IMG/VR virus record: IMGVR_UViG_3300032285_004073
Location: 62,001 to 126,000 of that record
Strand: one strand, 5' to 3'
Length of the DNA stretch: 64,000 nucleotides
DNA from: a virus
Shown: positions 1 to 64,000 of the stretch, piece after piece
Position numbering within the stretch: position 1 is the first letter of the stretch
How the letters are laid out: the number at the start of each line of letters is the position of its first letter
Notes under the pieces: generated by a model
The model's input: the letters and a program-made list of their open reading frames with translations, nothing else
Database searches by the model: none
Told to the model about the DNA's origin: nothing
Made by a program: the position numbers and the translations under genes

Positions 1-37
1 CTAATTCTATTACTTTTGTTGATGTATAATTACTCAT
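1..37 (-). CDS. 5' end of a gene cut by the left window edge
   Basis: An ATG at 35-37 (minus strand) overlaps the stop codon of the uvsX gene in the arrangement ATGAGTAA, the usual coupling in this genome. Only twelve codons are visible (MSNYTSTKVIEL) before the window ends, and they stay open. Nothing can be said about function from this. In many T4-like phages a replicative helicase gene follows uvsX, so that is one possibility, but it is only a guess from gene order. Confidence 0.45.
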   Translation of the reverse strand, partial: MSNYTSTKVIEL

Positions 38-1196
38 TTTCTTCGTTATTATTTTCCTCTGATAAAAAATCGTCTTCAATATCTACTTCTTCTGTTATAG
101 AAGCATTATTAAAACAAAGTTGGGTCTTAAGTTTTTCTTCTAAAGATGGAAGAATTTTATTCCAAACTTCTTCATCATCCTTCCAATCTTTGAAGAAGCC
201 TAATATTTCTCCATTAAAAGAATGTCGGTGACCCACTTTCTCCAAGACACCGTATCCTTCACACATTTCAAGTAGACCGGAATATTTGTTAAGACCCGTT
301 CTAAAATTCAAATACATTTCTGTTTCTAAATAAGGAGGAACAAATCGATTTTTAGTAGTAAGAGCTCTAAGAGTCAATCCATTAATATCTTTGGATAAAG
401 GAGTAACGTCTGTATTAGCATCTTTATTTTTACTATCGCTTGACCTTTCTGCCTTCTTAGCCATTTGAACAATAACTGATGCCATATATAGAGGTCCAGA
501 TCCTCCTGCTTGTTTTTTGATAGCTGAAGGATGAAGCTGGGAAGGATCCTCATAGATATGATTAGTAAAAACTACTGGACAATTAGCCTTAGCAGCTGAA
601 TGTGTAATAGCCCTCATCATACTCTTTAAAGCCTTGGCTCTGTTTCCCATGTCTGGAGTGTCAGAACCTTCATCAATCTTTTTCTTTTCTTGGGTTGTAA
701 TAAGATTACCTAAAGAATCAATAACAATAAGTACCTTACCTTGTAAACCTTTTTGTATAACATTGTCTAAAAATTTAACAATTTGATTGCGACAATTTTC
801 TGTTATCTCGCTTGGAACGTGTTTGATTTTAGAAGAATCACATCCTAAACGTGAAGCTGTTGCTTCATCCAATGCACCTTCTGTATCAAAATATGCAACA
901 TGCATACCTTTCATAAATTGTGCATTAGCCATTACTTTATTACACATAAGAGTCTTACCACAAGATTCTGGCCCAATAAATCCAGTCAATCTTCCCATAG
1001 GAATTCCACCATAAAGTGAACCTGAAATAATTGCATTTAAAGCATAACTTCCAGTGTCAATCCAATCTTTTACAGTTGAAAGACTATTTTTATCAAGATA
1101 TGCTGCTTCAGGATTTAAATCCTCTAAAACCTTAAAGGCATCTTCAATAGTGCCACCGGTTACTTCTTCTGTATCTGTTTTCTTTTTGTATGCCAT
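30..1196 (-). CDS. uvsX: UvsX/RecA-like recombinase
   Basis: RecA-family strand-exchange ATPase of about 388 residues, matching T4 UvsX in size. It coats single-stranded DNA and drives homologous pairing in recombination-dependent replication and repair. Visible motifs are Walker A GPESCGKT (about residues 75-82), a Walker B-type hydrophobic strand ending in VIDSLGNL (about 160), and the basic MAYKKK start. I chose the ATG at 1194-1196. An upstream in-frame ATG at 1223 would add nine hydrophobic residues and would start inside the terminator hairpin at 1215-1247, so it is unlikely. A sigma70-type promoter ends 7 nt before this ATG and no Shine-Dalgarno is present. The partner mediator uvsY is at 25654-26052. 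Confidence 0.93.
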   Translation of the reverse strand: MAYKKKTDTEEVTGGTIEDAFKVLEDLNPEAAYLDKNSLSTVKDWIDTGSYALNAIISGSLYGGIPMGRLTGFIGPESCGKTLMCNKVMANAQFMKGMHVAYFDTEGALDEATASRLGCDSSKIKHVPSEITENCRNQIVKFLDNVIQKGLQGKVLIVIDSLGNLITTQEKKKIDEGSDTPDMGNRAKALKSMMRAITHSAAKANCPVVFTNHIYEDPSQLHPSAIKKQAGGSGPLYMASVIVQMAKKAERSSDSKNKDANTDVTPLSKDINGLTLRALTTKNRFVPPYLETEMYLNFRTGLNKYSGLLEMCEGYGVLEKVGHRHSFNGEILGFFKDWKDDEEVWNKILPSLEEKLKTQLCFNNASITEEVDIEDDFLSEENNNEENE

Positions 1197-1203
1197 ATAA
1201 TAT

Positions 1204-1231
1204 ATAATAACAAAAAAGCTCAACTTGTCAA
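1204..1231 (-). promoter_or_regulatory. sigma70-type promoter for uvsX
   Basis: On the minus strand TTGACA (1226-1231), a 16-nt spacer and TATTAT (1204-1209) lie directly before the uvsX ATG at 1196, leaving 7 nt between the -10 box and the start codon. The -35 box sits inside the arms of the preceding terminator hairpin. Transcription would begin at or within a base or two of the ATG. The call rests on consensus match only. Confidence 0.5.
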
Positions 1232-1247
1232 TGACAAATTGAGCTTT
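1212..1247 (-). terminator. Rho-independent terminator upstream of uvsX
   Basis: Arms 1215-1230 and 1232-1247 are complementary over 16 positions, the single non-Watson-Crick pair being G-U in the minus-strand RNA. On the minus strand the stem is followed by a T run (1212-1217). It would end transcripts from the 1270-1659 gene before uvsX. There is no T tract on the plus-strand side, so it points one way. Confidence 0.75.
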
Positions 1248-1269
1248 AAAGTGTTAAACTAGATCTTTT

Positions 1270-1659
1270 TTACTCATCAAAAAGATTAATCACTCCGCCC
1301 TTACCACCAGGGGAAGCTGGTTCAGAAGGTGGAACAAAGATGTTACTCTTATTAAACATCTGGCTGTATTGTGCCTGAAGTCGGAAATCAATAGCTTCAA
1401 TACTGGTCTCTGTAATGTTAGCCTTCTTGTAGAAGAAGGTGACATCATCCGTCTTATCAGGAAGGAACTCCCTGAAAAAGATTGGAAGCAACTGAACAGA
1501 CATTCTACCGGATTGATCCTGTGGTACTACATTAAGTACAACTGGATTCTTCAAGGCAAGAACACTGTCAGTGGTCTGATCAGCAACGACTTCACCCAAA
1601 AGGGTGCGGCCAACTGTGTCTAGGATGGTTGTTAGGTTTGTTGTTGTTGTTTCGCTCAT
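1270..1659 (-). CDS. Small conserved phage protein with a clamp-binding-like C-terminus
   Basis: A 129-residue protein I do not recognise. It starts with a Thr-rich segment (MSETTTTNLTT), continues with a predicted beta-rich core, has a Pro/Gly-rich linker (about 110-122), and ends in GVINLFDE. The last residues are hydrophobic and acidic and resemble the sliding-clamp-binding tails of T4 gp33, gp55 and gp43; the DNA polymerase in this window also ends in a DLFDLFS-type tail. A late-type promoter lies 6 nt before the ATG, and the gene is closed by the terminator at 1212-1247, so it is a single-gene late unit. Codons look GC-richer than neighbouring genes, which hints at high expression. A clamp-associated or virion role would both fit. 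Confidence 0.75.
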   Translation of the reverse strand: MSETTTTNLTTILDTVGRTLLGEVVADQTTDSVLALKNPVVLNVVPQDQSGRMSVQLLPIFFREFLPDKTDDVTFFYKKANITETSIEAIDFRLQAQYSQMFNKSNIFVPPSEPASPGGKGGVINLFDE

Positions 1660-1665
1660 AAAATA

Positions 1666-1673
1666 TTATTTAC
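1666..1673 (-). promoter_or_regulatory. Late-type promoter octamer (GTAAATAA)
   Basis: GTAAATAA on the minus strand, 6 nt before the ATG of the 129-residue gene. It matches the NTAAATA family found in front of structural genes elsewhere in the window and resembles the T4 late box TATAAATA read by gp55. It overlaps the 3' end of thyX. Confidence 0.4.
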
Positions 1674-2335
1674 TTGGTTTCTTTTATAGGCAACGGATTC
1701 CATTGCAAAGCTTCTGAAGTATTTGGAAAGATTTCTGCAAAAATATTTCTAATAGCTAATGCTATTTCTCTATGTTCTTTTTGCGTATCTTCTTTAGTTC
1801 TTAAATCTAAATAATGTATCCAAGATCTTAAAGTACCACTCATATATAAAGTAGTTTGTGTACAAAGAGGTAAAATCATTCTAGCGGTTTCTCTCGCAGC
1901 TCCTCTTTCTAAGAGATTATCATATAATTTAGCAGATTCTATTAAATGATTTTGTATTAATTTTAAATCTTCTTCGCCCAGTGGAAGAGTATCTGTGCTG
2001 GATTGTCTATTTTTTTCAGATTGTATTCTCAATTCAAAAGGTTCAAAATCTGTAACAGGACTATATCTTTGACTAAATTCTTGAAAAGAAAAACTTCTGT
2101 GACGAAGAATTTGAGCTGCTATAGCTCTGGATGTTTTAATTTCAACTGTAACACTAACCATTTCATATGGAGACCAGTGTTTATGTTCAATTAAATATTT
2201 TAATAATTTAGGTGCTGTCTGTGTATTTAATTGATTAGAAGGGTTGGATACCCTTGCACAATAAACCACAAAATCTTCTGGTGATAAAACACCTTCTATT
2301 ATAGGTTCTGTAATACCAACTATTCTTACTTGCAT
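1670..2335 (-). CDS. thyX: Flavin-dependent thymidylate synthase ThyX
   Basis: Makes dTMP from dUMP using FAD, NADPH and methylene-tetrahydrofolate. The 221-residue length fits the family. The ThyX signature RHRxxSxxxxSxR is present as RHRSFSFQEFSQR (about residues 78-90), preceded by the conserved HxxWSPYEM segment near residue 53-59 that forms part of the flavin site. The start overlaps the transglycosylase gene by 10 nt, so the two are translated together. With the dUTPase at 58477 it supplies the thymidine pool for replication. Confidence 0.95.
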   Translation of the reverse strand: MQVRIVGITEPIIEGVLSPEDFVVYCARVSNPSNQLNTQTAPKLLKYLIEHKHWSPYEMVSVTVEIKTSRAIAAQILRHRSFSFQEFSQRYSPVTDFEPFELRIQSEKNRQSSTDTLPLGEEDLKLIQNHLIESAKLYDNLLERGAARETARMILPLCTQTTLYMSGTLRSWIHYLDLRTKEDTQKEHREIALAIRNIFAEIFPNTSEALQWNPLPIKETK

Positions 2336-3195
2336 AAAAGGATCTCTTTAAAAAGATTAATATTCTCTTCTACATATTCTAATTGAGAATCTGATATTTC
2401 ATTTTCAAAAATATCTACCATCTTCTCTGTAATTTTATGTTCTAAATTAACATTATTTTCATAACTCTTAAGATTATATCCCATTAATACTGGATGTGAG
2501 GTATCAATTGTTTCTATAAAAGAATAAAGTTCTCCTTTATAATTTATAAATTCAGTCGGCAAACCACATCCAAGTAAATGATGTGGTTTGGTATAATCTA
2601 TAATACCATCTTCAATAAATTGTTGTAAAAGAATAGGTCTAAAAACTGAATAAGCAGTTGGTTTCCACACTTCTTTTATTCTTTTTTCATTATTAAGAGG
2701 ACTAGAAGTAATAGCTGTGAAAACATCTCTGTCCATTTTTTCTAAAGCTTGCTGCCAAAAATAATCATAACCAAAGCTAATAGCTATTTTATCTGCATGT
2801 TCTCTCATGAATAAATAGGAATCCTTTAATTCCTGGTAATTTTTTCCTTGGATAACTCCTATAGCCTTTCCGCGGAAAGTTCCTCTATCAAATTTTACTA
2901 GGAACTCTTCAAAACTCTTAATATTTGCTTCATAATTCTGAAAAACATCTGGTATTATATACTCATCCGGCTCTAATTCATAGAGCCAATTAATAAATTT
3001 ATCATGGTTATAAGCTTCACCAAGTTCATAAAGACTATTATCTAAAATAATTTTGCGTCCTAACTTTTTTGATTTAAAGAAAAAATCTCTATATTCTTTA
3101 TTTTCTTCCAATAAATGAACTAATGCATAGTCATAATCGGTTAATCCTCTGACTCTTTCCATTATTTTTAATGGTGCTTCGTGTGCTACTAACAT
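2326..3195 (-). CDS. dpdA: TGT-like guanine transglycosylase, probable DpdA (7-deazaguanine insertion into DNA)
   Basis: A protein of about 289 residues that looks like the phage tRNA-guanine-transglycosylase relatives (DpdA) which swap guanine in DNA for a 7-deazaguanine base. Visible marks are IILDNSLYELG (candidate catalytic Asp, about residue 52), a PD pair near 83, GVIQGKNYQE (TGT-like base-pocket strand with QG), HLLGCGLP (compare the LMGVG-type motif of TGT) and IDTSHP (second candidate Asp, about residue 231). No C-terminal tRNA-binding or zinc motif is apparent. A TTG at 3204 would add three residues; I prefer the ATG at 3195 because it sits 11 nt after a TATAAT box. QueE, QueC and a glutamine amidotransferase elsewhere in the window support the call. 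It is co-transcribed with thyX. Confidence 0.72.
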   Translation of the reverse strand: MLVAHEAPLKIMERVRGLTDYDYALVHLLEENKEYRDFFFKSKKLGRKIILDNSLYELGEAYNHDKFINWLYELEPDEYIIPDVFQNYEANIKSFEEFLVKFDRGTFRGKAIGVIQGKNYQELKDSYLFMREHADKIAISFGYDYFWQQALEKMDRDVFTAITSSPLNNEKRIKEVWKPTAYSVFRPILLQQFIEDGIIDYTKPHHLLGCGLPTEFINYKGELYSFIETIDTSHPVLMGYNLKSYENNVNLEHKITEKMVDIFENEISDSQLEYVEENINLFKEILLCK

Positions 3196-3206
3196 ATATT
3201 TCAATT

Positions 3207-3234
3207 ATTATACTCTATTAAGAAAATAAATCAA
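3207..3234 (-). promoter_or_regulatory. sigma70-type promoter for the dpdA-like gene and thyX
   Basis: Minus-strand TTGATT (3229-3234), 16-nt spacer, TATAAT (3207-3212). The -10 box ends 11 nt before the ATG at 3195. It lies across the 3' end of the DNA polymerase gene, so the transglycosylase/thyX pair can be expressed apart from the polymerase. Confidence 0.5.
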
Positions 3235-5791
3235 ACAAATCTGTTTGAACTTCTGTGCCTAAAGCTGGTATATCCCATCCGATACACTCATAAACTCTTT
3301 GAATAGGAGGTGCAACCATCTTATCGAACATCATTTGGTGATTAATTTTGATGTGCTCGTTGAGTTCATCTGGGTATAAATCTATAAATGCCATTACTTT
3401 ATAATTAAATGGATTTTTAGATGCATAAAAATATTTCATTTTCATACCGCTTGTAATAGATTCATGCAAATGGTCAATCTTATAATGCTTTAATAAGTGA
3501 TTATAATGAATAGCTGCCTTGGCATGAATAGGAGTTCCTTTACCAATCTTGCCAAAATCATCCATTTTAGCTTCTTGTTTTTCTAAATCTGAAATTTTAC
3601 TTCTAATAGAAAGCTCTTCAGCTTTCATTTCTTTAAATTTGTTATAAGATTCTCTAAAAATTTCATTAGACTTCTTTTTATCCTCTGAAAGCATTGCTAA
3701 TTCAATAACATTTTTAATTAATTTTTTAACAGTATCTGATATAGATGAACGAGCTACTTCAACACCTACATATTTAAAAGGGTCTTTCGGTATATAACCT
3801 TCTTTATCTAAAATATGGAGTATATACCTTTTCTTTTCCATGAAGAGACCCACGTCACAAATGGTTTCTTGTTTAAATACAAATCTAGGATCTGAAGATT
3901 TTAATTGTTCTCTAGCCCAAACTAGAATTTCTGTATTGAGATAGGTATCAATTTCTTTTGTTATTTCCCTTGCTTCATCTGTCAATTTACCATCTTCAAC
4001 AAGTTTTATATTTAAATGTGTAAGAATAGGTTGTATGGAGAAATATGCTGAATCAGTGTCACCATAAAGATATATTTTTTCTTTATCAACTTTGCAACCT
4101 TTCTTTAAGGCATATTCATAAACGATCTCAGCTGCTTGTTTAACTACAGACTGACCCGTTAACGTAATACTAGCTGAATGATCTATATCAAATAATGGTG
4201 AATATTTTTGAGCAAATACTCCATAGATGGAATTCAATACAAGTTTATAAACATTTTGTTGTGTATCTAAATTAAGAATTTCTTGTTCTATTTTATTTTT
4301 TTCATCTTTATCTTTAATAGAACGTATCAATTTCTCTCTTTTAATCATTTCATTCTTAGCCTCGACACGCTCTTTATATAAGCGATCAATCAGATTAGGA
4401 ATGACTCCTTTAAACTTTTGTGTATATAATACGTTATATTTTGATATAGAAAGATTTTCTTTTTGTACAAGTCTATTAAATTTCTCTTCTGAAAGAGTTA
4501 CGGTTTTTTCATTGGCTAATTTAATAGTATATTGTTTATCTTCTATAGTGGTTATTTTGCCTATTTTTGTCTCTGGAGATATATTAAGAGTAATGATAGT
4601 GTTGGGATATAGACTATTTGCATCATAACTTACAACAGATTTACTCAAACCGCGTTCCGGTTCATGCACATATCCTCCAACATATTCATCTCGTTCTCCT
4701 TCATTTTTAAAAGTTGGTATTTTATATCCCTGTATAAAGGCTTGATGTGCTACAGCTCCGGTAATCATGGATACTTTGCCCATGGCCTGTTCAAAAGGAA
4801 TAAAACCTTTATAAGAAAGAGTACGAATCAATTTAATAAATTTTAATTTTTCATCAAGCTTAACTAAAATTCTTACGTCCTGAATATTATAATCAACAAA
4901 CAACTCCCAATTATCAATTGATAATTGGGCAAGATTGGATCCACCTGTATCAATCTTTCCTTCTTTTAATTCATATTCACCTACATAATTAAGAGAATAA
5001 GATTCTCTATCACCTCTTGAAAAGGTTTTATAAACTTCCATGTAATCAATGTTACTCACACCTCGGATGTACCAACGATTGATCATTTTACCAAATTTAT
5101 TCATGGCCACATTCTCTCTATAATAGAGAGAATTTACCGGTGAAAGTCTAGCTGCATCTTCTTCTCCAAATAGATTATGTAATCTATTCATGATATAAGG
5201 AATATCAAATCCTTCTCCATTCCAAGTACAAAGCATATCTGGAGGATCTTTCTCCCAAAATTCTAAAAATGCTTGAAGCATTTCTGTTTCTCTTGAATGG
5301 CAAAAATAGGTTATATTTTTTTCTTTAGGTTTATAAGGTTTCTGCCCCCAAGAATAATAATGATTGTTTATAGAATCATAAAGAGTAATAAGATTAATAG
5401 GATCCTTAGCTAATTCTGGAACCGGAAATTCATTAGGAGAATAGGTTTCTATATCCAAAAAGTAAACCTTTAACGGATGCTGACCAAAGTCTAATTTGTG
5501 AATTTCATCTTTATAAGTTGAAAGAAGAAAATCCTGTTCGCAACTAAGATTATTAAATAATCTTTTAATAGGTGTCTCATTGACAAATTTACTCCTATCA
5601 AACTGATTTTTAAATGTAACTTTCTTTAACGGTGTGTTAAAGATCGAAGTAGCATCATGAGCTGATGAAGACTCAATATAAAGATGAGGTTCGTAATCAG
5701 CCACAAGCTTAATGCGATTACCTTTTTCATCCCAAGTCCAAAGATGAATAACTCCTTGTCTTCCATCATAAAAAATATTTCTCCATGCCAT
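3218..5791 (-). CDS. 43: Family-B DNA polymerase (gp43)
   Basis: Replicative polymerase with proofreading exonuclease, 857 residues (T4 gp43 is about 900). Exo motifs: FLDIETYS (D113/E115), WNGEGFDIPYI (about 190) and the YNIQD exo III element (about 301). Polymerase motifs: SYDANSLYPN (D390), the K/NSIYG helix (about 516-524) and YGDTDS (576-581). The protein ends in TDLFDLFS, a hydrophobic-acidic tail like the sliding-clamp-binding end of T4 gp43. The start ATG at 5791 is 8 nt from a TATAAT box and lacks an SD. The gene 62 and 44 clamp-loader subunits are at 47238 and 58926; gp45 is not in the window. Confidence 0.96.
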   Translation of the reverse strand: MAWRNIFYDGRQGVIHLWTWDEKGNRIKLVADYEPHLYIESSSAHDATSIFNTPLKKVTFKNQFDRSKFVNETPIKRLFNNLSCEQDFLLSTYKDEIHKLDFGQHPLKVYFLDIETYSPNEFPVPELAKDPINLITLYDSINNHYYSWGQKPYKPKEKNITYFCHSRETEMLQAFLEFWEKDPPDMLCTWNGEGFDIPYIMNRLHNLFGEEDAARLSPVNSLYYRENVAMNKFGKMINRWYIRGVSNIDYMEVYKTFSRGDRESYSLNYVGEYELKEGKIDTGGSNLAQLSIDNWELFVDYNIQDVRILVKLDEKLKFIKLIRTLSYKGFIPFEQAMGKVSMITGAVAHQAFIQGYKIPTFKNEGERDEYVGGYVHEPERGLSKSVVSYDANSLYPNTIITLNISPETKIGKITTIEDKQYTIKLANEKTVTLSEEKFNRLVQKENLSISKYNVLYTQKFKGVIPNLIDRLYKERVEAKNEMIKREKLIRSIKDKDEKNKIEQEILNLDTQQNVYKLVLNSIYGVFAQKYSPLFDIDHSASITLTGQSVVKQAAEIVYEYALKKGCKVDKEKIYLYGDTDSAYFSIQPILTHLNIKLVEDGKLTDEAREITKEIDTYLNTEILVWAREQLKSSDPRFVFKQETICDVGLFMEKKRYILHILDKEGYIPKDPFKYVGVEVARSSISDTVKKLIKNVIELAMLSEDKKKSNEIFRESYNKFKEMKAEELSIRSKISDLEKQEAKMDDFGKIGKGTPIHAKAAIHYNHLLKHYKIDHLHESITSGMKMKYFYASKNPFNYKVMAFIDLYPDELNEHIKINHQMMFDKMVAPPIQRVYECIGWDIPALGTEVQTDLFDLFS

Positions 5792-5799
5792 ATTAAGAT

Positions 5800-5826
5800 A
5801 TTATACTACCTTAATACCATTTTCAA
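5800..5826 (-). promoter_or_regulatory. sigma70-type promoter for DNA polymerase
   Basis: Minus-strand TTGAAA (5821-5826), 15-nt spacer, TATAAT (5800-5805), ending 8 nt before the polymerase ATG. It overlaps the 3' end of the 178-residue gene upstream. Consensus match only. Confidence 0.45.
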
Positions 5827-6337
5827 TGAATTCTTTTACTTCATCATCAATAATAGGATTACCTTCGTGGAGGATATCTGAAACCTTTTTATACAAATCA
5901 AAGGCTTTACGCTCGAAGAAATTTGTAGCTTTCACAAAACCTAAGGTATCAATCCAACAATTCATCTGTGGATATTGTGGTGCTGCATGAAAAATACAAC
6001 CATTGTGAAAATTACCAATCCAACAAAGAAGAAAAATAGCACCTTTAAGCTCTTTGTCTTTAACCATATATTCAAAAAATACAGCTCTTTCTTCTGGAGC
6101 TTTGCCTACATATCTATTTAATTTGGTAATATATTCTCCGTCTAGAAAGATAATAGAACGTCCTTTAGTAGTCACATGCTCTTTAAGAACTTTGACATTA
6201 TTATCATTCATATAAACCTTTCTCAAAGTAGGCCATTTTACATTTACACCTCTTGTAGAGAAAAAGGGAGACTCCTGCAAAGGCTGTCTATTCATGGACA
6301 CTTTTTTATTTTGACGAAGGTCTAATGTATTACTCAT
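5801..6337 (-). CDS. Hypothetical protein, 178 residues
   Basis: Not recognised. The first 35 residues are polar and probably flexible; the rest alternates strands and helices, with an aromatic/Cys-containing stretch around residues 104-130 (FLLCWIGNFHNGCIF, then CWIDTLGFV). No catalytic motif, signal peptide or membrane helix is evident. It lies directly upstream of the DNA polymerase on the same strand, and the polymerase promoter is inside its last codons. A weak -10-like TACTAT (6344-6349) lies 6 nt before the ATG. It may be a replication accessory protein, but nothing in the sequence proves it. Confidence 0.75.
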   Translation of the reverse strand: MSNTLDLRQNKKVSMNRQPLQESPFFSTRGVNVKWPTLRKVYMNDNNVKVLKEHVTTKGRSIIFLDGEYITKLNRYVGKAPEERAVFFEYMVKDKELKGAIFLLCWIGNFHNGCIFHAAPQYPQMNCWIDTLGFVKATNFFERKAFDLYKKVSDILHEGNPIIDDEVKEFIENGIKVV

Positions 6338-6381
6338 ACATTAATAGTATGATAAAACATTAGGAAAACCAACAAAATAAT

Positions 6382-7701
6382 TTACACCTTTTGATCCAAG
6401 TTATTTGCTATAAGAGTTGGGCTCTTTTCATTTCTTTCTTTAGATCCAAAATCTGTAAAATACAAAGCCTCATATTCATCTAAATGATCTTCTAACCAAA
6501 GACCTTCTGTAAATTTACGAGACTTATCTGAGAATTTCATATATCGATCAAAATCTGATGTGAGATATTCTAATTGCTGAATAAGATCTGATCCGTTTTT
6601 GAATGAAAAATCTGCACCCTCATATGTGCAAATATCTTGATAAGCGCCTGGCATACCAAAAGCTCCGGCTTCAATCATTTTAATATTGCTCTTAGATTTA
6701 TTAAAAACATTATCTTGGAGAGGTGCAAATGAAACATTACAGTCTGTGTCATACAATGCTTGAGGTAAATCCGGAAGAGGAGACCATTCTAGGTATTCCA
6801 TTTCACCATTATCAATATAAGGTTTAACAGCAAGAGGGAAACATCCCTTCCAAACAAATTTAAATTTCTTGCGAGCTTTAATAATATCTTGTACTACATG
6901 CTCAAAATCATCCTTCATTCCAGTTTTATTGACTACATCTATATGTGTGCCAGAACCTGCATAAAGAACGCGAGGACGCTTTTTATTTTTTTCAAAAAGC
7001 TCTATAATTCGATTTCTATTGTAGTAGCGATCAAGCCAAGATTTAGGCGCATAATTTGGAATAACTGTGATATTTTTATTGCCTGTCTTATCTATATAAT
7101 AATCTTTCATATATTGACAAGTGACGGATATTTCATCCATCATACTCATAATATCTAGAATACTAGAGATAATATCTTGACTTACAAAAGCTTCTTTACA
7201 ACGATTATAATCTGGAATATCATCTTTAAAAACTATATCGTCTACTTCATAAATCATGCGAAAACCCATATCCTTTTTAACTCTCGTAAGTTCTCTAATA
7301 AACTCTCTCTGAACTGGAGTTGCTTGTCTTTGCATTCTAATAGCCTTAATGCCTTGATAAAATCTAAGATCCAATACCATGCATGTAAGACCTGAAATAC
7401 AGGCTTTCTGATATTGATTTAAATTAAGCTCCGGCCAAATCATTCTCCAAAACCCGCATCCACCATAATCAGCATAATAATTTAGGGCTCTAGGTAAATT
7501 ACTTTCTGGCATCTCAACTGGTGGCGGAGATGGCATACTAATGGGATTGGCTGCTACATAAGAAAAATTGGGTGTTCCGTGAGGTAATGCAGGAGCATTG
7601 GGTATACCTGCACTAAATGCTTTGTATTCATAAACTATACGATTACTAGTATCAATACTATTTGAAGCAGGAGAAGCATTATTCTTAATTTTTAAAGCCA
7701 T
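6382..7701 (-). CDS. GT-B glycosyltransferase (GT4-like), 439 residues
   Basis: Probable sugar-nucleotide-dependent glycosyltransferase. The first 65 residues are low-complexity and Pro-rich. The GT-B core follows: an N-terminal Rossmann half with MIYEVDDIVF, a hinge near VIPNYAP (about 214), then the second half starting RPRVLYAGSGTH and the nucleotide-sugar site EAGAFGMP (about 345), in the place of the E-x7-E region of GT4 enzymes. Relatives annotated as glycosyltransferases occur singly in several T4-like aquatic phages. It stands alone between the polymerase block and queE, outside the two large glycan islands. The acceptor is unknown: virion protein, host glycan or modified DNA base are all possible. 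Confidence 0.8.
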   Translation of the reverse strand: MALKIKNNASPASNSIDTSNRIVYEYKAFSAGIPNAPALPHGTPNFSYVAANPISMPSPPPVEMPESNLPRALNYYADYGGCGFWRMIWPELNLNQYQKACISGLTCMVLDLRFYQGIKAIRMQRQATPVQREFIRELTRVKKDMGFRMIYEVDDIVFKDDIPDYNRCKEAFVSQDIISSILDIMSMMDEISVTCQYMKDYYIDKTGNKNITVIPNYAPKSWLDRYYNRNRIIELFEKNKKRPRVLYAGSGTHIDVVNKTGMKDDFEHVVQDIIKARKKFKFVWKGCFPLAVKPYIDNGEMEYLEWSPLPDLPQALYDTDCNVSFAPLQDNVFNKSKSNIKMIEAGAFGMPGAYQDICTYEGADFSFKNGSDLIQQLEYLTSDFDRYMKFSDKSRKFTEGLWLEDHLDEYEALYFTDFGSKERNEKSPTLIANNLDQKV

Positions 7702-7736
7702 ATAGTTAAATTTATCTATCTACTATCTAAAATCAA

Positions 7737-8495
7737 CTAGACTTTAAGGGCTTTATCCCAAACAAGAAGGTGTAATCTAGGACTAAAATTTACATGCATT
7801 GCTTTAGCATACTCTGCAACAACTGGAGCCTTTTCTATATGCTCTTCTCTAGAACCACAGCAAGGCATAAACCAAATACGGTCTCTAATTGCATTAATAT
7901 GATGCTTATCGTCAACATACTTTTCCCAAATTTCATTAATATCTTCTGATTTGTTAATAACAAATTTAAACCCTGATCCATTTCTTGCATGCCATTTAAG
8001 AACCTCTGGCTTGTAGGTTTTATCTTCTGGATCCCCGTTTGATCGGAGTTTAGGTGACGTTGTAAAAGTGGCATTAAAAGCATCTTTCCAAACTGGATCT
8101 GGCATTAAAGTAGCATTGGTTTCAAAATCAATACGCGGAACAATTTTATATTTCTCTATAAATGCTTGAATGAATTTAATTAATTGCTTCTGTTGAATAA
8201 GCGGTTCACCGCCTGTAAGCTTAAGAATAGCATTATGTGCTAAATGATTGATATAACCATTATCTTCCATAAGTTGAAAGATTTCAGCAAATGTCATTTT
8301 ATTCTTAACTGTCCAAGAAATAAATGAATCACATCCATTAGGAGAATCTTCTGAAGCAAATCCAATACACGTCAAATTACACATTGACATGCGCATAAAC
8401 ACTGAAGGTTGTCCTACAAATTCACCTTCACCTTCAATAGTATAAAAAACTTTATCATCCGACAAAAATAATGTCTCTGTATTAATATCAATCAT
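7737..8495 (-). CDS. queE: 7-carboxy-7-deazaguanine synthase QueE (radical SAM)
   Basis: Radical-SAM enzyme that converts 6-carboxy-tetrahydropterin to 7-carboxy-7-deazaguanine, the second-to-last step to preQ0. Visible family marks: YTIEGEGEFVGQPSVFMR (the QueE N-terminal strand), the iron-sulfur cysteines C39, C43 and C55, and LTGGEPL (about 93-99, the GGE motif for SAM). The cysteines are spaced CX3C-X11-C rather than CX3CX2C, with the third in the GCDS context, so the cluster loop carries an insertion. Length (252) is normal. A TATAAT box lies 8 nt before the ATG. It works with QueC (44633) and the DpdA-like enzyme (2326) of this window. Confidence 0.9.
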   Translation of the reverse strand: MIDINTETLFLSDDKVFYTIEGEGEFVGQPSVFMRMSMCNLTCIGFASEDSPNGCDSFISWTVKNKMTFAEIFQLMEDNGYINHLAHNAILKLTGGEPLIQQKQLIKFIQAFIEKYKIVPRIDFETNATLMPDPVWKDAFNATFTTSPKLRSNGDPEDKTYKPEVLKWHARNGSGFKFVINKSEDINEIWEKYVDDKHHINAIRDRIWFMPCCGSREEHIEKAPVVAEYAKAMHVNFSPRLHLLVWDKALKV

Positions 8496-8503
8496 ATGAT
8501 CAT

Positions 8504-8509
8504 ATTATA
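8504..8509 (-). promoter_or_regulatory. -10 box for queE
   Basis: Minus-strand TATAAT, 8 nt before the queE ATG. A TTGATT lies 14 nt further upstream, closer than usual for a -35, so only the -10 is convincing. Confidence 0.35.
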
Positions 8510-8525
8510 TTAAAAAGAATTTTAA

Positions 8526-10352
8526 TCAACTCTCCTTTATTTGAGTTTTACCGTTATGCTTCTCTAGGGTAATAATATTGCTTACACCGGCTCCAGATAT
8601 GTGGGTCTTATTATGTGAGATAATATAGACCGATTCGTTATAATCTGCAACCCTTGTGTTTAAAATCTCCATTATCTTATTGGCCCCTCTTTCATCAATA
8701 GCTGAATCAAATAATTCATCGTACATACTAAGAGAAAAAGAAGAACCTGTTTGAGTTCTTAATAAATCTTGAAACATAAACAGCACAGCTAAATCTATTC
8801 TCTTTCTTTCTCCTCCACTAAAGTTAAAATATGAACATTCTTTACCTTGATCATTATGAATAATTTCTTCAAACATTTCATTGAATTCACATTTACAGGG
8901 CGCTTCCAAGGCATTCAAATAGTAATTAAGTCTAGCATTTAAGACGCCTAACATTTTTTTGATAATATAAGTCTTAACACCTTCTTCGGAAACAATATAT
9001 TTTGCATTTTCAAGAATGTTTAATTTCTTTTGCAATTCTTGAATTGTCTTTTCTGTCTCAATAATTTCTATTTCAATATTATCTATAAGCTCTAATACCC
9101 CATCTTTTTCATTTCTTAATTCATTAATTTCTTCTTCGATTTCTCTATTTCGTTCTTGTAATTGATTCAATTCTTGAGAAGCCAATTCTAAGGATGATTT
9201 TTCTGTATTAAGATTTTTAATAGACAGTCTGGTGGAAGTAATAGCATTGTTTATTAACTTTTCTTTAGAAATTAATTTTTGTAAATTGGATTTTACAGGT
9301 TGTTTACTATCTTCAAGAGGAGATATTTGATCATCTATTTCTTTAATACATTTATCTAAATCCAGGCTTTCATCATATTTCCTTTTGCATGTAGGGCATG
9401 CTGCACCTTTTTTTAAATCTCCTTTTTGTTTTTCTAATTGCTTGATTTCATAATCAATTTGTAATAAAACCCCATTTTCACCGGAAATTTTATCTTTAAT
9501 TTTAGTATGCCCCTCTTCTAAATCATTTAAATCTTTTTCTTTAGACTCAATGCTTAGTTTTAAGCTGTCTATTTTAGACGTTACAGAGCTATTATTAGAT
9601 ACTCTATCAATTTTTTCTTGATTGTTCTTAATTTTATCTTTTAAATTAAGAATTTTATTGTTGCGATTTTCTGTATTTTTATTAACTTGGTTTTTATACA
9701 ATGTTAAATTTTTTTGTTGATCAATAAATTTACTAGCTACAATATCATTTTCTTTTTTAGTATCGTTATAATCAGCTCTAACTTTAAGTAATATTTCACC
9801 AAAAATGCCTAAATTTAAAATACCTTCTACAAATTTTCTTTTATCTATTTTTTTCTGACCCATAAAGGGTGTGGTGTTATTAGCTGTCATGATAACAGCG
9901 TTTTGAAAAACTTCTTCGTTGGCACCTATTAATTCTTTAATATAATCATCTGTCTTAGGCATAGAAGACAAAGAAATATCTTCTACTCGATCTTCTACTC
10001 GATCTTCTAAATGAACTTCTAATTTAACAGAAGAAGGTTCTAGTGTTCTGGTAATAGTATATTGTGTATTTTGTATTCCATCATTAATATCAAAATTTAA
10101 TATTACTTCACATCCTTTTTTAACTTGATTGTGAATAATCCTATCTTTTTTAATATCCCTCATGGTGCTACCAAATAAACACCAGAATAAAGATTCTACT
10201 AACGTACTCTTTCCTACACCATTGCGTCCACCCTTATCCCTGTTTTCTCCTGTGATAAGATTAATACCAGATTTAAAATTTAAAGAAACTTTATTTTCTC
10301 CAATAGAAAGAAAATTTTTAATTTGTATTTTCTTAAAAATAATTCTTTTCAT
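8526..10352 (-). CDS. 46: Recombination endonuclease subunit gp46 (Rad50/SbcC-like)
   Basis: ATPase subunit of the gp46-gp47 nuclease complex that processes DNA ends for recombination and host DNA breakdown. The 608-residue protein has the ABC-ATPase/SMC layout: N-terminal Walker A GRNGVGKST (42-50), a long coiled coil (about 200-470) broken by the zinc hook CPTC (C319/C322), the ABC signature FSGGERKR (about 508-515), and Walker B SMYDELFDSA near the C-terminus. A 12-bp tandem repeat near 9978-10008 encodes EDRVEDRVED. In T4 gene 46 lies next to gene 47; here 12 kb of glycan genes separate them. It has its own sigma70-type promoter. Confidence 0.93.
   Translation of the reverse strand: MKRIIFKKIQIKNFLSIGENKVSLNFKSGINLITGENRDKGGRNGVGKSTLVESLFWCLFGSTMRDIKKDRIIHNQVKKGCEVILNFDINDGIQNTQYTITRTLEPSSVKLEVHLEDRVEDRVEDISLSSMPKTDDYIKELIGANEEVFQNAVIMTANNTTPFMGQKKIDKRKFVEGILNLGIFGEILLKVRADYNDTKKENDIVASKFIDQQKNLTLYKNQVNKNTENRNNKILNLKDKIKNNQEKIDRVSNNSSVTSKIDSLKLSIESKEKDLNDLEEGHTKIKDKISGENGVLLQIDYEIKQLEKQKGDLKKGAACPTCKRKYDESLDLDKCIKEIDDQISPLEDSKQPVKSNLQKLISKEKLINNAITSTRLSIKNLNTEKSSLELASQELNQLQERNREIEEEINELRNEKDGVLELIDNIEIEIIETEKTIQELQKKLNILENAKYIVSEEGVKTYIIKKMLGVLNARLNYYLNALEAPCKCEFNEMFEEIIHNDQGKECSYFNFSGGERKRIDLAVLFMFQDLLRTQTGSSFSLSMYDELFDSAIDERGANKIMEILNTRVADYNESVYIISHNKTHISGAGVSNIITLEKHNGKTQIKES
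9978..10008. repeat. 12-bp tandem repeat inside gene 46
   Basis: The unit ATCTTCTACTCG occurs twice in full, followed by a partial third copy. In frame it encodes repeated ED-RV pairs in an acidic loop between beta strands of the ATPase head. Probably a slippage product with little effect. Confidence 0.6.
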
Positions 10353-10361
10353 TGTTTATAG

Positions 10362-10389
10362 ATTATAAAGTATTTTTATAATTTATCAA
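10362..10389 (-). promoter_or_regulatory. sigma70-type promoter for gene 46
   Basis: Minus-strand TTGATA (10384-10389), 16-nt spacer, TATAAT (10362-10367), 9 nt before the ATG of gene 46. The same stretch forms an AT-only 8-bp inverted repeat (10362-10369 with 10375-10382). This promoter lets gene 46 be made independently of the glycan island just upstream. Confidence 0.5.
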
Positions 10390-10398
10390 CTATGGAAA

Positions 10399-10926
10399 TT
10401 AATTATTAATGATTAAAAAACTTGTGCAAATATCTTCTGTTGTAGTATTTAAAGTTAAATTATTGTTTGATACAAATTCATCTACTGCTCTCATAACAGC
10501 AGTAAACATATTACAATAATCATGACCTGCTATTATACCGTTTTTTTTAACCTTTGTTTTTGCTAAATTTAAATCTATTTTACAGCCTTCGTAAGAATGA
10601 TCACCGTCTATATAAATAAAATCTAGATAATTATCTGGTAAAGAATTTAAAAAAATTTCGCTTTTTCCTTTAAAAAAAGATATTCGGTTTTCTTCTTTGT
10701 ATTTTTCTGTTAAAATTTTATAAGCATCTTCAAGAATGATATGCTTCATATTGCCCCCGTTTTTGTCTCCCGAACACATTGGACCTTCAAATAAATCAAC
10801 AAGATATAATTTTTTTGGATCTGTTGTGGAATATATAATTTCACTAAATGCTCCTTCAAATACTCCTATTTCTGCTCCAATGCCATTTTTTGGTATTAAT
10901 GTTAATAATTCTTCTCTAGTTTTCAT
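10399..10926 (-). CDS. Class I SAM-dependent methyltransferase (Methyltransf_24-like)
   Basis: A 175-residue Rossmann methyltransferase. The SAM site is visible as GAEIGVFEGAFS (about residues 17-28) with an acidic residue ending strand 2 (YLVDLF, about 41-46), followed by FIYIDGDHSYEG (about 103-114) and the IIAGHDYC strand (about 131-138). The IDGDHSYE signature is typical of methyltransferases in polysaccharide and secondary-metabolite clusters. It is the last gene of the island and overlaps the GT8-like gene by 4 nt. The substrate is probably a sugar or glycan, inferred from neighbours. Confidence 0.8.
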   Translation of the reverse strand: MKTREELLTLIPKNGIGAEIGVFEGAFSEIIYSTTDPKKLYLVDLFEGPMCSGDKNGGNMKHIILEDAYKILTEKYKEENRISFFKGKSEIFLNSLPDNYLDFIYIDGDHSYEGCKIDLNLAKTKVKKNGIIAGHDYCNMFTAVMRAVDEFVSNNNLTLNTTTEDICTSFLIINN

Positions 10927-11642
10927 AATTCAGATATAATGCTATTTATATAATTTAAATCTTTTCCAGTATAACAAGCACCTAAAAAATGTATTATACT
11001 AGAATCTTTAATTGAAATTTTATTTATACTATCCCACGCACCTCCTATATTTTTTAAATAAACAAAATCTGAAAGTGTTGGTTGTATTAAATTTAAAGAC
11101 GAGAAAAATTCATTAAAAATTGGTTGATCACATACAGCTTTATTTTTTACTGAATTTATGTATTCTAATAAAATATTAAAACTATTTAAATTAATTTTAT
11201 TAAATCCAAAAGTACCTGCATTAAAACCTTTAATAGAAAGATCGTAATTTGTATCACTAAATTTAAAATAGCCAATATTAGTATTAAGGCAGTCTACTTC
11301 TTTAACTCCGTGTATAATATTTTTTTGATTTTCTATACACTCAAAAACAGATTCGAGGGATTTAACTGGTATAGCATCTACATCTAAATAAAGAAAATTT
11401 TCATAATTAGATGCTAAATTTAATTTATTTATAATAAATTTAGCTGTATATTTAAAATCAAAATTATCAACTTCTATAATATGTGTTGGTTTTAAATCAT
11501 TTTCTAAAAACTGAAACCCTTTAGGTACAATACAACATGTATCAATATCTTTGTTATTATTTTTATTAAAACATTTTAAATTTATTTGAAGAATATCTTT
11601 ATATGCATTATCACATATATAGTAAATTAAATTTTTTTTCAT
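10923..11642 (-). CDS. GT8-like glycosyltransferase
   Basis: A 239-residue GT-A type enzyme. The metal-binding DxD appears as FLYLDVDAIP (about 83-92); GFNAGTFGF (about 139-147) corresponds to the acceptor-side strand of GT8 enzymes, and HFLGACYTGKD near the C-terminus matches their HxxGxxKP-like end. It lacks signal peptide and membrane helices, so it acts in the cytoplasm. Overlaps both neighbours by 4 nt. Confidence 0.7.
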   Translation of the reverse strand: MKKNLIYYICDNAYKDILQINLKCFNKNNNKDIDTCCIVPKGFQFLENDLKPTHIIEVDNFDFKYTAKFIINKLNLASNYENFLYLDVDAIPVKSLESVFECIENQKNIIHGVKEVDCLNTNIGYFKFSDTNYDLSIKGFNAGTFGFNKINLNSFNILLEYINSVKNKAVCDQPIFNEFFSSLNLIQPTLSDFVYLKNIGGAWDSINKISIKDSSIIHFLGACYTGKDLNYINSIISEL

Positions 11643-12505
11643 AAAGCATTAAATCTAGCATTAATTTTTTTTTCTAAAACATAAAATTTAGACCCTTCTT
11701 CTATTTCATCATCCCATCGATTGTGCCAATGCCATGCGAATGCACCATCAAATAATTCTACAGATTCTTGTTTTTTAAATGGATTTAAATTTGTTCTTTC
11801 AAATCCCCATTCAGAATCAAACCAAATTCCGGGCAATACAGTTAAGTCGTTTTCAGAAACTTTACTATATAGATGATTTCCCCATATGTTTGTATTTTTA
11901 TTTTTAGGAGAAGTAAGAAGGTTTTGTAATAATTCAATAGATAATGAAGATTCTTTATCTAATTTCATTATAGCACCATTCATTGTTATTGAAGGCTCGT
12001 CTGAATTGAATCCAGAAGTACCCCATTGATATAAAAATTCTAAATCAGATAAAGGAGATAGATTTCTCAAAACTAATACATCCATATCTATATAAAATCC
12101 ACCATATTTATATAATACTAAAAGTCTGAACAAATCTCCTTCAAGATAACAAAGATCATCTTGTATTTCTTGAATGTTTATTTTACCTTCTAGTAAAGTA
12201 TTTTTGGTTTCTTCTAACAAATCCCATATTTTAAAATTTACATATGAAGAAACTTCTTTAAAATATTCGTTTTCTCTTAAATCTACATTAGACCAAAGAT
12301 TTATTTCTACATCTCTATGATTTACTATTATAGATTTTAAAACAGCAAGCTGTTTTCTTCCAAAATCTTTTGGTACTCTCCAAAAACAGTGAAAAACCAT
12401 CGGAATTTCTTTTTCCTTTAAAGTTTTAGCATGTGCTAAAGATTTTAAATAGGAATTTCTGTCTGGTCTATAAAGATCTAAATTATTATTTAATATTTTA
12501 ATCAT
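11639..12505 (-). CDS. GT32-type glycosyltransferase (DXD sugar-binding family)
   Basis: A 288-residue protein with the typical GT32 layout: IPMVFHCFWRVP near residue 35 (the I-x-H-W start of these enzymes), INLWSN, then DLFRLLVLYKYGGFYIDMDV (about 145-164), the family hallmark with its DxD. A C-terminal HWHNRWD motif is also typical. The product is a transferred hexose on an unknown acceptor. Overlaps the next gene by 8 nt. Confidence 0.82.
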   Translation of the reverse strand: MIKILNNNLDLYRPDRNSYLKSLAHAKTLKEKEIPMVFHCFWRVPKDFGRKQLAVLKSIIVNHRDVEINLWSNVDLRENEYFKEVSSYVNFKIWDLLEETKNTLLEGKINIQEIQDDLCYLEGDLFRLLVLYKYGGFYIDMDVLVLRNLSPLSDLEFLYQWGTSGFNSDEPSITMNGAIMKLDKESSLSIELLQNLLTSPKNKNTNIWGNHLYSKVSENDLTVLPGIWFDSEWGFERTNLNPFKKQESVELFDGAFAWHWHNRWDDEIEEGSKFYVLEKKINARFNAL

Positions 12506-13151
12506 TTAATGCTTCGTTTTTAAAAACCATTAAAGTGTTTTTAACATGCGAACCGTTTGGTAAAAACGGATCTAAAACATTTTCAAACTTACCAACCTCT
12601 CCATGTTCATTCTCAAATCTATTATTTCTATAAGCAAAAATAGGTAATAAACTTCTTAAATTTAAAGATAAACTCTCTTCATAGGAAAAATTACTTTTCT
12701 TAAACTTATCGATCCAAAAATCAGCTACTTGGCAATTTACATGATGAAATCCGGGTTGCCCGGGTAATGCATGTGTCATTGCTACTAATTTACAACCTTC
12801 AAAGGTTTTCATAAAATTAGCACTATATTGTTCTTCTACATGTTCAACAAATTCACAACACCAAGCTAGATCATATGTTTTTTCTAAAATATAAGGAGCT
12901 TCCGTATAATCATGAATTTTAATGTGAGATTTTACAGGAGAACTTTCTATAGCATCAATAAAACCTTCTATACCTATACCTTCAATATTTTTATCTATAA
13001 AATATTTTAAAGAATGTCCCGCACCACAACCAACATCTACCATGCTTTTGATTTTAAACTTTTCTATTAAAGCATCCCAAACTTGTGGAGCCCATGTTCC
13101 GATATCATTTGATATTATACATCCTCCTAAATGTGATTTTTCTGTACTCAT
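12498..13151 (-). CDS. SAM-dependent methyltransferase (Methyltransf_23-like)
   Basis: A 217-residue class I methyltransferase. Motif I is MVDVGCGAGHSLK (about 37-49), motif II GIGIEGF (about 57-63), and YDLAWCCEFVEHVEEQY (about 91-107) matches the post-II/III region of glycan and lipid methyltransferases. HALPGQPGFHHVN is another conserved stretch of this type. Close relatives often sit beside FkbM and GT genes, as here. Substrate unknown. Confidence 0.8.
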   Translation of the reverse strand: MSTEKSHLGGCIISNDIGTWAPQVWDALIEKFKIKSMVDVGCGAGHSLKYFIDKNIEGIGIEGFIDAIESSPVKSHIKIHDYTEAPYILEKTYDLAWCCEFVEHVEEQYSANFMKTFEGCKLVAMTHALPGQPGFHHVNCQVADFWIDKFKKSNFSYEESLSLNLRSLLPIFAYRNNRFENEHGEVGKFENVLDPFLPNGSHVKNTLMVFKNEALND

Positions 13152-13927
13152 TGGTTATTTGTTTTTTCTAATATAAAATTTCTATATGTTATTGGCTTTC
13201 CGTCGAGTTGATGTCCACTATTACCTTGCCTTTCATTAACAAATGGTTTAAATTTATTATTAATAAATTCTATTTGTTTATCTGTATCTAAAGAATAGAT
13301 AGGCTCAAAATCTGCATTATAAAAGAATATACTAGGTCTTTCGGGTCTATTAAGATAACCATCATTATAAACATCAATTAGATTTTCCGTTTGCTGCCCC
13401 GGAATTAAAATAACATTATTAAAATCTAATACTTTTATTTTATAATTATATTTTTTAAGTATATCTTCTAGCATTCCTAGTGAATATCCGAAATAATGAC
13501 TACCATCCCAGAAATAATCTTCATCATATTTTACTGAAAATTTAATATTGGCTGGAATCTTTTCGTTTATTTCACTTACTATTACTGAAGGTTTATATTC
13601 ACTTAATATTTTATCTAAAACAAAAAAATCATATCCATCTATATCTAAAGTTAGATAAAACCCGTCTGGAACATTATTTTCTCTTAAAATTTTTAAAATA
13701 TTTTCGGGATTTACTTTTGTATTTAAAACTTTAACTTTAGTATTTTTTAACTTTTCTTCTTGTATAGGAAATTTTGCAGGGTCGCATTCAAACATTAAAC
13801 CTTCCCACCCATTACGAAATAGTAATTCAGATTCTGAAGCTTCTGTATAACATGAAGCGCCTATATCAACAAAGTACTTTACAGGAAGAGTTAAAACACT
13901 ATCTTTAATTTTATCAATGGTTGTCAT
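13148..13927 (-). CDS. FkbM-like methyltransferase
   Basis: A 259-residue methyltransferase-fold protein. YFVDIGASCYTEA (about 19-31) is a motif I variant, LMFECDP (about 44-50) ends strand 2 with an acidic residue, and FYLTLDIDGYDFFVL (about 91-105) matches the FkbM D-x-x-G(Y/A)-E/D region. The C-terminal third (about 185-259) is extra sequence with no clear motif. FkbM family enzymes O-methylate sugars. One of four FkbM-type domains in the window. Confidence 0.72.
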   Translation of the reverse strand: MTTIDKIKDSVLTLPVKYFVDIGASCYTEASESELLFRNGWEGLMFECDPAKFPIQEEKLKNTKVKVLNTKVNPENILKILRENNVPDGFYLTLDIDGYDFFVLDKILSEYKPSVIVSEINEKIPANIKFSVKYDEDYFWDGSHYFGYSLGMLEDILKKYNYKIKVLDFNNVILIPGQQTENLIDVYNDGYLNRPERPSIFFYNADFEPIYSLDTDKQIEFINNKFKPFVNERQGNSGHQLDGKPITYRNFILEKTNNQ

Positions 13928-14729
13928 AATTTTTATTTTTAATAAAGTCCGTCCAATAACTTATTTTAAGTTTTTCAAAATTCCACTCTTTTTGAATAAT
14001 TTCTGTATATTTTTCTTCCAAAAAATTTTTTTCTATTTGATTCCAATTTGTTATGAATAAAATTGGTAAATCGGTAAAAAGATGATGAGCATTTTCATAC
14101 CTTACGATAGGAATACTACCCATATAAAGTGTTTCCCATAGTCGGTGTGTATCAATACCATTTCCCTTTGGACAAAACACAAATTTTGATTTTTTTATAT
14201 CCTTTAAATATTTTTTTCTACCTTCTAAAGAACAGTCCACCGTTCCTTTATTTACCCACGATTCGTTTGAGAATTTTTCAAAAATTAAATTTCTTTCGGA
14301 ATGATTTGTTGATGTATTAATGTTTAAATAAGATAACTCAATTTTCTGTAAACTACTATCATTAAAAACATCAAACATAATATTTGTATTTCCATAAATC
14401 GGATGAAGATTGGATTCGTTAGAATTATTGGTTATACCAAGTGGTATTCCAAAACAATTATCTTCTTTATTATCTTTATTTATACAAAAAATTTTTTTAA
14501 ATTTTTTTGCTATATTAGTAGTTATGGGATAATCTGAATGCCCAACTACACAAATATTATCTACTCTAGTAGGATGAATACTACCTCTCCAATCAAAAAC
14601 TCCAGTATAAAAATAATCAGTTTTTATATAACATATATTATTTTCTAAACAAAATTTTAAATATTTATCTGTTGTAATAATATCAGATTCATCATATGTA
14701 AAATTTTCTATTTTCATACTAATATCCAA
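13914..14729 (-). CDS. Exostosin/GT47-like glycosyltransferase
   Basis: A 271-residue protein. The C-terminal half contains FVFCPKGNGIDTHRLWETLY followed by MGSIPIV (about 187-213), the nucleotide-sugar-binding signature of exostosin-like GT-B enzymes: a CPKG strand, then R-x-W-E and G-x-I-P. The N-terminal half is divergent. Fourteen nt overlap with the FkbM gene and sixteen with the preceding gene tie it into the island operon. Donor and acceptor unknown. Confidence 0.7.
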   Translation of the reverse strand: MDISMKIENFTYDESDIITTDKYLKFCLENNICYIKTDYFYTGVFDWRGSIHPTRVDNICVVGHSDYPITTNIAKKFKKIFCINKDNKEDNCFGIPLGITNNSNESNLHPIYGNTNIMFDVFNDSSLQKIELSYLNINTSTNHSERNLIFEKFSNESWVNKGTVDCSLEGRKKYLKDIKKSKFVFCPKGNGIDTHRLWETLYMGSIPIVRYENAHHLFTDLPILFITNWNQIEKNFLEEKYTEIIQKEWNFEKLKISYWTDFIKNKNYDNH

Positions 14730-15388
14730 TTTAATTTAATTTTATGATTAGAATCAGGTCTTGCGGGTATATTATGATAATATACTTTTATATCTATATC
14801 TAGGCTATCTACAAAATCTTTGAAAGAAGAAGAAATACAATGAATTTCTTTTGCATTTTCTATTAATTTTCTATAATCAAACATTATATTTGTATGTTTT
14901 TCTACAAAAATTTTTTTTATTTTATCATCTATTAATTTGTATTTGATTCTATCGATACCGTCACTCCCTTTATTATGTATTAATACATAATCTTCTTTAT
15001 TAGGATTTAATTTATTAAAAAGATCTTCTTCAGATTCTTTGTTTCTTTTTATATAGAAAGATTCCCATCTTTTATTAAAATCTATACCAGCTTCTATATA
15101 AAAAAGTTGATCCCATGTTATATTTTCTGGAGGAGACTTAAATCCAACTTTAATACATGGGATATTATTGTTTATAATAATTTGATCAGCTTGCGAATCA
15201 TCATTAACAATAAAAAAAGATAAATTTTTAACATCTTCATACATAAACTTTACTGATGGTAAATTATGTTTTTTAACAATTAATTTGTAGAATTCAAATT
15301 GATTTTTTTTTATAATTTCACGAACTAGTCCATTACATATTATATGATCTCCTAATCCCAAATGGTGATATATAATAAGTTCTTTCAT
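14714..15388 (-). CDS. Heptosyltransferase-like (GT9-like) GT-B protein
   Basis: A 224-residue protein beginning IIYHHLGLGDHIICNGLVRE, the G-x-G-D-x-I-x-x-x-x-x-R start seen in ADP-heptose transferases and similar GT-B enzymes. A second Rossmann-like segment includes YVLIHNKGSDGIDR (about 143-156) and EIHCISSSFKDFVDSL (about 185-200), where GT9 enzymes bind the donor. It is shorter than true GT9 proteins (usually over 300), so it may be a minimal form or a fucosyltransferase-like GT. Confidence 0.6.
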   Translation of the reverse strand: MKELIIYHHLGLGDHIICNGLVREIIKKNQFEFYKLIVKKHNLPSVKFMYEDVKNLSFFIVNDDSQADQIIINNNIPCIKVGFKSPPENITWDQLFYIEAGIDFNKRWESFYIKRNKESEEDLFNKLNPNKEDYVLIHNKGSDGIDRIKYKLIDDKIKKIFVEKHTNIMFDYRKLIENAKEIHCISSSFKDFVDSLDIDIKVYYHNIPARPDSNHKIKLNWILV

Positions 15389-16269
15389 TTTATTAAAAAA
15401 TTTTTTAATGTTCTAGTTGCTTTCCATCCAAATATACAACACGTTTTTGATATATCTGCACAACTATGCTTTAGCTCTCCGATTTTTCCTTCTGTATATT
15501 CAATTTTATCAGAAATCCAAGAAGCTAATTGATTGATTGATATATCATTACCAGTGCCTACATTATAACAATCTCCATAAGAACTTAATTCTGTAGAAGA
15601 TGCTTTTATATTGATGTCCACGACATCATTTACATCAACAAAATCTCGTGTTTGAGTACCATCTCCATAAATCAATAAAGGTTTATCTTGGTTTTTATTA
15701 TTTAAAAAATTAACAAGCACTGAAGAGTATGGACTAATAGAATTATTTTTTCCATATACATTAAAATATCTCAGTGAGATTGTTTCTATCCCGTAAAGAT
15801 TATAATAAATCTTGCAAAGATTTTCTCCATATAATTTAGACACAGAATATAAATTTAAAGGATCAACTTCATCAAATTCTCTGTATACATATTTGTTATT
15901 TGATTGTTTATATACTGCTGAAGTAGAAGAAAATATAAATTTTTTTACATCCATTCTTCTACAAGCTTCCAAAACATTTAATGTAATATTTGTATTATTT
16001 AAACCACTTTCTCTTGGAAATTTATTACAATAATCTATTGATATGTCAGCTGCTAGATGGAAACACCTATCTACTGCATAAAAGCAGCTGAGTATCTCAT
16101 CGAAATTATTTAAATCATAATTATAATATATAGCACCATCTACAATATGATTATTTTTATTATTAGAGCTGTTATTATCGATAACGATTACGGTATCTCC
16201 AAGATCAACTAATCTTTTTACCAAATTACTACCAATAAATCCTTTACCGCCAGTAACTATACTTTTCAT
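15385..16269 (-). CDS. NAD-dependent sugar epimerase/dehydratase (GalE-like SDR)
   Basis: Extended short-chain dehydrogenase of 294 residues. GGKGFIGSNL (about 7-16) is the NAD-binding G-x-x-G-x-x-G, VIVIDN ends strand 2, FSSTSAVY carries the catalytic Ser/Thr, and YSVSKLYGE (about 142-150) is the YxxxK catalytic pair. YGDGTQTRDFVDVNDV (about 202-217) matches UDP-glucose 4-epimerase-type enzymes. It would prepare a nucleotide sugar for the neighbouring transferases. It is the only sugar-nucleotide-making enzyme seen in the island, so other donors must come from the host. Confidence 0.88.
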   Translation of the reverse strand: MKSIVTGGKGFIGSNLVKRLVDLGDTVIVIDNNSSNNKNNHIVDGAIYYNYDLNNFDEILSCFYAVDRCFHLAADISIDYCNKFPRESGLNNTNITLNVLEACRRMDVKKFIFSSTSAVYKQSNNKYVYREFDEVDPLNLYSVSKLYGENLCKIYYNLYGIETISLRYFNVYGKNNSISPYSSVLVNFLNNKNQDKPLLIYGDGTQTRDFVDVNDVVDINIKASSTELSSYGDCYNVGTGNDISINQLASWISDKIEYTEGKIGELKHSCADISKTCCIFGWKATRTLKNFLIK

Positions 16270-16926
16270 TTATTGTTTTAAAAAAACCATATCCCACTCT
16301 ATAGTTTTTATGGGTTTATATCCTTTATTACCTAGGAATTTTACTATTTCGTTTGAATTATAATTTTTTTCTATTAAAAAACAATATATATTTGTTTTTT
16401 CAAAATTTATAGAATTTAAAACTTGAAGTTCTGCACCTTCTACATCAATTGATACTAAATCAATATTTAATAAATTGTATTTTTCTAATAAAGTTTGTAA
16501 TTTAAATGTTTTTATTTTTATTTTTTTGTGTGTAGAATATAAATCGTGTCCTACTGGATAATCTTTATATTGATTTAATTCTCTATTAATTCTTTCTTTA
16601 TGTTCTTGTGGATAAAATTCAATTATTCCACTTAATACATTACAAGGACCTCCAATACTTAAAAATTCCACTTCTCTTTCTTCGTTAGAGATAGCACAAT
16701 TTTCTTTAAATGATAAAGGACGAGGATGTAGATCCATTTTATTAAATTCAATAGGATTTGGTTCTATTAATAAACCAGACCAATCCCTTTCTTTTTCAAA
16801 AAACCACGTATTAGATGCTCCAAATCCGTCCAATGCACCTACTTCTACAAAAGTTCCTTTTGTTTTTTTATTAAAAATTTGTTCATCTAAAATTATATCT
16901 TGATTTATTTGTGATTTACTATTCAT
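16270..16926 (-). CDS. FkbM family methyltransferase
   Basis: A 218-residue methyltransferase. FVEVGALDGFGASNTWFFE (about 26-44) is motif I in the form common to phage and bacterial FkbM proteins, LLIEPNP (about 52-58) binds SAM ribose, and LVSIDVEGAELQVL (about 157-170) is the FkbM D-x-E-G-x-E signature. Probably O-methylates a sugar. It abuts the epimerase gene directly. Confidence 0.85.
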   Translation of the reverse strand: MNSKSQINQDIILDEQIFNKKTKGTFVEVGALDGFGASNTWFFEKERDWSGLLIEPNPIEFNKMDLHPRPLSFKENCAISNEEREVEFLSIGGPCNVLSGIIEFYPQEHKERINRELNQYKDYPVGHDLYSTHKKIKIKTFKLQTLLEKYNLLNIDLVSIDVEGAELQVLNSINFEKTNIYCFLIEKNYNSNEIVKFLGNKGYKPIKTIEWDMVFLKQ

Positions 16927-16938
16927 GTTTATTATTGT

Positions 16939-17619
16939 TTAATAAATGTTTAAAGATTGTATATATTCATCTGCTGGCCCAAAGAATTTATCATTTTCAT
17001 CTATAGGTTGACCAACAAACCAAATTTTATCTCTTTCTACATTTCTTGGAGTCGGAAAATCACAATCATGGGTAATATTATCATATTGTGCATATTTTTC
17101 GTATATATATTGCAAGAAATATTGATCCATACCATGCATATCACTGTTATGTTGGATATAATGTTTTATATGGTCTTCTATATCCGGAACTATACCACCT
17201 TTAGAACCAAACATACCACCTAAAATAGGATAATCTGGTGTTCTGTGATATTTTGGATGGTCTTTCATTATATGAAAAGACTTCCCAGATTCTAACCATT
17301 GATCCACTGCTTCTTTTTCTCTTATGCTTAATCTACAGTCTGTATCTCTAGACATAAAATAACTGATATCCTTTTCTCCAAATGGTAAAAACCTATACAT
17401 CATAGAGTAGTGACTACCTTTTCTTTTACATAAAATAACTTCTGTATTGGGAAATTTTTCTAATTCTGGAATTAAATCAAAACATTCTTTAAAAATATAA
17501 AATCTGCATGTCCAATCTGGAAATAATTTTAACGCTAATTCTGCATTTTTTAATGCTCCTATGCTATACATAGGATGTGTTCCATAAACACAAAAGGTTA
17601 TTATTTTTTTAGTTTCCAT
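16939..17619 (-). CDS. Putative GT-A glycosyltransferase-like protein
   Basis: A 226-residue protein without a family name I can give firmly. ITFCVYGTHPMY begins a GT-A-like fold, FMSRDTDCRLS (about 88-98) offers a DxD in the expected position, ILGGMFGSKGG (about 133-143) looks like the acceptor-loop strand, and a GMDQYFLQ stretch (about 163-170) resembles the D-Q pair of small GT-A enzymes. Overlaps the next gene by 19 nt. Function inferred from these patterns and from location. Confidence 0.6.
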   Translation of the reverse strand: METKKIITFCVYGTHPMYSIGALKNAELALKLFPDWTCRFYIFKECFDLIPELEKFPNTEVILCKRKGSHYSMMYRFLPFGEKDISYFMSRDTDCRLSIREKEAVDQWLESGKSFHIMKDHPKYHRTPDYPILGGMFGSKGGIVPDIEDHIKHYIQHNSDMHGMDQYFLQYIYEKYAQYDNITHDCDFPTPRNVERDKIWFVGQPIDENDKFFGPADEYIQSLNIY

Positions 17620-18923
17620 TTTGCATCAAATTCTGCCCATTCTTCTGGGACACTTTCAAATTTATTATCTTCTAAATTTCCCCATCCAGTTGCTACTTTA
17701 ACATAATTTTCTTTTAAAAATTCATCAAAGTTTTTTTCTTTATTTTGGGTTTCTGTGTTTTCATTTACATAAATGCTAGGTTTTTCATTTTTTTCTACCT
17801 CGCATTGAATTTCTTCTATCATTTTATTATCAATTAAAGGTTTTAATGTTTTGAGAATAGCAAGGTCGTAGCCTTGTGTATCGCTTATATATGTTTTGAT
17901 ATAATTAATTTTATTTTCTTCTAAGAAATTTTTTAAATTTACTGTCGGAACTTTTATGGTTTGATTACTTTCAATTAAATCATATAAAATAGATTCTTTA
18001 TTAGCCTTTAATATAGAACTAGAATCTCCATTATTTTTAGAAATATTAAAATCAATAAAATCATTATGTTTTTCACATATTGCTGCGTTTATTATTGTTA
18101 CATTTTTATTATCTTTAAAGCGATTTTTTAAATGTTCACAAAAATTTGGATTCGCCTCAAATGCATATATTTCATCATATGAATTTACATAATTCTGTAA
18201 ACTATTTCCAACATGAGCTCCTACATAAATTAAAACGTTTTTTCTAGAAATAATTTCAGGAAATTCTAATTCTTTTCTTTTTGTATAAGTCTGTTGATCT
18301 ATCCCAAAATAAGATTCATTGCGAATATATAACTCATCAAAATTTGCTTTTTGCCAAGCTGGATGTTGGTGTTCAATTATTATTTTATTTGATCTATATA
18401 CTTTATTGAGTTTTAATGAAACATCTGTAAATTCATTATCACACCAAAGACTAATATAATCTGGGTGATATATATAATTAAATCTATCATAATATTTTTT
18501 CCCTAAAATAGAAAGAGTGTTAATGTTGTTTTGCCCTCCATCATTATACCAAAGAACACCATCACTATCTTTAAAATGATCATTCATATCCTTTCTGATG
18601 ATTTCATCATATCCCTGTTCGATAGGAATCATATCATCTGATGCTAACATAATAATATCCCAACCACTAATCTTATCTATGTCAGCATTACAAGCTTGAA
18701 TCTTTGTTTTGCTGTTTCCATAAAAATAGGCAATTTTTATATATTTTTTATAATCTTCAAATTTTTGCCTTACTATATTATTATTCATTTCAATATCATC
18801 AAGATCCATTGAAATTAAAAATGCTAGTCGAGATAAATCTGATGCTTTGGAAATATATTGATCTAAAACATTAAAAAATTTAATTGATCTTCCTCTGGTG
18901 GGAAATTTTATTAGTATTTTCAT
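17601..18923 (-). CDS. Fusion of a GT-A domain and an FkbM methyltransferase
   Basis: A 440-residue two-domain protein. Residues 1-210: GT-like region with IKFPTRGRSIKF at the start, SMDLDD (about 38-43), MLASDDMIP (about 96-104) as the metal site and an aspartate-rich acceptor region (WCDNEFTD). Residues about 228-400: FkbM domain with VLIYVGAHVGNSLQNY, YAFEANPNFCEHL and YISDTQGYDLAIL, where the usual D-x-E-G-x-E reads D-T-Q-G-Y-D. The fusion suggests sugar transfer and methylation of the same product. The last 40 residues are a Trp-containing tail. Confidence 0.72.
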   Translation of the reverse strand: MKILIKFPTRGRSIKFFNVLDQYISKASDLSRLAFLISMDLDDIEMNNNIVRQKFEDYKKYIKIAYFYGNSKTKIQACNADIDKISGWDIIMLASDDMIPIEQGYDEIIRKDMNDHFKDSDGVLWYNDGGQNNINTLSILGKKYYDRFNYIYHPDYISLWCDNEFTDVSLKLNKVYRSNKIIIEHQHPAWQKANFDELYIRNESYFGIDQQTYTKRKELEFPEIISRKNVLIYVGAHVGNSLQNYVNSYDEIYAFEANPNFCEHLKNRFKDNKNVTIINAAICEKHNDFIDFNISKNNGDSSSILKANKESILYDLIESNQTIKVPTVNLKNFLEENKINYIKTYISDTQGYDLAILKTLKPLIDNKMIEEIQCEVEKNEKPSIYVNENTETQNKEKNFDEFLKENYVKVATGWGNLEDNKFESVPEEWAEFDAKWKLKK

Positions 18924-18941
18924 ATTATAAAAATAATTTTA

Positions 18942-19484
18942 TTAATTTGTTGACGGATAATAATAATATATCGGACCTTTTATAAAAACTTCTGTTTTAA
19001 GTTTGCCTTTTAATCTTTGAGAAAAATCTTTATCTTCTTGCCAATATTTGTCTGGAAACTTTGCATCTAAAGCTATCTCTCTTTTAATAGGATTTAAATG
19101 ATTAGGACATCTATAATAAATTTCATTTTCTTCATACCAATCTGTATACTGCAAAGAGTGAATAAATTTCTTTGGTCCTATATCTTTTAAAGTTATTATG
19201 CCTTCTATTCCTACACAATCCGGACTTTGTTGAATAGCATTCAGTATCCCAAAAACATAAAAAGGGGAAATCATATCATCATCATCAATAAAGACTACAT
19301 AATCACCCTTTGCTGCTTCTAAAAGTTCATTTCTTTTAGCTCCTACACTCTTTTCACCGTTATCACAATTAGCTAACATTTCTATGTGTGAATTGGATTG
19401 AGCTTTTAAGACTCTTGCTAGATTCTCAAATACAGGTTTTCTTGATTCTAATGTTGCAGTTAATATAGAAAGTTTTTTACTCAT
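18942..19484 (-). CDS. GT2-family glycosyltransferase, 180 residues
   Basis: A short GT-A enzyme. KLSILTATLESRKPVF opens the fold, GAKRNELLEAAKGDYVVFID (about 48-67) and DDDM (68-71) carry the GT2 metal-binding aspartates, and YWQEDKDFSQRLKG (about 147-160) supplies the E-D catalytic-base motif. Length is near the minimum for a working GT2 domain. No membrane segment. Starts 2 nt from the next gene. Confidence 0.8.
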   Translation of the reverse strand: MSKKLSILTATLESRKPVFENLARVLKAQSNSHIEMLANCDNGEKSVGAKRNELLEAAKGDYVVFIDDDDMISPFYVFGILNAIQQSPDCVGIEGIITLKDIGPKKFIHSLQYTDWYEENEIYYRCPNHLNPIKREIALDAKFPDKYWQEDKDFSQRLKGKLKTEVFIKGPIYYYYPSTN

Positions 19485-19485
19485 T

Positions 19486-20961
19486 TTAATTTACAATGTA
19501 ATGACTTATATTATTATTACTATTTTTCAATGTTATATTGTTTATTTTTTCAAGACAATTAGAAACACCATCTTTTTTATGGTAATTTTCTCCTAATTTA
19601 CCTGATTCATAATTTCTAAATCTTTCACCGTTTTTTAAATGAAGTTCATTTTCTATAGGATTATTTAAACGGTGCTCGTGTGGAATACTATAATATTTTC
19701 CATAAGGATGTTTGTAAGGTGTTAATTTTTCTTTGATACATCTTTCATAAAGATCATCATCTTCTTTACCCCATCCCACAAATTCATTACTATAACCATT
19801 TACTTGTCCATAATGTTCTTTAGAGAAAGTTATAACTCCACCCATGATTTTATCTGGAATATTAATATAATTGAATTGACTACAATGACTGCTAAGATGA
19901 GCCGGCTTTTCTGGATAACTATAATCTGAAATTTCCGGTATTAAATCTACATCATGAAAACAAATATAATCACCAGTAGCTTTAGTAAAACCTATATTAT
20001 TTAATAATCCTTTATTAAAGGCTTTTTTATCACCTTGTTCCACTATTATTATTTCAAAGTCTTCTACTTGTTTAGAAAGATACTTTTGCAATAAAGGAAC
20101 CATGTTTTCAAGTGCTAATTCTCTATCTCTATAAGGAATTATAACTGATAATTTTTTGCCTTTATTAACTATTTTTTTTCTACTATAGTGAGTTTGTAAT
20201 TCTATTAAACTTACTAAGACTTCTTTAAGGCTTGGTTCTTGTATACTGCTCGTAAAATGTCCCCATTTTTTAACAAAGTAAATGGCTGATTTTTCTAAAT
20301 TTTCATTATATCCAGGTTTATTAGTAATAGAAGAATTTTCATTACTACCTTCTATATCCGTAAGATATTCTTCACTATTTAATAAATCCGGAAAATACCA
20401 AAAAGGCGGAGCTACATTTTTCTTTATTAAGTTATAAGCAAAGTCTATATGCTCGAAAGCATTAGTATATCCTTCATCAAAATAACCTAATTTAGTTATA
20501 AGATTAGCATGAACATACATAAATGCACCTTGAGGATTTTTATAAAATCCGATTTTTACACCATCTGGTTGCTCTAGAGTATATTTTAAAGTATCACCAT
20601 TATTGTTTATTTTTTCAAAACATAGATGATGTATGCCAGTAGAATTTGCAGCTTTAATATAATGCTGAAATACTTTAGGATCTTTAATTAAGATATCATC
20701 TTCTATAAGAAAAAGATGCTTATATCCCTTTTCTATTAAAATTTTAAGAGCTTTGTTTTTAGTTTTGGCAATACCAAGTTGCTCATTATTTAATATAACC
20801 TCATCTGCATCTCCTTTTTGAACATAAGGATTAGTTCCATCATTTACTACAACTAAACAGCCAATTTCATTCCTAGGAATGGTTTTTAATACCTGGGAAT
20901 AGTAGTCTGGTCTGTTATAGGTGAGTATTGCTACTCCTATTTCTGATGGTATTGTTTCCAT
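19486..20961 (-). CDS. Two-domain glycosyltransferase: GT2-like plus GT7 (beta-1,4-galactosyltransferase-like)
   Basis: A 491-residue protein with two GT-A domains. Domain 1 (about 7-215): VAILTYNRPDYY start, FLIEDDI metal site (E87, D88, D89), YFDEGY and an F-E-H-I-D stretch. Domain 2 (about 265-460): LSVIIPYRDRE, FHDVDLIPE (DxD), then VGWGKEDDDLYER, the W-G-x-E-D-D-D signature of GT7 galactosyl- and N-acetylgalactosaminyltransferases. Domain 1 is paralogous to the proteins encoded at 20937-21767 and 21745-22512. Such a fusion could build a disaccharide unit. Overlaps its upstream neighbour by 25 nt. Confidence 0.82.
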   Translation of the reverse strand: METIPSEIGVAILTYNRPDYYSQVLKTIPRNEIGCLVVVNDGTNPYVQKGDADEVILNNEQLGIAKTKNKALKILIEKGYKHLFLIEDDILIKDPKVFQHYIKAANSTGIHHLCFEKINNNGDTLKYTLEQPDGVKIGFYKNPQGAFMYVHANLITKLGYFDEGYTNAFEHIDFAYNLIKKNVAPPFWYFPDLLNSEEYLTDIEGSNENSSITNKPGYNENLEKSAIYFVKKWGHFTSSIQEPSLKEVLVSLIELQTHYSRKKIVNKGKKLSVIIPYRDRELALENMVPLLQKYLSKQVEDFEIIIVEQGDKKAFNKGLLNNIGFTKATGDYICFHDVDLIPEISDYSYPEKPAHLSSHCSQFNYINIPDKIMGGVITFSKEHYGQVNGYSNEFVGWGKEDDDLYERCIKEKLTPYKHPYGKYYSIPHEHRLNNPIENELHLKNGERFRNYESGKLGENYHKKDGVSNCLEKINNITLKNSNNNISHYIVN

Positions 20962-21767
20962 ATTTCTTTTAAATTATCCAATACTTCTGATTCTGTAGCT
21001 ATTTTTTCAGCTGGTCCATAGCCTTGTGATACTGAAAAATTATTTTTTTCTATAAAATAATCAAGAGCTATCTTAAAAGTCTTCATAAAATCCTCTTGTG
21101 ACCTTATTTTGCTATCTTGGTGATTAGCTTTAATATCTGAAATACAATCTGAGGAACCATTTATATCCGCAAACCATCTAAAAGGAGGGTGATAACCTGC
21201 TTTGATAATTTGATAAGTATGATCAACATGCTCTAAAGCATTGTAATACTTTTCATCCATATAACCACAATCGGTAATTGTGTCTTTGTGGTAGTAACTA
21301 AGGGCTCCTAATACATTTTCATAGAGGTCAATTTTTAAATCTGATGGGTAATTTATAGTCTTTTTAATATTAGGAAGTCCGTATCCGTTTAGATTATGGT
21401 GTCCGTGTAATGCAAAATTAAAATGTTTAATACCAGTAGCTTCAGATGCTTCTATGTATTTCTGAAATATTTTACCATTGGTTATGGTAATATCGTCTTC
21501 CATTAAAAAGATATGCTTACAATTATTTTCTAATAGGTATTTTAAAGCTGCATTTTTGGCTTTACCAACACCTTGATAACCTATTGTGTCTATAATCTTT
21601 AATGAATCATCTTTTATTTTTATAGATCCGTCATTAATAATGATTATTTCATAGTCAGGATAATCCTTTAAAGCTTTAACCAAACTATCTTTGGCTTGAT
21701 TAAAGAACTCTATTCTATCACAGGTTATAAGACCTACACCAATTTTAGACGATGTTTTTTTTGGCAT
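20937..21767 (-). CDS. GT2-like glycosyltransferase (paralogue of domain 1 of the 19486-20961 protein)
   Basis: A 276-residue GT-A enzyme. VGLITCDRIEFFNQ, INDGS (about 45-49), VGKAKNAALKYLL (about 67-79), FLMEDDITI (E90, D91, D92) and YMDEKYYNALEHVDHTY line up one-to-one with domain 1 of the following gene. The intact EDD triplet suggests an active enzyme. A C-terminal 45-residue tail differs. Likely arose by tandem duplication within the island. Confidence 0.75.
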   Translation of the reverse strand: MPKKTSSKIGVGLITCDRIEFFNQAKDSLVKALKDYPDYEIIIINDGSIKIKDDSLKIIDTIGYQGVGKAKNAALKYLLENNCKHIFLMEDDITITNGKIFQKYIEASEATGIKHFNFALHGHHNLNGYGLPNIKKTINYPSDLKIDLYENVLGALSYYHKDTITDCGYMDEKYYNALEHVDHTYQIIKAGYHPPFRWFADINGSSDCISDIKANHQDSKIRSQEDFMKTFKIALDYFIEKNNFSVSQGYGPAEKIATESEVLDNLKEIWKQYHQK

Positions 21768-22512
21768 AATTCTTTTGAATGTCTTCCATATGTTTTAACA
21801 ATTCTTCTTGTGTAACACCTGCTGGGTCATTCTGACCTGGAATATATTGATGGTTATGCATAAAAAATGCATAAGAAATTTGTACACTTTTATCTAAATC
21901 GGGGATATCTTTAAACCCTATTTTTTGAATAGGAGTATTTGATTTTTGTAAACCCTTTTCTATAGATGGGTGATAATGATTAGGAGGATATATACCCTTC
22001 TTTCTCATTTTTAATATATAATCTAAAGTATCTAAATTTTTTGAATTACAATATCTTTCATCAAAATAACCATTATTTTTGATAACTCCGGTATATAAGA
22101 ATATAAATTCATCATTTAATTCCGGAGTAAGATATAAAGTAACACCAGCTTCGTCGTCTTCTACTGGCAAAGATTTAGTTCCTGGTCCCAACATAAACCA
22201 AGTGCCAAAGGTTTCTGCTGTTTTAATAGTATTAGTAAATAGTTCAGGATCTGTTACTACTTGATTAGAATGAATAAGAAACAAAAATTTATAATCTTTG
22301 ATTCTTAATTGAGATATTAACCAATTTTTAAGTGTAGCAAAAGAAACATCCTTATCATAATTTCTACTGTTTTCATTTTTCAAAAATTTATTTTTAGTAT
22401 TTGATACTACAAAAACATTATTTTGCAAATCTTTGGGTATAGAAGAGTAGCAATTTTGCAGATCTTCCGGTGAATATATATCTAGAATACCTATGCCTAT
22501 TTTATCATTCAT
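21745..22512 (-). CDS. Degenerate GT2-like paralogue without the metal-binding DxD
   Basis: A 255-residue protein with the same frame as the two preceding paralogues: IGIGILDIYSPEDL start, FLFLIHSNQVV where they have FLIEDDI, and GYFDERYCNSKNLDTLDY near the C-terminal side. The EDD triplet reads H-S-N (81-83), so the metal site is gone and the protein may not be a working transferase; a binding or partner role is possible. It is the first gene of the island and its ATG overlaps the gene 47 stop by 4 nt. Confidence 0.68.
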   Translation of the reverse strand: MNDKIGIGILDIYSPEDLQNCYSSIPKDLQNNVFVVSNTKNKFLKNENSRNYDKDVSFATLKNWLISQLRIKDYKFLFLIHSNQVVTDPELFTNTIKTAETFGTWFMLGPGTKSLPVEDDEAGVTLYLTPELNDEFIFLYTGVIKNNGYFDERYCNSKNLDTLDYILKMRKKGIYPPNHYHPSIEKGLQKSNTPIQKIGFKDIPDLDKSVQISYAFFMHNHQYIPGQNDPAGVTQEELLKHMEDIQKNYAKKNIV

Positions 22513-23561
22513 GTTAATTTATTATAAATTTCGTTAAGATAATTTATTATCTCTGGTTTATGTTGCACTTCAAGAGAAGATACAAAATCTTCTATACTTT
22601 GCAAAATATCTATAGCAGTATATTCTTTAGAGGATTGTGATAAATTATCTAAATCATCTTTAATTTTGTAATCTATACGAAAAAATTTAGGATTTAAATT
22701 TTGTATTTTGCTGGATAATAAAGGCACTTTATCTGAAGATATATTTTCATCTATAATAAAGCTTACCATATTATTAGGAACATTATTTTTTAAATAATAA
22801 GCATCTTGAGTACCATTCTGTAATTGACTTAAATTAATTTTAATATGTTTGGGTGATATATTATTTTCAAAAAAATTGATTTCTTCGGTTTCTAAATTAA
22901 GAATATACACACCTCTCTCATCACCTACATCACCAAAATTTTGCTGATAGGGGCTACCTACGTAATAAATTTTACCTTTATCATATTTTCTTAATTCTCT
23001 TTTATGAAAATGACCTGATAAAACAAATGGTGCTTTGTCTAATAAAGAACATGATTCAACGCCATGATCACAAACCTTAAAAGAATTCATATAAAATGAA
23101 TTAATTTCAAAATGACCAAAACAGATATCACTAACAGGAATATCTGTTATATCTGTTCCCCATGGAATTAAAGAAATAGTCTTGTTACAGCCTTTAATTA
23201 ATAAAGGTTCTTTGTCAACAATGATTATGTTATTCCAACCACTAAGCATGTTAATAGAATTAACATCTGAGCGATCTTTATAATAACAATCATGGTTACC
23301 TGTAGAAATAAAAATACGAAAATCTTTTAAAATAGTAAAGAATTCTTTAGCAATGGTTAAGGTATTGACTGATATTTCATTGCGATTATGAAATATATCA
23401 CCAGGTATGATAATATCATTAATGCCTTTAGAAATATAAAGGTCTCTTACCCAGGTAGCAAATTCCAAAACACACTTATGCCAAATAGAACTATCTTGAC
23501 CTAAGCCAATATGAACATCAGAAAATATTCCTATTTCCTTACTCTTTATATTATACTTCAT
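22509..23561 (-). CDS. 47: Recombination endonuclease subunit gp47 (Mre11/SbcD-like)
   Basis: Nuclease subunit of the gp46-gp47 complex, 350 residues (T4 gp47 is 339). Calcineurin-like phosphoesterase motifs: IFSDVHIGLG (about 12-21), IIPGDIFHNR (about 51-60), ISTGNHD (about 90-96), and the late SGHFHKRE (about 157-164) with its metal-binding histidines. It abuts the sigma-factor gene (1 nt) and is coupled to the glycan island downstream. Gene 46, its partner, is 12 kb away. Confidence 0.93.
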   Translation of the reverse strand: MKYNIKSKEIGIFSDVHIGLGQDSSIWHKCVLEFATWVRDLYISKGINDIIIPGDIFHNRNEISVNTLTIAKEFFTILKDFRIFISTGNHDCYYKDRSDVNSINMLSGWNNIIIVDKEPLLIKGCNKTISLIPWGTDITDIPVSDICFGHFEINSFYMNSFKVCDHGVESCSLLDKAPFVLSGHFHKRELRKYDKGKIYYVGSPYQQNFGDVGDERGVYILNLETEEINFFENNISPKHIKINLSQLQNGTQDAYYLKNNVPNNMVSFIIDENISSDKVPLLSSKIQNLNPKFFRIDYKIKDDLDNLSQSSKEYTAIDILQSIEDFVSSLEVQHKPEIINYLNEIYNKLT

Positions 23562-24257
23562 TTACTCCCTATTTTTTTCTTTCATTATTTTGATCTGATT
23601 GTTTTTCATTAAATTGTTATAATTTTCAGACATCATCATAACTTCTGCTTGATACTTTTCATGAGTATCTCTCATATGTTTTTCTTTTTTAATACGGTTT
23701 CTAAAAGCATTAAAAGCTATACGAGTAAAATAAGAAAATGGATTTGTTCCCTTGTCTCTATCATATTTTTTTGACATTAAAGCTTTAAACATTCTTATAA
23801 TACCATCTCCCACCATCTCTTCTCTGTAGGTGTAATTAATAAAATTAGGTGCATAACTAAGTTTATGAGAAATTTTACTGACCATTTCCGCTAAATCATT
23901 AGACATAATTCCGGAGTCATAATATCTAACAATTTCATCATCAAAATGCTTAGGATCTACATAGAATTTTTCTTTGTCTGCAGGTTTCTTCCCTCTTTTC
24001 TTTTTAACAGGTTCTTCTGGAACCACAATAGCTTTGATAATTTCTTCTGCTGGAATTTCATCTATGTTTTCCAGCTCTTCAATTTCCTCTTCGTCTATAT
24101 CCGTGTCATCTTCTAAATATCCTATATTTTCACCATCTTCATCGATAATATCATCTTCCATAGATAAACCGAGATGCTCGGCTTCTTCTTCTGAATAATT
24201 GATATTGTCATCATTGTCTAATAATTTTTTACGATAATTCTTTTTCCGTGTATTCAT
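23562..24257 (-). CDS. 55: Late-transcription sigma factor (gp55-like)
   Basis: T4 gp55-type sigma factor that directs host RNA polymerase to late promoters. The C-terminal two thirds carries the small sigma-2-like helices: YREEMVGDGIIRMFKALM (about 144-161), YDRDKGTNPFSYFTRIAFNA (about 165-184) and FRNRIKKEKHM, which match gp55. The first 90 residues are very acidic (runs of D/E, about 18-75) and longer than in T4 (231 versus 185 residues). The C-terminus is basic (MKEKNRE) and does not show the usual clamp-binding tail. It overlaps uvsW by 29 nt. Its likely target boxes (NTAAATA) are scattered through the window. Confidence 0.88.
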   Translation of the reverse strand: MNTRKKNYRKKLLDNDDNINYSEEEAEHLGLSMEDDIIDEDGENIGYLEDDTDIDEEEIEELENIDEIPAEEIIKAIVVPEEPVKKKRGKKPADKEKFYVDPKHFDDEIVRYYDSGIMSNDLAEMVSKISHKLSYAPNFINYTYREEMVGDGIIRMFKALMSKKYDRDKGTNPFSYFTRIAFNAFRNRIKKEKHMRDTHEKYQAEVMMMSENYNNLMKNNQIKIMKEKNRE

Positions 24258-25653
24258 ATTTTTCTAAAGTATAAAGTTTTTTTCTTTCCGATAAGTGTAT
24301 TTTACCATATTTTGTATTATCTGCAATATCAAATATAGTGGCTATTTTTTTTGTAGGGTGTAAACGTAAAGCTCTGCCTATAGATTGCATAATTTTAATT
24401 TTAGCCTTTCCTGCTGATGCAAAAATAATATTATGAAGGTTAGGAATATTGATTCCTGTACTAAATATCTTTGAGACGGCAATGACAATAACGTCGTTTC
24501 TATTATCCATCAATGATCTTATTCTTTCCCTTTCCTGTATATCCGTTAACCCTTGTATAAAATAGATAGGTCTAGAAGTATCACAAACTCTTCTAAGTTC
24601 TCTTTCTATGGATTCTCCGTGAAGAATTCTATCAACCATAATAAGGGTGTTTTGATTTAACTTGTTAGCCAGGTTGGATATAATATTATTGCGCCTTGCA
24701 TGCCCCATTAAGAATTCCAATTCTTGTTGATAAGCTAGAGCTGGAGTTTCACTAGAAACTCTTAAAGAAGGTAAGGACTCATGTTTAATATTGAGTATTA
24801 TTATTTTAAAATTAGAGACATAAGTTTGTTTCTTTAAATCATCCGTCTTCTGTTCATAGGTAATGGGTCCTAATTTGCCGACAATGTTCCATTGATCTAT
24901 CTCAGATGATGGCATAGTTCCTGTAAAACCAAATTTATAAGGTGTATCTATAAAGTTTAAAATTTTATTAAGTTTATTACCCCTCTTTAAAGAATGAGCT
25001 TCATCCATTAACAAAATTTTAACATCAGCTAATTTAGATAAATCTGAACTTTCACTTAATAAAATCTGTGTACCTGCTACTATTACGGTAGCTGTTGGAT
25101 CTGGTTTATTATTTCCAGACCATTTAGTAACATTTTTTAATCCATAAGAAGTAAAATCATTTGCCGTCTGTTCTACCAATTGAAGTGAAGGTACGGTAAC
25201 TAACACTAAAGCATTAGGATCATTTAAATTTTCTCTCAGACTTTCAATAAGAGTCGCACAAATTAATGTTTTACCACCAGCAGTAGGAATTAAGGTCACA
25301 CCTCTTCCTTGTTTTATTGCTGATATAACAGATTTTTCCTGATAATCTCTTAATTGTAAATTTAAAGATTTTATTTTTGGGTTACCAAAACCAGGATTAA
25401 ATTCTTTTTTAATATTATTATCTAATTCATATTCATAATGATTTAATTCTACAAATTCTAAAACATCTCTAAAAAGTCCTATATCAAATTTTCCAGATGG
25501 GGTTATGCAATAAAGTCTTGGTTGCATAAAGGGCACGTTTTTTCTATACGCTGGATTGGCTATAGAAAACTTCTCCCTTATCAAAGAGATACTTTTTAGA
25601 TCTCCTTGAATCTGAACTTGTTTATTTTTACTTGTTAAACTAAAAGATAACAA
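24229..25653 (-). CDS. uvsW: UvsW-like SF2 helicase
   Basis: ATP-dependent helicase of 474 residues (T4 UvsW about 500) that unwinds branched DNA and R-loops and switches replication from origins to recombination. Motifs: Q-type LRDYQEKSV (about 101-109), Walker A PTAGGKT (123-129), DEAH box LLMDEAHS (about 214-221), GFTGTMPSS motif III (about 237-245), and QSIGRALR motif VI (about 435-442). An N-terminal substrate-binding domain precedes the helicase core. It abuts uvsY and overlaps gene 55. Confidence 0.9.
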   Translation of the reverse strand: MLSFSLTSKNKQVQIQGDLKSISLIREKFSIANPAYRKNVPFMQPRLYCITPSGKFDIGLFRDVLEFVELNHYEYELDNNIKKEFNPGFGNPKIKSLNLQLRDYQEKSVISAIKQGRGVTLIPTAGGKTLICATLIESLRENLNDPNALVLVTVPSLQLVEQTANDFTSYGLKNVTKWSGNNKPDPTATVIVAGTQILLSESSDLSKLADVKILLMDEAHSLKRGNKLNKILNFIDTPYKFGFTGTMPSSEIDQWNIVGKLGPITYEQKTDDLKKQTYVSNFKIIILNIKHESLPSLRVSSETPALAYQQELEFLMGHARRNNIISNLANKLNQNTLIMVDRILHGESIERELRRVCDTSRPIYFIQGLTDIQERERIRSLMDNRNDVIVIAVSKIFSTGINIPNLHNIIFASAGKAKIKIMQSIGRALRLHPTKKIATIFDIADNTKYGKIHLSERKKLYTLEKYEYTEKELS

Positions 25654-26052
25654 TTAGGTAGTCTCCAATTTATTAATTTCTATGATATTTTTTAAATCAT
25701 AAGTCATACTTCTAAAGATAGACTCCACTTTTTCCAAGTAGACTATAGCAATTTCTGTATCTTGTATTTCTTCTTCTATGTCTAAAAGAGATTTAGTATT
25801 TTCAATTTTTTTATCTAAAGAAGATTTAGGTATTCCGGGAGGTATACCGTCTTTTTCTAAAGTAGCTATTACTGCTGCTCTAATAGTTTTCTTTTTTCTA
25901 TTAAGGTTATTAAGATGTCTCTTAGAATCTATAAGACGAGCCACCCATTTATGTTTAATAGCTGGTAATTGTAATTGTTTTTGTAATAGATTTAATTCAT
26001 CTACTTGAGTATCTATTTCTAATTCTTCTTTGAATTTATCAATTATAACCAT
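25654..26052 (-). CDS. uvsY: UvsY-like recombination mediator
   Basis: A protein of about 132 residues, close to T4 UvsY (137), and lying next to uvsW as in T4. It is mostly helical, with a basic central segment (HLNNLNRKKKTIR) and a C-terminal helix pair (SLLDIEEEIQDTEIAIVYLE, then KVESIFRSMTYDLKNII) that lines up with the UvsY oligomerisation region. UvsY loads UvsX onto gp32-coated ssDNA. An in-frame ATG at 26064 would add MLIF, but the ATG at 26052 fits the promoter spacing better. Sequence identity is low, so the call leans on length, pattern and context. Confidence 0.72.
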   Translation of the reverse strand: MVIIDKFKEELEIDTQVDELNLLQKQLQLPAIKHKWVARLIDSKRHLNNLNRKKKTIRAAVIATLEKDGIPPGIPKSSLDKKIENTKSLLDIEEEIQDTEIAIVYLEKVESIFRSMTYDLKNIIEINKLETT

Positions 26053-26057
26053 AAATA
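26050..26057 (+). promoter_or_regulatory. Late-type promoter octamer (CATAAATA)
   Basis: Plus-strand CATAAATA, 17 nt before the ATG at 26075. It covers the uvsY start codon, so late rightward and early leftward promoters overlap in this 22-bp divergent gap. Confidence 0.45.
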
Positions 26058-26064
26058 TAAGCAA

Positions 26065-26092
26065 ATTATAATATATGTCAAGTAAATTTCAA
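26065..26092 (-). promoter_or_regulatory. sigma70-type promoter for uvsY-uvsW-55-47
   Basis: Minus-strand TTGAAA (26087-26092), 16-nt spacer, TATAAT (26065-26070), 12 nt before the uvsY ATG at 26052. It would drive uvsY, uvsW, gene 55, gene 47 and, by read-through, the glycan island. Confidence 0.5.
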
Positions 26093-26320
26093 CAAATAGT
26101 AGAAAAAATATTAGAAAATATGAACAGTGCTGCACCTGGTGGGTCTTTAGGCACTCCACAACAAGCTATATATAATCCTCCTTCTAATATAGATTCAGGT
26201 GATACTTATGCACCTAACAATGCTATAAATGTTTTTGGATATTCCGGTGTAACTAAAAGGAAAAAACCAGAATTATTAGCTTTAGGGAAGTCTAAAAAGA
26301 GACCTAAAAAGAAAAAATAA
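26075..26320 (+). CDS. Small hypothetical protein, 81 residues, Lys-rich C-terminus
   Basis: Starts MSSKFQQIVEKILENMN, an amphipathic helix of the MSxKFxxLVExIL kind shared with genes at 40857 and 42146. The middle is Gly/Pro/Asn-rich and likely disordered, and the end is strongly basic (KSKKRPKKKK). A late-type promoter precedes it. The IVE and ILE tripeptides in the helix fit the (L/I)-x-E cleavage rule of T4-type prohead protease, so an internal head protein is possible. Function unknown. Its stop overlaps the next ATG (TAATGG). Confidence 0.65.
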   Translation: MSSKFQQIVEKILENMNSAAPGGSLGTPQQAIYNPPSNIDSGDTYAPNNAINVFGYSGVTKRKKPELLALGKSKKRPKKKK

Positions 26321-26754
26321 TGGATACTGGACATTGGATTTTAGAAGAAGGTATACAAATAAAAGAAGATACCTTCGGATTTATATATGAGATAACTAAT
26401 ACAGTTACTAATAAAAAATATATAGGTAAAAAACAATGCATTTCTCGCTTTAAACGCAAACCCTTAAAGGGTAAAAAGAATAAACGTATAGATTACAAAG
26501 AATCTGATTGGAGAAAATATACAAGTTCTTCTAATGAGTTAAATGCTGATATAGAAAAATATGGCAAAGATAAATTTATTTTTAAAATATTGAGAGCTTG
26601 TGGTTCTAAATGGGAAAATGCTTATTTTGAAATAAGGGAACAATTAGAACGTAATGTATTATTAAGAGATGATTATTATAATGGAATTATCAATGTAAGA
26701 ATAGGCACTCCTCCAAAAGAAATTAAGACAAAGTTCTTATCTGAGGTTAAGTAG
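26320..26754 (+). CDS. GIY-YIG-type endonuclease (SegE-like)
   Basis: A 144-residue protein with GFIYEITNTVTNKKYIGKKQ (about 19-38), the GIY-YIG pair in the form G-F-I-Y / K-Y-I-G, followed by basic residues R44 and K46 near the catalytic position. T4-like phages carry several stand-alone GIY-YIG proteins, some being homing endonucleases (Seg) and some with unknown roles. No DNA-binding repeat is visible at the C-terminus, so it may not be mobile. Coupled to the gene before it. Confidence 0.75.
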   Translation: MDTGHWILEEGIQIKEDTFGFIYEITNTVTNKKYIGKKQCISRFKRKPLKGKKNKRIDYKESDWRKYTSSSNELNADIEKYGKDKFIFKILRACGSKWENAYFEIREQLERNVLLRDDYYNGIINVRIGTPPKEIKTKFLSEVK

Positions 26755-26758
26755 TAAA

Positions 26759-27316
26759 ATGGCTAGAACTGAATGTATATATTGTGGATCTTCAACCTAC
26801 GGAAGACCTTGTATTTTTTCCCCTACTAATACTCATGTTCATATGGATGAACCTGGTAAATGTATTTATTGTGGATCTCAATATCAAGGTGGCGGATGTA
26901 TATGGAACCCTTACGGCAAAAATCATGTAAAGGGGCCAGAATATCTTAATAGAGCTGTGGTAAAAACCGAAAAAGCTATTGTTTTAAATTATGTTTTAAA
27001 TAAAATAAAAACACCTTTAGTTGAAGAATCTTATATATCCCCTTTAGATAGATTTTATAAAAGAATAATAGGCATAATGGCTAATGTAGCTGAACCTTTA
27101 TTAGAAGCTCTTTCTTTAAATAATACATCTGCTTATTCAAAGATATCTAAGACAGAGATGATTAAAGCTGTAGAATTTAAACAAAAATTGAAAACCCAGC
27201 TTTTAGAGATGACCAAGACCTTACACGAAGCAGAATTGCAATTACCACCAGAAATAGTAGAAGAATATCTAATTGAGGCTATAATAGATAGCCAAGATGA
27301 CAAATATAAGGATTAA
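26759..27316 (+). CDS. Zinc-binding-like protein with duplicated CxYCG motif
   Basis: A 185-residue unknown protein. Two copies of a Cys-rich unit lie at the N-terminus: CIYCGSSTYGRPCIFSP (about 5-21) and CIYCGSQYQGGGCIWNP (about 36-52), each with two close cysteines, a third seven to eight residues on and a nearby histidine, as in small zinc ribbons. The rest is helical (about 65-185). It could bind nucleic acid or protein. It overlaps the next gene by 20 nt. Confidence 0.7.
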   Translation: MARTECIYCGSSTYGRPCIFSPTNTHVHMDEPGKCIYCGSQYQGGGCIWNPYGKNHVKGPEYLNRAVVKTEKAIVLNYVLNKIKTPLVEESYISPLDRFYKRIIGIMANVAEPLLEALSLNNTSAYSKISKTEMIKAVEFKQKLKTQLLEMTKTLHEAELQLPPEIVEEYLIEAIIDSQDDKYKD

Positions 27317-27773
27317 AGATTATTTGGTGTATTATATGCATCAAAGGGTTATTATTTTCCCTATTCAAGAATACCAAGATATTTTAATTAGTAAAATTAT
27401 AAAAAATTTTATTGAGTGGGGTTTATTAGAAAATAAACAAATTACCTGTAAAGAAAAATATTTTAAATATTTTTTAGAAAAAGAATTAGATTCTATTTTA
27501 GATACTTTTAGAATGATGTTTTCTGATTTAAATATTAAAATATTAACAATTTATAAAGACAAAGAAATGTCTTTAGACTATCAATCTTTTTTTGTAACAC
27601 CAACAGATTTTAATAAAGCCTTGACAAAATCTTTGAAGAAAAAGACAAAATATTTTAAGCATGTAAAAAAAGATAACTTGTTGTTTATCAACACTCAAGG
27701 TGCATTTAAAGGGATAAAAATAGGCAATCCGAACGGAGAAGAAATAGAATTTTTACAAAAAGCCCTTGCATAA
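27297..27773 (+). CDS. Hypothetical protein, 158 residues
   Basis: Not recognised. Basic, with Lys/Phe/Tyr-rich helices and a Lys run near 123-135 (SLKKKTKYFKHVKKD). No catalytic motif, signal peptide or membrane helix. It overlaps the Cys-rich gene by 20 nt and ends the first plus-strand operon. A perfect 10-bp palindrome (TTGAATTCAA, 27774-27783) follows its stop. Confidence 0.6.
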   Translation: MTNIRIKDYLVYYMHQRVIIFPIQEYQDILISKIIKNFIEWGLLENKQITCKEKYFKYFLEKELDSILDTFRMMFSDLNIKILTIYKDKEMSLDYQSFFVTPTDFNKALTKSLKKKTKYFKHVKKDNLLFINTQGAFKGIKIGNPNGEEIEFLQKALA

Positions 27774-27861
27774 TTGAATTCAAGAAGTAATTAGAGAGAA
27801 GACTCGGTACCTCTTCTATAAAAAAACTTACTCTTTATACCCAGAATCATAAGTATAAAAA

Positions 27862-28341
27862 ATGTATTATCCTAATAACTCGCTTAGTGATGAATTAACA
27901 AATAATAAAGATTCTTTTACTATAAAAGCTAAGCCTTTTTTAAAAAATGCTACACCATTAACGATTAATTCTTCGTATAATAATGTATCATCTTGCAATT
28001 TGACGGTGTATGGGAAAAATTTCTTTTCATTAAATAATGTATATATTAGTGCATCTAATAGTAATATGTTAGATAATGTTACATTATTTAACCCTTTTTC
28101 ATCTTTTAATAATTTATACCCAAATAATCCCCCTTTTCATGCTCAGGTAATTCCATCTTTTACACAGATAGATAATATAATACAATTTTATCTACCTAAT
28201 ATACATCATACTGGCTTTTTAGATATCATTATACAAAATGACGCTGGATATGCATTGTTAACAAGAGATTGTAAAAATTTAAGCTTAAGTTCTAATAACC
28301 CCTTTTTATTACTTTGTTTATCTGGTATACGAATCATTTAA
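27862..28341 (+). CDS. Putative small structural (IPT/TIG-like) protein
   Basis: A 159-residue beta-rich, Asn/Ser-rich protein. TINSSYNNVSSCNLTVYGKN and a later Y-L-P-N-I / FLDIIIQNDAGYALL pattern look like one immunoglobulin-like IPT/TIG domain, as found in phage virion decorations. No signal peptide. The 88-bp gap before it has a 6-bp stem at 27797-27817 but no clear promoter. The assignment is by pattern only. Confidence 0.55.
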   Translation: MYYPNNSLSDELTNNKDSFTIKAKPFLKNATPLTINSSYNNVSSCNLTVYGKNFFSLNNVYISASNSNMLDNVTLFNPFSSFNNLYPNNPPFHAQVIPSFTQIDNIIQFYLPNIHHTGFLDIIIQNDAGYALLTRDCKNLSLSSNNPFLLLCLSGIRII

Positions 28342-28377
28342 AGGTGATTTATTTTTAAATTGTATTAAGTTAGATTA

Positions 28378-29331
28378 ATGTCTGACAAATACGTAATTTT
28401 TCATATTGATGGTGGTTGTGGTAAAAATATTGTTGCTACATCTATAATAAAATCGATTAAACAAGCTTATCCGGACCATAAACTTATAGTAGTTACTGCT
28501 TGGCCTGAAGTTTTTGTTCATAATCCTAATATTTTTAGGGTTTATAAATTTGGAATGATTCCTTATTTTTATGATGATTATATAAAAGATAAAGAATCAG
28601 TTATACTGAGAACCGAACCATATCATACAGGTGCTGTATTATATGGAACTAAATCCTTGGCAGAAGCTTGGTGTGATGTTTTTAGTATAGATGGTGTAAA
28701 AATTCCTTTTATAAATAACAAACCAGAAATTTATCTTTCAGAAAGAGAATTATTATTTGCTCAAAACAATTTACAAAAGGACGGACCTGTTTTATTGGTG
28801 CAATCAAGTGGTGGAGCTGAACAGCAAAGCCATCCTTATTCCTGGTCAAGGGATTTGCCGCCTCAATTTGCAGCTGAAATAGTAAATGATATTAAAGATA
28901 ATTTTTCTAAAATACTTCATATCAGAAGAGATAATCAACCCGAGATACCAGGTACTATTAAAATAACGGATAATTTTAGAAATCTTTTTTGTTATATAGC
29001 TTTATCTGATAAATTTCTCTGCATAGATTCTTTTACTCAACATGCAGCAGCAGCTTTTAATAAAAAAGCCACAGTAGGATGGATATCTAATTCACCCACG
29101 GTATTTGGATATGATATTCATGATAATATTTTAGCTACAGGAACAGAATCTTTCCGCCACCGTATTGATTCGTATTTAGAACAAGATGATTGGACCGGAG
29201 GAAGATTTCATGAATGTCCTTATGATAATATTAATAATCTCTTTGATAAAGAAAAGTTTATTGAATCTATCTTAGGATCTAAGAATGAATTATTGTTTGA
29301 TGCAAATCCAAATTCAACATTTAATTTTTAA
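28378..29331 (+). CDS. GT9-like glycosyltransferase
   Basis: A 317-residue GT-B protein. IFHIDGGCGKNIVATSIIKS (about 7-26) is the N-terminal loop of heptosyltransferase-like enzymes. LLVQSSGGAEQQS (about 139-151) and YIALSDKFLCIDSFTQHAAA (about 211-230) match the second half, the S/D-S-x-x-x-H-x-A-A motif of GT9 donor binding. The length fits the family better than the shorter 14714-15388 protein. Probably cytoplasmic. First gene of the second glycan island. Confidence 0.75.
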   Translation: MSDKYVIFHIDGGCGKNIVATSIIKSIKQAYPDHKLIVVTAWPEVFVHNPNIFRVYKFGMIPYFYDDYIKDKESVILRTEPYHTGAVLYGTKSLAEAWCDVFSIDGVKIPFINNKPEIYLSERELLFAQNNLQKDGPVLLVQSSGGAEQQSHPYSWSRDLPPQFAAEIVNDIKDNFSKILHIRRDNQPEIPGTIKITDNFRNLFCYIALSDKFLCIDSFTQHAAAAFNKKATVGWISNSPTVFGYDIHDNILATGTESFRHRIDSYLEQDDWTGGRFHECPYDNINNLFDKEKFIESILGSKNELLFDANPNSTFNF

Positions 29332-29337
29332 TCTTAT

Positions 29338-30015
29338 ATGATATCATATTTAGGAAATGATAAAGATCCTAATCATCTTTATCAGGAAGATTTGGGTAAA
29401 CAATTATATAATGAAATAATAACTTTAGATTCATATTATTTAAGAGAATTTTTTAAAAATGATAATAGAGAAATTAATACTATTATAGATATAGGAGCAA
29501 ATATAGGTTACTATACATTATTAGCATCTATTTTATATCCCTATGCTAATAAAATCTTACTAGAACCGAATCCGGAAAATGTAAAAGTATTAAATGCTAA
29601 TTTCAAAGATTTCCAAAATATAAACATTATACCGAAAGCTTTAGGTGACAAGTCCAAGGTCAGTATGAAATTTGATCAAAGATGGAGTGGTTCTGATAGC
29701 GTTGTCAACGACATAAACGGTAATATAGATACTATAGAATTTAAAGATATTATACCACGTAATATTGGAAATTTTATATTAAAAGTAGATTGTGAAGGTG
29801 GTGAAAAATTTTTATTAAAGTCGGATCCTAGTTTTTTTAAAAACTGCGTTTATTTTACTTGTGAATTTCATGAAAATGAATATAATAATATTACAGAATG
29901 GGAGCACTGGTTAAAAAATACCTTTGCGTTCAATTACAATGTAATCAAAAAACCGCTTGGTAGGGATATGAATAATAATTTATATCTTTATTACGCTTAC
30001 AAAAAAACAAAATGA
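29338..30015 (+). CDS. FkbM family methyltransferase
   Basis: A 225-residue methyltransferase. TIIDIGANIGYYTLLAS (about 48-64) is a textbook motif I for FkbM, ILLEPNPENV (about 75-84) binds SAM, and ILKVDCEGGEKFLL (about 149-162) is the D-x-E-G-x-E motif. The stop overlaps the sulfotransferase ATG by 4 nt (ATGA), so the two are made together, perhaps acting on one glycan. Confidence 0.87.
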   Translation: MISYLGNDKDPNHLYQEDLGKQLYNEIITLDSYYLREFFKNDNREINTIIDIGANIGYYTLLASILYPYANKILLEPNPENVKVLNANFKDFQNINIIPKALGDKSKVSMKFDQRWSGSDSVVNDINGNIDTIEFKDIIPRNIGNFILKVDCEGGEKFLLKSDPSFFKNCVYFTCEFHENEYNNITEWEHWLKNTFAFNYNVIKKPLGRDMNNNLYLYYAYKKTK

Positions 30016-30836
30016 AAAACATATTTTTTAATTCCTCAATGCCTCGTAGTATGAGTACATTATTTCAATGTATTCTCAATCAACATCCAGAAATTCAAGC
30101 AACACAAACCGATCCAGTTTTAGAATATCTGTATGGGGCTAGAATAAATTATACAGATACCCCAGAAGCTAAGGCCATGGATAGAGACCTTGCTTTAAGG
30201 ACATGGAGAGGGTTTTGTCTCGGTGGACTAAATGGATATGCGGAAGCCTATACAGATAAGCCCAATCTTTGTATTAAAACTCGAGGAGGCACTATTCACT
30301 ATAAATGGTTTGAAGCCTTTTTGCCTTATAAACCAAAAATGATTTGTTTAGTAAGGAATTTAAAAAGTATTTTTGCATCTATGGAAAAGATCTATAGAAG
30401 AAATCAAGAATTCCATCAATCAATTCAAAATCATTCTGAAATGAGAGGTACCAACACAGCAAAAAGAATTGATACCTGGATTGCAGGACCACCTCTTGGA
30501 CTTGCCTTGGAAAGACTTCAACAGACCTTTTTAGAAGGTATTAATAAAGATGTTCATTATATAAGAGCTGAAGATTTAACAAGCTATCCACAAAAAGAAA
30601 TGGATAAGGTTTATCAATATTTGGGTATTGAGTCATTTAAACATGACTTTGATAATGTTGAGCAGACCGTTAAAGAGGATGATTCAGTTTATGGTTTAAC
30701 ACCAGATTTACATACTATTAGACAAAAGGTTCAACCTCTAACACCAGATTATAATACTATCTTAGGTAAGCAAGTATGTGATTGGATTGATAATAACTTT
30801 GCCTGGTATCAGCAAGGATTTGGCTATACAAAATAA
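30012..30836 (+). CDS. Sulfotransferase family protein
   Basis: A 274-residue PAPS-dependent sulfotransferase. The 5'-phosphosulfate loop is FNSSMPRSMSTLFQ (about 5-18) and the 3'-phosphate region is CLVRNLKSIFASMEKIYRR (about 110-128), with the R and S expected for PAPS. Most relatives sulfate glycans or small molecules. Codon usage looks slightly GC-richer than the AT-rich GT genes beside it, which hints at a separate origin. A phage-borne sulfotransferase is uncommon. Confidence 0.83.
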   Translation: MKNIFFNSSMPRSMSTLFQCILNQHPEIQATQTDPVLEYLYGARINYTDTPEAKAMDRDLALRTWRGFCLGGLNGYAEAYTDKPNLCIKTRGGTIHYKWFEAFLPYKPKMICLVRNLKSIFASMEKIYRRNQEFHQSIQNHSEMRGTNTAKRIDTWIAGPPLGLALERLQQTFLEGINKDVHYIRAEDLTSYPQKEMDKVYQYLGIESFKHDFDNVEQTVKEDDSVYGLTPDLHTIRQKVQPLTPDYNTILGKQVCDWIDNNFAWYQQGFGYTK

Positions 30837-30842
30837 TGAGAT

Positions 30843-31511
30843 ATGGTAAAGGTGTTTCATTTTGGTTCTTGTAGAACAGTTTTAGCACCTAAATTTAATA
30901 CTGATGAATATTATTTTGATAAGAATTACGACTTAACACACTCTACTAGAGAGATATTTACCTATTTGGATTTATATGATGGAATCCAAACAATGGATGA
31001 TATTCTCTTTCCGGAATGCTTAATGTATAATCCAGAAAAGTTTTCTATTCCTGGATATGCAAAAAGGTTAAAAGAGTCTGATGTTGTAATGATAGAAATC
31101 GCTACAGTTAAGCTTGTAGAGTATAAAGGTGTACACTATCAACAAAATAGAGTTAATCAGAATCCAAATGATTTTGTTAAGAACTATAGACAAACACGAG
31201 AAGAACTTATTGATGATTTAGAATTATTAAAATATAGAATTAGAAAACCTATTATATTCTTTGGTCATACAGATTTAAATTTTTATGATGTTCCTAACAT
31301 CTACGGTCATGTAGCCGAGAGACAAAGAATGGATGAAATTATAAGGAACAATACTGAACACCATATTATTATAGGGGACTTATTTGCAGGAAAGGACTAC
31401 AAAGAAGTCTGTGAAACTAATTTAGAAAAAACAGATACACATCATATAACAGATAAATCAAAAGAAGTTATATATAATGCTGTAGTTCAAAAAATTAAAA
31501 GTATATTATGA
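30843..31511 (+). CDS. SGNH/WcbI-like hydrolase or acyl-group protein
   Basis: A 222-residue protein. VFHFGSCRTVL (about 4-14) puts a Ser and Cys after the first strand as in SGNH and WcbI-type polysaccharide proteins, IIFFGHTDLNFYD (about 136-148) resembles block III, and EKTDTHHITDKSKEVI (about 198-213) gives the D-x-x-H catalytic pair. It may add or remove an acyl group on the glycan made by the neighbouring genes. Family membership is a pattern-level inference. Confidence 0.6.
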   Translation: MVKVFHFGSCRTVLAPKFNTDEYYFDKNYDLTHSTREIFTYLDLYDGIQTMDDILFPECLMYNPEKFSIPGYAKRLKESDVVMIEIATVKLVEYKGVHYQQNRVNQNPNDFVKNYRQTREELIDDLELLKYRIRKPIIFFGHTDLNFYDVPNIYGHVAERQRMDEIIRNNTEHHIIIGDLFAGKDYKEVCETNLEKTDTHHITDKSKEVIYNAVVQKIKSIL

Positions 31512-32275
31512 AAAATTTATCTATATGTACAGTTATAAAAAATGAAGCTCTTTATTTAGAGGAATGGATAGCTTATCATCGTCATATAGGGTTCGATCAT
31601 TTTTATATATACAATAATAATAGTAATGATAATCCATATCCTATATTTCAAAAATATAGAGACATTGTAACATTTAAAGAATGGGATTTAAATGATTGGC
31701 AACAAAAATTAGCTTATAAAGATTATTGTGAAAATTATAGCAACGATTCTAAATGGACTGCATTTATAGATGTAGATGAGTTTATTGTTTACAAAGGTAA
31801 TAAAGGATTACTTCAACATTTAATTGAGGAGGAAGTAGATGTAGCTTATGCTCACTGGAAAATATTTGGAACTAATGGCCATGTTAAAAGACCAAATGGT
31901 TTAGTTATTCAAAATTATACAGCTACTCACTCTGTGTGTCCCAACCCACTATGGAAAACGATATGTCGTTCTAGTCTTATAGATTCTGATCTTATAGATT
32001 CTCCGCACAGATTTAAATATAAAACTGATAAAATTAAATATCATTTCGATAAAGACATTTTAAATTTGTATCATTATATGCTAAAAAGTGAAGAAGATTT
32101 AAAATATAGATATACAAAGGGTGATGTATGGAACGCTAAAAATGCTAAAATAAGATCTTCGTATGTTGATCAAAATGTTAAATCATCTTTGAACAAATAT
32201 AACAATACAGATATAATAGATGATTATATGTTAAAGTATGTACCTTTGATAAAGAATAGAATAGCTGCTAAATAA
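31508..32275 (+). CDS. GT92/Glyco_tranf_2_4-like glycosyltransferase
   Basis: A 255-residue GT-A enzyme. CTVIKNEALYLEEWIAYHR (about 7-25), followed by HIGFDHFYIYNNNSND, is the hallmark start of this family. WTAFIDVDEFIVY (about 85-97) carries the DxDE metal motif and a conserved H-x-F-K region lies near 185. Such enzymes often occur in capsule and LPS clusters. It overlaps the previous stop by 4 nt. Confidence 0.85.
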   Translation: MKNLSICTVIKNEALYLEEWIAYHRHIGFDHFYIYNNNSNDNPYPIFQKYRDIVTFKEWDLNDWQQKLAYKDYCENYSNDSKWTAFIDVDEFIVYKGNKGLLQHLIEEEVDVAYAHWKIFGTNGHVKRPNGLVIQNYTATHSVCPNPLWKTICRSSLIDSDLIDSPHRFKYKTDKIKYHFDKDILNLYHYMLKSEEDLKYRYTKGDVWNAKNAKIRSSYVDQNVKSSLNKYNNTDIIDDYMLKYVPLIKNRIAAK

Positions 32276-32279
32276 TGTA

Positions 32280-33152
32280 TTGAAAACAAAACCTATATAT
32301 TTTTTAATAGACCCTAGATTTGGTTCTTCATACTTACGAGGGGAGCAAATATGTAATGCTTTAAAAGCTAAAGGTTATAATTGTAAATTAGCAACCAGAA
32401 TTGATCCCAATACTAAAAGATCTATTATATTCATTATTAAAAATATGATGGGTACAAGATCTTGGCTTACACCTAAATTCCATAAAAGCAATTTTGTTAT
32501 ATGGGATGTGGTTGATTATGTTTATGATGGAGACACACATGGTTTATTTTTAGAGAAGTACGATTATGCAGATTTGCTTATATTTCATAATAAAACATTT
32601 CCTTTATTTCTTGAAGAAGAATATAATGTTAAAAAAGATTATGCTGTAATACCTCACCATTGGGATAAAAGATTAAAGATATTTGATGTACCAAAAGATA
32701 AATTTAGATTTGGCTATATTGGAGATTTTAATTCGAGTATATTTTTAGAATTAGTAGACAGAAAGTACAACACAGGCTCACCAAATATCAATTGTAGGAC
32801 TAGTAATTTCTTAGCTCATTTTGAATTATATAATTGTCATTTTGATATAAAAGACCCAGACTGTTTAAAGTTTAAAAGTTGTTCTTCTATGAAGTTATCA
32901 ACAGCAGCAGCTTTAGATTGTGGAATTATATTGAATAAAACTTGGTCCAATATTGAATTATTACCAGAAGACTCTATTTTCTATTGTGATGAAATATCTG
33001 AGAAAGGTATTAAGAATAAAATAAAAGAGATAAAAAGTATATATGGTACAACAGAATGGGATCTAGCAATGAAACCTATTCAAAAAATTAAAAAGAGAAC
33101 TCATATAGACAATATTATAAAACTTTACGAAAATATAATCAATGAATATTAA
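32280..33152 (+). CDS. GT-B-like glycosyltransferase, TTG start
   Basis: A 290-residue protein. FLIDPRFGSSYLRGEQICNA (about 8-27) suggests a GT-B N-terminal domain, FRFGYIGDFNSS (about 140-151) opens the second half, and MKLSTAAALDCGIILNKTW (about 205-223) resembles the donor-site helix and loop of GT4 enzymes. The only start that fits is the TTG at 32280. A nearby ATG (32275) runs straight into TGA. It overlaps the next gene by 11 nt. Confidence 0.65.
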   Translation: MKTKPIYFLIDPRFGSSYLRGEQICNALKAKGYNCKLATRIDPNTKRSIIFIIKNMMGTRSWLTPKFHKSNFVIWDVVDYVYDGDTHGLFLEKYDYADLLIFHNKTFPLFLEEEYNVKKDYAVIPHHWDKRLKIFDVPKDKFRFGYIGDFNSSIFLELVDRKYNTGSPNINCRTSNFLAHFELYNCHFDIKDPDCLKFKSCSSMKLSTAAALDCGIILNKTWSNIELLPEDSIFYCDEISEKGIKNKIKEIKSIYGTTEWDLAMKPIQKIKKRTHIDNIIKLYENIINEY

Positions 33153-33798
33153 AGTAGTTACATCCATTGTAGGTAATGGAAGGGATAGATTAACAGATAA
33201 AATTATTAAGGAAGATAATGTTGAATATGTTGCTTACACTGAACAACATTCAGATTTGTGGACAGTTAAACCTCCCTGTAACATCTTTAACGAAAATAAA
33301 AAGAATGCTAAGATACATAAGATATTAATTCATCAGTACGAACCTTGTGATGTATCTATTTGGATGGATGGAAATGTAGATATTTTAAAACCCCCTACTC
33401 AAGTAGTAAATGAATTACTAGGCGATGCGGATATAGCAATTTGTAGACACCCTAAACGAACTAATGAATTAGAAGAAGGCGCTCATATCATAAAAGAAAA
33501 AGTAGAACGAGAGGGTATAGTTTTAAAACAACTTAAGAAGTATAAAGAAGATAAACAATATATGCTTTATACTCCAGACTTACTTTGTTTTGCTACAGTT
33601 CTAATAAGAAGACATACCAAAGAAGTTGAAGCTTTTAACAATCATTGGTGGTCTGAAATAACAACAGGGTCATTCAGAGATCAAATATCACTTCCTTATG
33701 TTATTAGCAAACATAAGTTAAAGTATAATATTTTTAGCAATAATGAACTTAATGAAAACTTTTTAAGAGTTCATCACGAACCTATTAGATATTCTTAA
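33142..33798 (+). CDS. DUF616/TOD1-like glycosyltransferase
   Basis: A 218-residue protein. The VEYVAYTEQHSDLW start, HKILIHQYEPCDVSIWMDGN (about 57-76) and ICRHPKRTNELEEGAHIIKE (about 98-117) match the DUF616 family, hexosyltransferase-like proteins in which W-M-D-G-N carries the metal-binding Asp. It ends the island; its stop overlaps convergently (14 nt) with the gene at 33785-34054. Confidence 0.78.
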   Translation: MNIKVVTSIVGNGRDRLTDKIIKEDNVEYVAYTEQHSDLWTVKPPCNIFNENKKNAKIHKILIHQYEPCDVSIWMDGNVDILKPPTQVVNELLGDADIAICRHPKRTNELEEGAHIIKEKVEREGIVLKQLKKYKEDKQYMLYTPDLLCFATVLIRRHTKEVEAFNNHWWSEITTGSFRDQISLPYVISKHKLKYNIFSNNELNENFLRVHHEPIRYS

Positions 33799-34054
33799 CC
33801 CAAGGAATAGAAGAAAGAGAAAGAACTTCTACCAATTTAGCAGAAGCTGTTTCATTAGTCCAATTACCTGCTGAGGTATATTCATCATCACCTTTCCAGA
33901 GATAAACACTTAAAGGTAATTCAGGTATTTTAGCTATAATCTCTTTATCAGAAAAAGAATCTATAATTTTTACATCAGTAATTGAACTAATATCTAAATT
34001 AATTTTTTGTTCTGGTTTGACAACAATATATTGTGTTGGTATTGTAATTTCCAT
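33785..34054 (-). CDS. Small hypothetical protein downstream of the fibre genes, 89 residues
   Basis: A short beta-type protein (MEITIPTQYIVVKPEQKINL at the start). The C-terminal half, SVYLWKGDDEYTSAGNWTNE, is Trp/Tyr-rich. It is the last gene of the minus-strand fibre block and has a T4-like late box (TATAAATA) 9 nt before its ATG. A small tail-fibre assembly or attachment protein would fit the position, but there is no sequence proof. Confidence 0.6.
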   Translation of the reverse strand: MEITIPTQYIVVKPEQKINLDISSITDVKIIDSFSDKEIIAKIPELPLSVYLWKGDDEYTSAGNWTNETASAKLVEVLSLSSIPWVKNI

Positions 34055-34063
34055 ATTTTTTAA

Positions 34064-34071
34064 TATTTATA
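34064..34071 (-). promoter_or_regulatory. Late promoter TATAAATA
   Basis: Exact match to the T4 late box on the minus strand, 9 nt before the 89-residue gene and directly after the stop codon of the adhesin gene. Confidence 0.55.
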
Positions 34072-35733
34072 CTAGCTAGGATAATATGGCACCATTCCAA
34101 GATAATAACCGTTAGCATCGTAAATAGGAAATTTGCCTATTGGTCCGCCATTTGGATAACTAGAATAATATGTACATACACCAATATTTCCCATAACTCT
34201 TAAATTGTTTACATAGGTAACATTACATTCACTACCAACCGACATATTACTACCTATAACAAATATATTTTCACCAGAACTAATTGTATTATTACTTCCT
34301 AATATACCGGTATTAGTTGAGAAATGTATATAATTATTTTCTCCTCCTAATATGGTAGACTTATCCCCTCCTGTATGATTATTTTTTCCACCAAGAATAC
34401 TTGAATAAGTGGCTATTATTCTATTTTTTCTTCCACCACCTACAAAAGAATAGTGCCCATAAGCTTCATTATAACATCCGCCTACAACAGCTGAATGTCC
34501 CAACCAGGTTTTATTATATTTTCCCCCTCCGATAAAAGAATAATCTCCTGTAGCAATATTACATCTACCTCCAAATACAGATGAAGCCCAGGTGCAAGCA
34601 ACATTTCCAGCTCCACCTCCTATAGTTGAAAATCTACCATAAGCGGTATTATAGGCTCCACCACTTATAGTTGTTTCATATCCACAAGCATTATTACAAT
34701 AGCCCCCTTGAATAACAGAATATTTTCCGTCATAACAATCACACCCACCTATTATACAATTATATTTACCTCCACCTATTATGCTGCAATTTCTCCAAAT
34801 AGCATTATTTCCTCCACCAATAATAGCAGACCCAGCACCCTCACCAATAGTATTGCACATACCTCCTAATATTATAGATAAAGGATCTGTACATATATTG
34901 TTACAACATCCACCTCCAATATATGAACAATCCGCGTGTGTACAGTTAAAAGCTCCTCCTCCTATAAAAGAGTACCAACCAGAAGCGCTATTAGCTGTTC
35001 CTCCGACAACACTAGAATAATCTCCAGAAACTGTATTACCCCCTCCACCTCCTGCATGTGATGCATATCCCAGAGCACTATTGGTATTGCCACCTGCTAC
35101 AGTAGCAAAACTTATACAAGCCCTGTTATGTGCCCCTCCCCCAACACTAGCAAAATCACCAAAAGTAACATTATTATATCCGCCCGCAATATTAGAATAA
35201 CATCCATCAGCAGTATTAGAGTCCCCTCCTCCTATACTAGCATAATTACAACAGGCTTTATTATAAGATCCTCCTGCTATATTAGATACACGCCCATAAG
35301 TAGTGTTGCGACAACCACCAGATATATTAGAATATTCTACAGAAGCATTATTAGAAGCTCCACCAGCAACATTAGAATAATCGCAAGTAGTATTACCGAA
35401 ACCCCCGGCAATATTAGAATAAATTCCAGAAGCGGTATTAACAACCCCACCTGCAATATTAGAATAACACCCACTAGTTGTGTTGCTTCCATATATTGGT
35501 AATATTCTTGTGTTATCAGCACCATATTTATAAACTATACTACTTAGTCTAGCAAATATAGATCCTGTGATTTTAGTATCTGCTAAAGATGTAATCCAAG
35601 AAGGATTAGAATAAGAATTGTTGGTATAAACATTATTAGATCCTAATAATACACCATTAGCATATACAGCAGTTGCTGCAGAAATAGTACCAAATACAGT
35701 TAATGCTTGAGGTATTTTAAAAGTAAGTGCCAT
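34072..35733 (-). CDS. Repeat-rich, Cys-rich adhesin/tail-fibre tip protein
   Basis: A 553-residue protein. Residues 1-80 form an N-terminal attachment part (MALTFKIPQALTVFGTISAA). About residues 86-495 consist of roughly two dozen 14-16-residue repeats of the type YSxIxGGxxNxAxG, the pattern of left-handed beta-roll (YadA-head-like) fibres. The last 58 residues (after GSNMSVGSEC) form a different tip that ends MVPYYPS. Nearly 30 cysteines are spread through the repeats, which is rare for phage fibres. Likely a trimeric receptor-binding protein. An N-terminal MAL start is shared with the next gene. Confidence 0.82.
   Translation of the reverse strand: MALTFKIPQALTVFGTISAATAVYANGVLLGSNNVYTNNSYSNPSWITSLADTKITGSIFARLSSIVYKYGADNTRILPIYGSNTTSGCYSNIAGGVVNTASGIYSNIAGGFGNTTCDYSNVAGGASNNASVEYSNISGGCRNTTYGRVSNIAGGSYNKACCNYASIGGGDSNTADGCYSNIAGGYNNVTFGDFASVGGGAHNRACISFATVAGGNTNSALGYASHAGGGGGNTVSGDYSSVVGGTANSASGWYSFIGGGAFNCTHADCSYIGGGCCNNICTDPLSIILGGMCNTIGEGAGSAIIGGGNNAIWRNCSIIGGGKYNCIIGGCDCYDGKYSVIQGGYCNNACGYETTISGGAYNTAYGRFSTIGGGAGNVACTWASSVFGGRCNIATGDYSFIGGGKYNKTWLGHSAVVGGCYNEAYGHYSFVGGGRKNRIIATYSSILGGKNNHTGGDKSTILGGENNYIHFSTNTGILGSNNTISSGENIFVIGSNMSVGSECNVTYVNNLRVMGNIGVCTYYSSYPNGGPIGKFPIYDANGYYLGMVPYYPS
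34250..35480. repeat. Degenerate coding repeats of the adhesin
   Basis: About two dozen 42-48-bp units encoding G-G-x-x-N-x-A-x-G-x-Y-S-x-I. Neighbouring units differ at many silent sites, so they are old rather than freshly duplicated. They create a spurious open frame on the plus strand (35128-35502). Confidence 0.75.
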
Positions 35734-35793
35734 AATAATATTTAAGTATATTTACAACCCATTTAGAAGTTAACACTAAACAGGTTGCAAATA

Positions 35794-37482
35794 TTATACT
35801 AAAGTTGAGACTAAAACACTGCCGTAATATAAATTAGAACCCCCAACAAAAGGTACATATATTGATAAAACATTCGTTGTATGGTTTGTAACTATATCAA
35901 TAAAATTTGTATTTAAAATATTAGAAGGGTCTATTACACCATATACCGTACCAACCCAATTGGTAGTTGCTGGATCATAATTAACCAACAATTCAAATAA
36001 AGCCGATGCGGTTCCACCACTAGCTCCCTGAGAAACTCTCACAACGTATTTTGCAGCTTTATAAATTGATGTAGAAAAATTAAAAGTATCTATATATAAT
36101 GATGTACCAGAAGCAGTAGTACCACTATAGACCGCAGAATCAGATTTAGCTGTACCACTATTAATAGTATTTGGAGTCAATGTACCTACAGTAACATCAC
36201 CAAACTGAGCACTGCTATTTGTATTTAAATTTAATTGAGTAGCAATTGCACTAAATGTTACTGCAGCATAATTTACACCGGTACTAGCTGAATTATTACC
36301 AAGTACAGAATAGGCAGTAGTGGCATTGACTAATTTTGGTAATGTTACTGCATTATTAGCAATTGTTAATGGAAGAGTGACTGCAGCGGATCCATTAAAT
36401 GCTTGTGCAGAATCAGTTGTTACGTCGCCAGTAGCTGTAAAGTTACGAGAGGTTTGTAAAGTTGTTGCTGTTGTAGCATTACCAGTATGAGAACCAGATG
36501 TATTAGCAACAAGGGTGTCAATTGTTTTTGTATTTGACGCTACTGAATTTGCACTAGGCTCTGTAACCATACTACTGAAGAGATACCAATTTTTTGTACT
36601 ATTACTTCTTAGTAAACCAGTATGAGCATAAGAACCAGAAACATAATGTCCAGCAAAACCGATGTCTAAAGAATCCGAAGGATTGGATTCTCCCATATAA
36701 ACTATTGGAGCGTTAATTACAAGTTCTCCTTGTACTAATTGTATTGCTGAGCCTCCAAAATATAAACTTCCGGCAACACTAAGATCTTGCCCAACACTAA
36801 CACTTCCAGTAAAATTAGCAGATGCTGCTTGGAATGATGCGGCGGTTGTAACAATACCTGTTCCATTGGGACTTAAAGTAATATTACCATTTGATGCAGT
36901 TGAAATTGTAATACCAGAAGAACCTGTGATATTACCAACGCCTGTTAAATTTCCTATAATATCTTGAGTTCCATTAAATGTTTGTCCCCATAATGTATGA
37001 GAAGTTGTAAGAGATGCAGCACTGCCTGTTGTATTTTGGTTTAATGTTGGAACATCTGATGCTTGAATTGCAGACATTGTTACATTTGTACCATTACCTC
37101 TTAAATAATAAGTATTTGTTGTTGCACCTGCTAAAGCATTAATAGCACCTTGAGCTGTAGTAGCACCCGTGCCACCATATCCTAAACCGATTGTATTACC
37201 ATTCCATGTACCAGAAGCAATTGTACCAACTGTTGTTAAACTGGAACTACCAGCAAGCGGAGACGCTCCAATTGTATTATAAGATACAGTTTTCGCAGAA
37301 GACCCATCAAATGTTAAACCCGATGCTCCACCACTACCTCCATTGTTAAAGGTAATTGCATTTGGAGTCGCAGCACCAGCACCAGCAGCTGCAAATATAC
37401 TTGTAAGATTAGTGCCAGCAGATAGTATATTTCCTAAAGTGTTAAAATTATTTTTAACTAAGAAAGTTTGATTTAAAGCCAT
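35794..37482 (-). CDS. Tail-fibre protein
   Basis: A 562-residue Ala/Gly/Thr/Asn-rich fibre. The region LGYGGTGATTAQGAINAL (about 99-116) is a widespread phage tail-fibre repeat, LTTSHTLWGQTFNGTQDIIG (about 157-176) is another, and a head-on TG-rich central shaft follows. The C-terminal 120 residues (about 440-562) lose the repeat and probably form the tip. No chaperone domain (S74) is visible. It shares its MALNQTFLVKNNFNTLG N-terminus style with the adhesin gene, suggesting a common attachment site. A CATAAATA late box precedes it. Confidence 0.85.
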   Translation of the reverse strand: MALNQTFLVKNNFNTLGNILSAGTNLTSIFAAAGAGAATPNAITFNNGGSGGASGLTFDGSSAKTVSYNTIGASPLAGSSSLTTVGTIASGTWNGNTIGLGYGGTGATTAQGAINALAGATTNTYYLRGNGTNVTMSAIQASDVPTLNQNTTGSAASLTTSHTLWGQTFNGTQDIIGNLTGVGNITGSSGITISTASNGNITLSPNGTGIVTTAASFQAASANFTGSVSVGQDLSVAGSLYFGGSAIQLVQGELVINAPIVYMGESNPSDSLDIGFAGHYVSGSYAHTGLLRSNSTKNWYLFSSMVTEPSANSVASNTKTIDTLVANTSGSHTGNATTATTLQTSRNFTATGDVTTDSAQAFNGSAAVTLPLTIANNAVTLPKLVNATTAYSVLGNNSASTGVNYAAVTFSAIATQLNLNTNSSAQFGDVTVGTLTPNTINSGTAKSDSAVYSGTTASGTSLYIDTFNFSTSIYKAAKYVVRVSQGASGGTASALFELLVNYDPATTNWVGTVYGVIDPSNILNTNFIDIVTNHTTNVLSIYVPFVGGSNLYYGSVLVSTLV

Positions 37483-37491
37483 ATATGTATA

Positions 37492-37499
37492 TATTTATG
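37492..37499 (-). promoter_or_regulatory. Late-type promoter CATAAATA
   Basis: Minus-strand CATAAATA, 9 nt before the tail-fibre ATG at 37482. It matches the late-box family of this window. Confidence 0.45.
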
Positions 37500-37515
37500 T
37501 ATTAAAAGGTCTTAA

Positions 37516-38508
37516 TTATGATTTATAATGATTAGTTCTTAAACCCTTTATAATAAGGTAATCTGTATTGTTATTGTTATGTTCTGCTATATAATTTATA
37601 TATAAATATAATATACCAGCACTTACCTGTACACTATAACCTAATACGTTATTAAGATCATTGATTTGCCCGTATTCACTTACAACCCCATTTTGGTTAA
37701 TCGTAGACCCTACCACATTTAATTCAGAATAATATATACTTTGATCAAAATTTGTTCCCACCTGCAATGTATATTTTGATGTAGCAAAATCAGATAAGAA
37801 AAAATGATCAACAATCATAGAATTACCAGAAGATAAAGGCACAGTAACGTATATAGGAGAAAACGGATTTGCATTTATTTCTAAATAATGATCTGGATTA
37901 GATGTATCAGTTCCAGCAAATGTATAAACTTTCCCATTATATAAGGTAACATTAAAACCTTTAGCTAAACCACTTGGATGTGAAGCGGCAAATTCTTTAA
38001 TAGTAGTATAAACATTCGAAGCGGATATATTGGAATAAGATAAGCTTGAAAGTGAAACTGTATTAGAATTAGATATACTTAAATTATTAGTTACATTATC
38101 AAAATTTAATGTTTGTGTAGCAACAGTTTGCCAATTAGCGCTCAGAGTGTTTACACTATTATAAACAGAATTCCAATTACCACTTAAATTATTAACTATA
38201 AATGAAACACTATCCCAATTTCCGTATTTTGTTAATATAAAATTATTTAAAACATTAAACGCAGAAAGATCTGCCTTTAATAATAGGGCTGTTAAAGTAG
38301 CATGAGAAATGGGTTTATTATAATCACTGGTGTTATTAACTAAACCCAAACCCAAATCATTAGGTGTTAAAACAACAATACCGATTTTTCCATTAACACT
38401 TAAAACAGCTGTTCCCTGGTTAACAAAAATTTGATCATTTGTAGTGTTTTGATTTATATTTAAAAATTGACCATTTACAATTTCATTTATGGTTATCTGA
38501 TCACTCAT
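37516..38508 (-). CDS. Fibre/baseplate-associated structural protein
   Basis: A 330-residue protein. The N-terminal part contains SVNGKIGIVVLTPNDLGLG and VNNTSDYNKPIS (about 34-70), the short repeat seen at the base of many phage fibres. A central NWxSVxxxVNxLSxNW pattern (about 105-160) looks like a trimeric coiled/triple-helical neck. The C-terminal 150 residues are beta-rich (LSSGNSMIVDHFFLSDF). No enzyme motif. It is followed by a short BppU-like gene, so the two may form one module. Confidence 0.72.
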   Translation of the reverse strand: MSDQITINEIVNGQFLNINQNTTNDQIFVNQGTAVLSVNGKIGIVVLTPNDLGLGLVNNTSDYNKPISHATLTALLLKADLSAFNVLNNFILTKYGNWDSVSFIVNNLSGNWNSVYNSVNTLSANWQTVATQTLNFDNVTNNLSISNSNTVSLSSLSYSNISASNVYTTIKEFAASHPSGLAKGFNVTLYNGKVYTFAGTDTSNPDHYLEINANPFSPIYVTVPLSSGNSMIVDHFFLSDFATSKYTLQVGTNFDQSIYYSELNVVGSTINQNGVVSEYGQINDLNNVLGYSVQVSAGILYLYINYIAEHNNNNTDYLIIKGLRTNHYKS

Positions 38509-38512
38509 TTTA

Positions 38513-38851
38513 TCATGTGTATTTAACTACTGGCCAAATTCCAGTTACAAAAGTATCTTTTTGTCCGGAAGATAATGTTACTTTTATTGTATAAACGTAA
38601 TTTGCTGGAGGTATATCTACTATTTGTGGTGGTACCACAATTATTCCTGCTGATGCAGGTTGAGAAATAACCATAGTACCATTTGAAGTACTAAAAAAAG
38701 CAACTGTAGGAGCATCTAATTGAAATTTTACTTTCATTTCAGCATAAGCACCTGTAAGATCCAATGCTGAATTATCTCTAGTTATCGTAACTCCGCTTAT
38801 ACCATTCCAAGTATCTCCCGCTATATATTGAGATAAATTATACGTTTCCAT
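38513..38851 (-). CDS. BppU-like N-terminal-domain protein, 112 residues
   Basis: A beta-sandwich-type small protein: AGDTWNGISGVTITRDNSAL followed by DLTGAYAEMKVKF (about 12-44) is the recurring start of phage baseplate upper protein/BppU N-terminal domains, and IPPANYVYTIKVTLSSG closes the fold. It probably anchors a fibre to the baseplate or to another protein. A GATAAATA box lies 7 nt before the ATG. Confidence 0.68.
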   Translation of the reverse strand: METYNLSQYIAGDTWNGISGVTITRDNSALDLTGAYAEMKVKFQLDAPTVAFFSTSNGTMVISQPASAGIIVVPPQIVDIPPANYVYTIKVTLSSGQKDTFVTGIWPVVKYT

Positions 38852-38858
38852 TACGTAA

Positions 38859-38866
38859 TATTTATC
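38859..38866 (-). promoter_or_regulatory. Late-type promoter GATAAATA
   Basis: Minus-strand GATAAATA, 7 nt before the ATG of the BppU-like gene. Confidence 0.45.
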
Positions 38867-38889
38867 CTTATAGAAACTTTATTTTACTT

Positions 38890-40755
38890 TTAAGTTTCTG
38901 GTGGTGTTTCTGGAGTATTAGGGGCTGGAGTTGCTTCTGGTGTACCTTCACCTGTCTCTGGAGTTTCTGGTGTCTCTGGAGTTTCTGGTGTTTCAGGTGT
39001 TGTTTGGCCAAATTCCGGAATTTCTGAAGATGTTGAGCCACCTCCTCCTTCACCGCCTTCACCACCACTATTTTCCACATTAGCAGCGGTAGCTTCTGCA
39101 GCTTCTAAATGTTCTCTCCAATTAGGACCATTAGATTCAATTTGACTTAATTCCCAATTAAGAGCCGCATCTTTGCGCAACCATTCCATGTTTTCTGAAA
39201 TTTTAGCATCAGAATAATCGAGATAATGACGCTGTGCAAACGTATTAGAAATGCTTTCATTATTACTCAAATCACTAAAATTCTTTTGTTTTAATTCAAA
39301 AAGTTGTTGTTGACGTATAGCAAAGAAATTAGAAGGAGGATTGAAATCTAAATTAATATAAGACTCATGCAACCTTAATTCTTTCCACCAACCTCTTAAT
39401 TTTAAATGTGATACGAAAGCATTCTTTAATCCTTGTGCAAATTGATATTGCAAAGAAATAATAAATTTAGCAAAACGTAATTCTTCTCTAAGAATTTCCG
39501 ATCCGTCCTTAAACGGTTCATTGGGATTAAGTCTTGTAAGAGGTACTTTAAGACTCTTGTATAATTTATTAACAAAATACATTAAATCATCCAATTGACC
39601 TAAATTTTGACCTCCTTGCATTACCTCAACATCAGAACCCACTTCTCCGTTTCTTCTTGCAAACCAATAACCATCCAACATAGATTGTGGATTATATATA
39701 TTACCTGTTTTACTCGATGAAGAAGTGTCTTCATAAGTTTGTTTAGACCAAAATTGTTGCATAAGCTGTTTGAGATAAGCTTCTGCTTTTGCTGGAGGCA
39801 TATTACCCACATCAATTTTAAATTTAAGACGCTCCGGAGCTCTAACTAATCTATAGATAATAATAGAATCTTCCAATAATGATAATTGTTTGTATGCTCT
39901 ACGACAATTCTCTAAAAAGGGAATACGAATAGACATATCTTCATTCCACATACCAGAATTAATATAGGTAACCTGATTCCCTTGCAGAGTTAATATTTGC
40001 ATATGCAACGAATTAGTTTGACTAACGTTGCTTTGTTGTTGTGAAAGAGCTCCAGCAGGATTATTCAAGAGACTTGTAGGCTTCTGAAAAATAAAATTTT
40101 CTATAACATTATTTTGTACATTATCATAAACTGGATTAATAAGTTCTCCTGGAATGTTAAGAACACCTATAATACCATAATCCTTCTTTTCATTATGAGT
40201 TATATTTTCAAAAAATACTTCACCTTCTGTTAATAATTGTCTGCAATACCCTCTACCCTTATGTTCTAGATCGTAAATATTGATAAATTTAGCAAATTCT
40301 TTTCTTAATTCATTTTTTTCTTCTTGTGATAAATTTGCAAAAGTAGAAAATCTTAAATGAACAATTTCATGATTTTCATCCTTAACAATGAATTCATCAC
40401 AAATTTCATCCAAACAATCTGCCACTTCAGCAAAGGCACCCATTCGACGATATTCAGCCAGGCGTCGTGTTTTGTCAGTATCTACATTAGCATAGATATA
40501 ACGATGATAAGCTTGGTCTGAACCAAATTTACCCGGTTGATAATAATCTGCATTTAAAGCTGGGCCCGTAATAACCGACTGCTGCATTAATCTAAGATCA
40601 GTTCTTTTTGCTAAACGATCAAAAAGTTCATATTTAGGATTGCCCTGATCTGCACTAACAGCTCCTGCCACGTAAGGTAATCTTTGTAAAATTGAAGCTA
40701 CGAAATTTCTACTAGCATCTGGAACTCTATTTGCTGTTGGAAGAAGGTCTGCCAT
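38890..40755 (-). CDS. 20: Portal vertex protein (gp20)
   Basis: The 12-mer portal through which DNA enters the head, 621 residues. YRRMGAFAEVADCLDEICDE (about 102-121) followed by FIVKDENHEIV is the highly conserved gp20 segment used for T4-like phage typing, and LNPNEPFKDGSEILREELRF (about 408-427) matches the gp20 crown/clip region. The last 40 residues are a Pro-Glu-Thr repeat (TPETPETPETPETGEGTPEA) absent from T4. In T4 gene 20 lies beside 21-23; here it is on the other strand, some 14 kb from them, after the fibre genes. Confidence 0.95.
   Translation of the reverse strand: MADLLPTANRVPDASRNFVASILQRLPYVAGAVSADQGNPKYELFDRLAKRTDLRLMQQSVITGPALNADYYQPGKFGSDQAYHRYIYANVDTDKTRRLAEYRRMGAFAEVADCLDEICDEFIVKDENHEIVHLRFSTFANLSQEEKNELRKEFAKFINIYDLEHKGRGYCRQLLTEGEVFFENITHNEKKDYGIIGVLNIPGELINPVYDNVQNNVIENFIFQKPTSLLNNPAGALSQQQSNVSQTNSLHMQILTLQGNQVTYINSGMWNEDMSIRIPFLENCRRAYKQLSLLEDSIIIYRLVRAPERLKFKIDVGNMPPAKAEAYLKQLMQQFWSKQTYEDTSSSSKTGNIYNPQSMLDGYWFARRNGEVGSDVEVMQGGQNLGQLDDLMYFVNKLYKSLKVPLTRLNPNEPFKDGSEILREELRFAKFIISLQYQFAQGLKNAFVSHLKLRGWWKELRLHESYINLDFNPPSNFFAIRQQQLFELKQKNFSDLSNNESISNTFAQRHYLDYSDAKISENMEWLRKDAALNWELSQIESNGPNWREHLEAAEATAANVENSGGEGGEGGGGSTSSEIPEFGQTTPETPETPETPETPETGEGTPEATPAPNTPETPPET
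38893..39006. repeat. Pro-Glu-Thr codon repeat at the 3' end of gene 20
   Basis: Short 9-bp units (encoding T-P-E or P-E-T) repeated in tandem, then degraded copies up to the stop codon. They make a disordered acidic tail on the portal protein. Confidence 0.7.
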
Positions 40756-40767
40756 GATATTATAATT

Positions 40768-40775
40768 TATTTATT
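40768..40775 (-). promoter_or_regulatory. Late-type promoter AATAAATA for gene 20
   Basis: Minus-strand AATAAATA, 12 nt before the portal ATG. It lies in the 101-bp divergent gap between gene 20 and the 40857 gene. Confidence 0.45.
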
Positions 40776-40840
40776 ATAGTTTACTTACTATCAACCATCA
40801 ACTTATTATATAAAATAGTTTAAAAATACAAATTTTAACC

Positions 40841-40848
40841 CTAAATAA
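40841..40848 (+). promoter_or_regulatory. Late-type promoter CTAAATAA
   Basis: Plus-strand CTAAATAA, 8 nt before the ATG at 40857. Its context TAAATAAATTATA is nearly the same as that of the diverging gene 20 promoter. Confidence 0.42.
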
Positions 40849-40856
40849 ATTATATT

Positions 40857-41189
40857 ATGAGTAAATTTTTAGATTTAGTTTATGCAACCCATCCTTTATT
40901 AAAGGAAGAAGACGAAACAAATATTGATAAGGTTGATGAACCCCTCCCTACATCAAGCAAAGAAGATTCAGCACTTCCTTCACCTAAAGATAAATCCACA
41001 GAAGTTCAATTAGTAGGATTAGCTAAGACTGCTTTATTCATTGATAAATCTCATTTAGAAGAGAGTAATCCATCAGCTCGTACTATTATTAACAGAATAT
41101 CTCAAATAGATCCTATAGATATTACTAATGTAGATCAAGTACAAAAGTTATTAGAAGAATTAATAGCTCTGGTAGAAATGCCATCGTAA
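40857..41189 (+). CDS. Small hypothetical protein, 110 residues (MSKF-type N-terminus)
   Basis: Starts MSKFLDLVYATHPLLKEED, one of several N-terminal helices of the MSxKFxxLV kind in this window. An acidic, Pro/Ser-rich linker follows (about 20-50), then a helical C-terminal part (about 75-110, VDQVQKLLEELIALV). LKE at 15-17 fits the (L/I)-x-E rule for prohead-protease cleavage. It has a late-type promoter. Possibly an internal head protein; unproven. Confidence 0.65.
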   Translation: MSKFLDLVYATHPLLKEEDETNIDKVDEPLPTSSKEDSALPSPKDKSTEVQLVGLAKTALFIDKSHLEESNPSARTIINRISQIDPIDITNVDQVQKLLEELIALVEMPS

Positions 41190-41206
41190 TATAGTTGATA
41201 TTAATA

Positions 41207-41225
41207 CCTACTACCATAAAGTAGG
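41207..41225 (+). promoter_or_regulatory. Hairpin directly before a start codon
   Basis: CCTACT (41207-41212) pairs with AGTAGG (41220-41225) around a 7-nt loop, ending 2 nt before the ATG at 41228. There is no T tract, so it is not a terminator. It could affect translation of the following gene. Confidence 0.3.
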
Positions 41226-41227
41226 GT

Positions 41228-41503
41228 ATGACCGAAAAGGTTTATAATCTTAATAATTTAACTCAAAACCAAATTAAATTAATTCTTGAAGCTTTGCTTT
41301 ATGCTGGTTCTGTCGACATTAACAGTGCCTGGTATAAAGAAGAAATAGAAAATATGGTTGATTTGGCTATTGATATTAGAAAAATTTCTTCTAATATTCC
41401 TTTAGAAAGTATATACGCCTTTGAAGAAGAATATTTTGATTCAACTACTAAAAAAATTGTTGAATTCTTTCCAGAGATTTTATATAATAAACCAAATTTA
41501 TGA
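41228..41503 (+). CDS. Small hypothetical protein, 91 residues
   Basis: Not recognised. Acidic and helical, with LTQNQIKLILEALLYAGSVD near the N-terminus. Similar short phage proteins with an N-terminal L-x-x-x-Q-x-x-x-I-x-x-A-L-L pattern exist but carry no function I can name. Its stop overlaps the ATG of the P-loop kinase gene (ATGA), so the two are co-translated. Confidence 0.6.
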   Translation: MTEKVYNLNNLTQNQIKLILEALLYAGSVDINSAWYKEEIENMVDLAIDIRKISSNIPLESIYAFEEEYFDSTTKKIVEFFPEILYNKPNL

Positions 41504-42132
41504 AAATAGCTGTTTCAGGTGCTCAAAATACTGGTAAGTCAACTTATATTAAAGACTTTTTAAAAAAATGGACCATGTATGAAACTCCTAAAGAATCCTA
41601 CAGAGATCTTCTTAAGGAAAAAAATTTACCTCATAGTACAGAAGGCAATGAAGAATCTCAAAGAATTATATTAGATTTTCTTATTGATCAGTGTCAAAAA
41701 TATTCTAAAGAAGATAATGTAATTTTTGATAGATGTGTATTAGATAATTTAGCATATTCATCTTGGTTAAATCTTAATGGAAAGGTTTCTGATAAATTTC
41801 TAGATGAATCTAGAATTATTGTAAGAGAAACATTAAGCATGTTTGATATTGTTTTCTTTGTACCTTTAACTAAAGTAGCCCCTATTGATATAGAAGAAGA
41901 TGGATTAAGAAACACAGACCCTGTGTTTAGAGAAGAAATTGATAATATCTTTAAAGTATTTGAACAATCTTACCATCAAGGTGATGGGAGAGTGTTTCCT
42001 AAAAATGACAGTCCTCCTATTATAGAAATTTATGGTAATCCAGAACAAAGAATAATGCTTACAAGTCTTTATATCAATGAAGACGGTAAACAATACGGTG
42101 AAGAAGAAACTTTAATTAAGCCCGCCTTCTAG
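41500..42132 (+). CDS. P-loop kinase/ATPase (AAA_28/NadR-like)
   Basis: A 210-residue nucleoside-kinase-type protein. Walker A is VSGAQNTGKST (about 5-15), FDRCVLDNLAYSSWL (about 76-90) has the D-R pair that binds the substrate phosphate in such kinases, and IVFFVPLTKVAPI (about 117-129) ends the core. Its closest relative in the window is the protein at 56295-56840, with the same order of motifs. T4-like phages use such folds as nucleotide or cofactor kinases; the substrate is unknown. Confidence 0.75.
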   Translation: MKIAVSGAQNTGKSTYIKDFLKKWTMYETPKESYRDLLKEKNLPHSTEGNEESQRIILDFLIDQCQKYSKEDNVIFDRCVLDNLAYSSWLNLNGKVSDKFLDESRIIVRETLSMFDIVFFVPLTKVAPIDIEEDGLRNTDPVFREEIDNIFKVFEQSYHQGDGRVFPKNDSPPIIEIYGNPEQRIMLTSLYINEDGKQYGEEETLIKPAF

Positions 42133-42145
42133 GTAAGTAAAAGAA

Positions 42146-42970
42146 ATGTCTAAATTTAATCTTCTTGTAGAAAATATCTTAACCGATCTTAATGAGGGTC
42201 GTATCCCTAAATCTGCTCAATATTCTAATATTGAAATAGATGCATCTTCATTTGCTTCTAAATTAGAAGCAGGAGACATGAATGAATTTATTGAAGCATG
42301 GTCTTCCAAAAAATGGCTTGGCGGATTGTCTCAAGAAAGAATTAAAGACATTCTTAAAAATATAGCAGACGATTTAACAGAATATCCCCCACGTTCATTT
42401 ACAGAACTTTGGTCTCAAATTGAAACTAAAGTCAGAGATGCTATTCCTACACGCAAAGATCTTGTAGAAAAAATTACAAGACAGATTTCCAATCTATTAA
42501 CTAATCCAGCATTTGGATTGACAAAAACAGTAGAAGCTCCAGCTGCAACAGAACATGAAGGTGAAAAGGAAGAAACTTCAAAGACAGTAACAGATGAAAG
42601 TGAACTTTCAGAAGTTGCAGAAAAAACTTTGGAATATATTCGCCAAGCAGAGGAACCTTCGGAGGAAAGTGATGTTGTAAAATATATTACAAGTTCTTTC
42701 GGAAAAGAAGAAAATGAAGCAAATGATGTTATTAAAGAATTAATTGCTAAGAAATTAGTAGAAAAACAAGGTAATACATTGGTTGCCAAAGAAGAAGAAG
42801 GCGGAGCTATCTTGGATACAGACGAGGAACCAGAAGAAACAGGTGACCCAGTACATGATGCCGAATTACGCAGATCCAGAGCATTAGAATATGATCCAGA
42901 TGTAGAAGCTGCTTATAGAGAGTATCTCTCTACGGATTATTCTTCCGATAATTATAACTACAACGATTGA
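42146..42970 (+). CDS. Hypothetical protein, 274 residues (MSKF-type N-terminus)
   Basis: Begins MSKFNLLVENILTDLNEGR, again of the MSxKFxxLVExIL type, with candidate prohead-protease sites LVE and LNE. Residues 35-130 are helical. An acidic stretch (about 132-160) leads to a winged-helix-like block (about 170-222, VVKYITSSFGKEENEANDVI, then KELIAKKLVEKQG) and an acidic tail ending YNYND. It could be a DNA-associated head protein, but the function is not established. Confidence 0.65.
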   Translation: MSKFNLLVENILTDLNEGRIPKSAQYSNIEIDASSFASKLEAGDMNEFIEAWSSKKWLGGLSQERIKDILKNIADDLTEYPPRSFTELWSQIETKVRDAIPTRKDLVEKITRQISNLLTNPAFGLTKTVEAPAATEHEGEKEETSKTVTDESELSEVAEKTLEYIRQAEEPSEESDVVKYITSSFGKEENEANDVIKELIAKKLVEKQGNTLVAKEEEGGAILDTDEEPEETGDPVHDAELRRSRALEYDPDVEAAYREYLSTDYSSDNYNYND

Positions 42971-42995
42971 TATTCCGTTTAATTTATAATATAAT
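42967..42995 (+). promoter_or_regulatory. sigma70-type promoter for the primase gene
   Basis: Plus-strand TTGATA (42967-42972), 17-nt spacer, TATAAT (42990-42995), 6 nt before the GTG start at 43002. With this spacing the first transcribed base would be at the start codon. Confidence 0.5.
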
Positions 42996-43001
42996 ATACA
43001 G

Positions 43002-43964
43002 GTGAGACAATTACCTGGTAGTTATATTTTAAATAAATTTTACACCTATTCAGGTGCGCCTGTGCATAACAAATATACAGGCATATATAATGCTTCGTGT
43101 CCAGTTTGTAGAGAAGGCAAAAGTTTTTTAAAAAAGAAAAGACTATACTATTATCCTACTACTAATACATTTTATTGTTTTCATTGTAGCAAATCTTGGA
43201 ATGCATTTAATTGGATAGAAGCTGTAAGTGGTATGTCTCGAGAGGAGATAGAAGCAGAAGTCTTATCAGGCAATACTTCTTTAGATATAACAGATGATAT
43301 TAAAAATATTAAGACAAAGAAAAGAGAATTACCTTCTTTGCCTTTAGATTCTATTAATCTTTGTGACCCCTTACAAAAACAATATTACGGAACTAATGTT
43401 TATTTTCAAAAAGCACTAGAATATATTACAGAAAGAAAATTAAACACAGCAATTAATCGTAGTTCTTCTTATTTTATAAGTCTTACAGATTATTTTCATA
43501 AAAATAGACTTTGTATACCTTATTATAATAGAGATAAAAAAATTGTATTTTATCAAACAAGATCTTTAGATGGTTCAGAACCTAGATACCTTAACAAAGT
43601 AGGATATGATAAAACTATTTTTGGAATAGACAGGGTAGATACTTCTTTAGATTATTTATTTTTATTCGAAGGTCCTATGGATGCCATGTTTGTAACTAAC
43701 GGAGTATCTGTAGCCGGTCTTGTATTAACCAATGAGCAAGAAAAACAATTAATAGAGTTTCCCTTTCATGAAAAAATCTGGGTTTTGGATAATCCTAGAT
43801 TTGATGAAGCTGCCAAAGATAATATTTATAAATTAGTATCTAACAAACAAAAAGTCTTTAAATGGCCTGCTAATAAACCATATAAAGACTTTAATGAATG
43901 GTGTGTTAAAGAAAATGTAAATTCAATAGATTACAATTTTATTTTAAAAAATTTGTATTCTTAA
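43002..43964 (+). CDS. 61: DNA primase (gp61-like)
   Basis: Makes RNA primers for lagging-strand synthesis. The 320-residue protein has an N-terminal zinc ribbon, CPVC (about 32-35) and CFHC (about 58-61), followed by a TOPRIM domain with FLFEGPMDAMFV (about 222-233) holding the catalytic Glu and WVLDNPRFDEAA (about 262-273) with the Asp. T4 gp61 has the same plan and size (342). It uses a GTG start directly after a TATAAT promoter. The helicase partner gp41 was not seen in the window. Confidence 0.9.
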   Translation: MRQLPGSYILNKFYTYSGAPVHNKYTGIYNASCPVCREGKSFLKKKRLYYYPTTNTFYCFHCSKSWNAFNWIEAVSGMSREEIEAEVLSGNTSLDITDDIKNIKTKKRELPSLPLDSINLCDPLQKQYYGTNVYFQKALEYITERKLNTAINRSSSYFISLTDYFHKNRLCIPYYNRDKKIVFYQTRSLDGSEPRYLNKVGYDKTIFGIDRVDTSLDYLFLFEGPMDAMFVTNGVSVAGLVLTNEQEKQLIEFPFHEKIWVLDNPRFDEAAKDNIYKLVSNKQKVFKWPANKPYKDFNEWCVKENVNSIDYNFILKNLYS

Positions 43965-44605
43965 GAAGTGACAGATTGTTCTTGATCTCTTAACTTTTTA
44001 GGAGCTGTAATAATAAATGAATTTAATACTTCTTTTAATTTATCCAATTCACCTGTGGTACGAGTAATATTGTCAGAAGATTTACGCATGATACCACGAA
44101 GTAAACTTCCAGCCTTATCATTATCTGATAAAAATTTGTGTAAAGAATCTATTTTAGGATCATTTAATCTAGCAGTAAATTCATCTAATATATTTGACCA
44201 CTTTTCAATTTCTTCAATATTTTTGCTTATAACTTCTGCCGGAATACCTTCAATTTCATATGCATCTTTTGGTGTTTCTGGTTCTAATGATTTTTCAAAA
44301 GCTTCTTTGTCAGATTCTGGAGTAAACTCTTCTGGAGTTTTTTCATCCGGTTCAGATTCTGGTGTAATTTCTTTTTCTTCTGCTTCGCCGATTAAATAAG
44401 ATAAAAATCTGCCAGCAAATGGAATTTCATAATTTTCCTCATGACAACAATTGCAATCTCCTATACATTTGCACATGGGTTTGTAATTTGAATCTAGTAT
44501 TCTTTTTACATCCTTTTCCACCTTTGAATTCTTAGCTGGTATAACATTTTTTACAGAATATTTTTTCTGTGCTTTAGGTTTAAATTTGACTTTCTTGTTG
44601 TTCAT
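43961..44605 (-). CDS. Hypothetical protein with Cys cluster and acidic linker, 214 residues
   Basis: Not recognised. A basic start (MNNKKVKFKPKAQKKYSVKN) is followed by CKCIGDCNCCHEE (about 45-57), five cysteines and a histidine that could bind zinc. A Glu/Pro-rich linker (about 75-115) and a helical C-terminal domain (about 118-205) come next. It lies on the opposite strand to its neighbours and overlaps the primase stop by 4 nt, with its 5' end facing queC. A -10-like TATATT 6 nt and a GTAAATAT box 16 nt before its ATG are both present. Confidence 0.65.
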   Translation of the reverse strand: MNNKKVKFKPKAQKKYSVKNVIPAKNSKVEKDVKRILDSNYKPMCKCIGDCNCCHEENYEIPFAGRFLSYLIGEAEEKEITPESEPDEKTPEEFTPESDKEAFEKSLEPETPKDAYEIEGIPAEVISKNIEEIEKWSNILDEFTARLNDPKIDSLHKFLSDNDKAGSLLRGIMRKSSDNITRTTGELDKLKEVLNSFIITAPKKLRDQEQSVTS

Positions 44606-44626
44606 CGTTAGAATATATACTATATT
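44598..44626 (+). promoter_or_regulatory. sigma70-type promoter for the queC operon
   Basis: Plus-strand TTGTTC (44598-44603), 17-nt spacer, TATATT (44621-44626), 6 nt before the queC ATG at 44633. It overlaps the 5' end of the opposing gene. Confidence 0.42.
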
Positions 44627-44632
44627 TACCTT

Positions 44633-45349
44633 ATGAGTGTCAAAAAACCAAAAGCAATTGTAATTTATAGTGGTGGTTTAGATTCTACGTGTCTTTTATA
44701 TAAAATTCACAAAGATAGAGAAGTTATAGCATTAATCTTTAATTATGGACAAAGGCATTCCATTGAAATAGACAATGCAATTAATAACTGTAAGAAATTA
44801 GAAATACCATATAAGGTATTAGACATTTCTTTCTTTAAAGATATAGCATCTTCCTCTGCTTTATTGGATTATAATAAAGAAATTCCCAATATCAGGGATA
44901 TAGCAGGTCATGCCCAACCTCCGACCTATGTCCCTAATAGGAACATGATGTTTTTATCAATTGCCACAGCAGCTGCAGAGTCAGCAGGGGCAGATAAAGT
45001 TTATTATGGAGCAGCTGAGGTAGACACCCATAGTGGTCATTGGGATTGTTCTTTAGATTTTTTAAAATATATTAATGAAACTATTTCTCTTAATAGAGAA
45101 CATCAAATCAAAATAGAAGCACCTTATATAACATATTCTAAGGCAGATATTATTAAAGATGGTATTAGTAATAATGTAGATTTTAATAACACCCATACCT
45201 GTTATAAGGGTGAAGAAATTGCATGTGGCACTTGTACAGCATGTTCTTCTCGTATTCAAGGTTTTCTTGAGGCTGGATATATTGATCCTAAACAATATGT
45301 AATATCAGATAAAATACCATGGAAAGATCACAACTGCCAAATCGTATAA
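44633..45349 (+). CDS. queC: 7-cyano-7-deazaguanine (preQ0) synthase QueC
   Basis: ATP-dependent amidation/dehydration of 7-carboxy-7-deazaguanine to preQ0. The 238-residue length fits. Motifs: PP-loop VIYSGGLDSTCL (about 10-21), PTYVPNRNMMFLSIA (about 101-115), and the zinc knuckle CYKGEEIACGTCTACSSR (about 187-204) with four cysteines. It heads an operon with a glycosyltransferase-like gene, a class-II glutamine amidotransferase and a DUF366-like gene. In Crenarchaeota a fused amidotransferase-QueC protein (Gat-QueC) makes archaeosine; here the two parts are separate genes. Confidence 0.93.
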   Translation: MSVKKPKAIVIYSGGLDSTCLLYKIHKDREVIALIFNYGQRHSIEIDNAINNCKKLEIPYKVLDISFFKDIASSSALLDYNKEIPNIRDIAGHAQPPTYVPNRNMMFLSIATAAAESAGADKVYYGAAEVDTHSGHWDCSLDFLKYINETISLNREHQIKIEAPYITYSKADIIKDGISNNVDFNNTHTCYKGEEIACGTCTACSSRIQGFLEAGYIDPKQYVISDKIPWKDHNCQIV

Positions 45350-46008
45350 AAACACAGCATATTGTTTGTGCTACACCTCTTTCTCTAGAAGATTTTTATG
45401 AGAAAAGCCAATTGGGTTTATTTATAGACAAATATAATTTCCAAAAACAAAGCACAATAGTAGCTAACAACAAAGAAGGATTGCCTAAAGTTTACAATTC
45501 TTTTATAACTGAAGAAAACAGAGACAAAAATATTATATTTGTTCATGATGATGTTCTTATAGAAGATCTTTTCTTTGCCGAGAAATTAGAAATTGCTTTT
45601 GAGAAATATGATATTATAGGATTAGCTGGTTCTAAGGTTTGTGATTTAGATAGCATTAACCCGGCTTGGCATCAAATGTGTGAAAAGAAAGACATGGTCG
45701 GAGAAGTAGCACATGCTCATAATAAAAAAGTATGGACTTCTGTATTTGGACCTACAGATTCTAGAGCCCTTATTCTTGATGGATTGTTTATAGGTGTCAA
45801 TGTTGCTCGCTTATTAAAAACACAAACATTTTTTGATGAGGATTTTGATTTTCACCATTATGATATTTCTTTTTGTTTAAAAGCCAATGCTAATAAATTA
45901 AAAATGGGTGTAGCTCCGATCAGGGTTATTCATTTTGGATTAGGTGATAGTATGAATACAAAAGAATGGAGAGAGAGTGCAGCTCGTTTTAAATTAAAGT
46001 ATAATTGA
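45319..46008 (+). CDS. Glycosyltransferase-like protein (Glyco_tranf_2_5-like)
   Basis: A 229-residue GT-A-like protein. NKEGLPKVYNSFITEENRDK (about 51-70), then NIIFVHDDVLIED with the H-D-D metal motif, GLAGSKVCDLDSINPAW (about 100-116) and FHHYDISFCLKAN (about 178-190) match the StrF-type glycosyltransferase family. It overlaps queC by 31 nt and no later start codon is available. Its place between queC and the amidotransferase raises the question of whether it acts on a modified base or only travels with the operon. Confidence 0.75.
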   Translation: MERSQLPNRIKTQHIVCATPLSLEDFYEKSQLGLFIDKYNFQKQSTIVANNKEGLPKVYNSFITEENRDKNIIFVHDDVLIEDLFFAEKLEIAFEKYDIIGLAGSKVCDLDSINPAWHQMCEKKDMVGEVAHAHNKKVWTSVFGPTDSRALILDGLFIGVNVARLLKTQTFFDEDFDFHHYDISFCLKANANKLKMGVAPIRVIHFGLGDSMNTKEWRESAARFKLKYN

Positions 46009-46011
46009 TTT

Positions 46012-46665
46012 ATGTGCGGAATATACGGAAATATAAATCATGCTGAATTTTATAGACTTTACAAATTAAATAAATCTCGTGGCAGTTATAGTACTGGGTT
46101 TCTTTTTATTGATAATAAAGAATATGAAGTGAAGAAAACCAATGAAGATGTTTCTTATTATCCTATAGCTTTAAAAAAATATTATTTAGGACATAACAGA
46201 GCCCCTACTACAGATGAAAATGGCAAAGGATTGACTGGTTGTCACCCTTTTATCTATGGTAAAGCTATAGCAGCTCATAATGGTATTATTTCCAATACAG
46301 ATATTTTAGAAAATGAATATAAAATTAAATTTGATGTAGATAGTCAATGGATACCTTTTCTTTATGATTATTTTAAAAGGAATAATAATCAATCAGAAAA
46401 TGCATTCCGTCTCGCTTTATTGGAATTAGAAGGAACATATGGAATTTGGCTTTATGATATAGATGAAGAAATTGTATTTGTATCAAGAAGTGATAATACA
46501 GTTTACTGGGATGATGAAAAAATATCCTTTACATCCATTAGAGATGATATGCATAAAAATTTAATGCCGCAGGGCGCTATTTACAAAAAAGAAAATAATG
46601 AACCGTTTAAAGATATAAACGAAAACAATAGGTTGAATATTAAACAGAAGTATTTTATTATATAA
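46012..46665 (+). CDS. Stand-alone class-II glutamine amidotransferase (Gat-like)
   Basis: A 217-residue Ntn-hydrolase domain. The nucleophile Cys2 follows the start Met (MCGIYG), with SRGSYSTGF (about 22-30), GHNRAPT (60-66, the GHTRWAT equivalent), HPF (78-80) and AAHNGIIS (87-94, oxyanion Asn-Gly). These are the residues of GlmS/AsnB-type glutaminase domains. No synthase domain is attached, so ammonia must be passed to a partner, and QueC, encoded two genes upstream, is the obvious one: Gat and QueC together form an archaeosine synthase in some archaea. Conversion of a preQ0 base to the amidine (G+) is therefore proposed. Confidence 0.82.
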   Translation: MCGIYGNINHAEFYRLYKLNKSRGSYSTGFLFIDNKEYEVKKTNEDVSYYPIALKKYYLGHNRAPTTDENGKGLTGCHPFIYGKAIAAHNGIISNTDILENEYKIKFDVDSQWIPFLYDYFKRNNNQSENAFRLALLELEGTYGIWLYDIDEEIVFVSRSDNTVYWDDEKISFTSIRDDMHKNLMPQGAIYKKENNEPFKDINENNRLNIKQKYFII

Positions 46666-46668
46666 GTT

Positions 46669-47238
46669 ATGAGTTATTTTAAACAAGATTACAATGGTGA
46701 TTTAATCCACAAGAGATTTGGATACGAGCATTTTAAAAAAGATTATAATCCCTTAGGAGTTATTATTGCCTTTAGAGGCAATATGGATGTTACAACCAAT
46801 CTCATTGATTTAGAAGATAAAATTAATAATGATTTTATTTATTCAGATGATGCTTTAAACTTTTGCTGGGAAATCCCTAATATTTGTCCTATCGGTGCAG
46901 TTTTCTTTCAGAGACTTTTTGCTCGTTATATCGGAGATGAATTAGCTAGCGGTCGTTATGGAAAATTAAATGTTAAGGTAGATGGAGATGATATAATGAT
47001 CATTAGACCAGGCGACGCAAAGTACGGCAAAGCTAGTGTTAGTATTACTATGGTTACTAATAATGCAGCAGTAGGACATCTTGGTTTAAATATTAAAGCA
47101 GGACCTAAGGCTCCTACCTTTGCATTTTCACTCTTATTAGATGATGCAGATACTGCTTGGCTAACCAATAGAGTTAAAGAAATATTTTATGAGACTATTA
47201 AAGATTGTTTCACCGCCACTACAAAGGTTTGTGTTTAA
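46669..47238 (+). CDS. DUF366-like protein, possibly part of the 7-deazaguanine pathway
   Basis: A 189-residue protein that resembles archaeal DUF366 by remembered pattern: FKQDYNGDLIHKRFGYEHF at the start, GVIIAFRGNMDVTT (about 30-43), LIDLEDKIN, FIYSDDALNF, FFQRLFARYIGDEL (about 79-92), a GDD segment (109-111), KASVSITMVTNNAAVGHLGL (about 121-140) and NIKAG. No function of DUF366 is established that I know of. It is sealed into the queC/Gat operon (3 nt gap) and overlaps gene 62 by one base. Possible roles are preQ0 or base modification, transfer, or DNA recognition. Confidence 0.62.
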   Translation: MSYFKQDYNGDLIHKRFGYEHFKKDYNPLGVIIAFRGNMDVTTNLIDLEDKINNDFIYSDDALNFCWEIPNICPIGAVFFQRLFARYIGDELASGRYGKLNVKVDGDDIMIIRPGDAKYGKASVSITMVTNNAAVGHLGLNIKAGPKAPTFAFSLLLDDADTAWLTNRVKEIFYETIKDCFTATTKVCV

Positions 47239-47630
47239 TGGTTAAGAAAAATATCATAGACGGATTATTTCCATTATTGGATTGGATTCTTAAAAAGAAA
47301 GGTAAATTACCTACAGACGTTAATTTACCAGGAACATTTATTATTAATAGATGGTTATCTATGGCAGATTCTTCATCTGCTCAAATTATTAATGCAACCA
47401 CTAATAGATGGATTAATAAAACAGAATTAACTAAAGAAAATATTTTATTATATAAATTTTATTATTCAGTTTTACCCAAATCGTTTAAAAAAATTTTTTA
47501 TATTAAAAAGCCTACCAAAGAGCAACAAGCAGAAGATTTAACAGGAATAGCATCAGCCATGGAATGCTCCACCAGAGAAATAGAATGTTATAACAAAACC
47601 CTTGCAGAATTAAAGAAGAATCTTAAATAG
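47238..47630 (+). CDS. 62: Clamp-loader small subunit (gp62-like)
   Basis: A protein of about 130 residues. FIINRWLSMADSSSAQIINA (about 37-56), then YKFYYSVLPKSFKKIFYIKK (about 77-96) line up with the F-x-x-N-R-x-L-S-x and R-F-x-K-W regions of short gp62 proteins in cyanophage-type T4-like phages. I start at the ATG overlapping the previous stop (TAATG) at 47238. The frame extends further upstream, but the added residues look like the tail of the previous gene. The ATPase partner gp44 is at 58926. Confidence 0.62.
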   Translation: MVKKNIIDGLFPLLDWILKKKGKLPTDVNLPGTFIINRWLSMADSSSAQIINATTNRWINKTELTKENILLYKFYYSVLPKSFKKIFYIKKPTKEQQAEDLTGIASAMECSTREIECYNKTLAELKKNLK

Positions 47631-47637
47631 ACAATAT

Positions 47638-48033
47638 ATGATAGAAAGACCACAACAAGAAGATAGAATTCATGGACTAGTACAAATAGATAATTACAAA
47701 GGTAATTCCTTAGAATTGGATGACTGGACTTTGACCAAAGTCATGGATGATATCATTATGGTGCAATATATTGATATTAGTGAGGACGGCACTGAGGTCA
47801 ATCGCAATGGTATTTGGTTGCCTATTAATGCAGTCAATCATGTTTGGAGAATAGGCAGAGTTATATTAGCAGGACCTAATTGTAAAACAGTAAAAGAAGG
47901 AGATAATATTGTATTCCCAAATGATAAAGGCATACAAGTTTCGAGTTTAAATGATTTGAAGCATATTGTTTTCTTGAATGAAGCTCGCATATTTGGAGTA
48001 TGCGAACCTAAAAAGCGTAAGAAAACTAAGTGA
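47638..48033 (+). CDS. 31: GroES-like co-chaperonin (gp31-like)
   Basis: A 131-residue protein with the Cpn10 fold pattern: MDDIIMVQYID (about 36-46, first strand), NGIWLPINA (about 56-64), RIGRVILAGP (about 71-80), VKEGDNIVFPNDKG (about 86-99) and HIVFLNEARIFGV near the end. The mobile loop would fall near residues 47-57. T4 gp31 replaces GroES so that GroEL can fold gp23. About 30 extra residues precede the fold, compared with GroES. It overlaps the next gene by 4 nt. Confidence 0.75.
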   Translation: MIERPQQEDRIHGLVQIDNYKGNSLELDDWTLTKVMDDIIMVQYIDISEDGTEVNRNGIWLPINAVNHVWRIGRVILAGPNCKTVKEGDNIVFPNDKGIQVSSLNDLKHIVFLNEARIFGVCEPKKRKKTK

Positions 48034-48413
48034 AACTTTCTTTAGGTGGTTTAAAAACTTTATGTGAAACTAATGTGGTTGAAATTAAATTTCAACGCCG
48101 CTTAATAGTTTCAGGAAAACCGCCTACAAGAAGAATATTAGCAACTTTAGATCGAAAGATTTTAGATTCTAAATTAGGTAGAGATATTTTACATTTCAAA
48201 CAACCAACTCAATCACCAGCCTACAACACAGCTGCAAAAGGGTTATTAACTGTTTGGGATATTTTATATCAAAATTGGAGAAACATACCTGTAGCTAATT
48301 GTGACGTTGTTTCAGTTATACCTTCCACGCCACCAGAAAAATTTTGGGAATATTTTAATAAAACAATAGCTAATATGTCTGCGGCACAGAAAGCTGCGTT
48401 TATGGATAAATAA
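48030..48413 (+). CDS. WYL_2/DUF2693-like small protein, GTG start
   Basis: A 127-residue protein: EIKFQRRLIVSGKPPTRRIL (about 18-37), then ATLDRKIL, and KGLLTVWDILYQNWRNIPVA (about 70-89), resemble the Sm/SH3-like WYL_2 family of T4-type phages (a basic strand, the C/A-T-L-D motif and V-W-D-x-x-x-x-x-x-R). FWEYFNKTIANM follows. Role unknown in the family; RNA or DNA binding is likely from the fold. The GTG at 48030 overlaps the co-chaperonin stop. Confidence 0.55.
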   Translation: MKLSLGGLKTLCETNVVEIKFQRRLIVSGKPPTRRILATLDRKILDSKLGRDILHFKQPTQSPAYNTAAKGLLTVWDILYQNWRNIPVANCDVVSVIPSTPPEKFWEYFNKTIANMSAAQKAAFMDK

Positions 48414-48414
48414 A

Positions 48415-48771
48415 ATGAATATCAACGGAACAATTATAGAAGATGCTTGTAAATTTTTATTACAAAAAAAGATAACATTAGAATTTGGAAACAAAATTTA
48501 TAAACAAGGTAAATTTATTCTTTTTTATCAAAAGAATTTTTATATTATGTTTATAATAGATACACAACGCAAAGAAAAAGAAAAAATTGAAATCCCCATT
48601 CCCTATGACGTTGAAATTCACAAGGAGGACGGATTAATATATTTTGATTACCGAATTAAAACATTAGCAAAACATGCACCAGAAATTGAAAATTATCTTA
48701 GAGTATATCCAAACAAAACTTCTGGTAATAGGTTTTGGGATTCGATTTTAACCATTAATACCAATGAATAA
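48415..48771 (+). CDS. Hypothetical protein, 118 residues
   Basis: Not recognised. Beta-rich N-terminal half with an aromatic stretch (FILFYQKNFYIMFIIDT, about 34-50), then a Lys/Glu-rich loop and a helical end. No motif or membrane helix of useful length. It begins 2 nt after the previous stop and overlaps the next gene by 8 nt, so it belongs to the operon that ends with the DinG-like helicase. Confidence 0.55.
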   Translation: MNINGTIIEDACKFLLQKKITLEFGNKIYKQGKFILFYQKNFYIMFIIDTQRKEKEKIEIPIPYDVEIHKEDGLIYFDYRIKTLAKHAPEIENYLRVYPNKTSGNRFWDSILTINTNE

Positions 48772-49009
48772 AATATTAATATATAGTGCCTTTTCTGGAA
48801 CCTATTATGAGATTCTAGAATCAGACATTTCTTTATTAGATATCGGTCAAATACCACTTCTTAATAAACCTAAATCAAATTGTAATAAATGTCAAGGCCG
48901 CGGTCATACAGGCAGAGACACTCAAAATTACACTTATGCAGTATGTTCCTGCGTGAGAAAAGTCATAAACTTTAATATAATTAAGAGTGCAGAAAATATT
49001 AAACTCTAA
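48764..49009 (+). CDS. Small DnaJ-type zinc-finger protein, 81 residues
   Basis: CNKCQGRGHTGRD (about 40-52) and CSCVRK (about 61-66) form a C-x-x-C-x-G-x-G / C-x-C arrangement like one arm of the DnaJ Cys-rich domain. Such short proteins are common beside T4-like replication genes with unknown function. Its last 23 nt overlap the helicase start. Confidence 0.6.
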   Translation: MNKILIYSAFSGTYYEILESDISLLDIGQIPLLNKPKSNCNKCQGRGHTGRDTQNYTYAVCSCVRKVINFNIIKSAENIKL

Positions 49010-50657
49010 ATTTCTTCAAACCTTTTCAGGTACACCTCGTCCCCAGCAGATAGAGGCTTTAGGAAAAATAGAGAAAGCTTTTGAAGCCGGTAAAAAATAT
49101 GTAATAGCTTGTTTGCCTACAGGATCTGGTAAATCTCATATAGGAGTTGCAGTAGCGGCTTCTGCAAAAAAAATAGATAAAGAGCGTAAAGATATTTTAG
49201 AAAATTATGGTATCTATAAAAGAGATCGTAATGGTGGATATCTTTATGAATCAGATTTCTTAGACAAGCCATCTTATGGAAGTTTTATTTTTACAGTTAC
49301 CAAATCCCTACAAGATCAATACCAAGAACTTTTTAAAGACATTGTTTTAGGTAAAGGTAAAAATAATTACATTTGTGATGTAGATCAAAACCTTACAGTA
49401 GACTTTGCTCCGTGCATGTTCTCTGCCAATTTAAGAGAAGATTGTTTTAGCAAAAATAGATGTCCTTATTACAAGAGCCGCAATGAGTCTCTAATGTCAC
49501 AATACTCGGTTTTAAATTACAAGTACCTGATAAATCTTCCCCCTTATTTAAGAAAAAGAGAGATTTATATTTGTGATGAAGCTAGTGAAATAGAAGATGA
49601 ATTGGTAGGACAATATTCAGTAACTATTTCTTATGCATTTCTTGCAGCAGAAAATATAATGTTTAAGAAAATTATTTCAGATGACTCAGATGAAGCTGGT
49701 AGGTGGTTACAGGATATTTATATTCAGCTTAAAAATGAATTAGCAGATTTGAAACATAAAGTGTCTTTAATGTCACAAAAGAAAAATTCTTTTTCTGGTC
49801 TACAATTTAAGCAAATGCAAAGGCTTAGTAAAATGACTGGTATGGTTAATACTATAGGAGATGCAGTTGAGTCTTGGCATGAATGTGAATACATGATTGA
49901 AAAGAAAGATTCAGAATCAGTTACTTTTACACCTTATGATATTAAACCTCTAGCAAAAAGAATATTTGATGGTGCAGACAAAGTTTTAATGATGTCCGCC
50001 ACTATTAGTAATCCAAAAGAATTTGCAAAAAGCTTGGGTATTAAAGAAAATGATTTTGAATATATTGAAGTAGCTTCAACCTTTGATCCTAAAAAATCCC
50101 CCATTTACTGTTCTACAAAATATAGTCTTTCTTACAATAATATGGTCAAGGACCTCCCGAAGGTTTTAGATATGGCTTTAACTGTTTGCGACAACCACAA
50201 AGGGGAAAAAGGCATTATTCATACTCATACAAATCAAATTACAGAATCTTTAAAAAAGAAAAGTAAAAATAAAAATAGACAATTTCTTTTTAGGGAAGTC
50301 GGGTCATCCAATGAAGATATAGTTAAAGCTCATAAAGATGATATTAATAACGACACAATTTTAGTAAGTCCCTCCTTAGATACGGGTCTAAGTCTTGATG
50401 GAGATCTGGGAAGATTTCAAATTATAATCAAAGCACCTTATTTGCCGTTGGGCTCAAAAAGAATTAAAAAGCTCTTTGAAAAGAATAAAGAGCATTATTC
50501 CATGAAGATGTTAGATTCTTTGATTCAAATGTCAGGTAGATGCACCAGATCCATAGACGATCATTCAACTACCTATATCTTAGATGGGGTTGCAGTCAAG
50601 GCTATTATGGCCAATAAAAGAAATTTACCTAAACATTTTCTAGATCGTTTCGTCTAA
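48987..50657 (+). CDS. DinG/XPD-like SF2 DNA helicase, GTG start
   Basis: A 556-residue helicase. Walker A CLPTGSGKS (about 42-50), DEAS box YICDEASEIED (about 195-205), MMSATISNP motif III (about 334-342) and QMSGRCTRS motif VI (about 513-521). Four cysteines between motifs Ia and II (C131, C144, C153, C159) could hold the iron-sulfur cluster typical of XPD/DinG, which would make it a 5'-3' helicase. The GTG at 48987 overlaps the previous gene by 23 nt. A hairpin at 50651-50667 covers the stop codon. Confidence 0.85.
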   Translation: MQKILNSKFLQTFSGTPRPQQIEALGKIEKAFEAGKKYVIACLPTGSGKSHIGVAVAASAKKIDKERKDILENYGIYKRDRNGGYLYESDFLDKPSYGSFIFTVTKSLQDQYQELFKDIVLGKGKNNYICDVDQNLTVDFAPCMFSANLREDCFSKNRCPYYKSRNESLMSQYSVLNYKYLINLPPYLRKREIYICDEASEIEDELVGQYSVTISYAFLAAENIMFKKIISDDSDEAGRWLQDIYIQLKNELADLKHKVSLMSQKKNSFSGLQFKQMQRLSKMTGMVNTIGDAVESWHECEYMIEKKDSESVTFTPYDIKPLAKRIFDGADKVLMMSATISNPKEFAKSLGIKENDFEYIEVASTFDPKKSPIYCSTKYSLSYNNMVKDLPKVLDMALTVCDNHKGEKGIIHTHTNQITESLKKKSKNKNRQFLFREVGSSNEDIVKAHKDDINNDTILVSPSLDTGLSLDGDLGRFQIIIKAPYLPLGSKRIKKLFEKNKEHYSMKMLDSLIQMSGRCTRSIDDHSTTYILDGVAVKAIMANKRNLPKHFLDRFV

Positions 50658-50667
50658 GTATTAGACG
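50651..50667 (+). promoter_or_regulatory. Perfect hairpin between helicase stop and gene 15 start
   Basis: CGTCTAA (50651-50657), loop GTA, TTAGACG (50661-50667). It spans the helicase stop codon and ends 1 nt before the gene 15 ATG. No T run follows. It may hide the start codon, separate the two reading frames, or serve as a protein-binding site. Confidence 0.4.
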
Positions 50668-50668
50668 G

Positions 50669-51367
50669 ATGCAAAATTATACCTTTGGATTTGAAATACA
50701 AACCATATTAGAACAATTTGTAGGAGCTTTTAATGATATTATTATTAAAAGATATGATAATACAAAAACCTTAACTACACCTACATCTGGAATTGGTGTA
50801 AAATTTGTATATGCCCCTAAACAAAGAGTCTATGAAGCAATTAACACTCCAGCTCCTGGTGGTATAACACTTCCAGTAGTATCTGTTAATATAACTAATT
50901 TATCCAGAGATAACTCTAGAGTTTTTAACAAATTAGAAGGATTTGCTATAGAAACTGGATCTCATTATAATAGATCTGGTGTATTACAGCATATACCGCA
51001 ACCAGTACCGGTTAATATCGGAGTTAATATGACTATTGTCACAAAATTTCAATCAGACATGGATCAAATTATTAGCAATTTTGTTCCATACTGTGATCCT
51101 TATATTATTATCTCTTGGAAATTGCCATCCCCTTCTAAATCGACAGTTCCTTATGAATTAAGAACTGAAGTATTATGGAATGGAACCATCAATACGACTT
51201 ATCCAACAGAATTAAATAATACACAAGCTCAAAGATTGGTAGCAGAAACTTCATTTACTATTAAAGGCTGGTTATTTAAGAATGTTAACGAAACAATAAA
51301 TCGTATATATACTATAAATTCAGATTTTACTACAGATAATAATACTTCTATTTTTGATACTCTTTAA
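50669..51367 (+). CDS. 15: Tail sheath stabiliser (gp15-like)
   Basis: Caps the tail and sheath and joins tail to head. The 232-residue protein follows the T4 gp15 order: FNDIIIKRYDN (about 21-31), VKFVYAPKQRVYEAI (about 44-58), LPVVSVNITNLSRD (about 68-81), QPVPVNIGVNMTIVTKFQSD (about 111-130) with MDQIISNFVPYCDPYI, and a C-terminal FTIKGWLFKNVNE (about 196-208). T4 gp15 is 272 residues and is longer at the C-terminus. It is followed by gene 13 as part of the neck cluster. Confidence 0.85.
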   Translation: MQNYTFGFEIQTILEQFVGAFNDIIIKRYDNTKTLTTPTSGIGVKFVYAPKQRVYEAINTPAPGGITLPVVSVNITNLSRDNSRVFNKLEGFAIETGSHYNRSGVLQHIPQPVPVNIGVNMTIVTKFQSDMDQIISNFVPYCDPYIIISWKLPSPSKSTVPYELRTEVLWNGTINTTYPTELNNTQAQRLVAETSFTIKGWLFKNVNETINRIYTINSDFTTDNNTSIFDTL

Positions 51368-51390
51368 TTTTAAGGATAAGTAATATTATA

Positions 51391-52269
51391 ATGGATCCAG
51401 TATTACCTAATAGTTTTCACGGTTCTTCTACATTTGCACCTAAAATCACCACATATGATGCTTTAGCTCAAAGAGTAAGAAGATCTTTAGGAGAACCTTT
51501 AATTCAAATAGAAGTTAGTAGTGAGCAAATGTATGAAAACATAGATTATGCTTGCGAGTATTTTACTAAATTTGCAGGTACTACGGAAGAATTTTTAATT
51601 TTTAGATCAGATCTTTATGTCCCTGGAGTAGGACTTCCGGTAGGAAGATTAATGAATATTACTCCTCAATTATATAATTCAGCTAATCCAGATTCTGCCA
51701 CCGCAAGTGTAAGTGCTGGATGGGATATGGATAGAAATGCTTATAGACCAGTTGTTGATGTCTATTCATTCGCAGAGGGTAATAATACAGGTGTTAATAC
51801 TTTGTTTACTATAGAGCATACAATTGCTCAACAAGCATATTTTGGTCATCTTCTCGGTAATGTTGGTTATGATCTTATTACTTGGCAAGCTCTCAAAGGA
51901 TGGTTGGATACAAGAGACAAAGTTTTAGCCTTAACACCTTATATGCGTTTTGATCCTTATAATCAAGTATTAAAACTCATACCAGAACCACAAACACTTC
52001 CTCCTTATTACGGATTAATTGGTTGTCATATGCAATTACCTATTAAAGACATTGTCAGCCAATTATGGGTTTATAGATATGTGTTAGCTTTGACTAAAAT
52101 AAGTGTAGCTCATGTAAGAAGCAAATATGCCGGAACTAATATTTTTGGCGGACAAACAGTTAATGCTACAGATCTTTTCAGACAAGGAGAAAAGGAAAAA
52201 GACGAATTAGAAGCAGAACTTAAGAAGGAAATGGTTGATACCTTGCCTCCTAAATTCTTTATTGGATAA
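51391..52269 (+). CDS. 13: Neck protein (gp13-like)
   Basis: Head completion/neck protein of 292 residues (T4 gp13 309). YDALAQRVRRSLGEPLIQIE (about 23-42), then VSSEQMYENIDYACEYF matches T4 gp13 near L-x-x-x-I-x-R-x-L-G-x-P. The C-terminal EKEKDELEAELKKEMVDTLP (about 267-286), ending PPKFFIG, parallels T4's L-x-P-P-F-x-x-x-x-G end. With gp14 it seals the filled head for the tail; gp14 itself was not recognised here. Confidence 0.85.
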   Translation: MDPVLPNSFHGSSTFAPKITTYDALAQRVRRSLGEPLIQIEVSSEQMYENIDYACEYFTKFAGTTEEFLIFRSDLYVPGVGLPVGRLMNITPQLYNSANPDSATASVSAGWDMDRNAYRPVVDVYSFAEGNNTGVNTLFTIEHTIAQQAYFGHLLGNVGYDLITWQALKGWLDTRDKVLALTPYMRFDPYNQVLKLIPEPQTLPPYYGLIGCHMQLPIKDIVSQLWVYRYVLALTKISVAHVRSKYAGTNIFGGQTVNATDLFRQGEKEKDELEAELKKEMVDTLPPKFFIG

Positions 52270-52271
52270 TT

Positions 52272-52736
52272 TTGAAAATTCCAATTAAAAAGAAAAATAG
52301 AAAGTTTCTGCAAGGAACTTTTAATGCTCGTAATATAAACAAATACAAAGGTTCTTTACCTATTATATATAGAAGTTCTTTGGAACTAGCAGCTTTTCGT
52401 TGGATGGATAATAACCCTAATGTAATTTCTTGGGGTTCAGAATCTGTGATTATACCTTATCAATCACCTTTAGATGGAAGAGTTCACAGGTATTTTGTTG
52501 ATTTAGTTGCCTTGTTAAAAGATAAAGATGGAATTGATAAAAAACTTTTGATAGAAATTAAACCTTCTAAACAAACAGTCAAACCAATTGTTTCTGATCG
52601 CAAGAGTAATAAAACAATGATATATGAACAAACTCAATTTGTTCTTAATCAAGCCAAGTGGTCTGCAGCAGAGCAATGGGCTAAAAATAAAGGTTATATC
52701 TTTTTAATTTTAACAGAAAAAGATTTAATTCAGTGA
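52272..52736 (+). CDS. 4: Head completion protein (gp4-like), TTG start
   Basis: A 154-residue protein. LPIIYRSSLELAAFRWMDNN (about 29-48) and NVISWGSESVIIPYQSPLDG (about 50-69), followed by RVHRYFVDLVALLKDKDG and LLIEIKPSKQTVKP (about 95-108), are near-exact in type to T4 gp4, including the E...D...E-x-K residues of a restriction-endonuclease-like core. NQAKWSAAEQWAKNKGY follows. gp4 is needed for head completion and correct DNA ends. The TTG at 52272 lies 2 nt after the gene 13 stop. Confidence 0.88.
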   Translation: MKIPIKKKNRKFLQGTFNARNINKYKGSLPIIYRSSLELAAFRWMDNNPNVISWGSESVIIPYQSPLDGRVHRYFVDLVALLKDKDGIDKKLLIEIKPSKQTVKPIVSDRKSNKTMIYEQTQFVLNQAKWSAAEQWAKNKGYIFLILTEKDLIQ

Positions 52737-52752
52737 TTGTGACGACTCGGAG

Positions 52753-52760
52753 TATAAATA
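52753..52760 (+). promoter_or_regulatory. Late promoter TATAAATA for the head operon
   Basis: Exact T4 late box, 16 nt before the gene 21 ATG at 52777 and in the 40-bp gap after gene 4. Best late-promoter candidate in the window. Confidence 0.65.
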
Positions 52761-52776
52761 TTTCCAGTAAATTATT

Positions 52777-53451
52777 ATGAGTCAAAATGTTTATCGTCTT
52801 TTAGTAGAGGAACCCACCTATGAGGTCAAGTATCTTATAGAAGAAAAAAACAGAAACACTCCTTCCATCCTCCATATTGAAGGAGATTTCTTAATGGCCA
52901 ATGAGCCTAATAGAAATAAAAGAGTTTATCCGTTAGAAGAAATGGCTAAAGAAGTTTCTCGTTATGAAAAAGATATGATTTTAAATAACAGGGCTACCGG
53001 TGAATTAAATCACCCTAATGAACCAGAAATTAATTTAGAGAGAGTTTGTCATATGGTGACCTCTCTTAGACAAGAGGGAAATATTTTTAAAGGTAAGTCT
53101 CGTGTGCTTTCCACACCTATGGGTCAAATAGTCCGTTCATTAATTATGGATGGTGTTAAACTCGGTGTTTCCAGTAGAGCTCTTGGGCGATTAGAGCCAG
53201 ATGGCAACGGCACCAATAGAGTTGCTGATTTTAAATTAGTTGCAGTCGATGTTGTAGCCGATCCTTCTGTACCATCTGCTTTTGTAAATGGTATTTTAGA
53301 ATCCAAACAATGGATTTTAGCCGATGATGGTAAATTTGCTCCTGTATATGATAAATTTGAAAAGAGCATATCATCTTTGCCTAAGAAACTCACAGATCAA
53401 TACCTCAGAGAGCAAGTCATTAATTTTATTAATGCATTAAAAACTCTTTAA
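52777..53451 (+). CDS. 21: Prohead core protease (gp21)
   Basis: Serine-type prohead maturation protease of 224 residues, which cleaves scaffold and capsid proteins after (L/I)-x-E. GDFLMANEPNRNKRVYPLEE (about 28-47), ATGELNHPNEPEINLERVCH (about 67-86) with the catalytic His-containing N-H-P, and GVKLGVSSRALGRL (about 126-139) holding the catalytic Ser, are all typical of T4 gp21. It stands directly before the core genes. A late box precedes it. Confidence 0.93.
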   Translation: MSQNVYRLLVEEPTYEVKYLIEEKNRNTPSILHIEGDFLMANEPNRNKRVYPLEEMAKEVSRYEKDMILNNRATGELNHPNEPEINLERVCHMVTSLRQEGNIFKGKSRVLSTPMGQIVRSLIMDGVKLGVSSRALGRLEPDGNGTNRVADFKLVAVDVVADPSVPSAFVNGILESKQWILADDGKFAPVYDKFEKSISSLPKKLTDQYLREQVINFINALKTL

Positions 53452-53467
53452 TTTACATTGTCTAAGG

Positions 53468-53475
53468 GTAAATAA
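53468..53475 (+). promoter_or_regulatory. Late-type promoter GTAAATAA
   Basis: Plus-strand GTAAATAA, 10 nt before the ATG at 53486, in the 34-bp gap after gene 21. Confidence 0.4.
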
Positions 53476-53485
53476 ATAATATAAC

Positions 53486-53749
53486 ATGAGTATTCGTTCC
53501 ATTATATCAAAATTTGTAGCACAGATTTGTGAAAAAAATTACAAAGCTGCTAATTCTACTTTAGATCAAATAGTTTCCGAAAAAGTTACGGCTCGTATCA
53601 AAAAAACAGCCGAAACACAAAAAGCCAAAAAACAGAAAAAAATTGGCAAAGTAATCGAAAAAGAAGTTAAGAAAGGTCATCCTGTAAAGCAAGCTGCTGC
53701 CATTGCTTACAAAAAAACAGAAAAAAAGGCCCCTAAGAAGAGTAAGTAA
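53486..53749 (+). CDS. Small basic prohead-core-like protein, 87 residues
   Basis: Lies between gene 21 and gene 22, where T4-type phages often keep small core proteins. The N-terminal half is helical (IRSIISKFVAQICEKNYKAA), while the rest is very Lys/Ala-rich (TQKAKKQKKIGKVIEKEVKK) with GHPVKQAAAIAYKKTEKK. The charge suggests DNA binding inside the head. T4 gp67 is acidic instead, so this is not a simple homologue. Confidence 0.7.
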   Translation: MSIRSIISKFVAQICEKNYKAANSTLDQIVSEKVTARIKKTAETQKAKKQKKIGKVIEKEVKKGHPVKQAAAIAYKKTEKKAPKKSK

Positions 53750-53766
53750 TTGCACAATTAAATTAT

Positions 53767-54645
53767 ATGGATCTCTCATCTATTCTCAAAAATATCGACA
53801 GTAATGTTTTAAATGAAGAAACAGCCACAGCTATTGCCGAGGCGTTTAAAAGTGCAGTTGATGAAAAAGTCAATAATAGAGTAACTCTTGAACTTGAAAG
53901 TGCTCTTAGCAAACAAGATGAAGAGCATGCCACAAAATTAGAAAATCTTTTAGAAGCCATTGACACTGATCATTCAGCTAAATTAGAAACAGTTGTTAAT
54001 GCTATTAATGAAAATCATACAGCCAAGTTAGAAAAGCTTGTTGAATATTACCGCAAGGCTCTTAATGAGAAAGCAGAAAACTTCAGCAACAAGGTTGTAG
54101 AAGAGCTTAGTAACTTTATCGATCTTTATATAGATAAAGCCATTCCTCAAACCCAATTAGAAGAAGCTGTTGCTAATACAACAGCTCGTCAACAGCTCGA
54201 GCAAATCAAAAACATTTTAGCCTTTGATCCATCTCACTTAAATGAAGATGTTAAAAAGATTATCACCCAAGGTAAAAACAAAGTTGATGAATTACAAAAT
54301 CAATTAAATGAATCTTATAGGGAAAATTTAACCCTTAAAGAACATCTTATCCATACACAATCAGCCCTTCTCTTAGAGGAGAAAACTAAGGGCATGCGTA
54401 CAGCTAAAAAGAATTTTATTACAAAAATATTGAGCGACAAGTCACCTGAGTATATTTCAGAGAACTTAAATTATGTCGTTGAGATGTTCGAGAGAGAAGA
54501 GAAGGAAACTTCAGCTTCCCTTGTAGAAGAAGCAAAAGAAGCTTCCTTATCCAAGGGTGTTAAAGTACCTGCCGCTGTAATTTCTGAGAAAAAAGAAATT
54601 GACAGTCCAGTCTCCGGATATCTTACAGCTTTAAAGTCGGTCTAA
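53767..54645 (+). CDS. 22: Prohead core scaffold protein (gp22)
   Basis: A 292-residue, highly charged, helix-only protein between the protease and the capsid gene, as gp22 is in T4 (269). It has repeated helix units such as SKQDEEHATKLENLLEAIDT and DHSAKLETVVNAINENHTAK (about 55-95), typical of the coiled-coil shell core, and a conserved C-terminal VSGYLTALKSV. gp22 builds the inner scaffold and is cut up by gp21. A weak hairpin (54638-54650) with TTTT overlaps its stop. Confidence 0.88.
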   Translation: MDLSSILKNIDSNVLNEETATAIAEAFKSAVDEKVNNRVTLELESALSKQDEEHATKLENLLEAIDTDHSAKLETVVNAINENHTAKLEKLVEYYRKALNEKAENFSNKVVEELSNFIDLYIDKAIPQTQLEEAVANTTARQQLEQIKNILAFDPSHLNEDVKKIITQGKNKVDELQNQLNESYRENLTLKEHLIHTQSALLLEEKTKGMRTAKKNFITKILSDKSPEYISENLNYVVEMFEREEKETSASLVEEAKEASLSKGVKVPAAVISEKKEIDSPVSGYLTALKSV

Positions 54646-54656
54646 GGCCGCTTTTA
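54638..54656 (+). terminator. Weak hairpin/attenuator between genes 22 and 23
   Basis: CGGTC (54638-54642) pairs with GGCCG (54646-54650) around TAA, followed by CTTTTA. With only five pairs (one G-U) it is probably a partial terminator or has no effect. Confidence 0.25.
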
Positions 54657-54702
54657 TACGTTGGAGAAGAGCAATTAAGCACTTCCCGAATTCTATTCAA
54701 AT

Positions 54703-54707
54703 AGGAG
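54703..54707 (+). promoter_or_regulatory. 23: Strong Shine-Dalgarno of gene 23
   Basis: AGGAG, 8 nt before the capsid ATG. Most other genes in the window have no SD, so this marks gene 23 as the highest-expressed message. Confidence 0.7.
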
Positions 54708-54715
54708 AACTATAT

Positions 54716-56194
54716 ATGAACAATGTCAAACCAGCCCCTGGTTTCATCGATCGCTCTCGCGCCACTCAACTCTTAGAGAAGTGGGCCCCTGTTCTTGATT
54801 ATTCAAGTGACAAGGTTTCCCCAATCCAAGATGAGCATGCCCGTCTTTCAACAGCAATGTTGATGGAAAACCAAGAGCGTTGGTGCTTAGAGGAAGGTAG
54901 TGCTAATTCTTATGGTGGCAGTGCCTTTGGCTCTGTCCCAGCAGGAGCTAACATCTACAATCCAGCTAATACCCAATATGCTTCTAGTGATAATTATGCG
55001 CAGAATGATGCTCGCTTACCAAAGGTATTAATCCCAATGGTTCGCCGTACATTCCCAGAACTTATCACTAATGAGATCGTCGGTGTACAACCAATGAGTG
55101 GCCCAGTCGGACTTGCGTTCGCATTACGTTATCGCTATGAGGCAGATAGTTTAGGCTCAACGGGAGTTGATGGCTGGACCAGTGGTGTTTCACAAACCAG
55201 CAACACAGGCATCAGTCGTACAGGTGCAAACCCAACGACAGATGGCTCAGAACTTGGCTATAACTATCTTGATACTCGCTTTACTGGTACTTCAGCTGCC
55301 GCCCTTACAGGTAACACGGATTTTTACTTCCCTGATTCCGATAAAGGTGTCGCTGCATTACTCAGTCAATTCGAGTTATCTGGAAACATTCCACAGGTCA
55401 CTGTAGAGTTCAGTAAGACAGCAGTTGAAGCCGGCACACGCCGTCTCGCAGCTCGCTGGTCTGTTGAGCTCGAGCAGGATCTTAAGAACATGAACGGTCT
55501 CGATATCGACTCTGAATTAACAAATGCCATGAGCTATGAAATTCAAGCCGAAATCGATCGTGAAATGGTCATCAGAATGATCCAGACCTGTCTCAATGCC
55601 GGTTCTACAAATGGATATAGCTTCTGGTACGCTGCTTCAGCCGACGCTCGTTGGCTCGGAGAGCGTAATCGTGACTTCTACAGCAAGGTAATCGTACAAG
55701 CCAATCGTATTGCTATCCGCAATCGTCGTGGTAGCGCTAATTTCATTATCGCTACACCTAAGGTTTGTGCTATCCTTGAGATGTTACCCGAGTTCCAGTG
55801 GATGCCTGTAAATGGCAACATCAACACCCAACCAACTGGCATTGCCAAGGTTGGCACACTTGGTGGCCGTTTCAACGTCTACCGTGATACTCGTACAGAT
55901 GCTCAATTCCTCGCAGGACAACGCAGTGCAGCTCAAGCTATTGACTATGCCCTCTTAGGCTACAAAGGCACAGAGTACTACGATACAGGTATCGTATACT
56001 GCCCATATATCCCTGTCATGATTCAACGTACAATCGGGCCTAATGACTTCTCACCTCGCGTGGGACTCATGACCCGTTACGGTGTCGTAGATTATATCTT
56101 CGGTGCTAGCTTGTACTATCACGTAATCATCGTTAGCGGATTGGGTACCTCTTTTGCCGGCGGAGCCAATGGCCAGAGTACAATTTACATCTAA
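54716..56194 (+). CDS. 23: Major capsid protein (gp23)
   Basis: Hexamer-forming major head protein, 492 residues. The N-terminal propeptide (about 1-60) ends in WCLEE|GSANSYG, where L58-E59-E60 fits the (L/I)-x-E rule of gp21, as LTE|A does in T4 gp23. LPKVLIPMVRRTFPELITNE (about 100-119) and IVGVQPMSGPVGLAFALRYR (about 120-139) are hallmark gp23 stretches, as are VTVEFSKTAVEAGTRRLAAR (about 231-250) and AIDYALLGYKGTEYYDTG. Codons are clearly GC-richer than the rest of the window, and an AGGAG sits 8 nt before the ATG, the best SD seen. A strong terminator follows. Confidence 0.97.
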   Translation: MNNVKPAPGFIDRSRATQLLEKWAPVLDYSSDKVSPIQDEHARLSTAMLMENQERWCLEEGSANSYGGSAFGSVPAGANIYNPANTQYASSDNYAQNDARLPKVLIPMVRRTFPELITNEIVGVQPMSGPVGLAFALRYRYEADSLGSTGVDGWTSGVSQTSNTGISRTGANPTTDGSELGYNYLDTRFTGTSAAALTGNTDFYFPDSDKGVAALLSQFELSGNIPQVTVEFSKTAVEAGTRRLAARWSVELEQDLKNMNGLDIDSELTNAMSYEIQAEIDREMVIRMIQTCLNAGSTNGYSFWYAASADARWLGERNRDFYSKVIVQANRIAIRNRRGSANFIIATPKVCAILEMLPEFQWMPVNGNINTQPTGIAKVGTLGGRFNVYRDTRTDAQFLAGQRSAAQAIDYALLGYKGTEYYDTGIVYCPYIPVMIQRTIGPNDFSPRVGLMTRYGVVDYIFGASLYYHVIIVSGLGTSFAGGANGQSTIYI

Positions 56195-56220
56195 TCTTTA
56201 GTTGTAAATTGTTAAAAGAT

Positions 56221-56257
56221 TTGCCTACCTTGATTGCTCGGGGTAGGCAATTTTTTT
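56221..56257 (+). terminator. Rho-independent terminator after gene 23
   Basis: TTGCCTACC (56221-56229) pairs with GGTAGGCAA (56242-56250), followed by seven T (56251-56257). The strongest terminator in the window, 27 nt after the capsid stop. Confidence 0.9.
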
Positions 56258-56294
56258 GCTTGTATTTTCCTTTACTATATATTAATATATTTGT

Positions 56295-56840
56295 ATGAAA
56301 TATGCTTTAACAGGATCTCATGGAGTAGGTAAGACTACTATTATTAATGAGCTATATGATTATCTAGAAGAATCTAAGATTAAACCTATTATTAATAGCA
56401 GTAATGCTCGTAAGATTGCTTTGTCTGGAAGAACAATTAATGATACAGGAGATGATATTGTTCAAATGATTGTTGAATGTAGTCATGTTAGTAAATTCTG
56501 TGAGGATAATTGGTTTGCAGATCGAAGTGTTTTAGATGGTTATGCATATACGAAATATCTTCATGCTACTGGAAAGGTATCAGATGAAGTAATGAATGTA
56601 GTAGGTAAGCTTATGTCTACATTTGTTAAGCTTTATGATAATATCTTTTATATTCCAGTGGAGTTTGATATGATTAAAGATGGTGTTAGAAAAGAAGATT
56701 CTAAATTTCAAAAGAATATTGATAATATTATTTTTAATACGATGTATGATAATAATGTTCATTTTAATACTATTAGAGGTTCTGTGACAGAAAGAGTGGA
56801 AAAGATTAAGAGTATTATTCACCCTCACTTTGACTTCTAA
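56295..56840 (+). CDS. P-loop kinase/ATPase (AAA_28-like), paralogue of the 41500 gene
   Basis: A 181-residue protein. Walker A LTGSHGVGKTT (about 5-15), WFADRSVLDGYAYTKYL (about 76-92) with the D-R pair, IFYIPVEFDMIKDGVR (about 117-132) and FQKNIDNIIF match the 41500-42132 protein segment by segment. A -10-like TAATAT lies 6 nt before the ATG. Possibly a nucleoside or nucleotide kinase; the substrate is unknown. Its stop codon falls 12 nt before the ATT proposed as the start of the next gene. Confidence 0.78.
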   Translation: MKYALTGSHGVGKTTIINELYDYLEESKIKPIINSSNARKIALSGRTINDTGDDIVQMIVECSHVSKFCEDNWFADRSVLDGYAYTKYLHATGKVSDEVMNVVGKLMSTFVKLYDNIFYIPVEFDMIKDGVRKEDSKFQKNIDNIIFNTMYDNNVHFNTIRGSVTERVEKIKSIIHPHFDF

Positions 56841-56852
56841 GCCTTAAAAATT

Positions 56853-57308
56853 ATTCAAACTTTCGTCCCATACCCTGATTTTGTAGAGTCTGTTAAGTGC
56901 CTAGACATGAGACGTCTAGGGAAACAAAGAGCTGAAGTATACGGATTGCTTCGGTCTTTTGAAATGGATCCAGAACAAGACAAGAAGCTTGGATTTAGAG
57001 ATCCTAATAAATGGATGTGGTGGGGTCATTTCAATCAATTGATTGATTATGGTATTGCCGCTTGTGATGAATGGATCTCTCGAGGATATAAAGATACCTG
57101 TAGAGAGAAGATAGCAGCTTACAGAGATGTTTTTTCAAAGAATAATGAACTTCCTTTTTGGTTTGGTAATGCCAAAGTGCATTATTCACATCAATGTGTT
57201 TTGTTGAAAAAGGATCCGGAACATTATAGTAAACATTTTCCCTTTGCAGACCCTAATCAAGGTTATATTTGGCCAGACTGCAGACATAACTTCTATTGGT
57301 ATAAGTAA
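56853..57308 (+). CDS. MSMEG_6728/pyrimidine-dimer-glycosylase-like protein with probable ATT start
   Basis: The first ATG (56907) gives 133 residues but cuts the family's conserved start. Upstream codons in the same frame, open back to 56841, read Q-T-F-V-P-Y-P-D-F-V-E-S-V-K-C-L-D before RRLGKQR, the MQTFxPYPDFxxSAxxLDxxRLGKQR signature of proteins annotated as MSMEG_6728 family or pyrimidine dimer DNA glycosylase. The Met position is taken by ATT at 56853, giving 151 residues. Other family marks are WMWWGHFNQLIDYGIAACDE, YSHQCVLLKKDPEHYSKHFP and YIWPDCRHNFYW. Function of the family is unproven; DNA repair is the usual annotation. Confidence 0.72.
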   Translation: MQTFVPYPDFVESVKCLDMRRLGKQRAEVYGLLRSFEMDPEQDKKLGFRDPNKWMWWGHFNQLIDYGIAACDEWISRGYKDTCREKIAAYRDVFSKNNELPFWFGNAKVHYSHQCVLLKKDPEHYSKHFPFADPNQGYIWPDCRHNFYWYK

Positions 57309-57314
57309 TAGACA

Positions 57315-57764
57315 ATGGATTTTAAGAGTTATTATAATTTGAATGAAAATGTAAACAAATTTGATATTAATTGGCAAATAGTTCGCACTGATGCCAGAGA
57401 TATTAAAGACGTATCAGAAAAAATTTCTTTTGTTATGAAATTTTTAAATGGTCATCCTACAAAAGAAAACTACGGAAGAGTTCATAATTGGCTCCGAATG
57501 ACTAAACTTGGTTATAAATCAGAACCAGAAAAAGCTCAAGAATTTGAACACGCTCTGGATCACATAGAAAACAATAAAGAAAAATATTCCTCACAAGAGG
57601 AACAAGGTGATATATCTTCTATTGATACTTCAAAACTTTTAAAAGTTTATAAAGATTTAAAGAAAAGAAAATATGGATTTCAGATTAAAACAGTACCCAA
57701 AGCACATACAGATTTTCTTCTAAAATTAGAAGATGAACTTAAAAAAAGAAAAATTAATCTTTAA
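57315..57764 (+). CDS. Hypothetical protein, 149 residues
   Basis: Starts MDFKSYYNLNENVNKFDINW. An N-terminal M-x-F-K-x-Y-Y followed by L-N-E resembles T4 capsid-targeting leaders (M-K-T-Y-x-E-F type) with an L-x-E cleavage site. A helical core follows (about 30-90, RVHNWLRMTKLGYKSEPEKA), then a Lys-rich C-terminal helix. Not otherwise recognised. It is 6 nt after the glycosylase-like gene. Confidence 0.6.
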   Translation: MDFKSYYNLNENVNKFDINWQIVRTDARDIKDVSEKISFVMKFLNGHPTKENYGRVHNWLRMTKLGYKSEPEKAQEFEHALDHIENNKEKYSSQEEQGDISSIDTSKLLKVYKDLKKRKYGFQIKTVPKAHTDFLLKLEDELKKRKINL

Positions 57765-57775
57765 TATTATTTCTG

Positions 57776-58255
57776 TCATAATTGAGGATCTGTACCCTCA
57801 ATTAGTTCTATCTTTTCTCTTTTAGACGTTTTGTCATATAATTTAGACATTACTTCGTCTCGAGTTGCTATTAATACGTTGGTAGTAGCCGGTTTAAGAC
57901 TTTTAACAGCAGTAACTTCCATCTGTTTAAGTTCTTTATCACTTTTAATTTGTTTATTCTGAAGATTAATTTTATTTAAGCTATCTAAAGCCTTGGTAGT
58001 AGCATTAATTAAAGATGCTAGCGCAGCAATTTCTTGAGGATTTTGTCCTGTAATGACGATGTCTTTCAAAGAATTGACCGCATCTAACCCAGCTTCTATA
58101 TTTTCTGTAGTCTTTTTAAGAATATATTCATTAACATTATCATCAGTAACCTGTTCTTGTGGAACTATTTCTCTGCTTTGTATGTGTGGAGTGCTTGGTA
58201 TAGAATCTGCTCTTAACTGCTCTACAATAGCATCTATTTCATTATTAGAATCCAT
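57776..58255 (-). CDS. 16: Probable small terminase subunit (gp16-like)
   Basis: A 159-residue, helix-rich protein similar in size to T4 gp16 (164). The central part (about 38-112, NEYILKKTTENIEAGLDAVN, then SLKDIVITGQNPQEIAALAS and LINATTKALDSLNKINLQN) mirrors the gp16 coiled-coil region, and the C-terminal segment is similar in layout. gp16 recognises DNA for packaging with gp17, which is not in the window. The sequence similarity is weak, so the call rests on length, pattern and head-gene context. Confidence 0.55.
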   Translation of the reverse strand: MDSNNEIDAIVEQLRADSIPSTPHIQSREIVPQEQVTDDNVNEYILKKTTENIEAGLDAVNSLKDIVITGQNPQEIAALASLINATTKALDSLNKINLQNKQIKSDKELKQMEVTAVKSLKPATTNVLIATRDEVMSKLYDKTSKREKIELIEGTDPQL

Positions 58256-58263
58256 GTTGATTT

Positions 58264-58291
58264 ATTATACACTTATATTAAAATATAGCAA
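58264..58291 (-). promoter_or_regulatory. sigma70-type promoter for the gp16-like gene
   Basis: Minus-strand TTGCTA (58286-58291), 16-nt spacer, TATAAT (58264-58269), 8 nt before the ATG at 58255. Confidence 0.42.
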
Positions 58292-58467
58292 TGACAACGA
58301 AAATACTTATTGAAAACGGTGGAGAATTTCATATTCCCCATGAAAAAGTTGCAGAATTGATTAATTGGTTAAATCACGCTCAGGCAATTCGCACGACACC
58401 AAAAACAGAGCAAGTCAAAGAAATTATTAACAATCAATTTACTGGAAAAGAATTGATTAATGGTTAA
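58291..58467 (+). CDS. Short protein of 58 residues
   Basis: A complete small reading frame from ATG 58291 to TAA 58467, filling the gap between the gp16-like gene and dUTPase: MTTKILIENGGEFHIPHEKV is the start, followed by AELINWLNHAQAIRTTPKTE and a helical end. It has no known motif. The frame fits the packed gene layout, ends 9 nt before dut, and codon use agrees with neighbours. Function unknown. Confidence 0.6.
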   Translation: MTTKILIENGGEFHIPHEKVAELINWLNHAQAIRTTPKTEQVKEIINNQFTGKELING

Positions 58468-58476
58468 AATACCTTT

Positions 58477-58926
58477 ATGGACGAATTTAAAATAGAACCG
58501 ATAAAGATACACTTTATCAAAACACATCCCGATGCAGTTCTTCCTTCCAAGAAGAATGTTAACGATACGGGATATGATCTTACAGCAGTTGAAAATGTTA
58601 CCATTCCAGCTAAGGGTGCAGCTGTAGTTCCTACAGGATTACAAGTAGCAAAGACGGAAAGAGGTTTATGGTATTTAATTTTACCAAGATCTGGTATGGG
58701 ATTCAAACATAGCATTCAACCGCATTTAGGTGTTATTGATAATGGATATAGAGGAGATTTAGCAGTAAAGCTTTATAACTTTTCAGACATTGATTATAAT
58801 GTTAATAAAGGAGATCGCATAGCGCAGATAGCTTATTTTCCTTTATTGTGTATTGAATCATTTTGGGCTACAGAAACAGAAACAACAGATCGCGGAGATA
58901 ACGGATTCGGCAGCTCAGGAAATTGA
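58477..58926 (+). CDS. dut: dUTPase (trimeric)
   Basis: Hydrolyses dUTP to dUMP, feeding ThyX and keeping uracil out of DNA. The 149-residue protein contains the family motifs in order: DTGYDL (about 30-35), PRSGMGFKHSI (about 70-80), GVIDNGYRGDLAVKLYN (about 85-101), GDRIAQIAY (about 112-120) and the C-terminal Gly-rich RGDNGFGSSG. Its stop overlaps the gene 44 ATG (ATGA), so they are co-translated. Confidence 0.95.
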   Translation: MDEFKIEPIKIHFIKTHPDAVLPSKKNVNDTGYDLTAVENVTIPAKGAAVVPTGLQVAKTERGLWYLILPRSGMGFKHSIQPHLGVIDNGYRGDLAVKLYNFSDIDYNVNKGDRIAQIAYFPLLCIESFWATETETTDRGDNGFGSSGN

Positions 58927-59864
58927 TGACAAATCATTACGAAAAACTTTGGGTTGAGAAATATCGTCCTAAAACATTAAAGGATATTATTCTCTCAGAA
59001 GAGAATAGAAAGCATTTTGAAACCCTCGGAGAAGATACTCCTAATATTCTTTTCCACGGTTCGCCAGGAACTGGCAAAAGTACTTTAGCAAAAATTATTG
59101 TTAATGACATTCTTAAATGCCAATATCTTTATATTAATGCTTCGGATGAAAGTGGAATTGATACTATTAGAAACAAAGTCATTAGTTTTGCCCAGACACG
59201 TTCAGTAGATGGTAAGAAAAAAGTAGTAATATTAGAAGAAGCAGATGGTCTTACAGGAGATGCATTACGCATTCTTCGCAATGTTATGGAAGAATATGTC
59301 GACACTACTCGTTTTATTCTTACAGCTAATTATCTTAATAAGATAATAGAACCTATTAGATCCCGTTGTTTGCTTTTCAAATTACAACCCGATGTTTTAG
59401 ACTGCGTATCAAGAGTAGTTGATATTATCAAAGCAGAAAATATAACACTAGACGCTAGTGTTAAGTCTAAATTAGTAGAATGGACAAGTAATAGATATCC
59501 AGATCTTAGAAGAATTATTAATGATCTTCAAAAATGTTCCGTCACAGGAACCTTAACATTCTCAGAAGAAAATTTAGTGTCAGATCTCGCTGGGTTTATT
59601 ATAAAGGGATTGACAACTGCTAAGATATCAGCTTTAGATCTCAGGAAGAAAGTTATTGAATCTGAAAAAACGTTTAATAATGATTACCAAACACTTTTAA
59701 AACAAATATTTGATTATATCTATGATTCTGATTTACCAGAGAAGGAAAAGAAAATACTCCTCGTAGACACTGGAGAATATCTTTATAGAGATAACTTTGT
59801 TCTAGACCATGAAATTAATTTCTTTTGTTGTCTTCTTGCTATGGAAGCTTCTTTAAGAAATTAA
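58926..59864 (+). CDS. 44: Clamp-loader large subunit (gp44)
   Basis: AAA+ ATPase of 312 residues that loads the sliding clamp with gp62. WVEKYRPKTLKDII (about 9-22) is the standard RFC start, Walker A GSPGTGKST (45-53), Walker B VVILEEADGL (about 99-108, with E-E-A-D), sensor 1 RFILTANYLN (about 127-136) and PIRSRC (about 141-146) with the arginine finger. I use the ATG at 58926. A TTG codon directly before it would add one residue. Same size as T4 gp44 (319). Confidence 0.95.
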   Translation: MTNHYEKLWVEKYRPKTLKDIILSEENRKHFETLGEDTPNILFHGSPGTGKSTLAKIIVNDILKCQYLYINASDESGIDTIRNKVISFAQTRSVDGKKKVVILEEADGLTGDALRILRNVMEEYVDTTRFILTANYLNKIIEPIRSRCLLFKLQPDVLDCVSRVVDIIKAENITLDASVKSKLVEWTSNRYPDLRRIINDLQKCSVTGTLTFSEENLVSDLAGFIIKGLTTAKISALDLRKKVIESEKTFNNDYQTLLKQIFDYIYDSDLPEKEKKILLVDTGEYLYRDNFVLDHEINFFCCLLAMEASLRN

Positions 59865-60424
59865 GCGTAACGTTTTTCAAATGCTCCAGAAGCTGGAATA
59901 GAAGTATTTTTAGTAGGTAAAGATTGATCTTTCGGTCTATTGCCTAAAGCCCCAAAATCATTTTTTAATTCCTCCGGTTTAGACCCAATGGGTTGTTCAT
60001 ATTTATTAGGAACACCTTGGACCGGTGGTAAATTATTACCAAAACGCAATACTTCAATATATTTTAAATCTCCAGGAACCTCAAATTCATTAAATTCTGT
60101 AGGATATTGAACAGTTCGAGGATCACATTTTAAAACTAATACAACATTATTAGAACCGGCAATACTATTTGCATCTTTAGCATTAGCATTATTGGAATTG
60201 CCATTTACTTCACTAATAAAGAAAAAGGTATCAGGGTTTTGTTGTAAAATGTTTTGAATCCAAGAATGGAACAATTCATCTGTTTCATATCTTTGTTTAT
60301 AGAAATCAGACTTAAAAAACTCTGGTCTGAGTTTTACTGGTGTTCCGGTGCGAAAACCTCCGTTTGTATAGTGGGCAAAGGCTCTTTCACATAAGGTTTC
60401 GAATTTATTGAATTTTTGACTCAT
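59861..60424 (-). CDS. Conserved hypothetical protein, 187 residues
   Basis: Starts MSQKFNKFETLCERAFAHYT, then NGGFRTGTPVKLRPEFFKSD, a pattern I know from T4-like aquatic phages as F-x-x-L-x-E/C-x-x-x followed by G-G-F-x-x-G-x-x-V-K-x-R, where it is a virion-associated hypothetical. The middle has a beta-rich block with LVLKCDPRTVQYPTEF (about 95-110), and the last 50 residues are Pro-rich and disordered. A late box faces it. Function unknown. Confidence 0.65.
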   Translation of the reverse strand: MSQKFNKFETLCERAFAHYTNGGFRTGTPVKLRPEFFKSDFYKQRYETDELFHSWIQNILQQNPDTFFFISEVNGNSNNANAKDANSIAGSNNVVLVLKCDPRTVQYPTEFNEFEVPGDLKYIEVLRFGNNLPPVQGVPNKYEQPIGSKPEELKNDFGALGNRPKDQSLPTKNTSIPASGAFEKRYA

Positions 60425-60442
60425 AGATATTGTATGTTAGAC

Positions 60443-60454
60443 CTAAATATTTAC
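60443..60454. promoter_or_regulatory. Bidirectional late-type promoter (CTAAATATTTAC)
   Basis: CTAAATAT on the plus strand (60443-60450, 11 nt before the gene 25 ATG) and GTAAATAT on the minus strand (60447-60454, 22 nt before the 60424 ATG) overlap in a near-palindrome in the 37-bp divergent gap. There is no SD in front of gene 25. Confidence 0.45.
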
Positions 60455-60461
60455 CTCCGAC

Positions 60462-60968
60462 ATGGCAACTATTCACATAGATAATTTAATTAACCCTCGT
60501 CAAGTTAATTCAAAGGCTACAGTTTTGACTCAACCTAATAAACCAACTGTAGCTGTTTATACAGATTTACACTTAGATTTATCCGAAATTTATAATATTG
60601 GAATAGGAACAAATCCACAAAAATCTAATGATATTAAAGTAGATAATGATGCAGCTGCTATAAAAAATTCTTTATATAATATTTTTACAACTATTCCCGG
60701 ACAAAAAATATTAAATCCTTCTTTTGGTTGTAATCTTAATCAATTTGTATTTGAAGAAGTATCTGAAATTAAAGGTAAAATAATAGGTGATACTATTTTA
60801 AATGCTATTAATGTCTATGAACCCAGAGTTCAAGTCCTAAATATACAAGTATATCCTTTACCAGATCAACTGATGTATTACATTATTATGTCATATCAAA
60901 TGGTTGGGATAGCTAGCACATTTTCAACGCAAATACAAATATTTCCAAATAATATCTTAATAGTATGA
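60462..60968 (+). CDS. 25: Baseplate wedge protein (gp25)
   Basis: gp25 of the contractile baseplate, 168 residues (T4 132). The core includes AAAIKNSLYNIFTTIPGQKI (about 65-84), then LNPSFGCNLNQFVFE (85-99), the gp25/phage-baseplate signature (R/K-N-x-L-x-N-x-x-x-x-x-P-G-x-x-x-x-x-P-x-F-G), and YEPRVQVLNIQVY (about 122-134) toward the end. The first 40 residues are extra compared with T4. It overlaps gene 6 by 4 nt, the usual order. Confidence 0.93.
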   Translation: MATIHIDNLINPRQVNSKATVLTQPNKPTVAVYTDLHLDLSEIYNIGIGTNPQKSNDIKVDNDAAAIKNSLYNIFTTIPGQKILNPSFGCNLNQFVFEEVSEIKGKIIGDTILNAINVYEPRVQVLNIQVYPLPDQLMYYIIMSYQMVGIASTFSTQIQIFPNNILIV

Positions 60969-62764
60969 GTAACATCCCTTCCACACCAAATGATTATGTA
61001 GCCTTTGATGCTACTAATATTAGCGATTTAATAATCAATCGTTTAAATCAAGGTCAGGTATTCACTGATCAAAATTATCAGGGATCTAATATGTCTGCTA
61101 TTATAGACATTATTAGTTATTCTTTTAGTACCTTATTATTTTATCTTAATAAAACAGCTTCAGAAAGTCTTTTTTCAGAAGCTCAGGTGTATGAAAACAT
61201 GAATAGAATTGTTAAACTTTTAAATTATAATCCTCTTGGTAGAATTACACAAAACGTACCTTATACTTTAAACTCTTCATCTTCCTTACCAGCTGGGAAC
61301 TATATAATCCCTCGTTACAGTTATATAAAAGTAGGAGCTGATACGTATTCATTTAATACAGACATAGCTTTTACAAATTCAGCAAACGGAGTAATTGAAT
61401 TACAAAATGTAAATTCTGATTTTTTCCTTTACCAAGGCCAATTTCAAGAATATCCTATATATTCGGCTCAAGGAATTAATAATGAAATACTTTATATTAG
61501 CTTGGGATCTGACACTTATGTAGACCATTTTAATTTATTTGTTTATGTTAAAGATGTAAACACCGGATTATGGACTCAATGGAAACAAACTCCTAATTTA
61601 TTTTTAAATAAATCCACAGATAAAAATTATGAAATAAGATTTAATGCAAATAAAAATTATGAAATTAAATTTGGTGATAATATTAACGGATCAGCATTAA
61701 ATGATGGCGACAAAGTCTTGGTATATTATTTAAATATAAATCCAAACGCTACAGCATTAGCAGCCAATACATTAAACAAATTACCAATTGCTCTCTATAA
61801 TAGTGTAAATTACAATCAAATTTTAAATAACACTATTTCTAACCCAACATATATAATACCTCAAAATTATTTAAAATATGTAACTATTAATAATGATTAT
61901 CCTTCTAATCCTTATTCTGAAGAGGAAAGCGTTGATAGCATAAGAAATAACGCACCTAAAAATTTTAGTTTCCAACAAAGATTGGTCACAGCTAATGATT
62001 TTCAATCGTATATAAATTCAAATTATGCTCATTTATTTGCCAATAGTTCCGTAGTTAATAATGACGATTATTTAAGTGGCCATATAAAATATCTATATAA
62101 CATAGGTATAGATTCTCCGCAATCTGATAATAATATTTTATACAGCCAAATTAAATTTGCGAATAGTTGCAATTTTAATAATGTATACGTTTATCTTGTT
62201 CCTAAAAATTCCACACAACAATACGTAGCAGCTTCGCAAAAGGAATTTATAATATCTGAACTACAAGAAAAAAAGGTTTTAACATCAGAAGTTGTGATTA
62301 TAGATCCGGTTTATATGGCTTTAGATTTCTATGCCAAATCACCTTATTCTAAACCTTCAACTAATGACATTAATAATAGTAAACTTTTAATTTACAAACA
62401 ATCTCATAGTAGAAGATCTCCAGCTGGGATTCAAGCTGATGTAATAGCTTTAATTAAAAAGACATTTAATAATCAGACATCGACATTAGGTCAAATGATT
62501 GATTTGCATAAATTGACAAATGATATTTTAAATATTGATGGAGTAGATCATATTCAAACATATAGAAGTGATACAGATTCTTATGCAGAAGGTATTTCCC
62601 TTTTAGTTTGGAATAATTCTTATCCTCAATTAGACGTTTATACAACATCTCAAAATATACAATTACAATACTTTCAATTTCCAGTATTTAATAACATAAA
62701 CAATTTAATTAATAGAATTCAAATTGTTGATAACAGTGGTGTAATTCAAGTTTCGGATTACTAA
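60965..62764 (+). CDS. 6: Baseplate wedge protein (gp6)
   Basis: A 599-residue baseplate J-like protein (T4 gp6 660). AFDATNISDLIINRLNQGQV (about 14-33), then SAIIDIISYSFSTLLFYLNK (about 44-63), is the typical start of gp6, with MNRIVKLLNYNPLGR next. RNNAPKNFSFQQRLVTANDF (about 329-348) is the conserved core P-x-x-x-x-x-Q-x-R-x-V-T-x-x-D. The C-terminus holds the repeated Y-L-x-P and I-D-L-H elements. It forms the ring that joins baseplate wedges. Confidence 0.93.
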   Translation: MSNIPSTPNDYVAFDATNISDLIINRLNQGQVFTDQNYQGSNMSAIIDIISYSFSTLLFYLNKTASESLFSEAQVYENMNRIVKLLNYNPLGRITQNVPYTLNSSSSLPAGNYIIPRYSYIKVGADTYSFNTDIAFTNSANGVIELQNVNSDFFLYQGQFQEYPIYSAQGINNEILYISLGSDTYVDHFNLFVYVKDVNTGLWTQWKQTPNLFLNKSTDKNYEIRFNANKNYEIKFGDNINGSALNDGDKVLVYYLNINPNATALAANTLNKLPIALYNSVNYNQILNNTISNPTYIIPQNYLKYVTINNDYPSNPYSEEESVDSIRNNAPKNFSFQQRLVTANDFQSYINSNYAHLFANSSVVNNDDYLSGHIKYLYNIGIDSPQSDNNILYSQIKFANSCNFNNVYVYLVPKNSTQQYVAASQKEFIISELQEKKVLTSEVVIIDPVYMALDFYAKSPYSKPSTNDINNSKLLIYKQSHSRRSPAGIQADVIALIKKTFNNQTSTLGQMIDLHKLTNDILNIDGVDHIQTYRSDTDSYAEGISLLVWNNSYPQLDVYTTSQNIQLQYFQFPVFNNINNLINRIQIVDNSGVIQVSDY

Positions 62765-62769
62765 AATAG

Positions 62770-64000
62770 ATGCAAGCTACTCAGGATCCATTAATATTAA
62801 ACGAATCAATTTATTTTGATTATTCCCCTCCTCCTACTTTTTCTGGGCATTATAATAGGCATCCTTTTAGAATTCACATAACATCTTCTCATAGCGATCA
62901 ACATATTATTTCTTTAGATGCAAAATATTCAAGATCTTACAACCCTCAACCTAATCCTAATAAATGGTCTTTTTTAAGACCTGAATATAGATTTTTAGAT
63001 TTAAGTGGCAATAAAATTAATTACATAACCACTCAAGATACACCATTTTATATTGGTTCAGACGGTAATTTAAATAATGTTAGCGGAACCTTTATTGGTG
63101 TTAGTGGGTTTGCGGAATTTTATTTTATAGATGATATTTATAATTTTGACTTAGCCATAAACAATCAACCTTATACTACTATTATAGCTACTCTACAAAC
63201 AAGTGGTATAAATTATTTTTTCAATAACAATGAATATATTTCTACCTCATATGCCAATAGTTTAGCAACAGCATATCAACCTCATATTTTTTATTATCGA
63301 AATCCAGATTATATAAAAATATCAGAAAATGGCGGTAGAGATTTTATTAACCCAAGATGGTCTGCCACAACACAACCAATTGTGTTTACTCTTAATTGGA
63401 ATGGAAATTATATCTACAATGATGTAAACATACCAACCTATAATGAACCTTATAATTTTTGTCATTATTTCCCCAATTCTCAAAATCAACAAATACAAAT
63501 TAAAGCTAATACAGTTGGCGTAAGTTCCAATTTTAATGATAATCTAGTAATATCCTATAGTAATAAAGATGGTTATCGTTCTCAGAGTTATTGTAAGACA
63601 TATTTTAATATACCCAATAGTCAAACATCTCTCGGAGCTTATATTACAGCATCTGTTAATTTTGATTCTGGTCTAGATTTTACTGGAAATGCGTTTAGTC
63701 CCAAGATTTGGATATCAAATCCTAATGCTGGTACAGTGACTATTGCTGAGTATAATGACCCTAGCATTTTTAATACTACAGATCCTAACTTTACATCGAC
63801 TCAATTTAAAAATTTTAATGTACCTATTGTTATAAATCCAGATTATACCAAAGATAATTTTTCCACAATAGGATTTCATGGCATTAATAGTATAGCAGTT
63901 TTACCTCCTCCGGATTTTAAAGCATGGGCTTGTGACGGTGAATTAAATTACCTTTACAAATTTTCCACAGAGGGAAGTATAATTTCTGCAATTGATATTA
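62770..64000 (+). CDS. Large baseplate/fibre-type structural protein (truncated by window edge)
   Basis: Open from ATG 62770, 5 nt after gene 6, to the right edge (410 codons, no stop). It begins MQATQDPLILNESIYFDYSP and is rich in Asn, Ser, Tyr, Phe and Pro with beta-type spacing. Segments like LNWNGNYIYNDVNIP and GAYITASVNFDSGLDF (about 291-306 in the latter) suggest repeated beta-sandwich domains. T4 has gene 7 (baseplate wedge) next after 6, so a gp7-like or other baseplate component fits the position, but sequence identity with gp7 is not evident. Confidence 0.7.
   Translation, partial: MQATQDPLILNESIYFDYSPPPTFSGHYNRHPFRIHITSSHSDQHIISLDAKYSRSYNPQPNPNKWSFLRPEYRFLDLSGNKINYITTQDTPFYIGSDGNLNNVSGTFIGVSGFAEFYFIDDIYNFDLAINNQPYTTIIATLQTSGINYFFNNNEYISTSYANSLATAYQPHIFYYRNPDYIKISENGGRDFINPRWSATTQPIVFTLNWNGNYIYNDVNIPTYNEPYNFCHYFPNSQNQQIQIKANTVGVSSNFNDNLVISYSNKDGYRSQSYCKTYFNIPNSQTSLGAYITASVNFDSGLDFTGNAFSPKIWISNPNAGTVTIAEYNDPSIFNTTDPNFTSTQFKNFNVPIVINPDYTKDNFSTIGFHGINSIAVLPPPDFKAWACDGELNYLYKFSTEGSIISAIDI

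Follow-up and report, generated by a model that had tools for sequence, protein, structure and literature searches.

Genes for a predicted 7-deazaguanine modification of DNA in an uncultured T4-like phage, with a stand-alone glutaminase and a DUF366 protein linked to QueC

Does a phage that encodes a transglycosylase-like protein together with enzymes of preQ0 synthesis replace guanine in its own DNA by a 7-deazaguanine base, and what might the genes packed around its queC contribute? The question is raised by a stretch of 64,000 nucleotides, hereafter the window, which corresponds to positions 62001-126000 of the 176,807-base virus record IMGVR_UViG_3300032285_004073 (NB: coordinates are those of the window unless given as genome positions). 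Because the nearest isolates by major capsid protein, which are cyanophages, are only about 35% identical, the phage is assigned to an uncultured T4-like lineage. A first-pass annotation of the window had named a TGT/DpdA-like protein, QueE, QueC, an amidotransferase and a DUF366-like gene as a base-modification pathway. QueE, QueC and DUF366 are real, in that each matches its family profile in Pfam or PHROG (Table 1).

Table 1. Predicted pathway genes and their neighbours (window positions unless marked genome)
Feature	Position	Strand	Basis
queD	genome 61516-62079 (5' end = window 1..37, likely ATG at window 37)	-	PTPS profile
thyX, flavin-dependent thymidylate synthase	1670..2335	-	Pfam Thy1, E=4.7e-50
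DpdA-like DNA guanine transglycosylase, predicted	2326..3195	-	homology to immuto/CP220 proteins, AlphaFold fold, neighbours
QueE, 7-carboxy-7-deazaguanine synthase	7737..8495	-	PHROG 2076 (QueE-like), E=8.6e-42
QueC	44633..45349	+	Pfam QueC, E=1e-58
Glycosyltransferase-like gene (GT)	45319..46008	+	between QueC and Gat; Pfam Glyco_tranf_2_5, E=1e-8
Gat, stand-alone class-II glutaminase, predicted nitrogen donor for QueC	46012..46665	+	family profile
DUF366 protein, predicted QueC-pathway partner	46669..47238	+	Pfam DUF366 (PF04017), E=1.7e-21

The transglycosylase-like protein and its relatives

Sequence searches with the 2326-3195 protein were uninformative, the profile check giving no TGT match in Pfam and the sequence searches of the PDB nothing useful, so that a comparison of structures was needed. 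The protein was read from the ATG that matches the start of its homologues (the list of open reading frames has a TTG start at 3204) and modelled with AlphaFold (AF2) from 42 aligned sequences, with a mean pLDDT of 92.7. As modelled, it has the fold of tRNA-guanine transglycosylases: the 44 best PDB structure matches of the model are all TGTs, with E values from 1.9e-8. In an hhalign comparison with E. coli Tgt, of low overall probability, the IQG, HLLG and D234 motifs, whose residues are conserved across the family alignment, fall on IQG, KPRYLMGVG and FDCVMP, respectively; the last of these contains the catalytic Asp of E. coli Tgt.

Relatives were found by tblastn in Flavobacterium phage immuto (4e-47, 37.5% identity), where the protein is annotated as a DNA guanine transglycosylase, and in Campylobacter phage CP220 (4e-40, 37% identity), where it is annotated as hypothetical; genes for such proteins lie on no fewer than 562 viral contig stretches. 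In the fetched flanks of 82 DpdA loci, genes of the preQ0 pathway (QueE, QueD, QueC, FolE or QueF) lie near most; QueF is present at 56 (counted within 10 kb of DpdA), QueE at 25, QueD at 24, and QueC and FolE at 16 each. In immuto and in Bacillus phage BSP7 the relatives stand inside preQ0 gene clusters. The modelled fold, together with relatives that are annotated as DpdA or lie beside preQ0 genes, bears out the earlier description of the protein as TGT/DpdA-like. The subfamily name DpdA3 reportedly goes back to Cui et al. 2023; we take the Firehammervirus transglycosylase to be DpdA3, and the 2326-3195 protein would then be DpdA3-like by homology to it. In a small profile search the BSP7 relative (L239, gp057, 11896-12684, annotated as 'hypothetical') came out as a distant family member (E=1e-23); it adjoins genes for QueC, QueD, QueE and FolE.

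The tree of DpdA proteins sets a ThyX-linked group without QueF, to which the window belongs, apart from a QueF-linked group (split support 95/85). ThyX adjoins DpdA in most of the ThyX-linked loci and is thus a conserved neighbour in the clade of the window, whereas the CP220 DpdA groups, on a long branch, with the QueF-linked clade, sister to that of the window.

Supply of preQ0 and the QueC of the window

Neither folE nor queD had been recognized in the window by the first-pass annotation. For queD this is an edge effect, as the gene straddles the left edge of the window and has its 5' end within the first bases; the PTPS family match lies at genome 61597-61974 (E=9.2e-15). For folE the earlier statement holds, and can be extended: the PF01227 profile found none in the whole 176,807-base record, itself possibly incomplete, nor did phmmer with the FolE proteins of CP220 and immuto as queries. 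Thus, of the two genes to be sought in the rest of the genome, queD was found and folE was not, and since FolE was not found in the record, this step is probably supplied by the host. A phmmer search for QueF, which covered this genome and the G006 and G008 tiles, detected no homologue.

The spread of the genes over 45 kb, which had been singled out as a peculiarity, is confirmed as such, but it is not unusual. In CP220 the pathway genes are spread over about 97 kb, in the order QueE (13 kb), DpdA (55 kb), QueD (64 kb), QueC (101 kb) and FolE (109 kb); a scattered layout is therefore ordinary for a T4-like deazaguanine phage. Adjoining QueE, at 6382-7701, is a gene for a glycosyltransferase-like protein (PHROG 7162, E=4.2e-22). 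Outside the window, the genome has a gene for a heme oxygenase (Pfam E=1.7e-12) and, directly behind it, one for a ferredoxin-dependent bilin reductase (E=6.3e-22) at genome 163812-165016 (L008:812-2016), a pair known from cyanophages, to which this genome is only distantly related. It also has a PurA-like adenylosuccinate synthetase of 332 aa (genome 17381-18379, L002; Pfam E=8.6e-80), for which a search of tiles from related phages gave no homologue, and an APS-kinase-like gene (genome 10330-10872, L002; Pfam E=2e-45).

In a motif alignment based on the signature given in PMC13329287, the window QueC retains SGGxDS, YxQxHxxE, VPxRN and all four zinc cysteines, with HWDC in place of the canonical YPDC; most phage relatives have [HNY]WDC/G. 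As Tyr131 of the YPDC motif is essential in E. coli QueC (PMC13329287), the reaction could differ, and because this motif is absent we place the protein in the QueC family and not as a canonical QueC. A recent QueC family survey mentions queD and queE among the neighbours of the canonical gene; the term DUF366 does not occur in it. The QueC proteins of L113, L123 and L145 (QueF-linked or group-2 phages) have lost three of the four zinc-binding cysteines and still have the P-loop, YxQxHxxE and VPxRN motifs.

A glutaminase and a DUF366 protein linked to QueC

The amidotransferase and DUF366 had been listed as additions to the pathway. Both genes are real, but linkage in phages, in Vibrio phage nt-1 and in bacteria makes them look like partners of QueC rather than add-ons. 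Gat gives a weak match when searched alone (GATase_6, 1.9e-5); its family profile matches the glutaminase domain of GlmS (E=3.6e-14), the closest solved relatives of Gat, and the family conserves Cys2 together with the HPF, HNG and Asp motifs. A PDB search with the GT that separates Gat from QueC gave no informative match. QueC, GT, Gat and DUF366 are close together in 16 loci including the window, with few departures from that order. Elsewhere among the DUF366-carrying phages, QueC, Gat and GT lie between UvsX/RecA-like and gp41-type helicase genes (assigned by reading the sequences), and since the trio occurs at this second site with DUF366 elsewhere, the three genes move between genome sites as a group.

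Compact clusters in other viruses (L191, L201, L221 and L228) also have a stand-alone Gat that follows QueC and overlaps it by stop and start codons; the clusters of L191, L201 and L228 hold QueE, QueD, FolE, DpdA and QueF. In nt-1, ORF392, annotated as hypothetical, lies directly behind QueC and overlaps it, and belongs to the Gat family of the window (E=3.5e-20, eleven proteins searched). From its gene neighbourhoods, Gat would thus look like a stand-alone partner of QueC, and its presence in clusters that also hold QueF makes it more likely that it feeds QueC generally than that it marks archaeosine as the product.

DUF366 scores 77.0 bits against a gathering cut-off of 29.9, and 444 stretches of viral contigs encode relatives. 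QueC is present in 14 of the 18 records searched; of the four without it, three are shorter than 50 kb and one is a 91-kb record fetched through DpdA. In the phages DUF366 always lies just upstream of the same UvsW-containing gene block, whether or not QueC is adjacent, and in group-2 phages it is located away from QueC. As, in addition, tblastn found no DUF366 in any Campylobacter record, the protein is not essential to such systems.

The linkage is also seen in bacteria. Among 117 sampled genomes of one bacterial class, DUF366 is found in 55 and QueC in 91, and QueC accompanies DUF366 in all 55, although these genomes are related and the counts are not independent. DUF366 is directly downstream of QueC in 38 of the 55, as counted from coordinates, and the 31 pairs that were fetched all overlap or lie at most 104 bases apart, a 4-base overlap being the commonest arrangement. 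Both DUF366-positive control archaea have QueC as well. The bacterial QueC proteins examined from DUF366-positive genomes form one clade (100/97), which includes one member with no DUF366 found; they are a divergent subtype without the YxQxHxxE motif and with F(P/S)DN replacing YPDC. A single QueC lineage shared by phages and DUF366-positive bacteria was considered and rejected: the tree separates the two, so that one shared type of QueC cannot explain the linkage. With TGT in nearly all of these bacterial genomes and QueF in most, the bacteria probably make queuosine. A record deposited as 'Microcystis phage MaAM05' (L012, MW495066.1) has the order glyS, penicillin-binding-type gene, DUF366, membrane-type protein, almost identical to that of Vampirovibrio MAG contigs L234, L237 and L238, and looks bacterial rather than phage.

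The best PDB match of the DUF366 model is 2ddz, the DUF366 protein of Pyrococcus horikoshii (no assigned function), followed by biotin and lipoate ligases, with E values from 5.5e-6. The model thus has a biotin/lipoate-ligase fold, which it shares with 2ddz (TM about 0.81); in sequence, 2ddz belongs to the same family (E=1.1e-36 with a profile built from phage and bacterial members). There was no significant sequence match to E. coli LplA or BirA; DUF366 is accordingly not classed as a ligase, and a candidate assignment of catalytic residues through the LplA/BirA comparison was dropped as not significant. Within the literature searched, subscription literature lying outside its scope, no paper names DUF366, PF04017 or COG2029. 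That DUF366 travels with QueC in both phages and bacteria suggests that it is a so far unassigned part of the deazaguanine pathway, and we would place its role at the QueC step or close to it.

Proposed pathway, rival explanations and known systems

What the analysis shows is the genes themselves, the TGT fold of the modelled protein, the conservation of the linkage and the fold of DUF366; the pathway proposed for them is as follows. GTP would be opened by a FolE of the host, and phage QueD and QueE would lead to 7-carboxy-7-deazaguanine. This would be converted to the amide and/or the nitrile (ADG, preQ0), and possibly further to archaeosine (G+), by QueC with ammonia from the separate glutaminase Gat, DUF366 probably acting at or beside this carboxylate-to-amide/nitrile step. 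The DpdA protein would exchange guanine in DNA for the resulting base, which should shield the phage DNA from host nucleases. Judged from the gene content, guanine in the phage's own DNA is very probably replaced, completely or in part, by a 7-deazaguanine base. As phmmer found no QueF homologue in the genome, the final base is likely preQ0, ADG or G+ (dPreQ0, dADG or dG+ in DNA). We give a probability of about 85% to the reading as a whole, that is, a T4-like phage that modifies its own DNA with 7-deazaguanine by means of host FolE, its own QueD, QueE, QueC and Gat, and DpdA, with DUF366 as an additional partner in the QueC pathway. This supports the first-pass annotation, whose predictions came out right where tested (a DpdA-like protein with the TGT fold, QueD outside the window, FolE not found).

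The phage genes might instead only boost queuosine in host tRNA, the 2326-3195 protein acting on RNA or supporting the host TGT. Its fold is that of the tRNA enzymes, and where phages have preQ0 genes and lack DpdA such boosting has been suggested (PMC6884629). In sequence, however, no TGT comes close to the protein, and its family is embedded in phage preQ0 clusters and has a member in the Firehammerviruses, whose DNA is modified, which leaves this explanation a very slim chance. A final base of preQ1 or one of its derivatives, which is the prediction for relatives linked to QueF, is improbable: QueF is frequent near DpdA and preQ1 could come from a host QueF, but the phmmer searches for QueF were negative and the window DpdA falls in the separate ThyX-linked clade.

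Two further alternatives concern the genes next to QueC. Gat and GT could form a surface-glycan or amino-sugar pathway that lies there by chance, an idea that draws on the kinship of Gat to GlmS, the GT between QueC and Gat, and the sugar genes nearby in DUF366-carrying relatives. The stop/start overlap of Gat with QueC in compact preQ0 clusters and nt-1, and the joint movement of QueC, Gat and GT between sites, argue against it, and we regard it as unlikely. Somewhat more weight, although still well short of favour, is due to the proposal that DUF366 is a general housekeeping gene of the phage clade and of bacteria, unrelated to 7-deazaguanine, given its constant position upstream of the UvsW block and, in Vampirovibrio MAGs, beside glyS and a penicillin-binding-type gene. 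It is opposed by the adjacency of DUF366 to QueC in the 16 phage loci, by the independent occurrence of DUF366 behind a different QueC lineage in bacteria, and by the QueC of both control archaea. A stronger version of the pathway role, which we put forward as a tentative possibility at less than even odds, is that DUF366 belongs, unrecognised so far, to the core enzymes of 7-deazaguanine synthesis. It would work with certain types of QueC in archaea, some bacteria and phages, for instance by activating the carboxylate or transferring an acyl group when preQ0 is formed, and in these phages it would make up, with the separate Gat, a synthase of several proteins for preQ0 (or archaeosine).

One of the closest known parallels to the DNA modification proposed here is the dADG system of CP220 and the Firehammerviruses, whose DNA is reported to be highly modified with dADG in place of dG (PMC6884629). 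CP220 shares with the window a T4-like genome, the homologous DpdA, QueD, QueE, QueC and ThyX and the scattered layout; it differs in having its own FolE, and in that no Gat or GT of the window type was found in the CP220 stretches searched. Immuto likewise has QueC, QueD and QueE, but in a compact cluster with FolE, QueF, formyltransferase-like and thymidylate kinase-like genes that predicts a preQ1 derivative; homologues of its QueF, FolE and formyltransferase were not found in the genome of the window. Phage nt-1 is also T4-like, with a QueC about 41% identical and, directly behind it, a stand-alone Gat of the same family. The transglycosylase of nt-1, DpdA2, is longer and of a different kind, and the DpdA profile of the window family does not hit it; the phage also has FolE and a reported ArcS homologue. 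Finally, in the Gat-QueC (archaeosine synthase) of phage 9g and archaea a class-II glutaminase is likewise paired with QueC, but the two are fused, whereas in the window they are separate genes, QueC first and GT between. Gat and QueC of the window may thus work like Gat-QueC by analogy, as distinct from being members of it.

The core system is therefore of a known kind, and the parts that look new are the stand-alone Gat partner and the link between DUF366 and QueC. A large clade of uncultured T4-like phages joins those predicted to carry deazaguanine DNA, and a relative of the same transglycosylase occurs in Campylobacter phages whose DNA is modified. The glutaminase identity of a 'hypothetical' protein of nt-1 may bear on the coexistence of dPreQ0, the main modification, with dG+ and dADG in the DNA of that phage (PMC6884629), and DUF366 gains a testable role.
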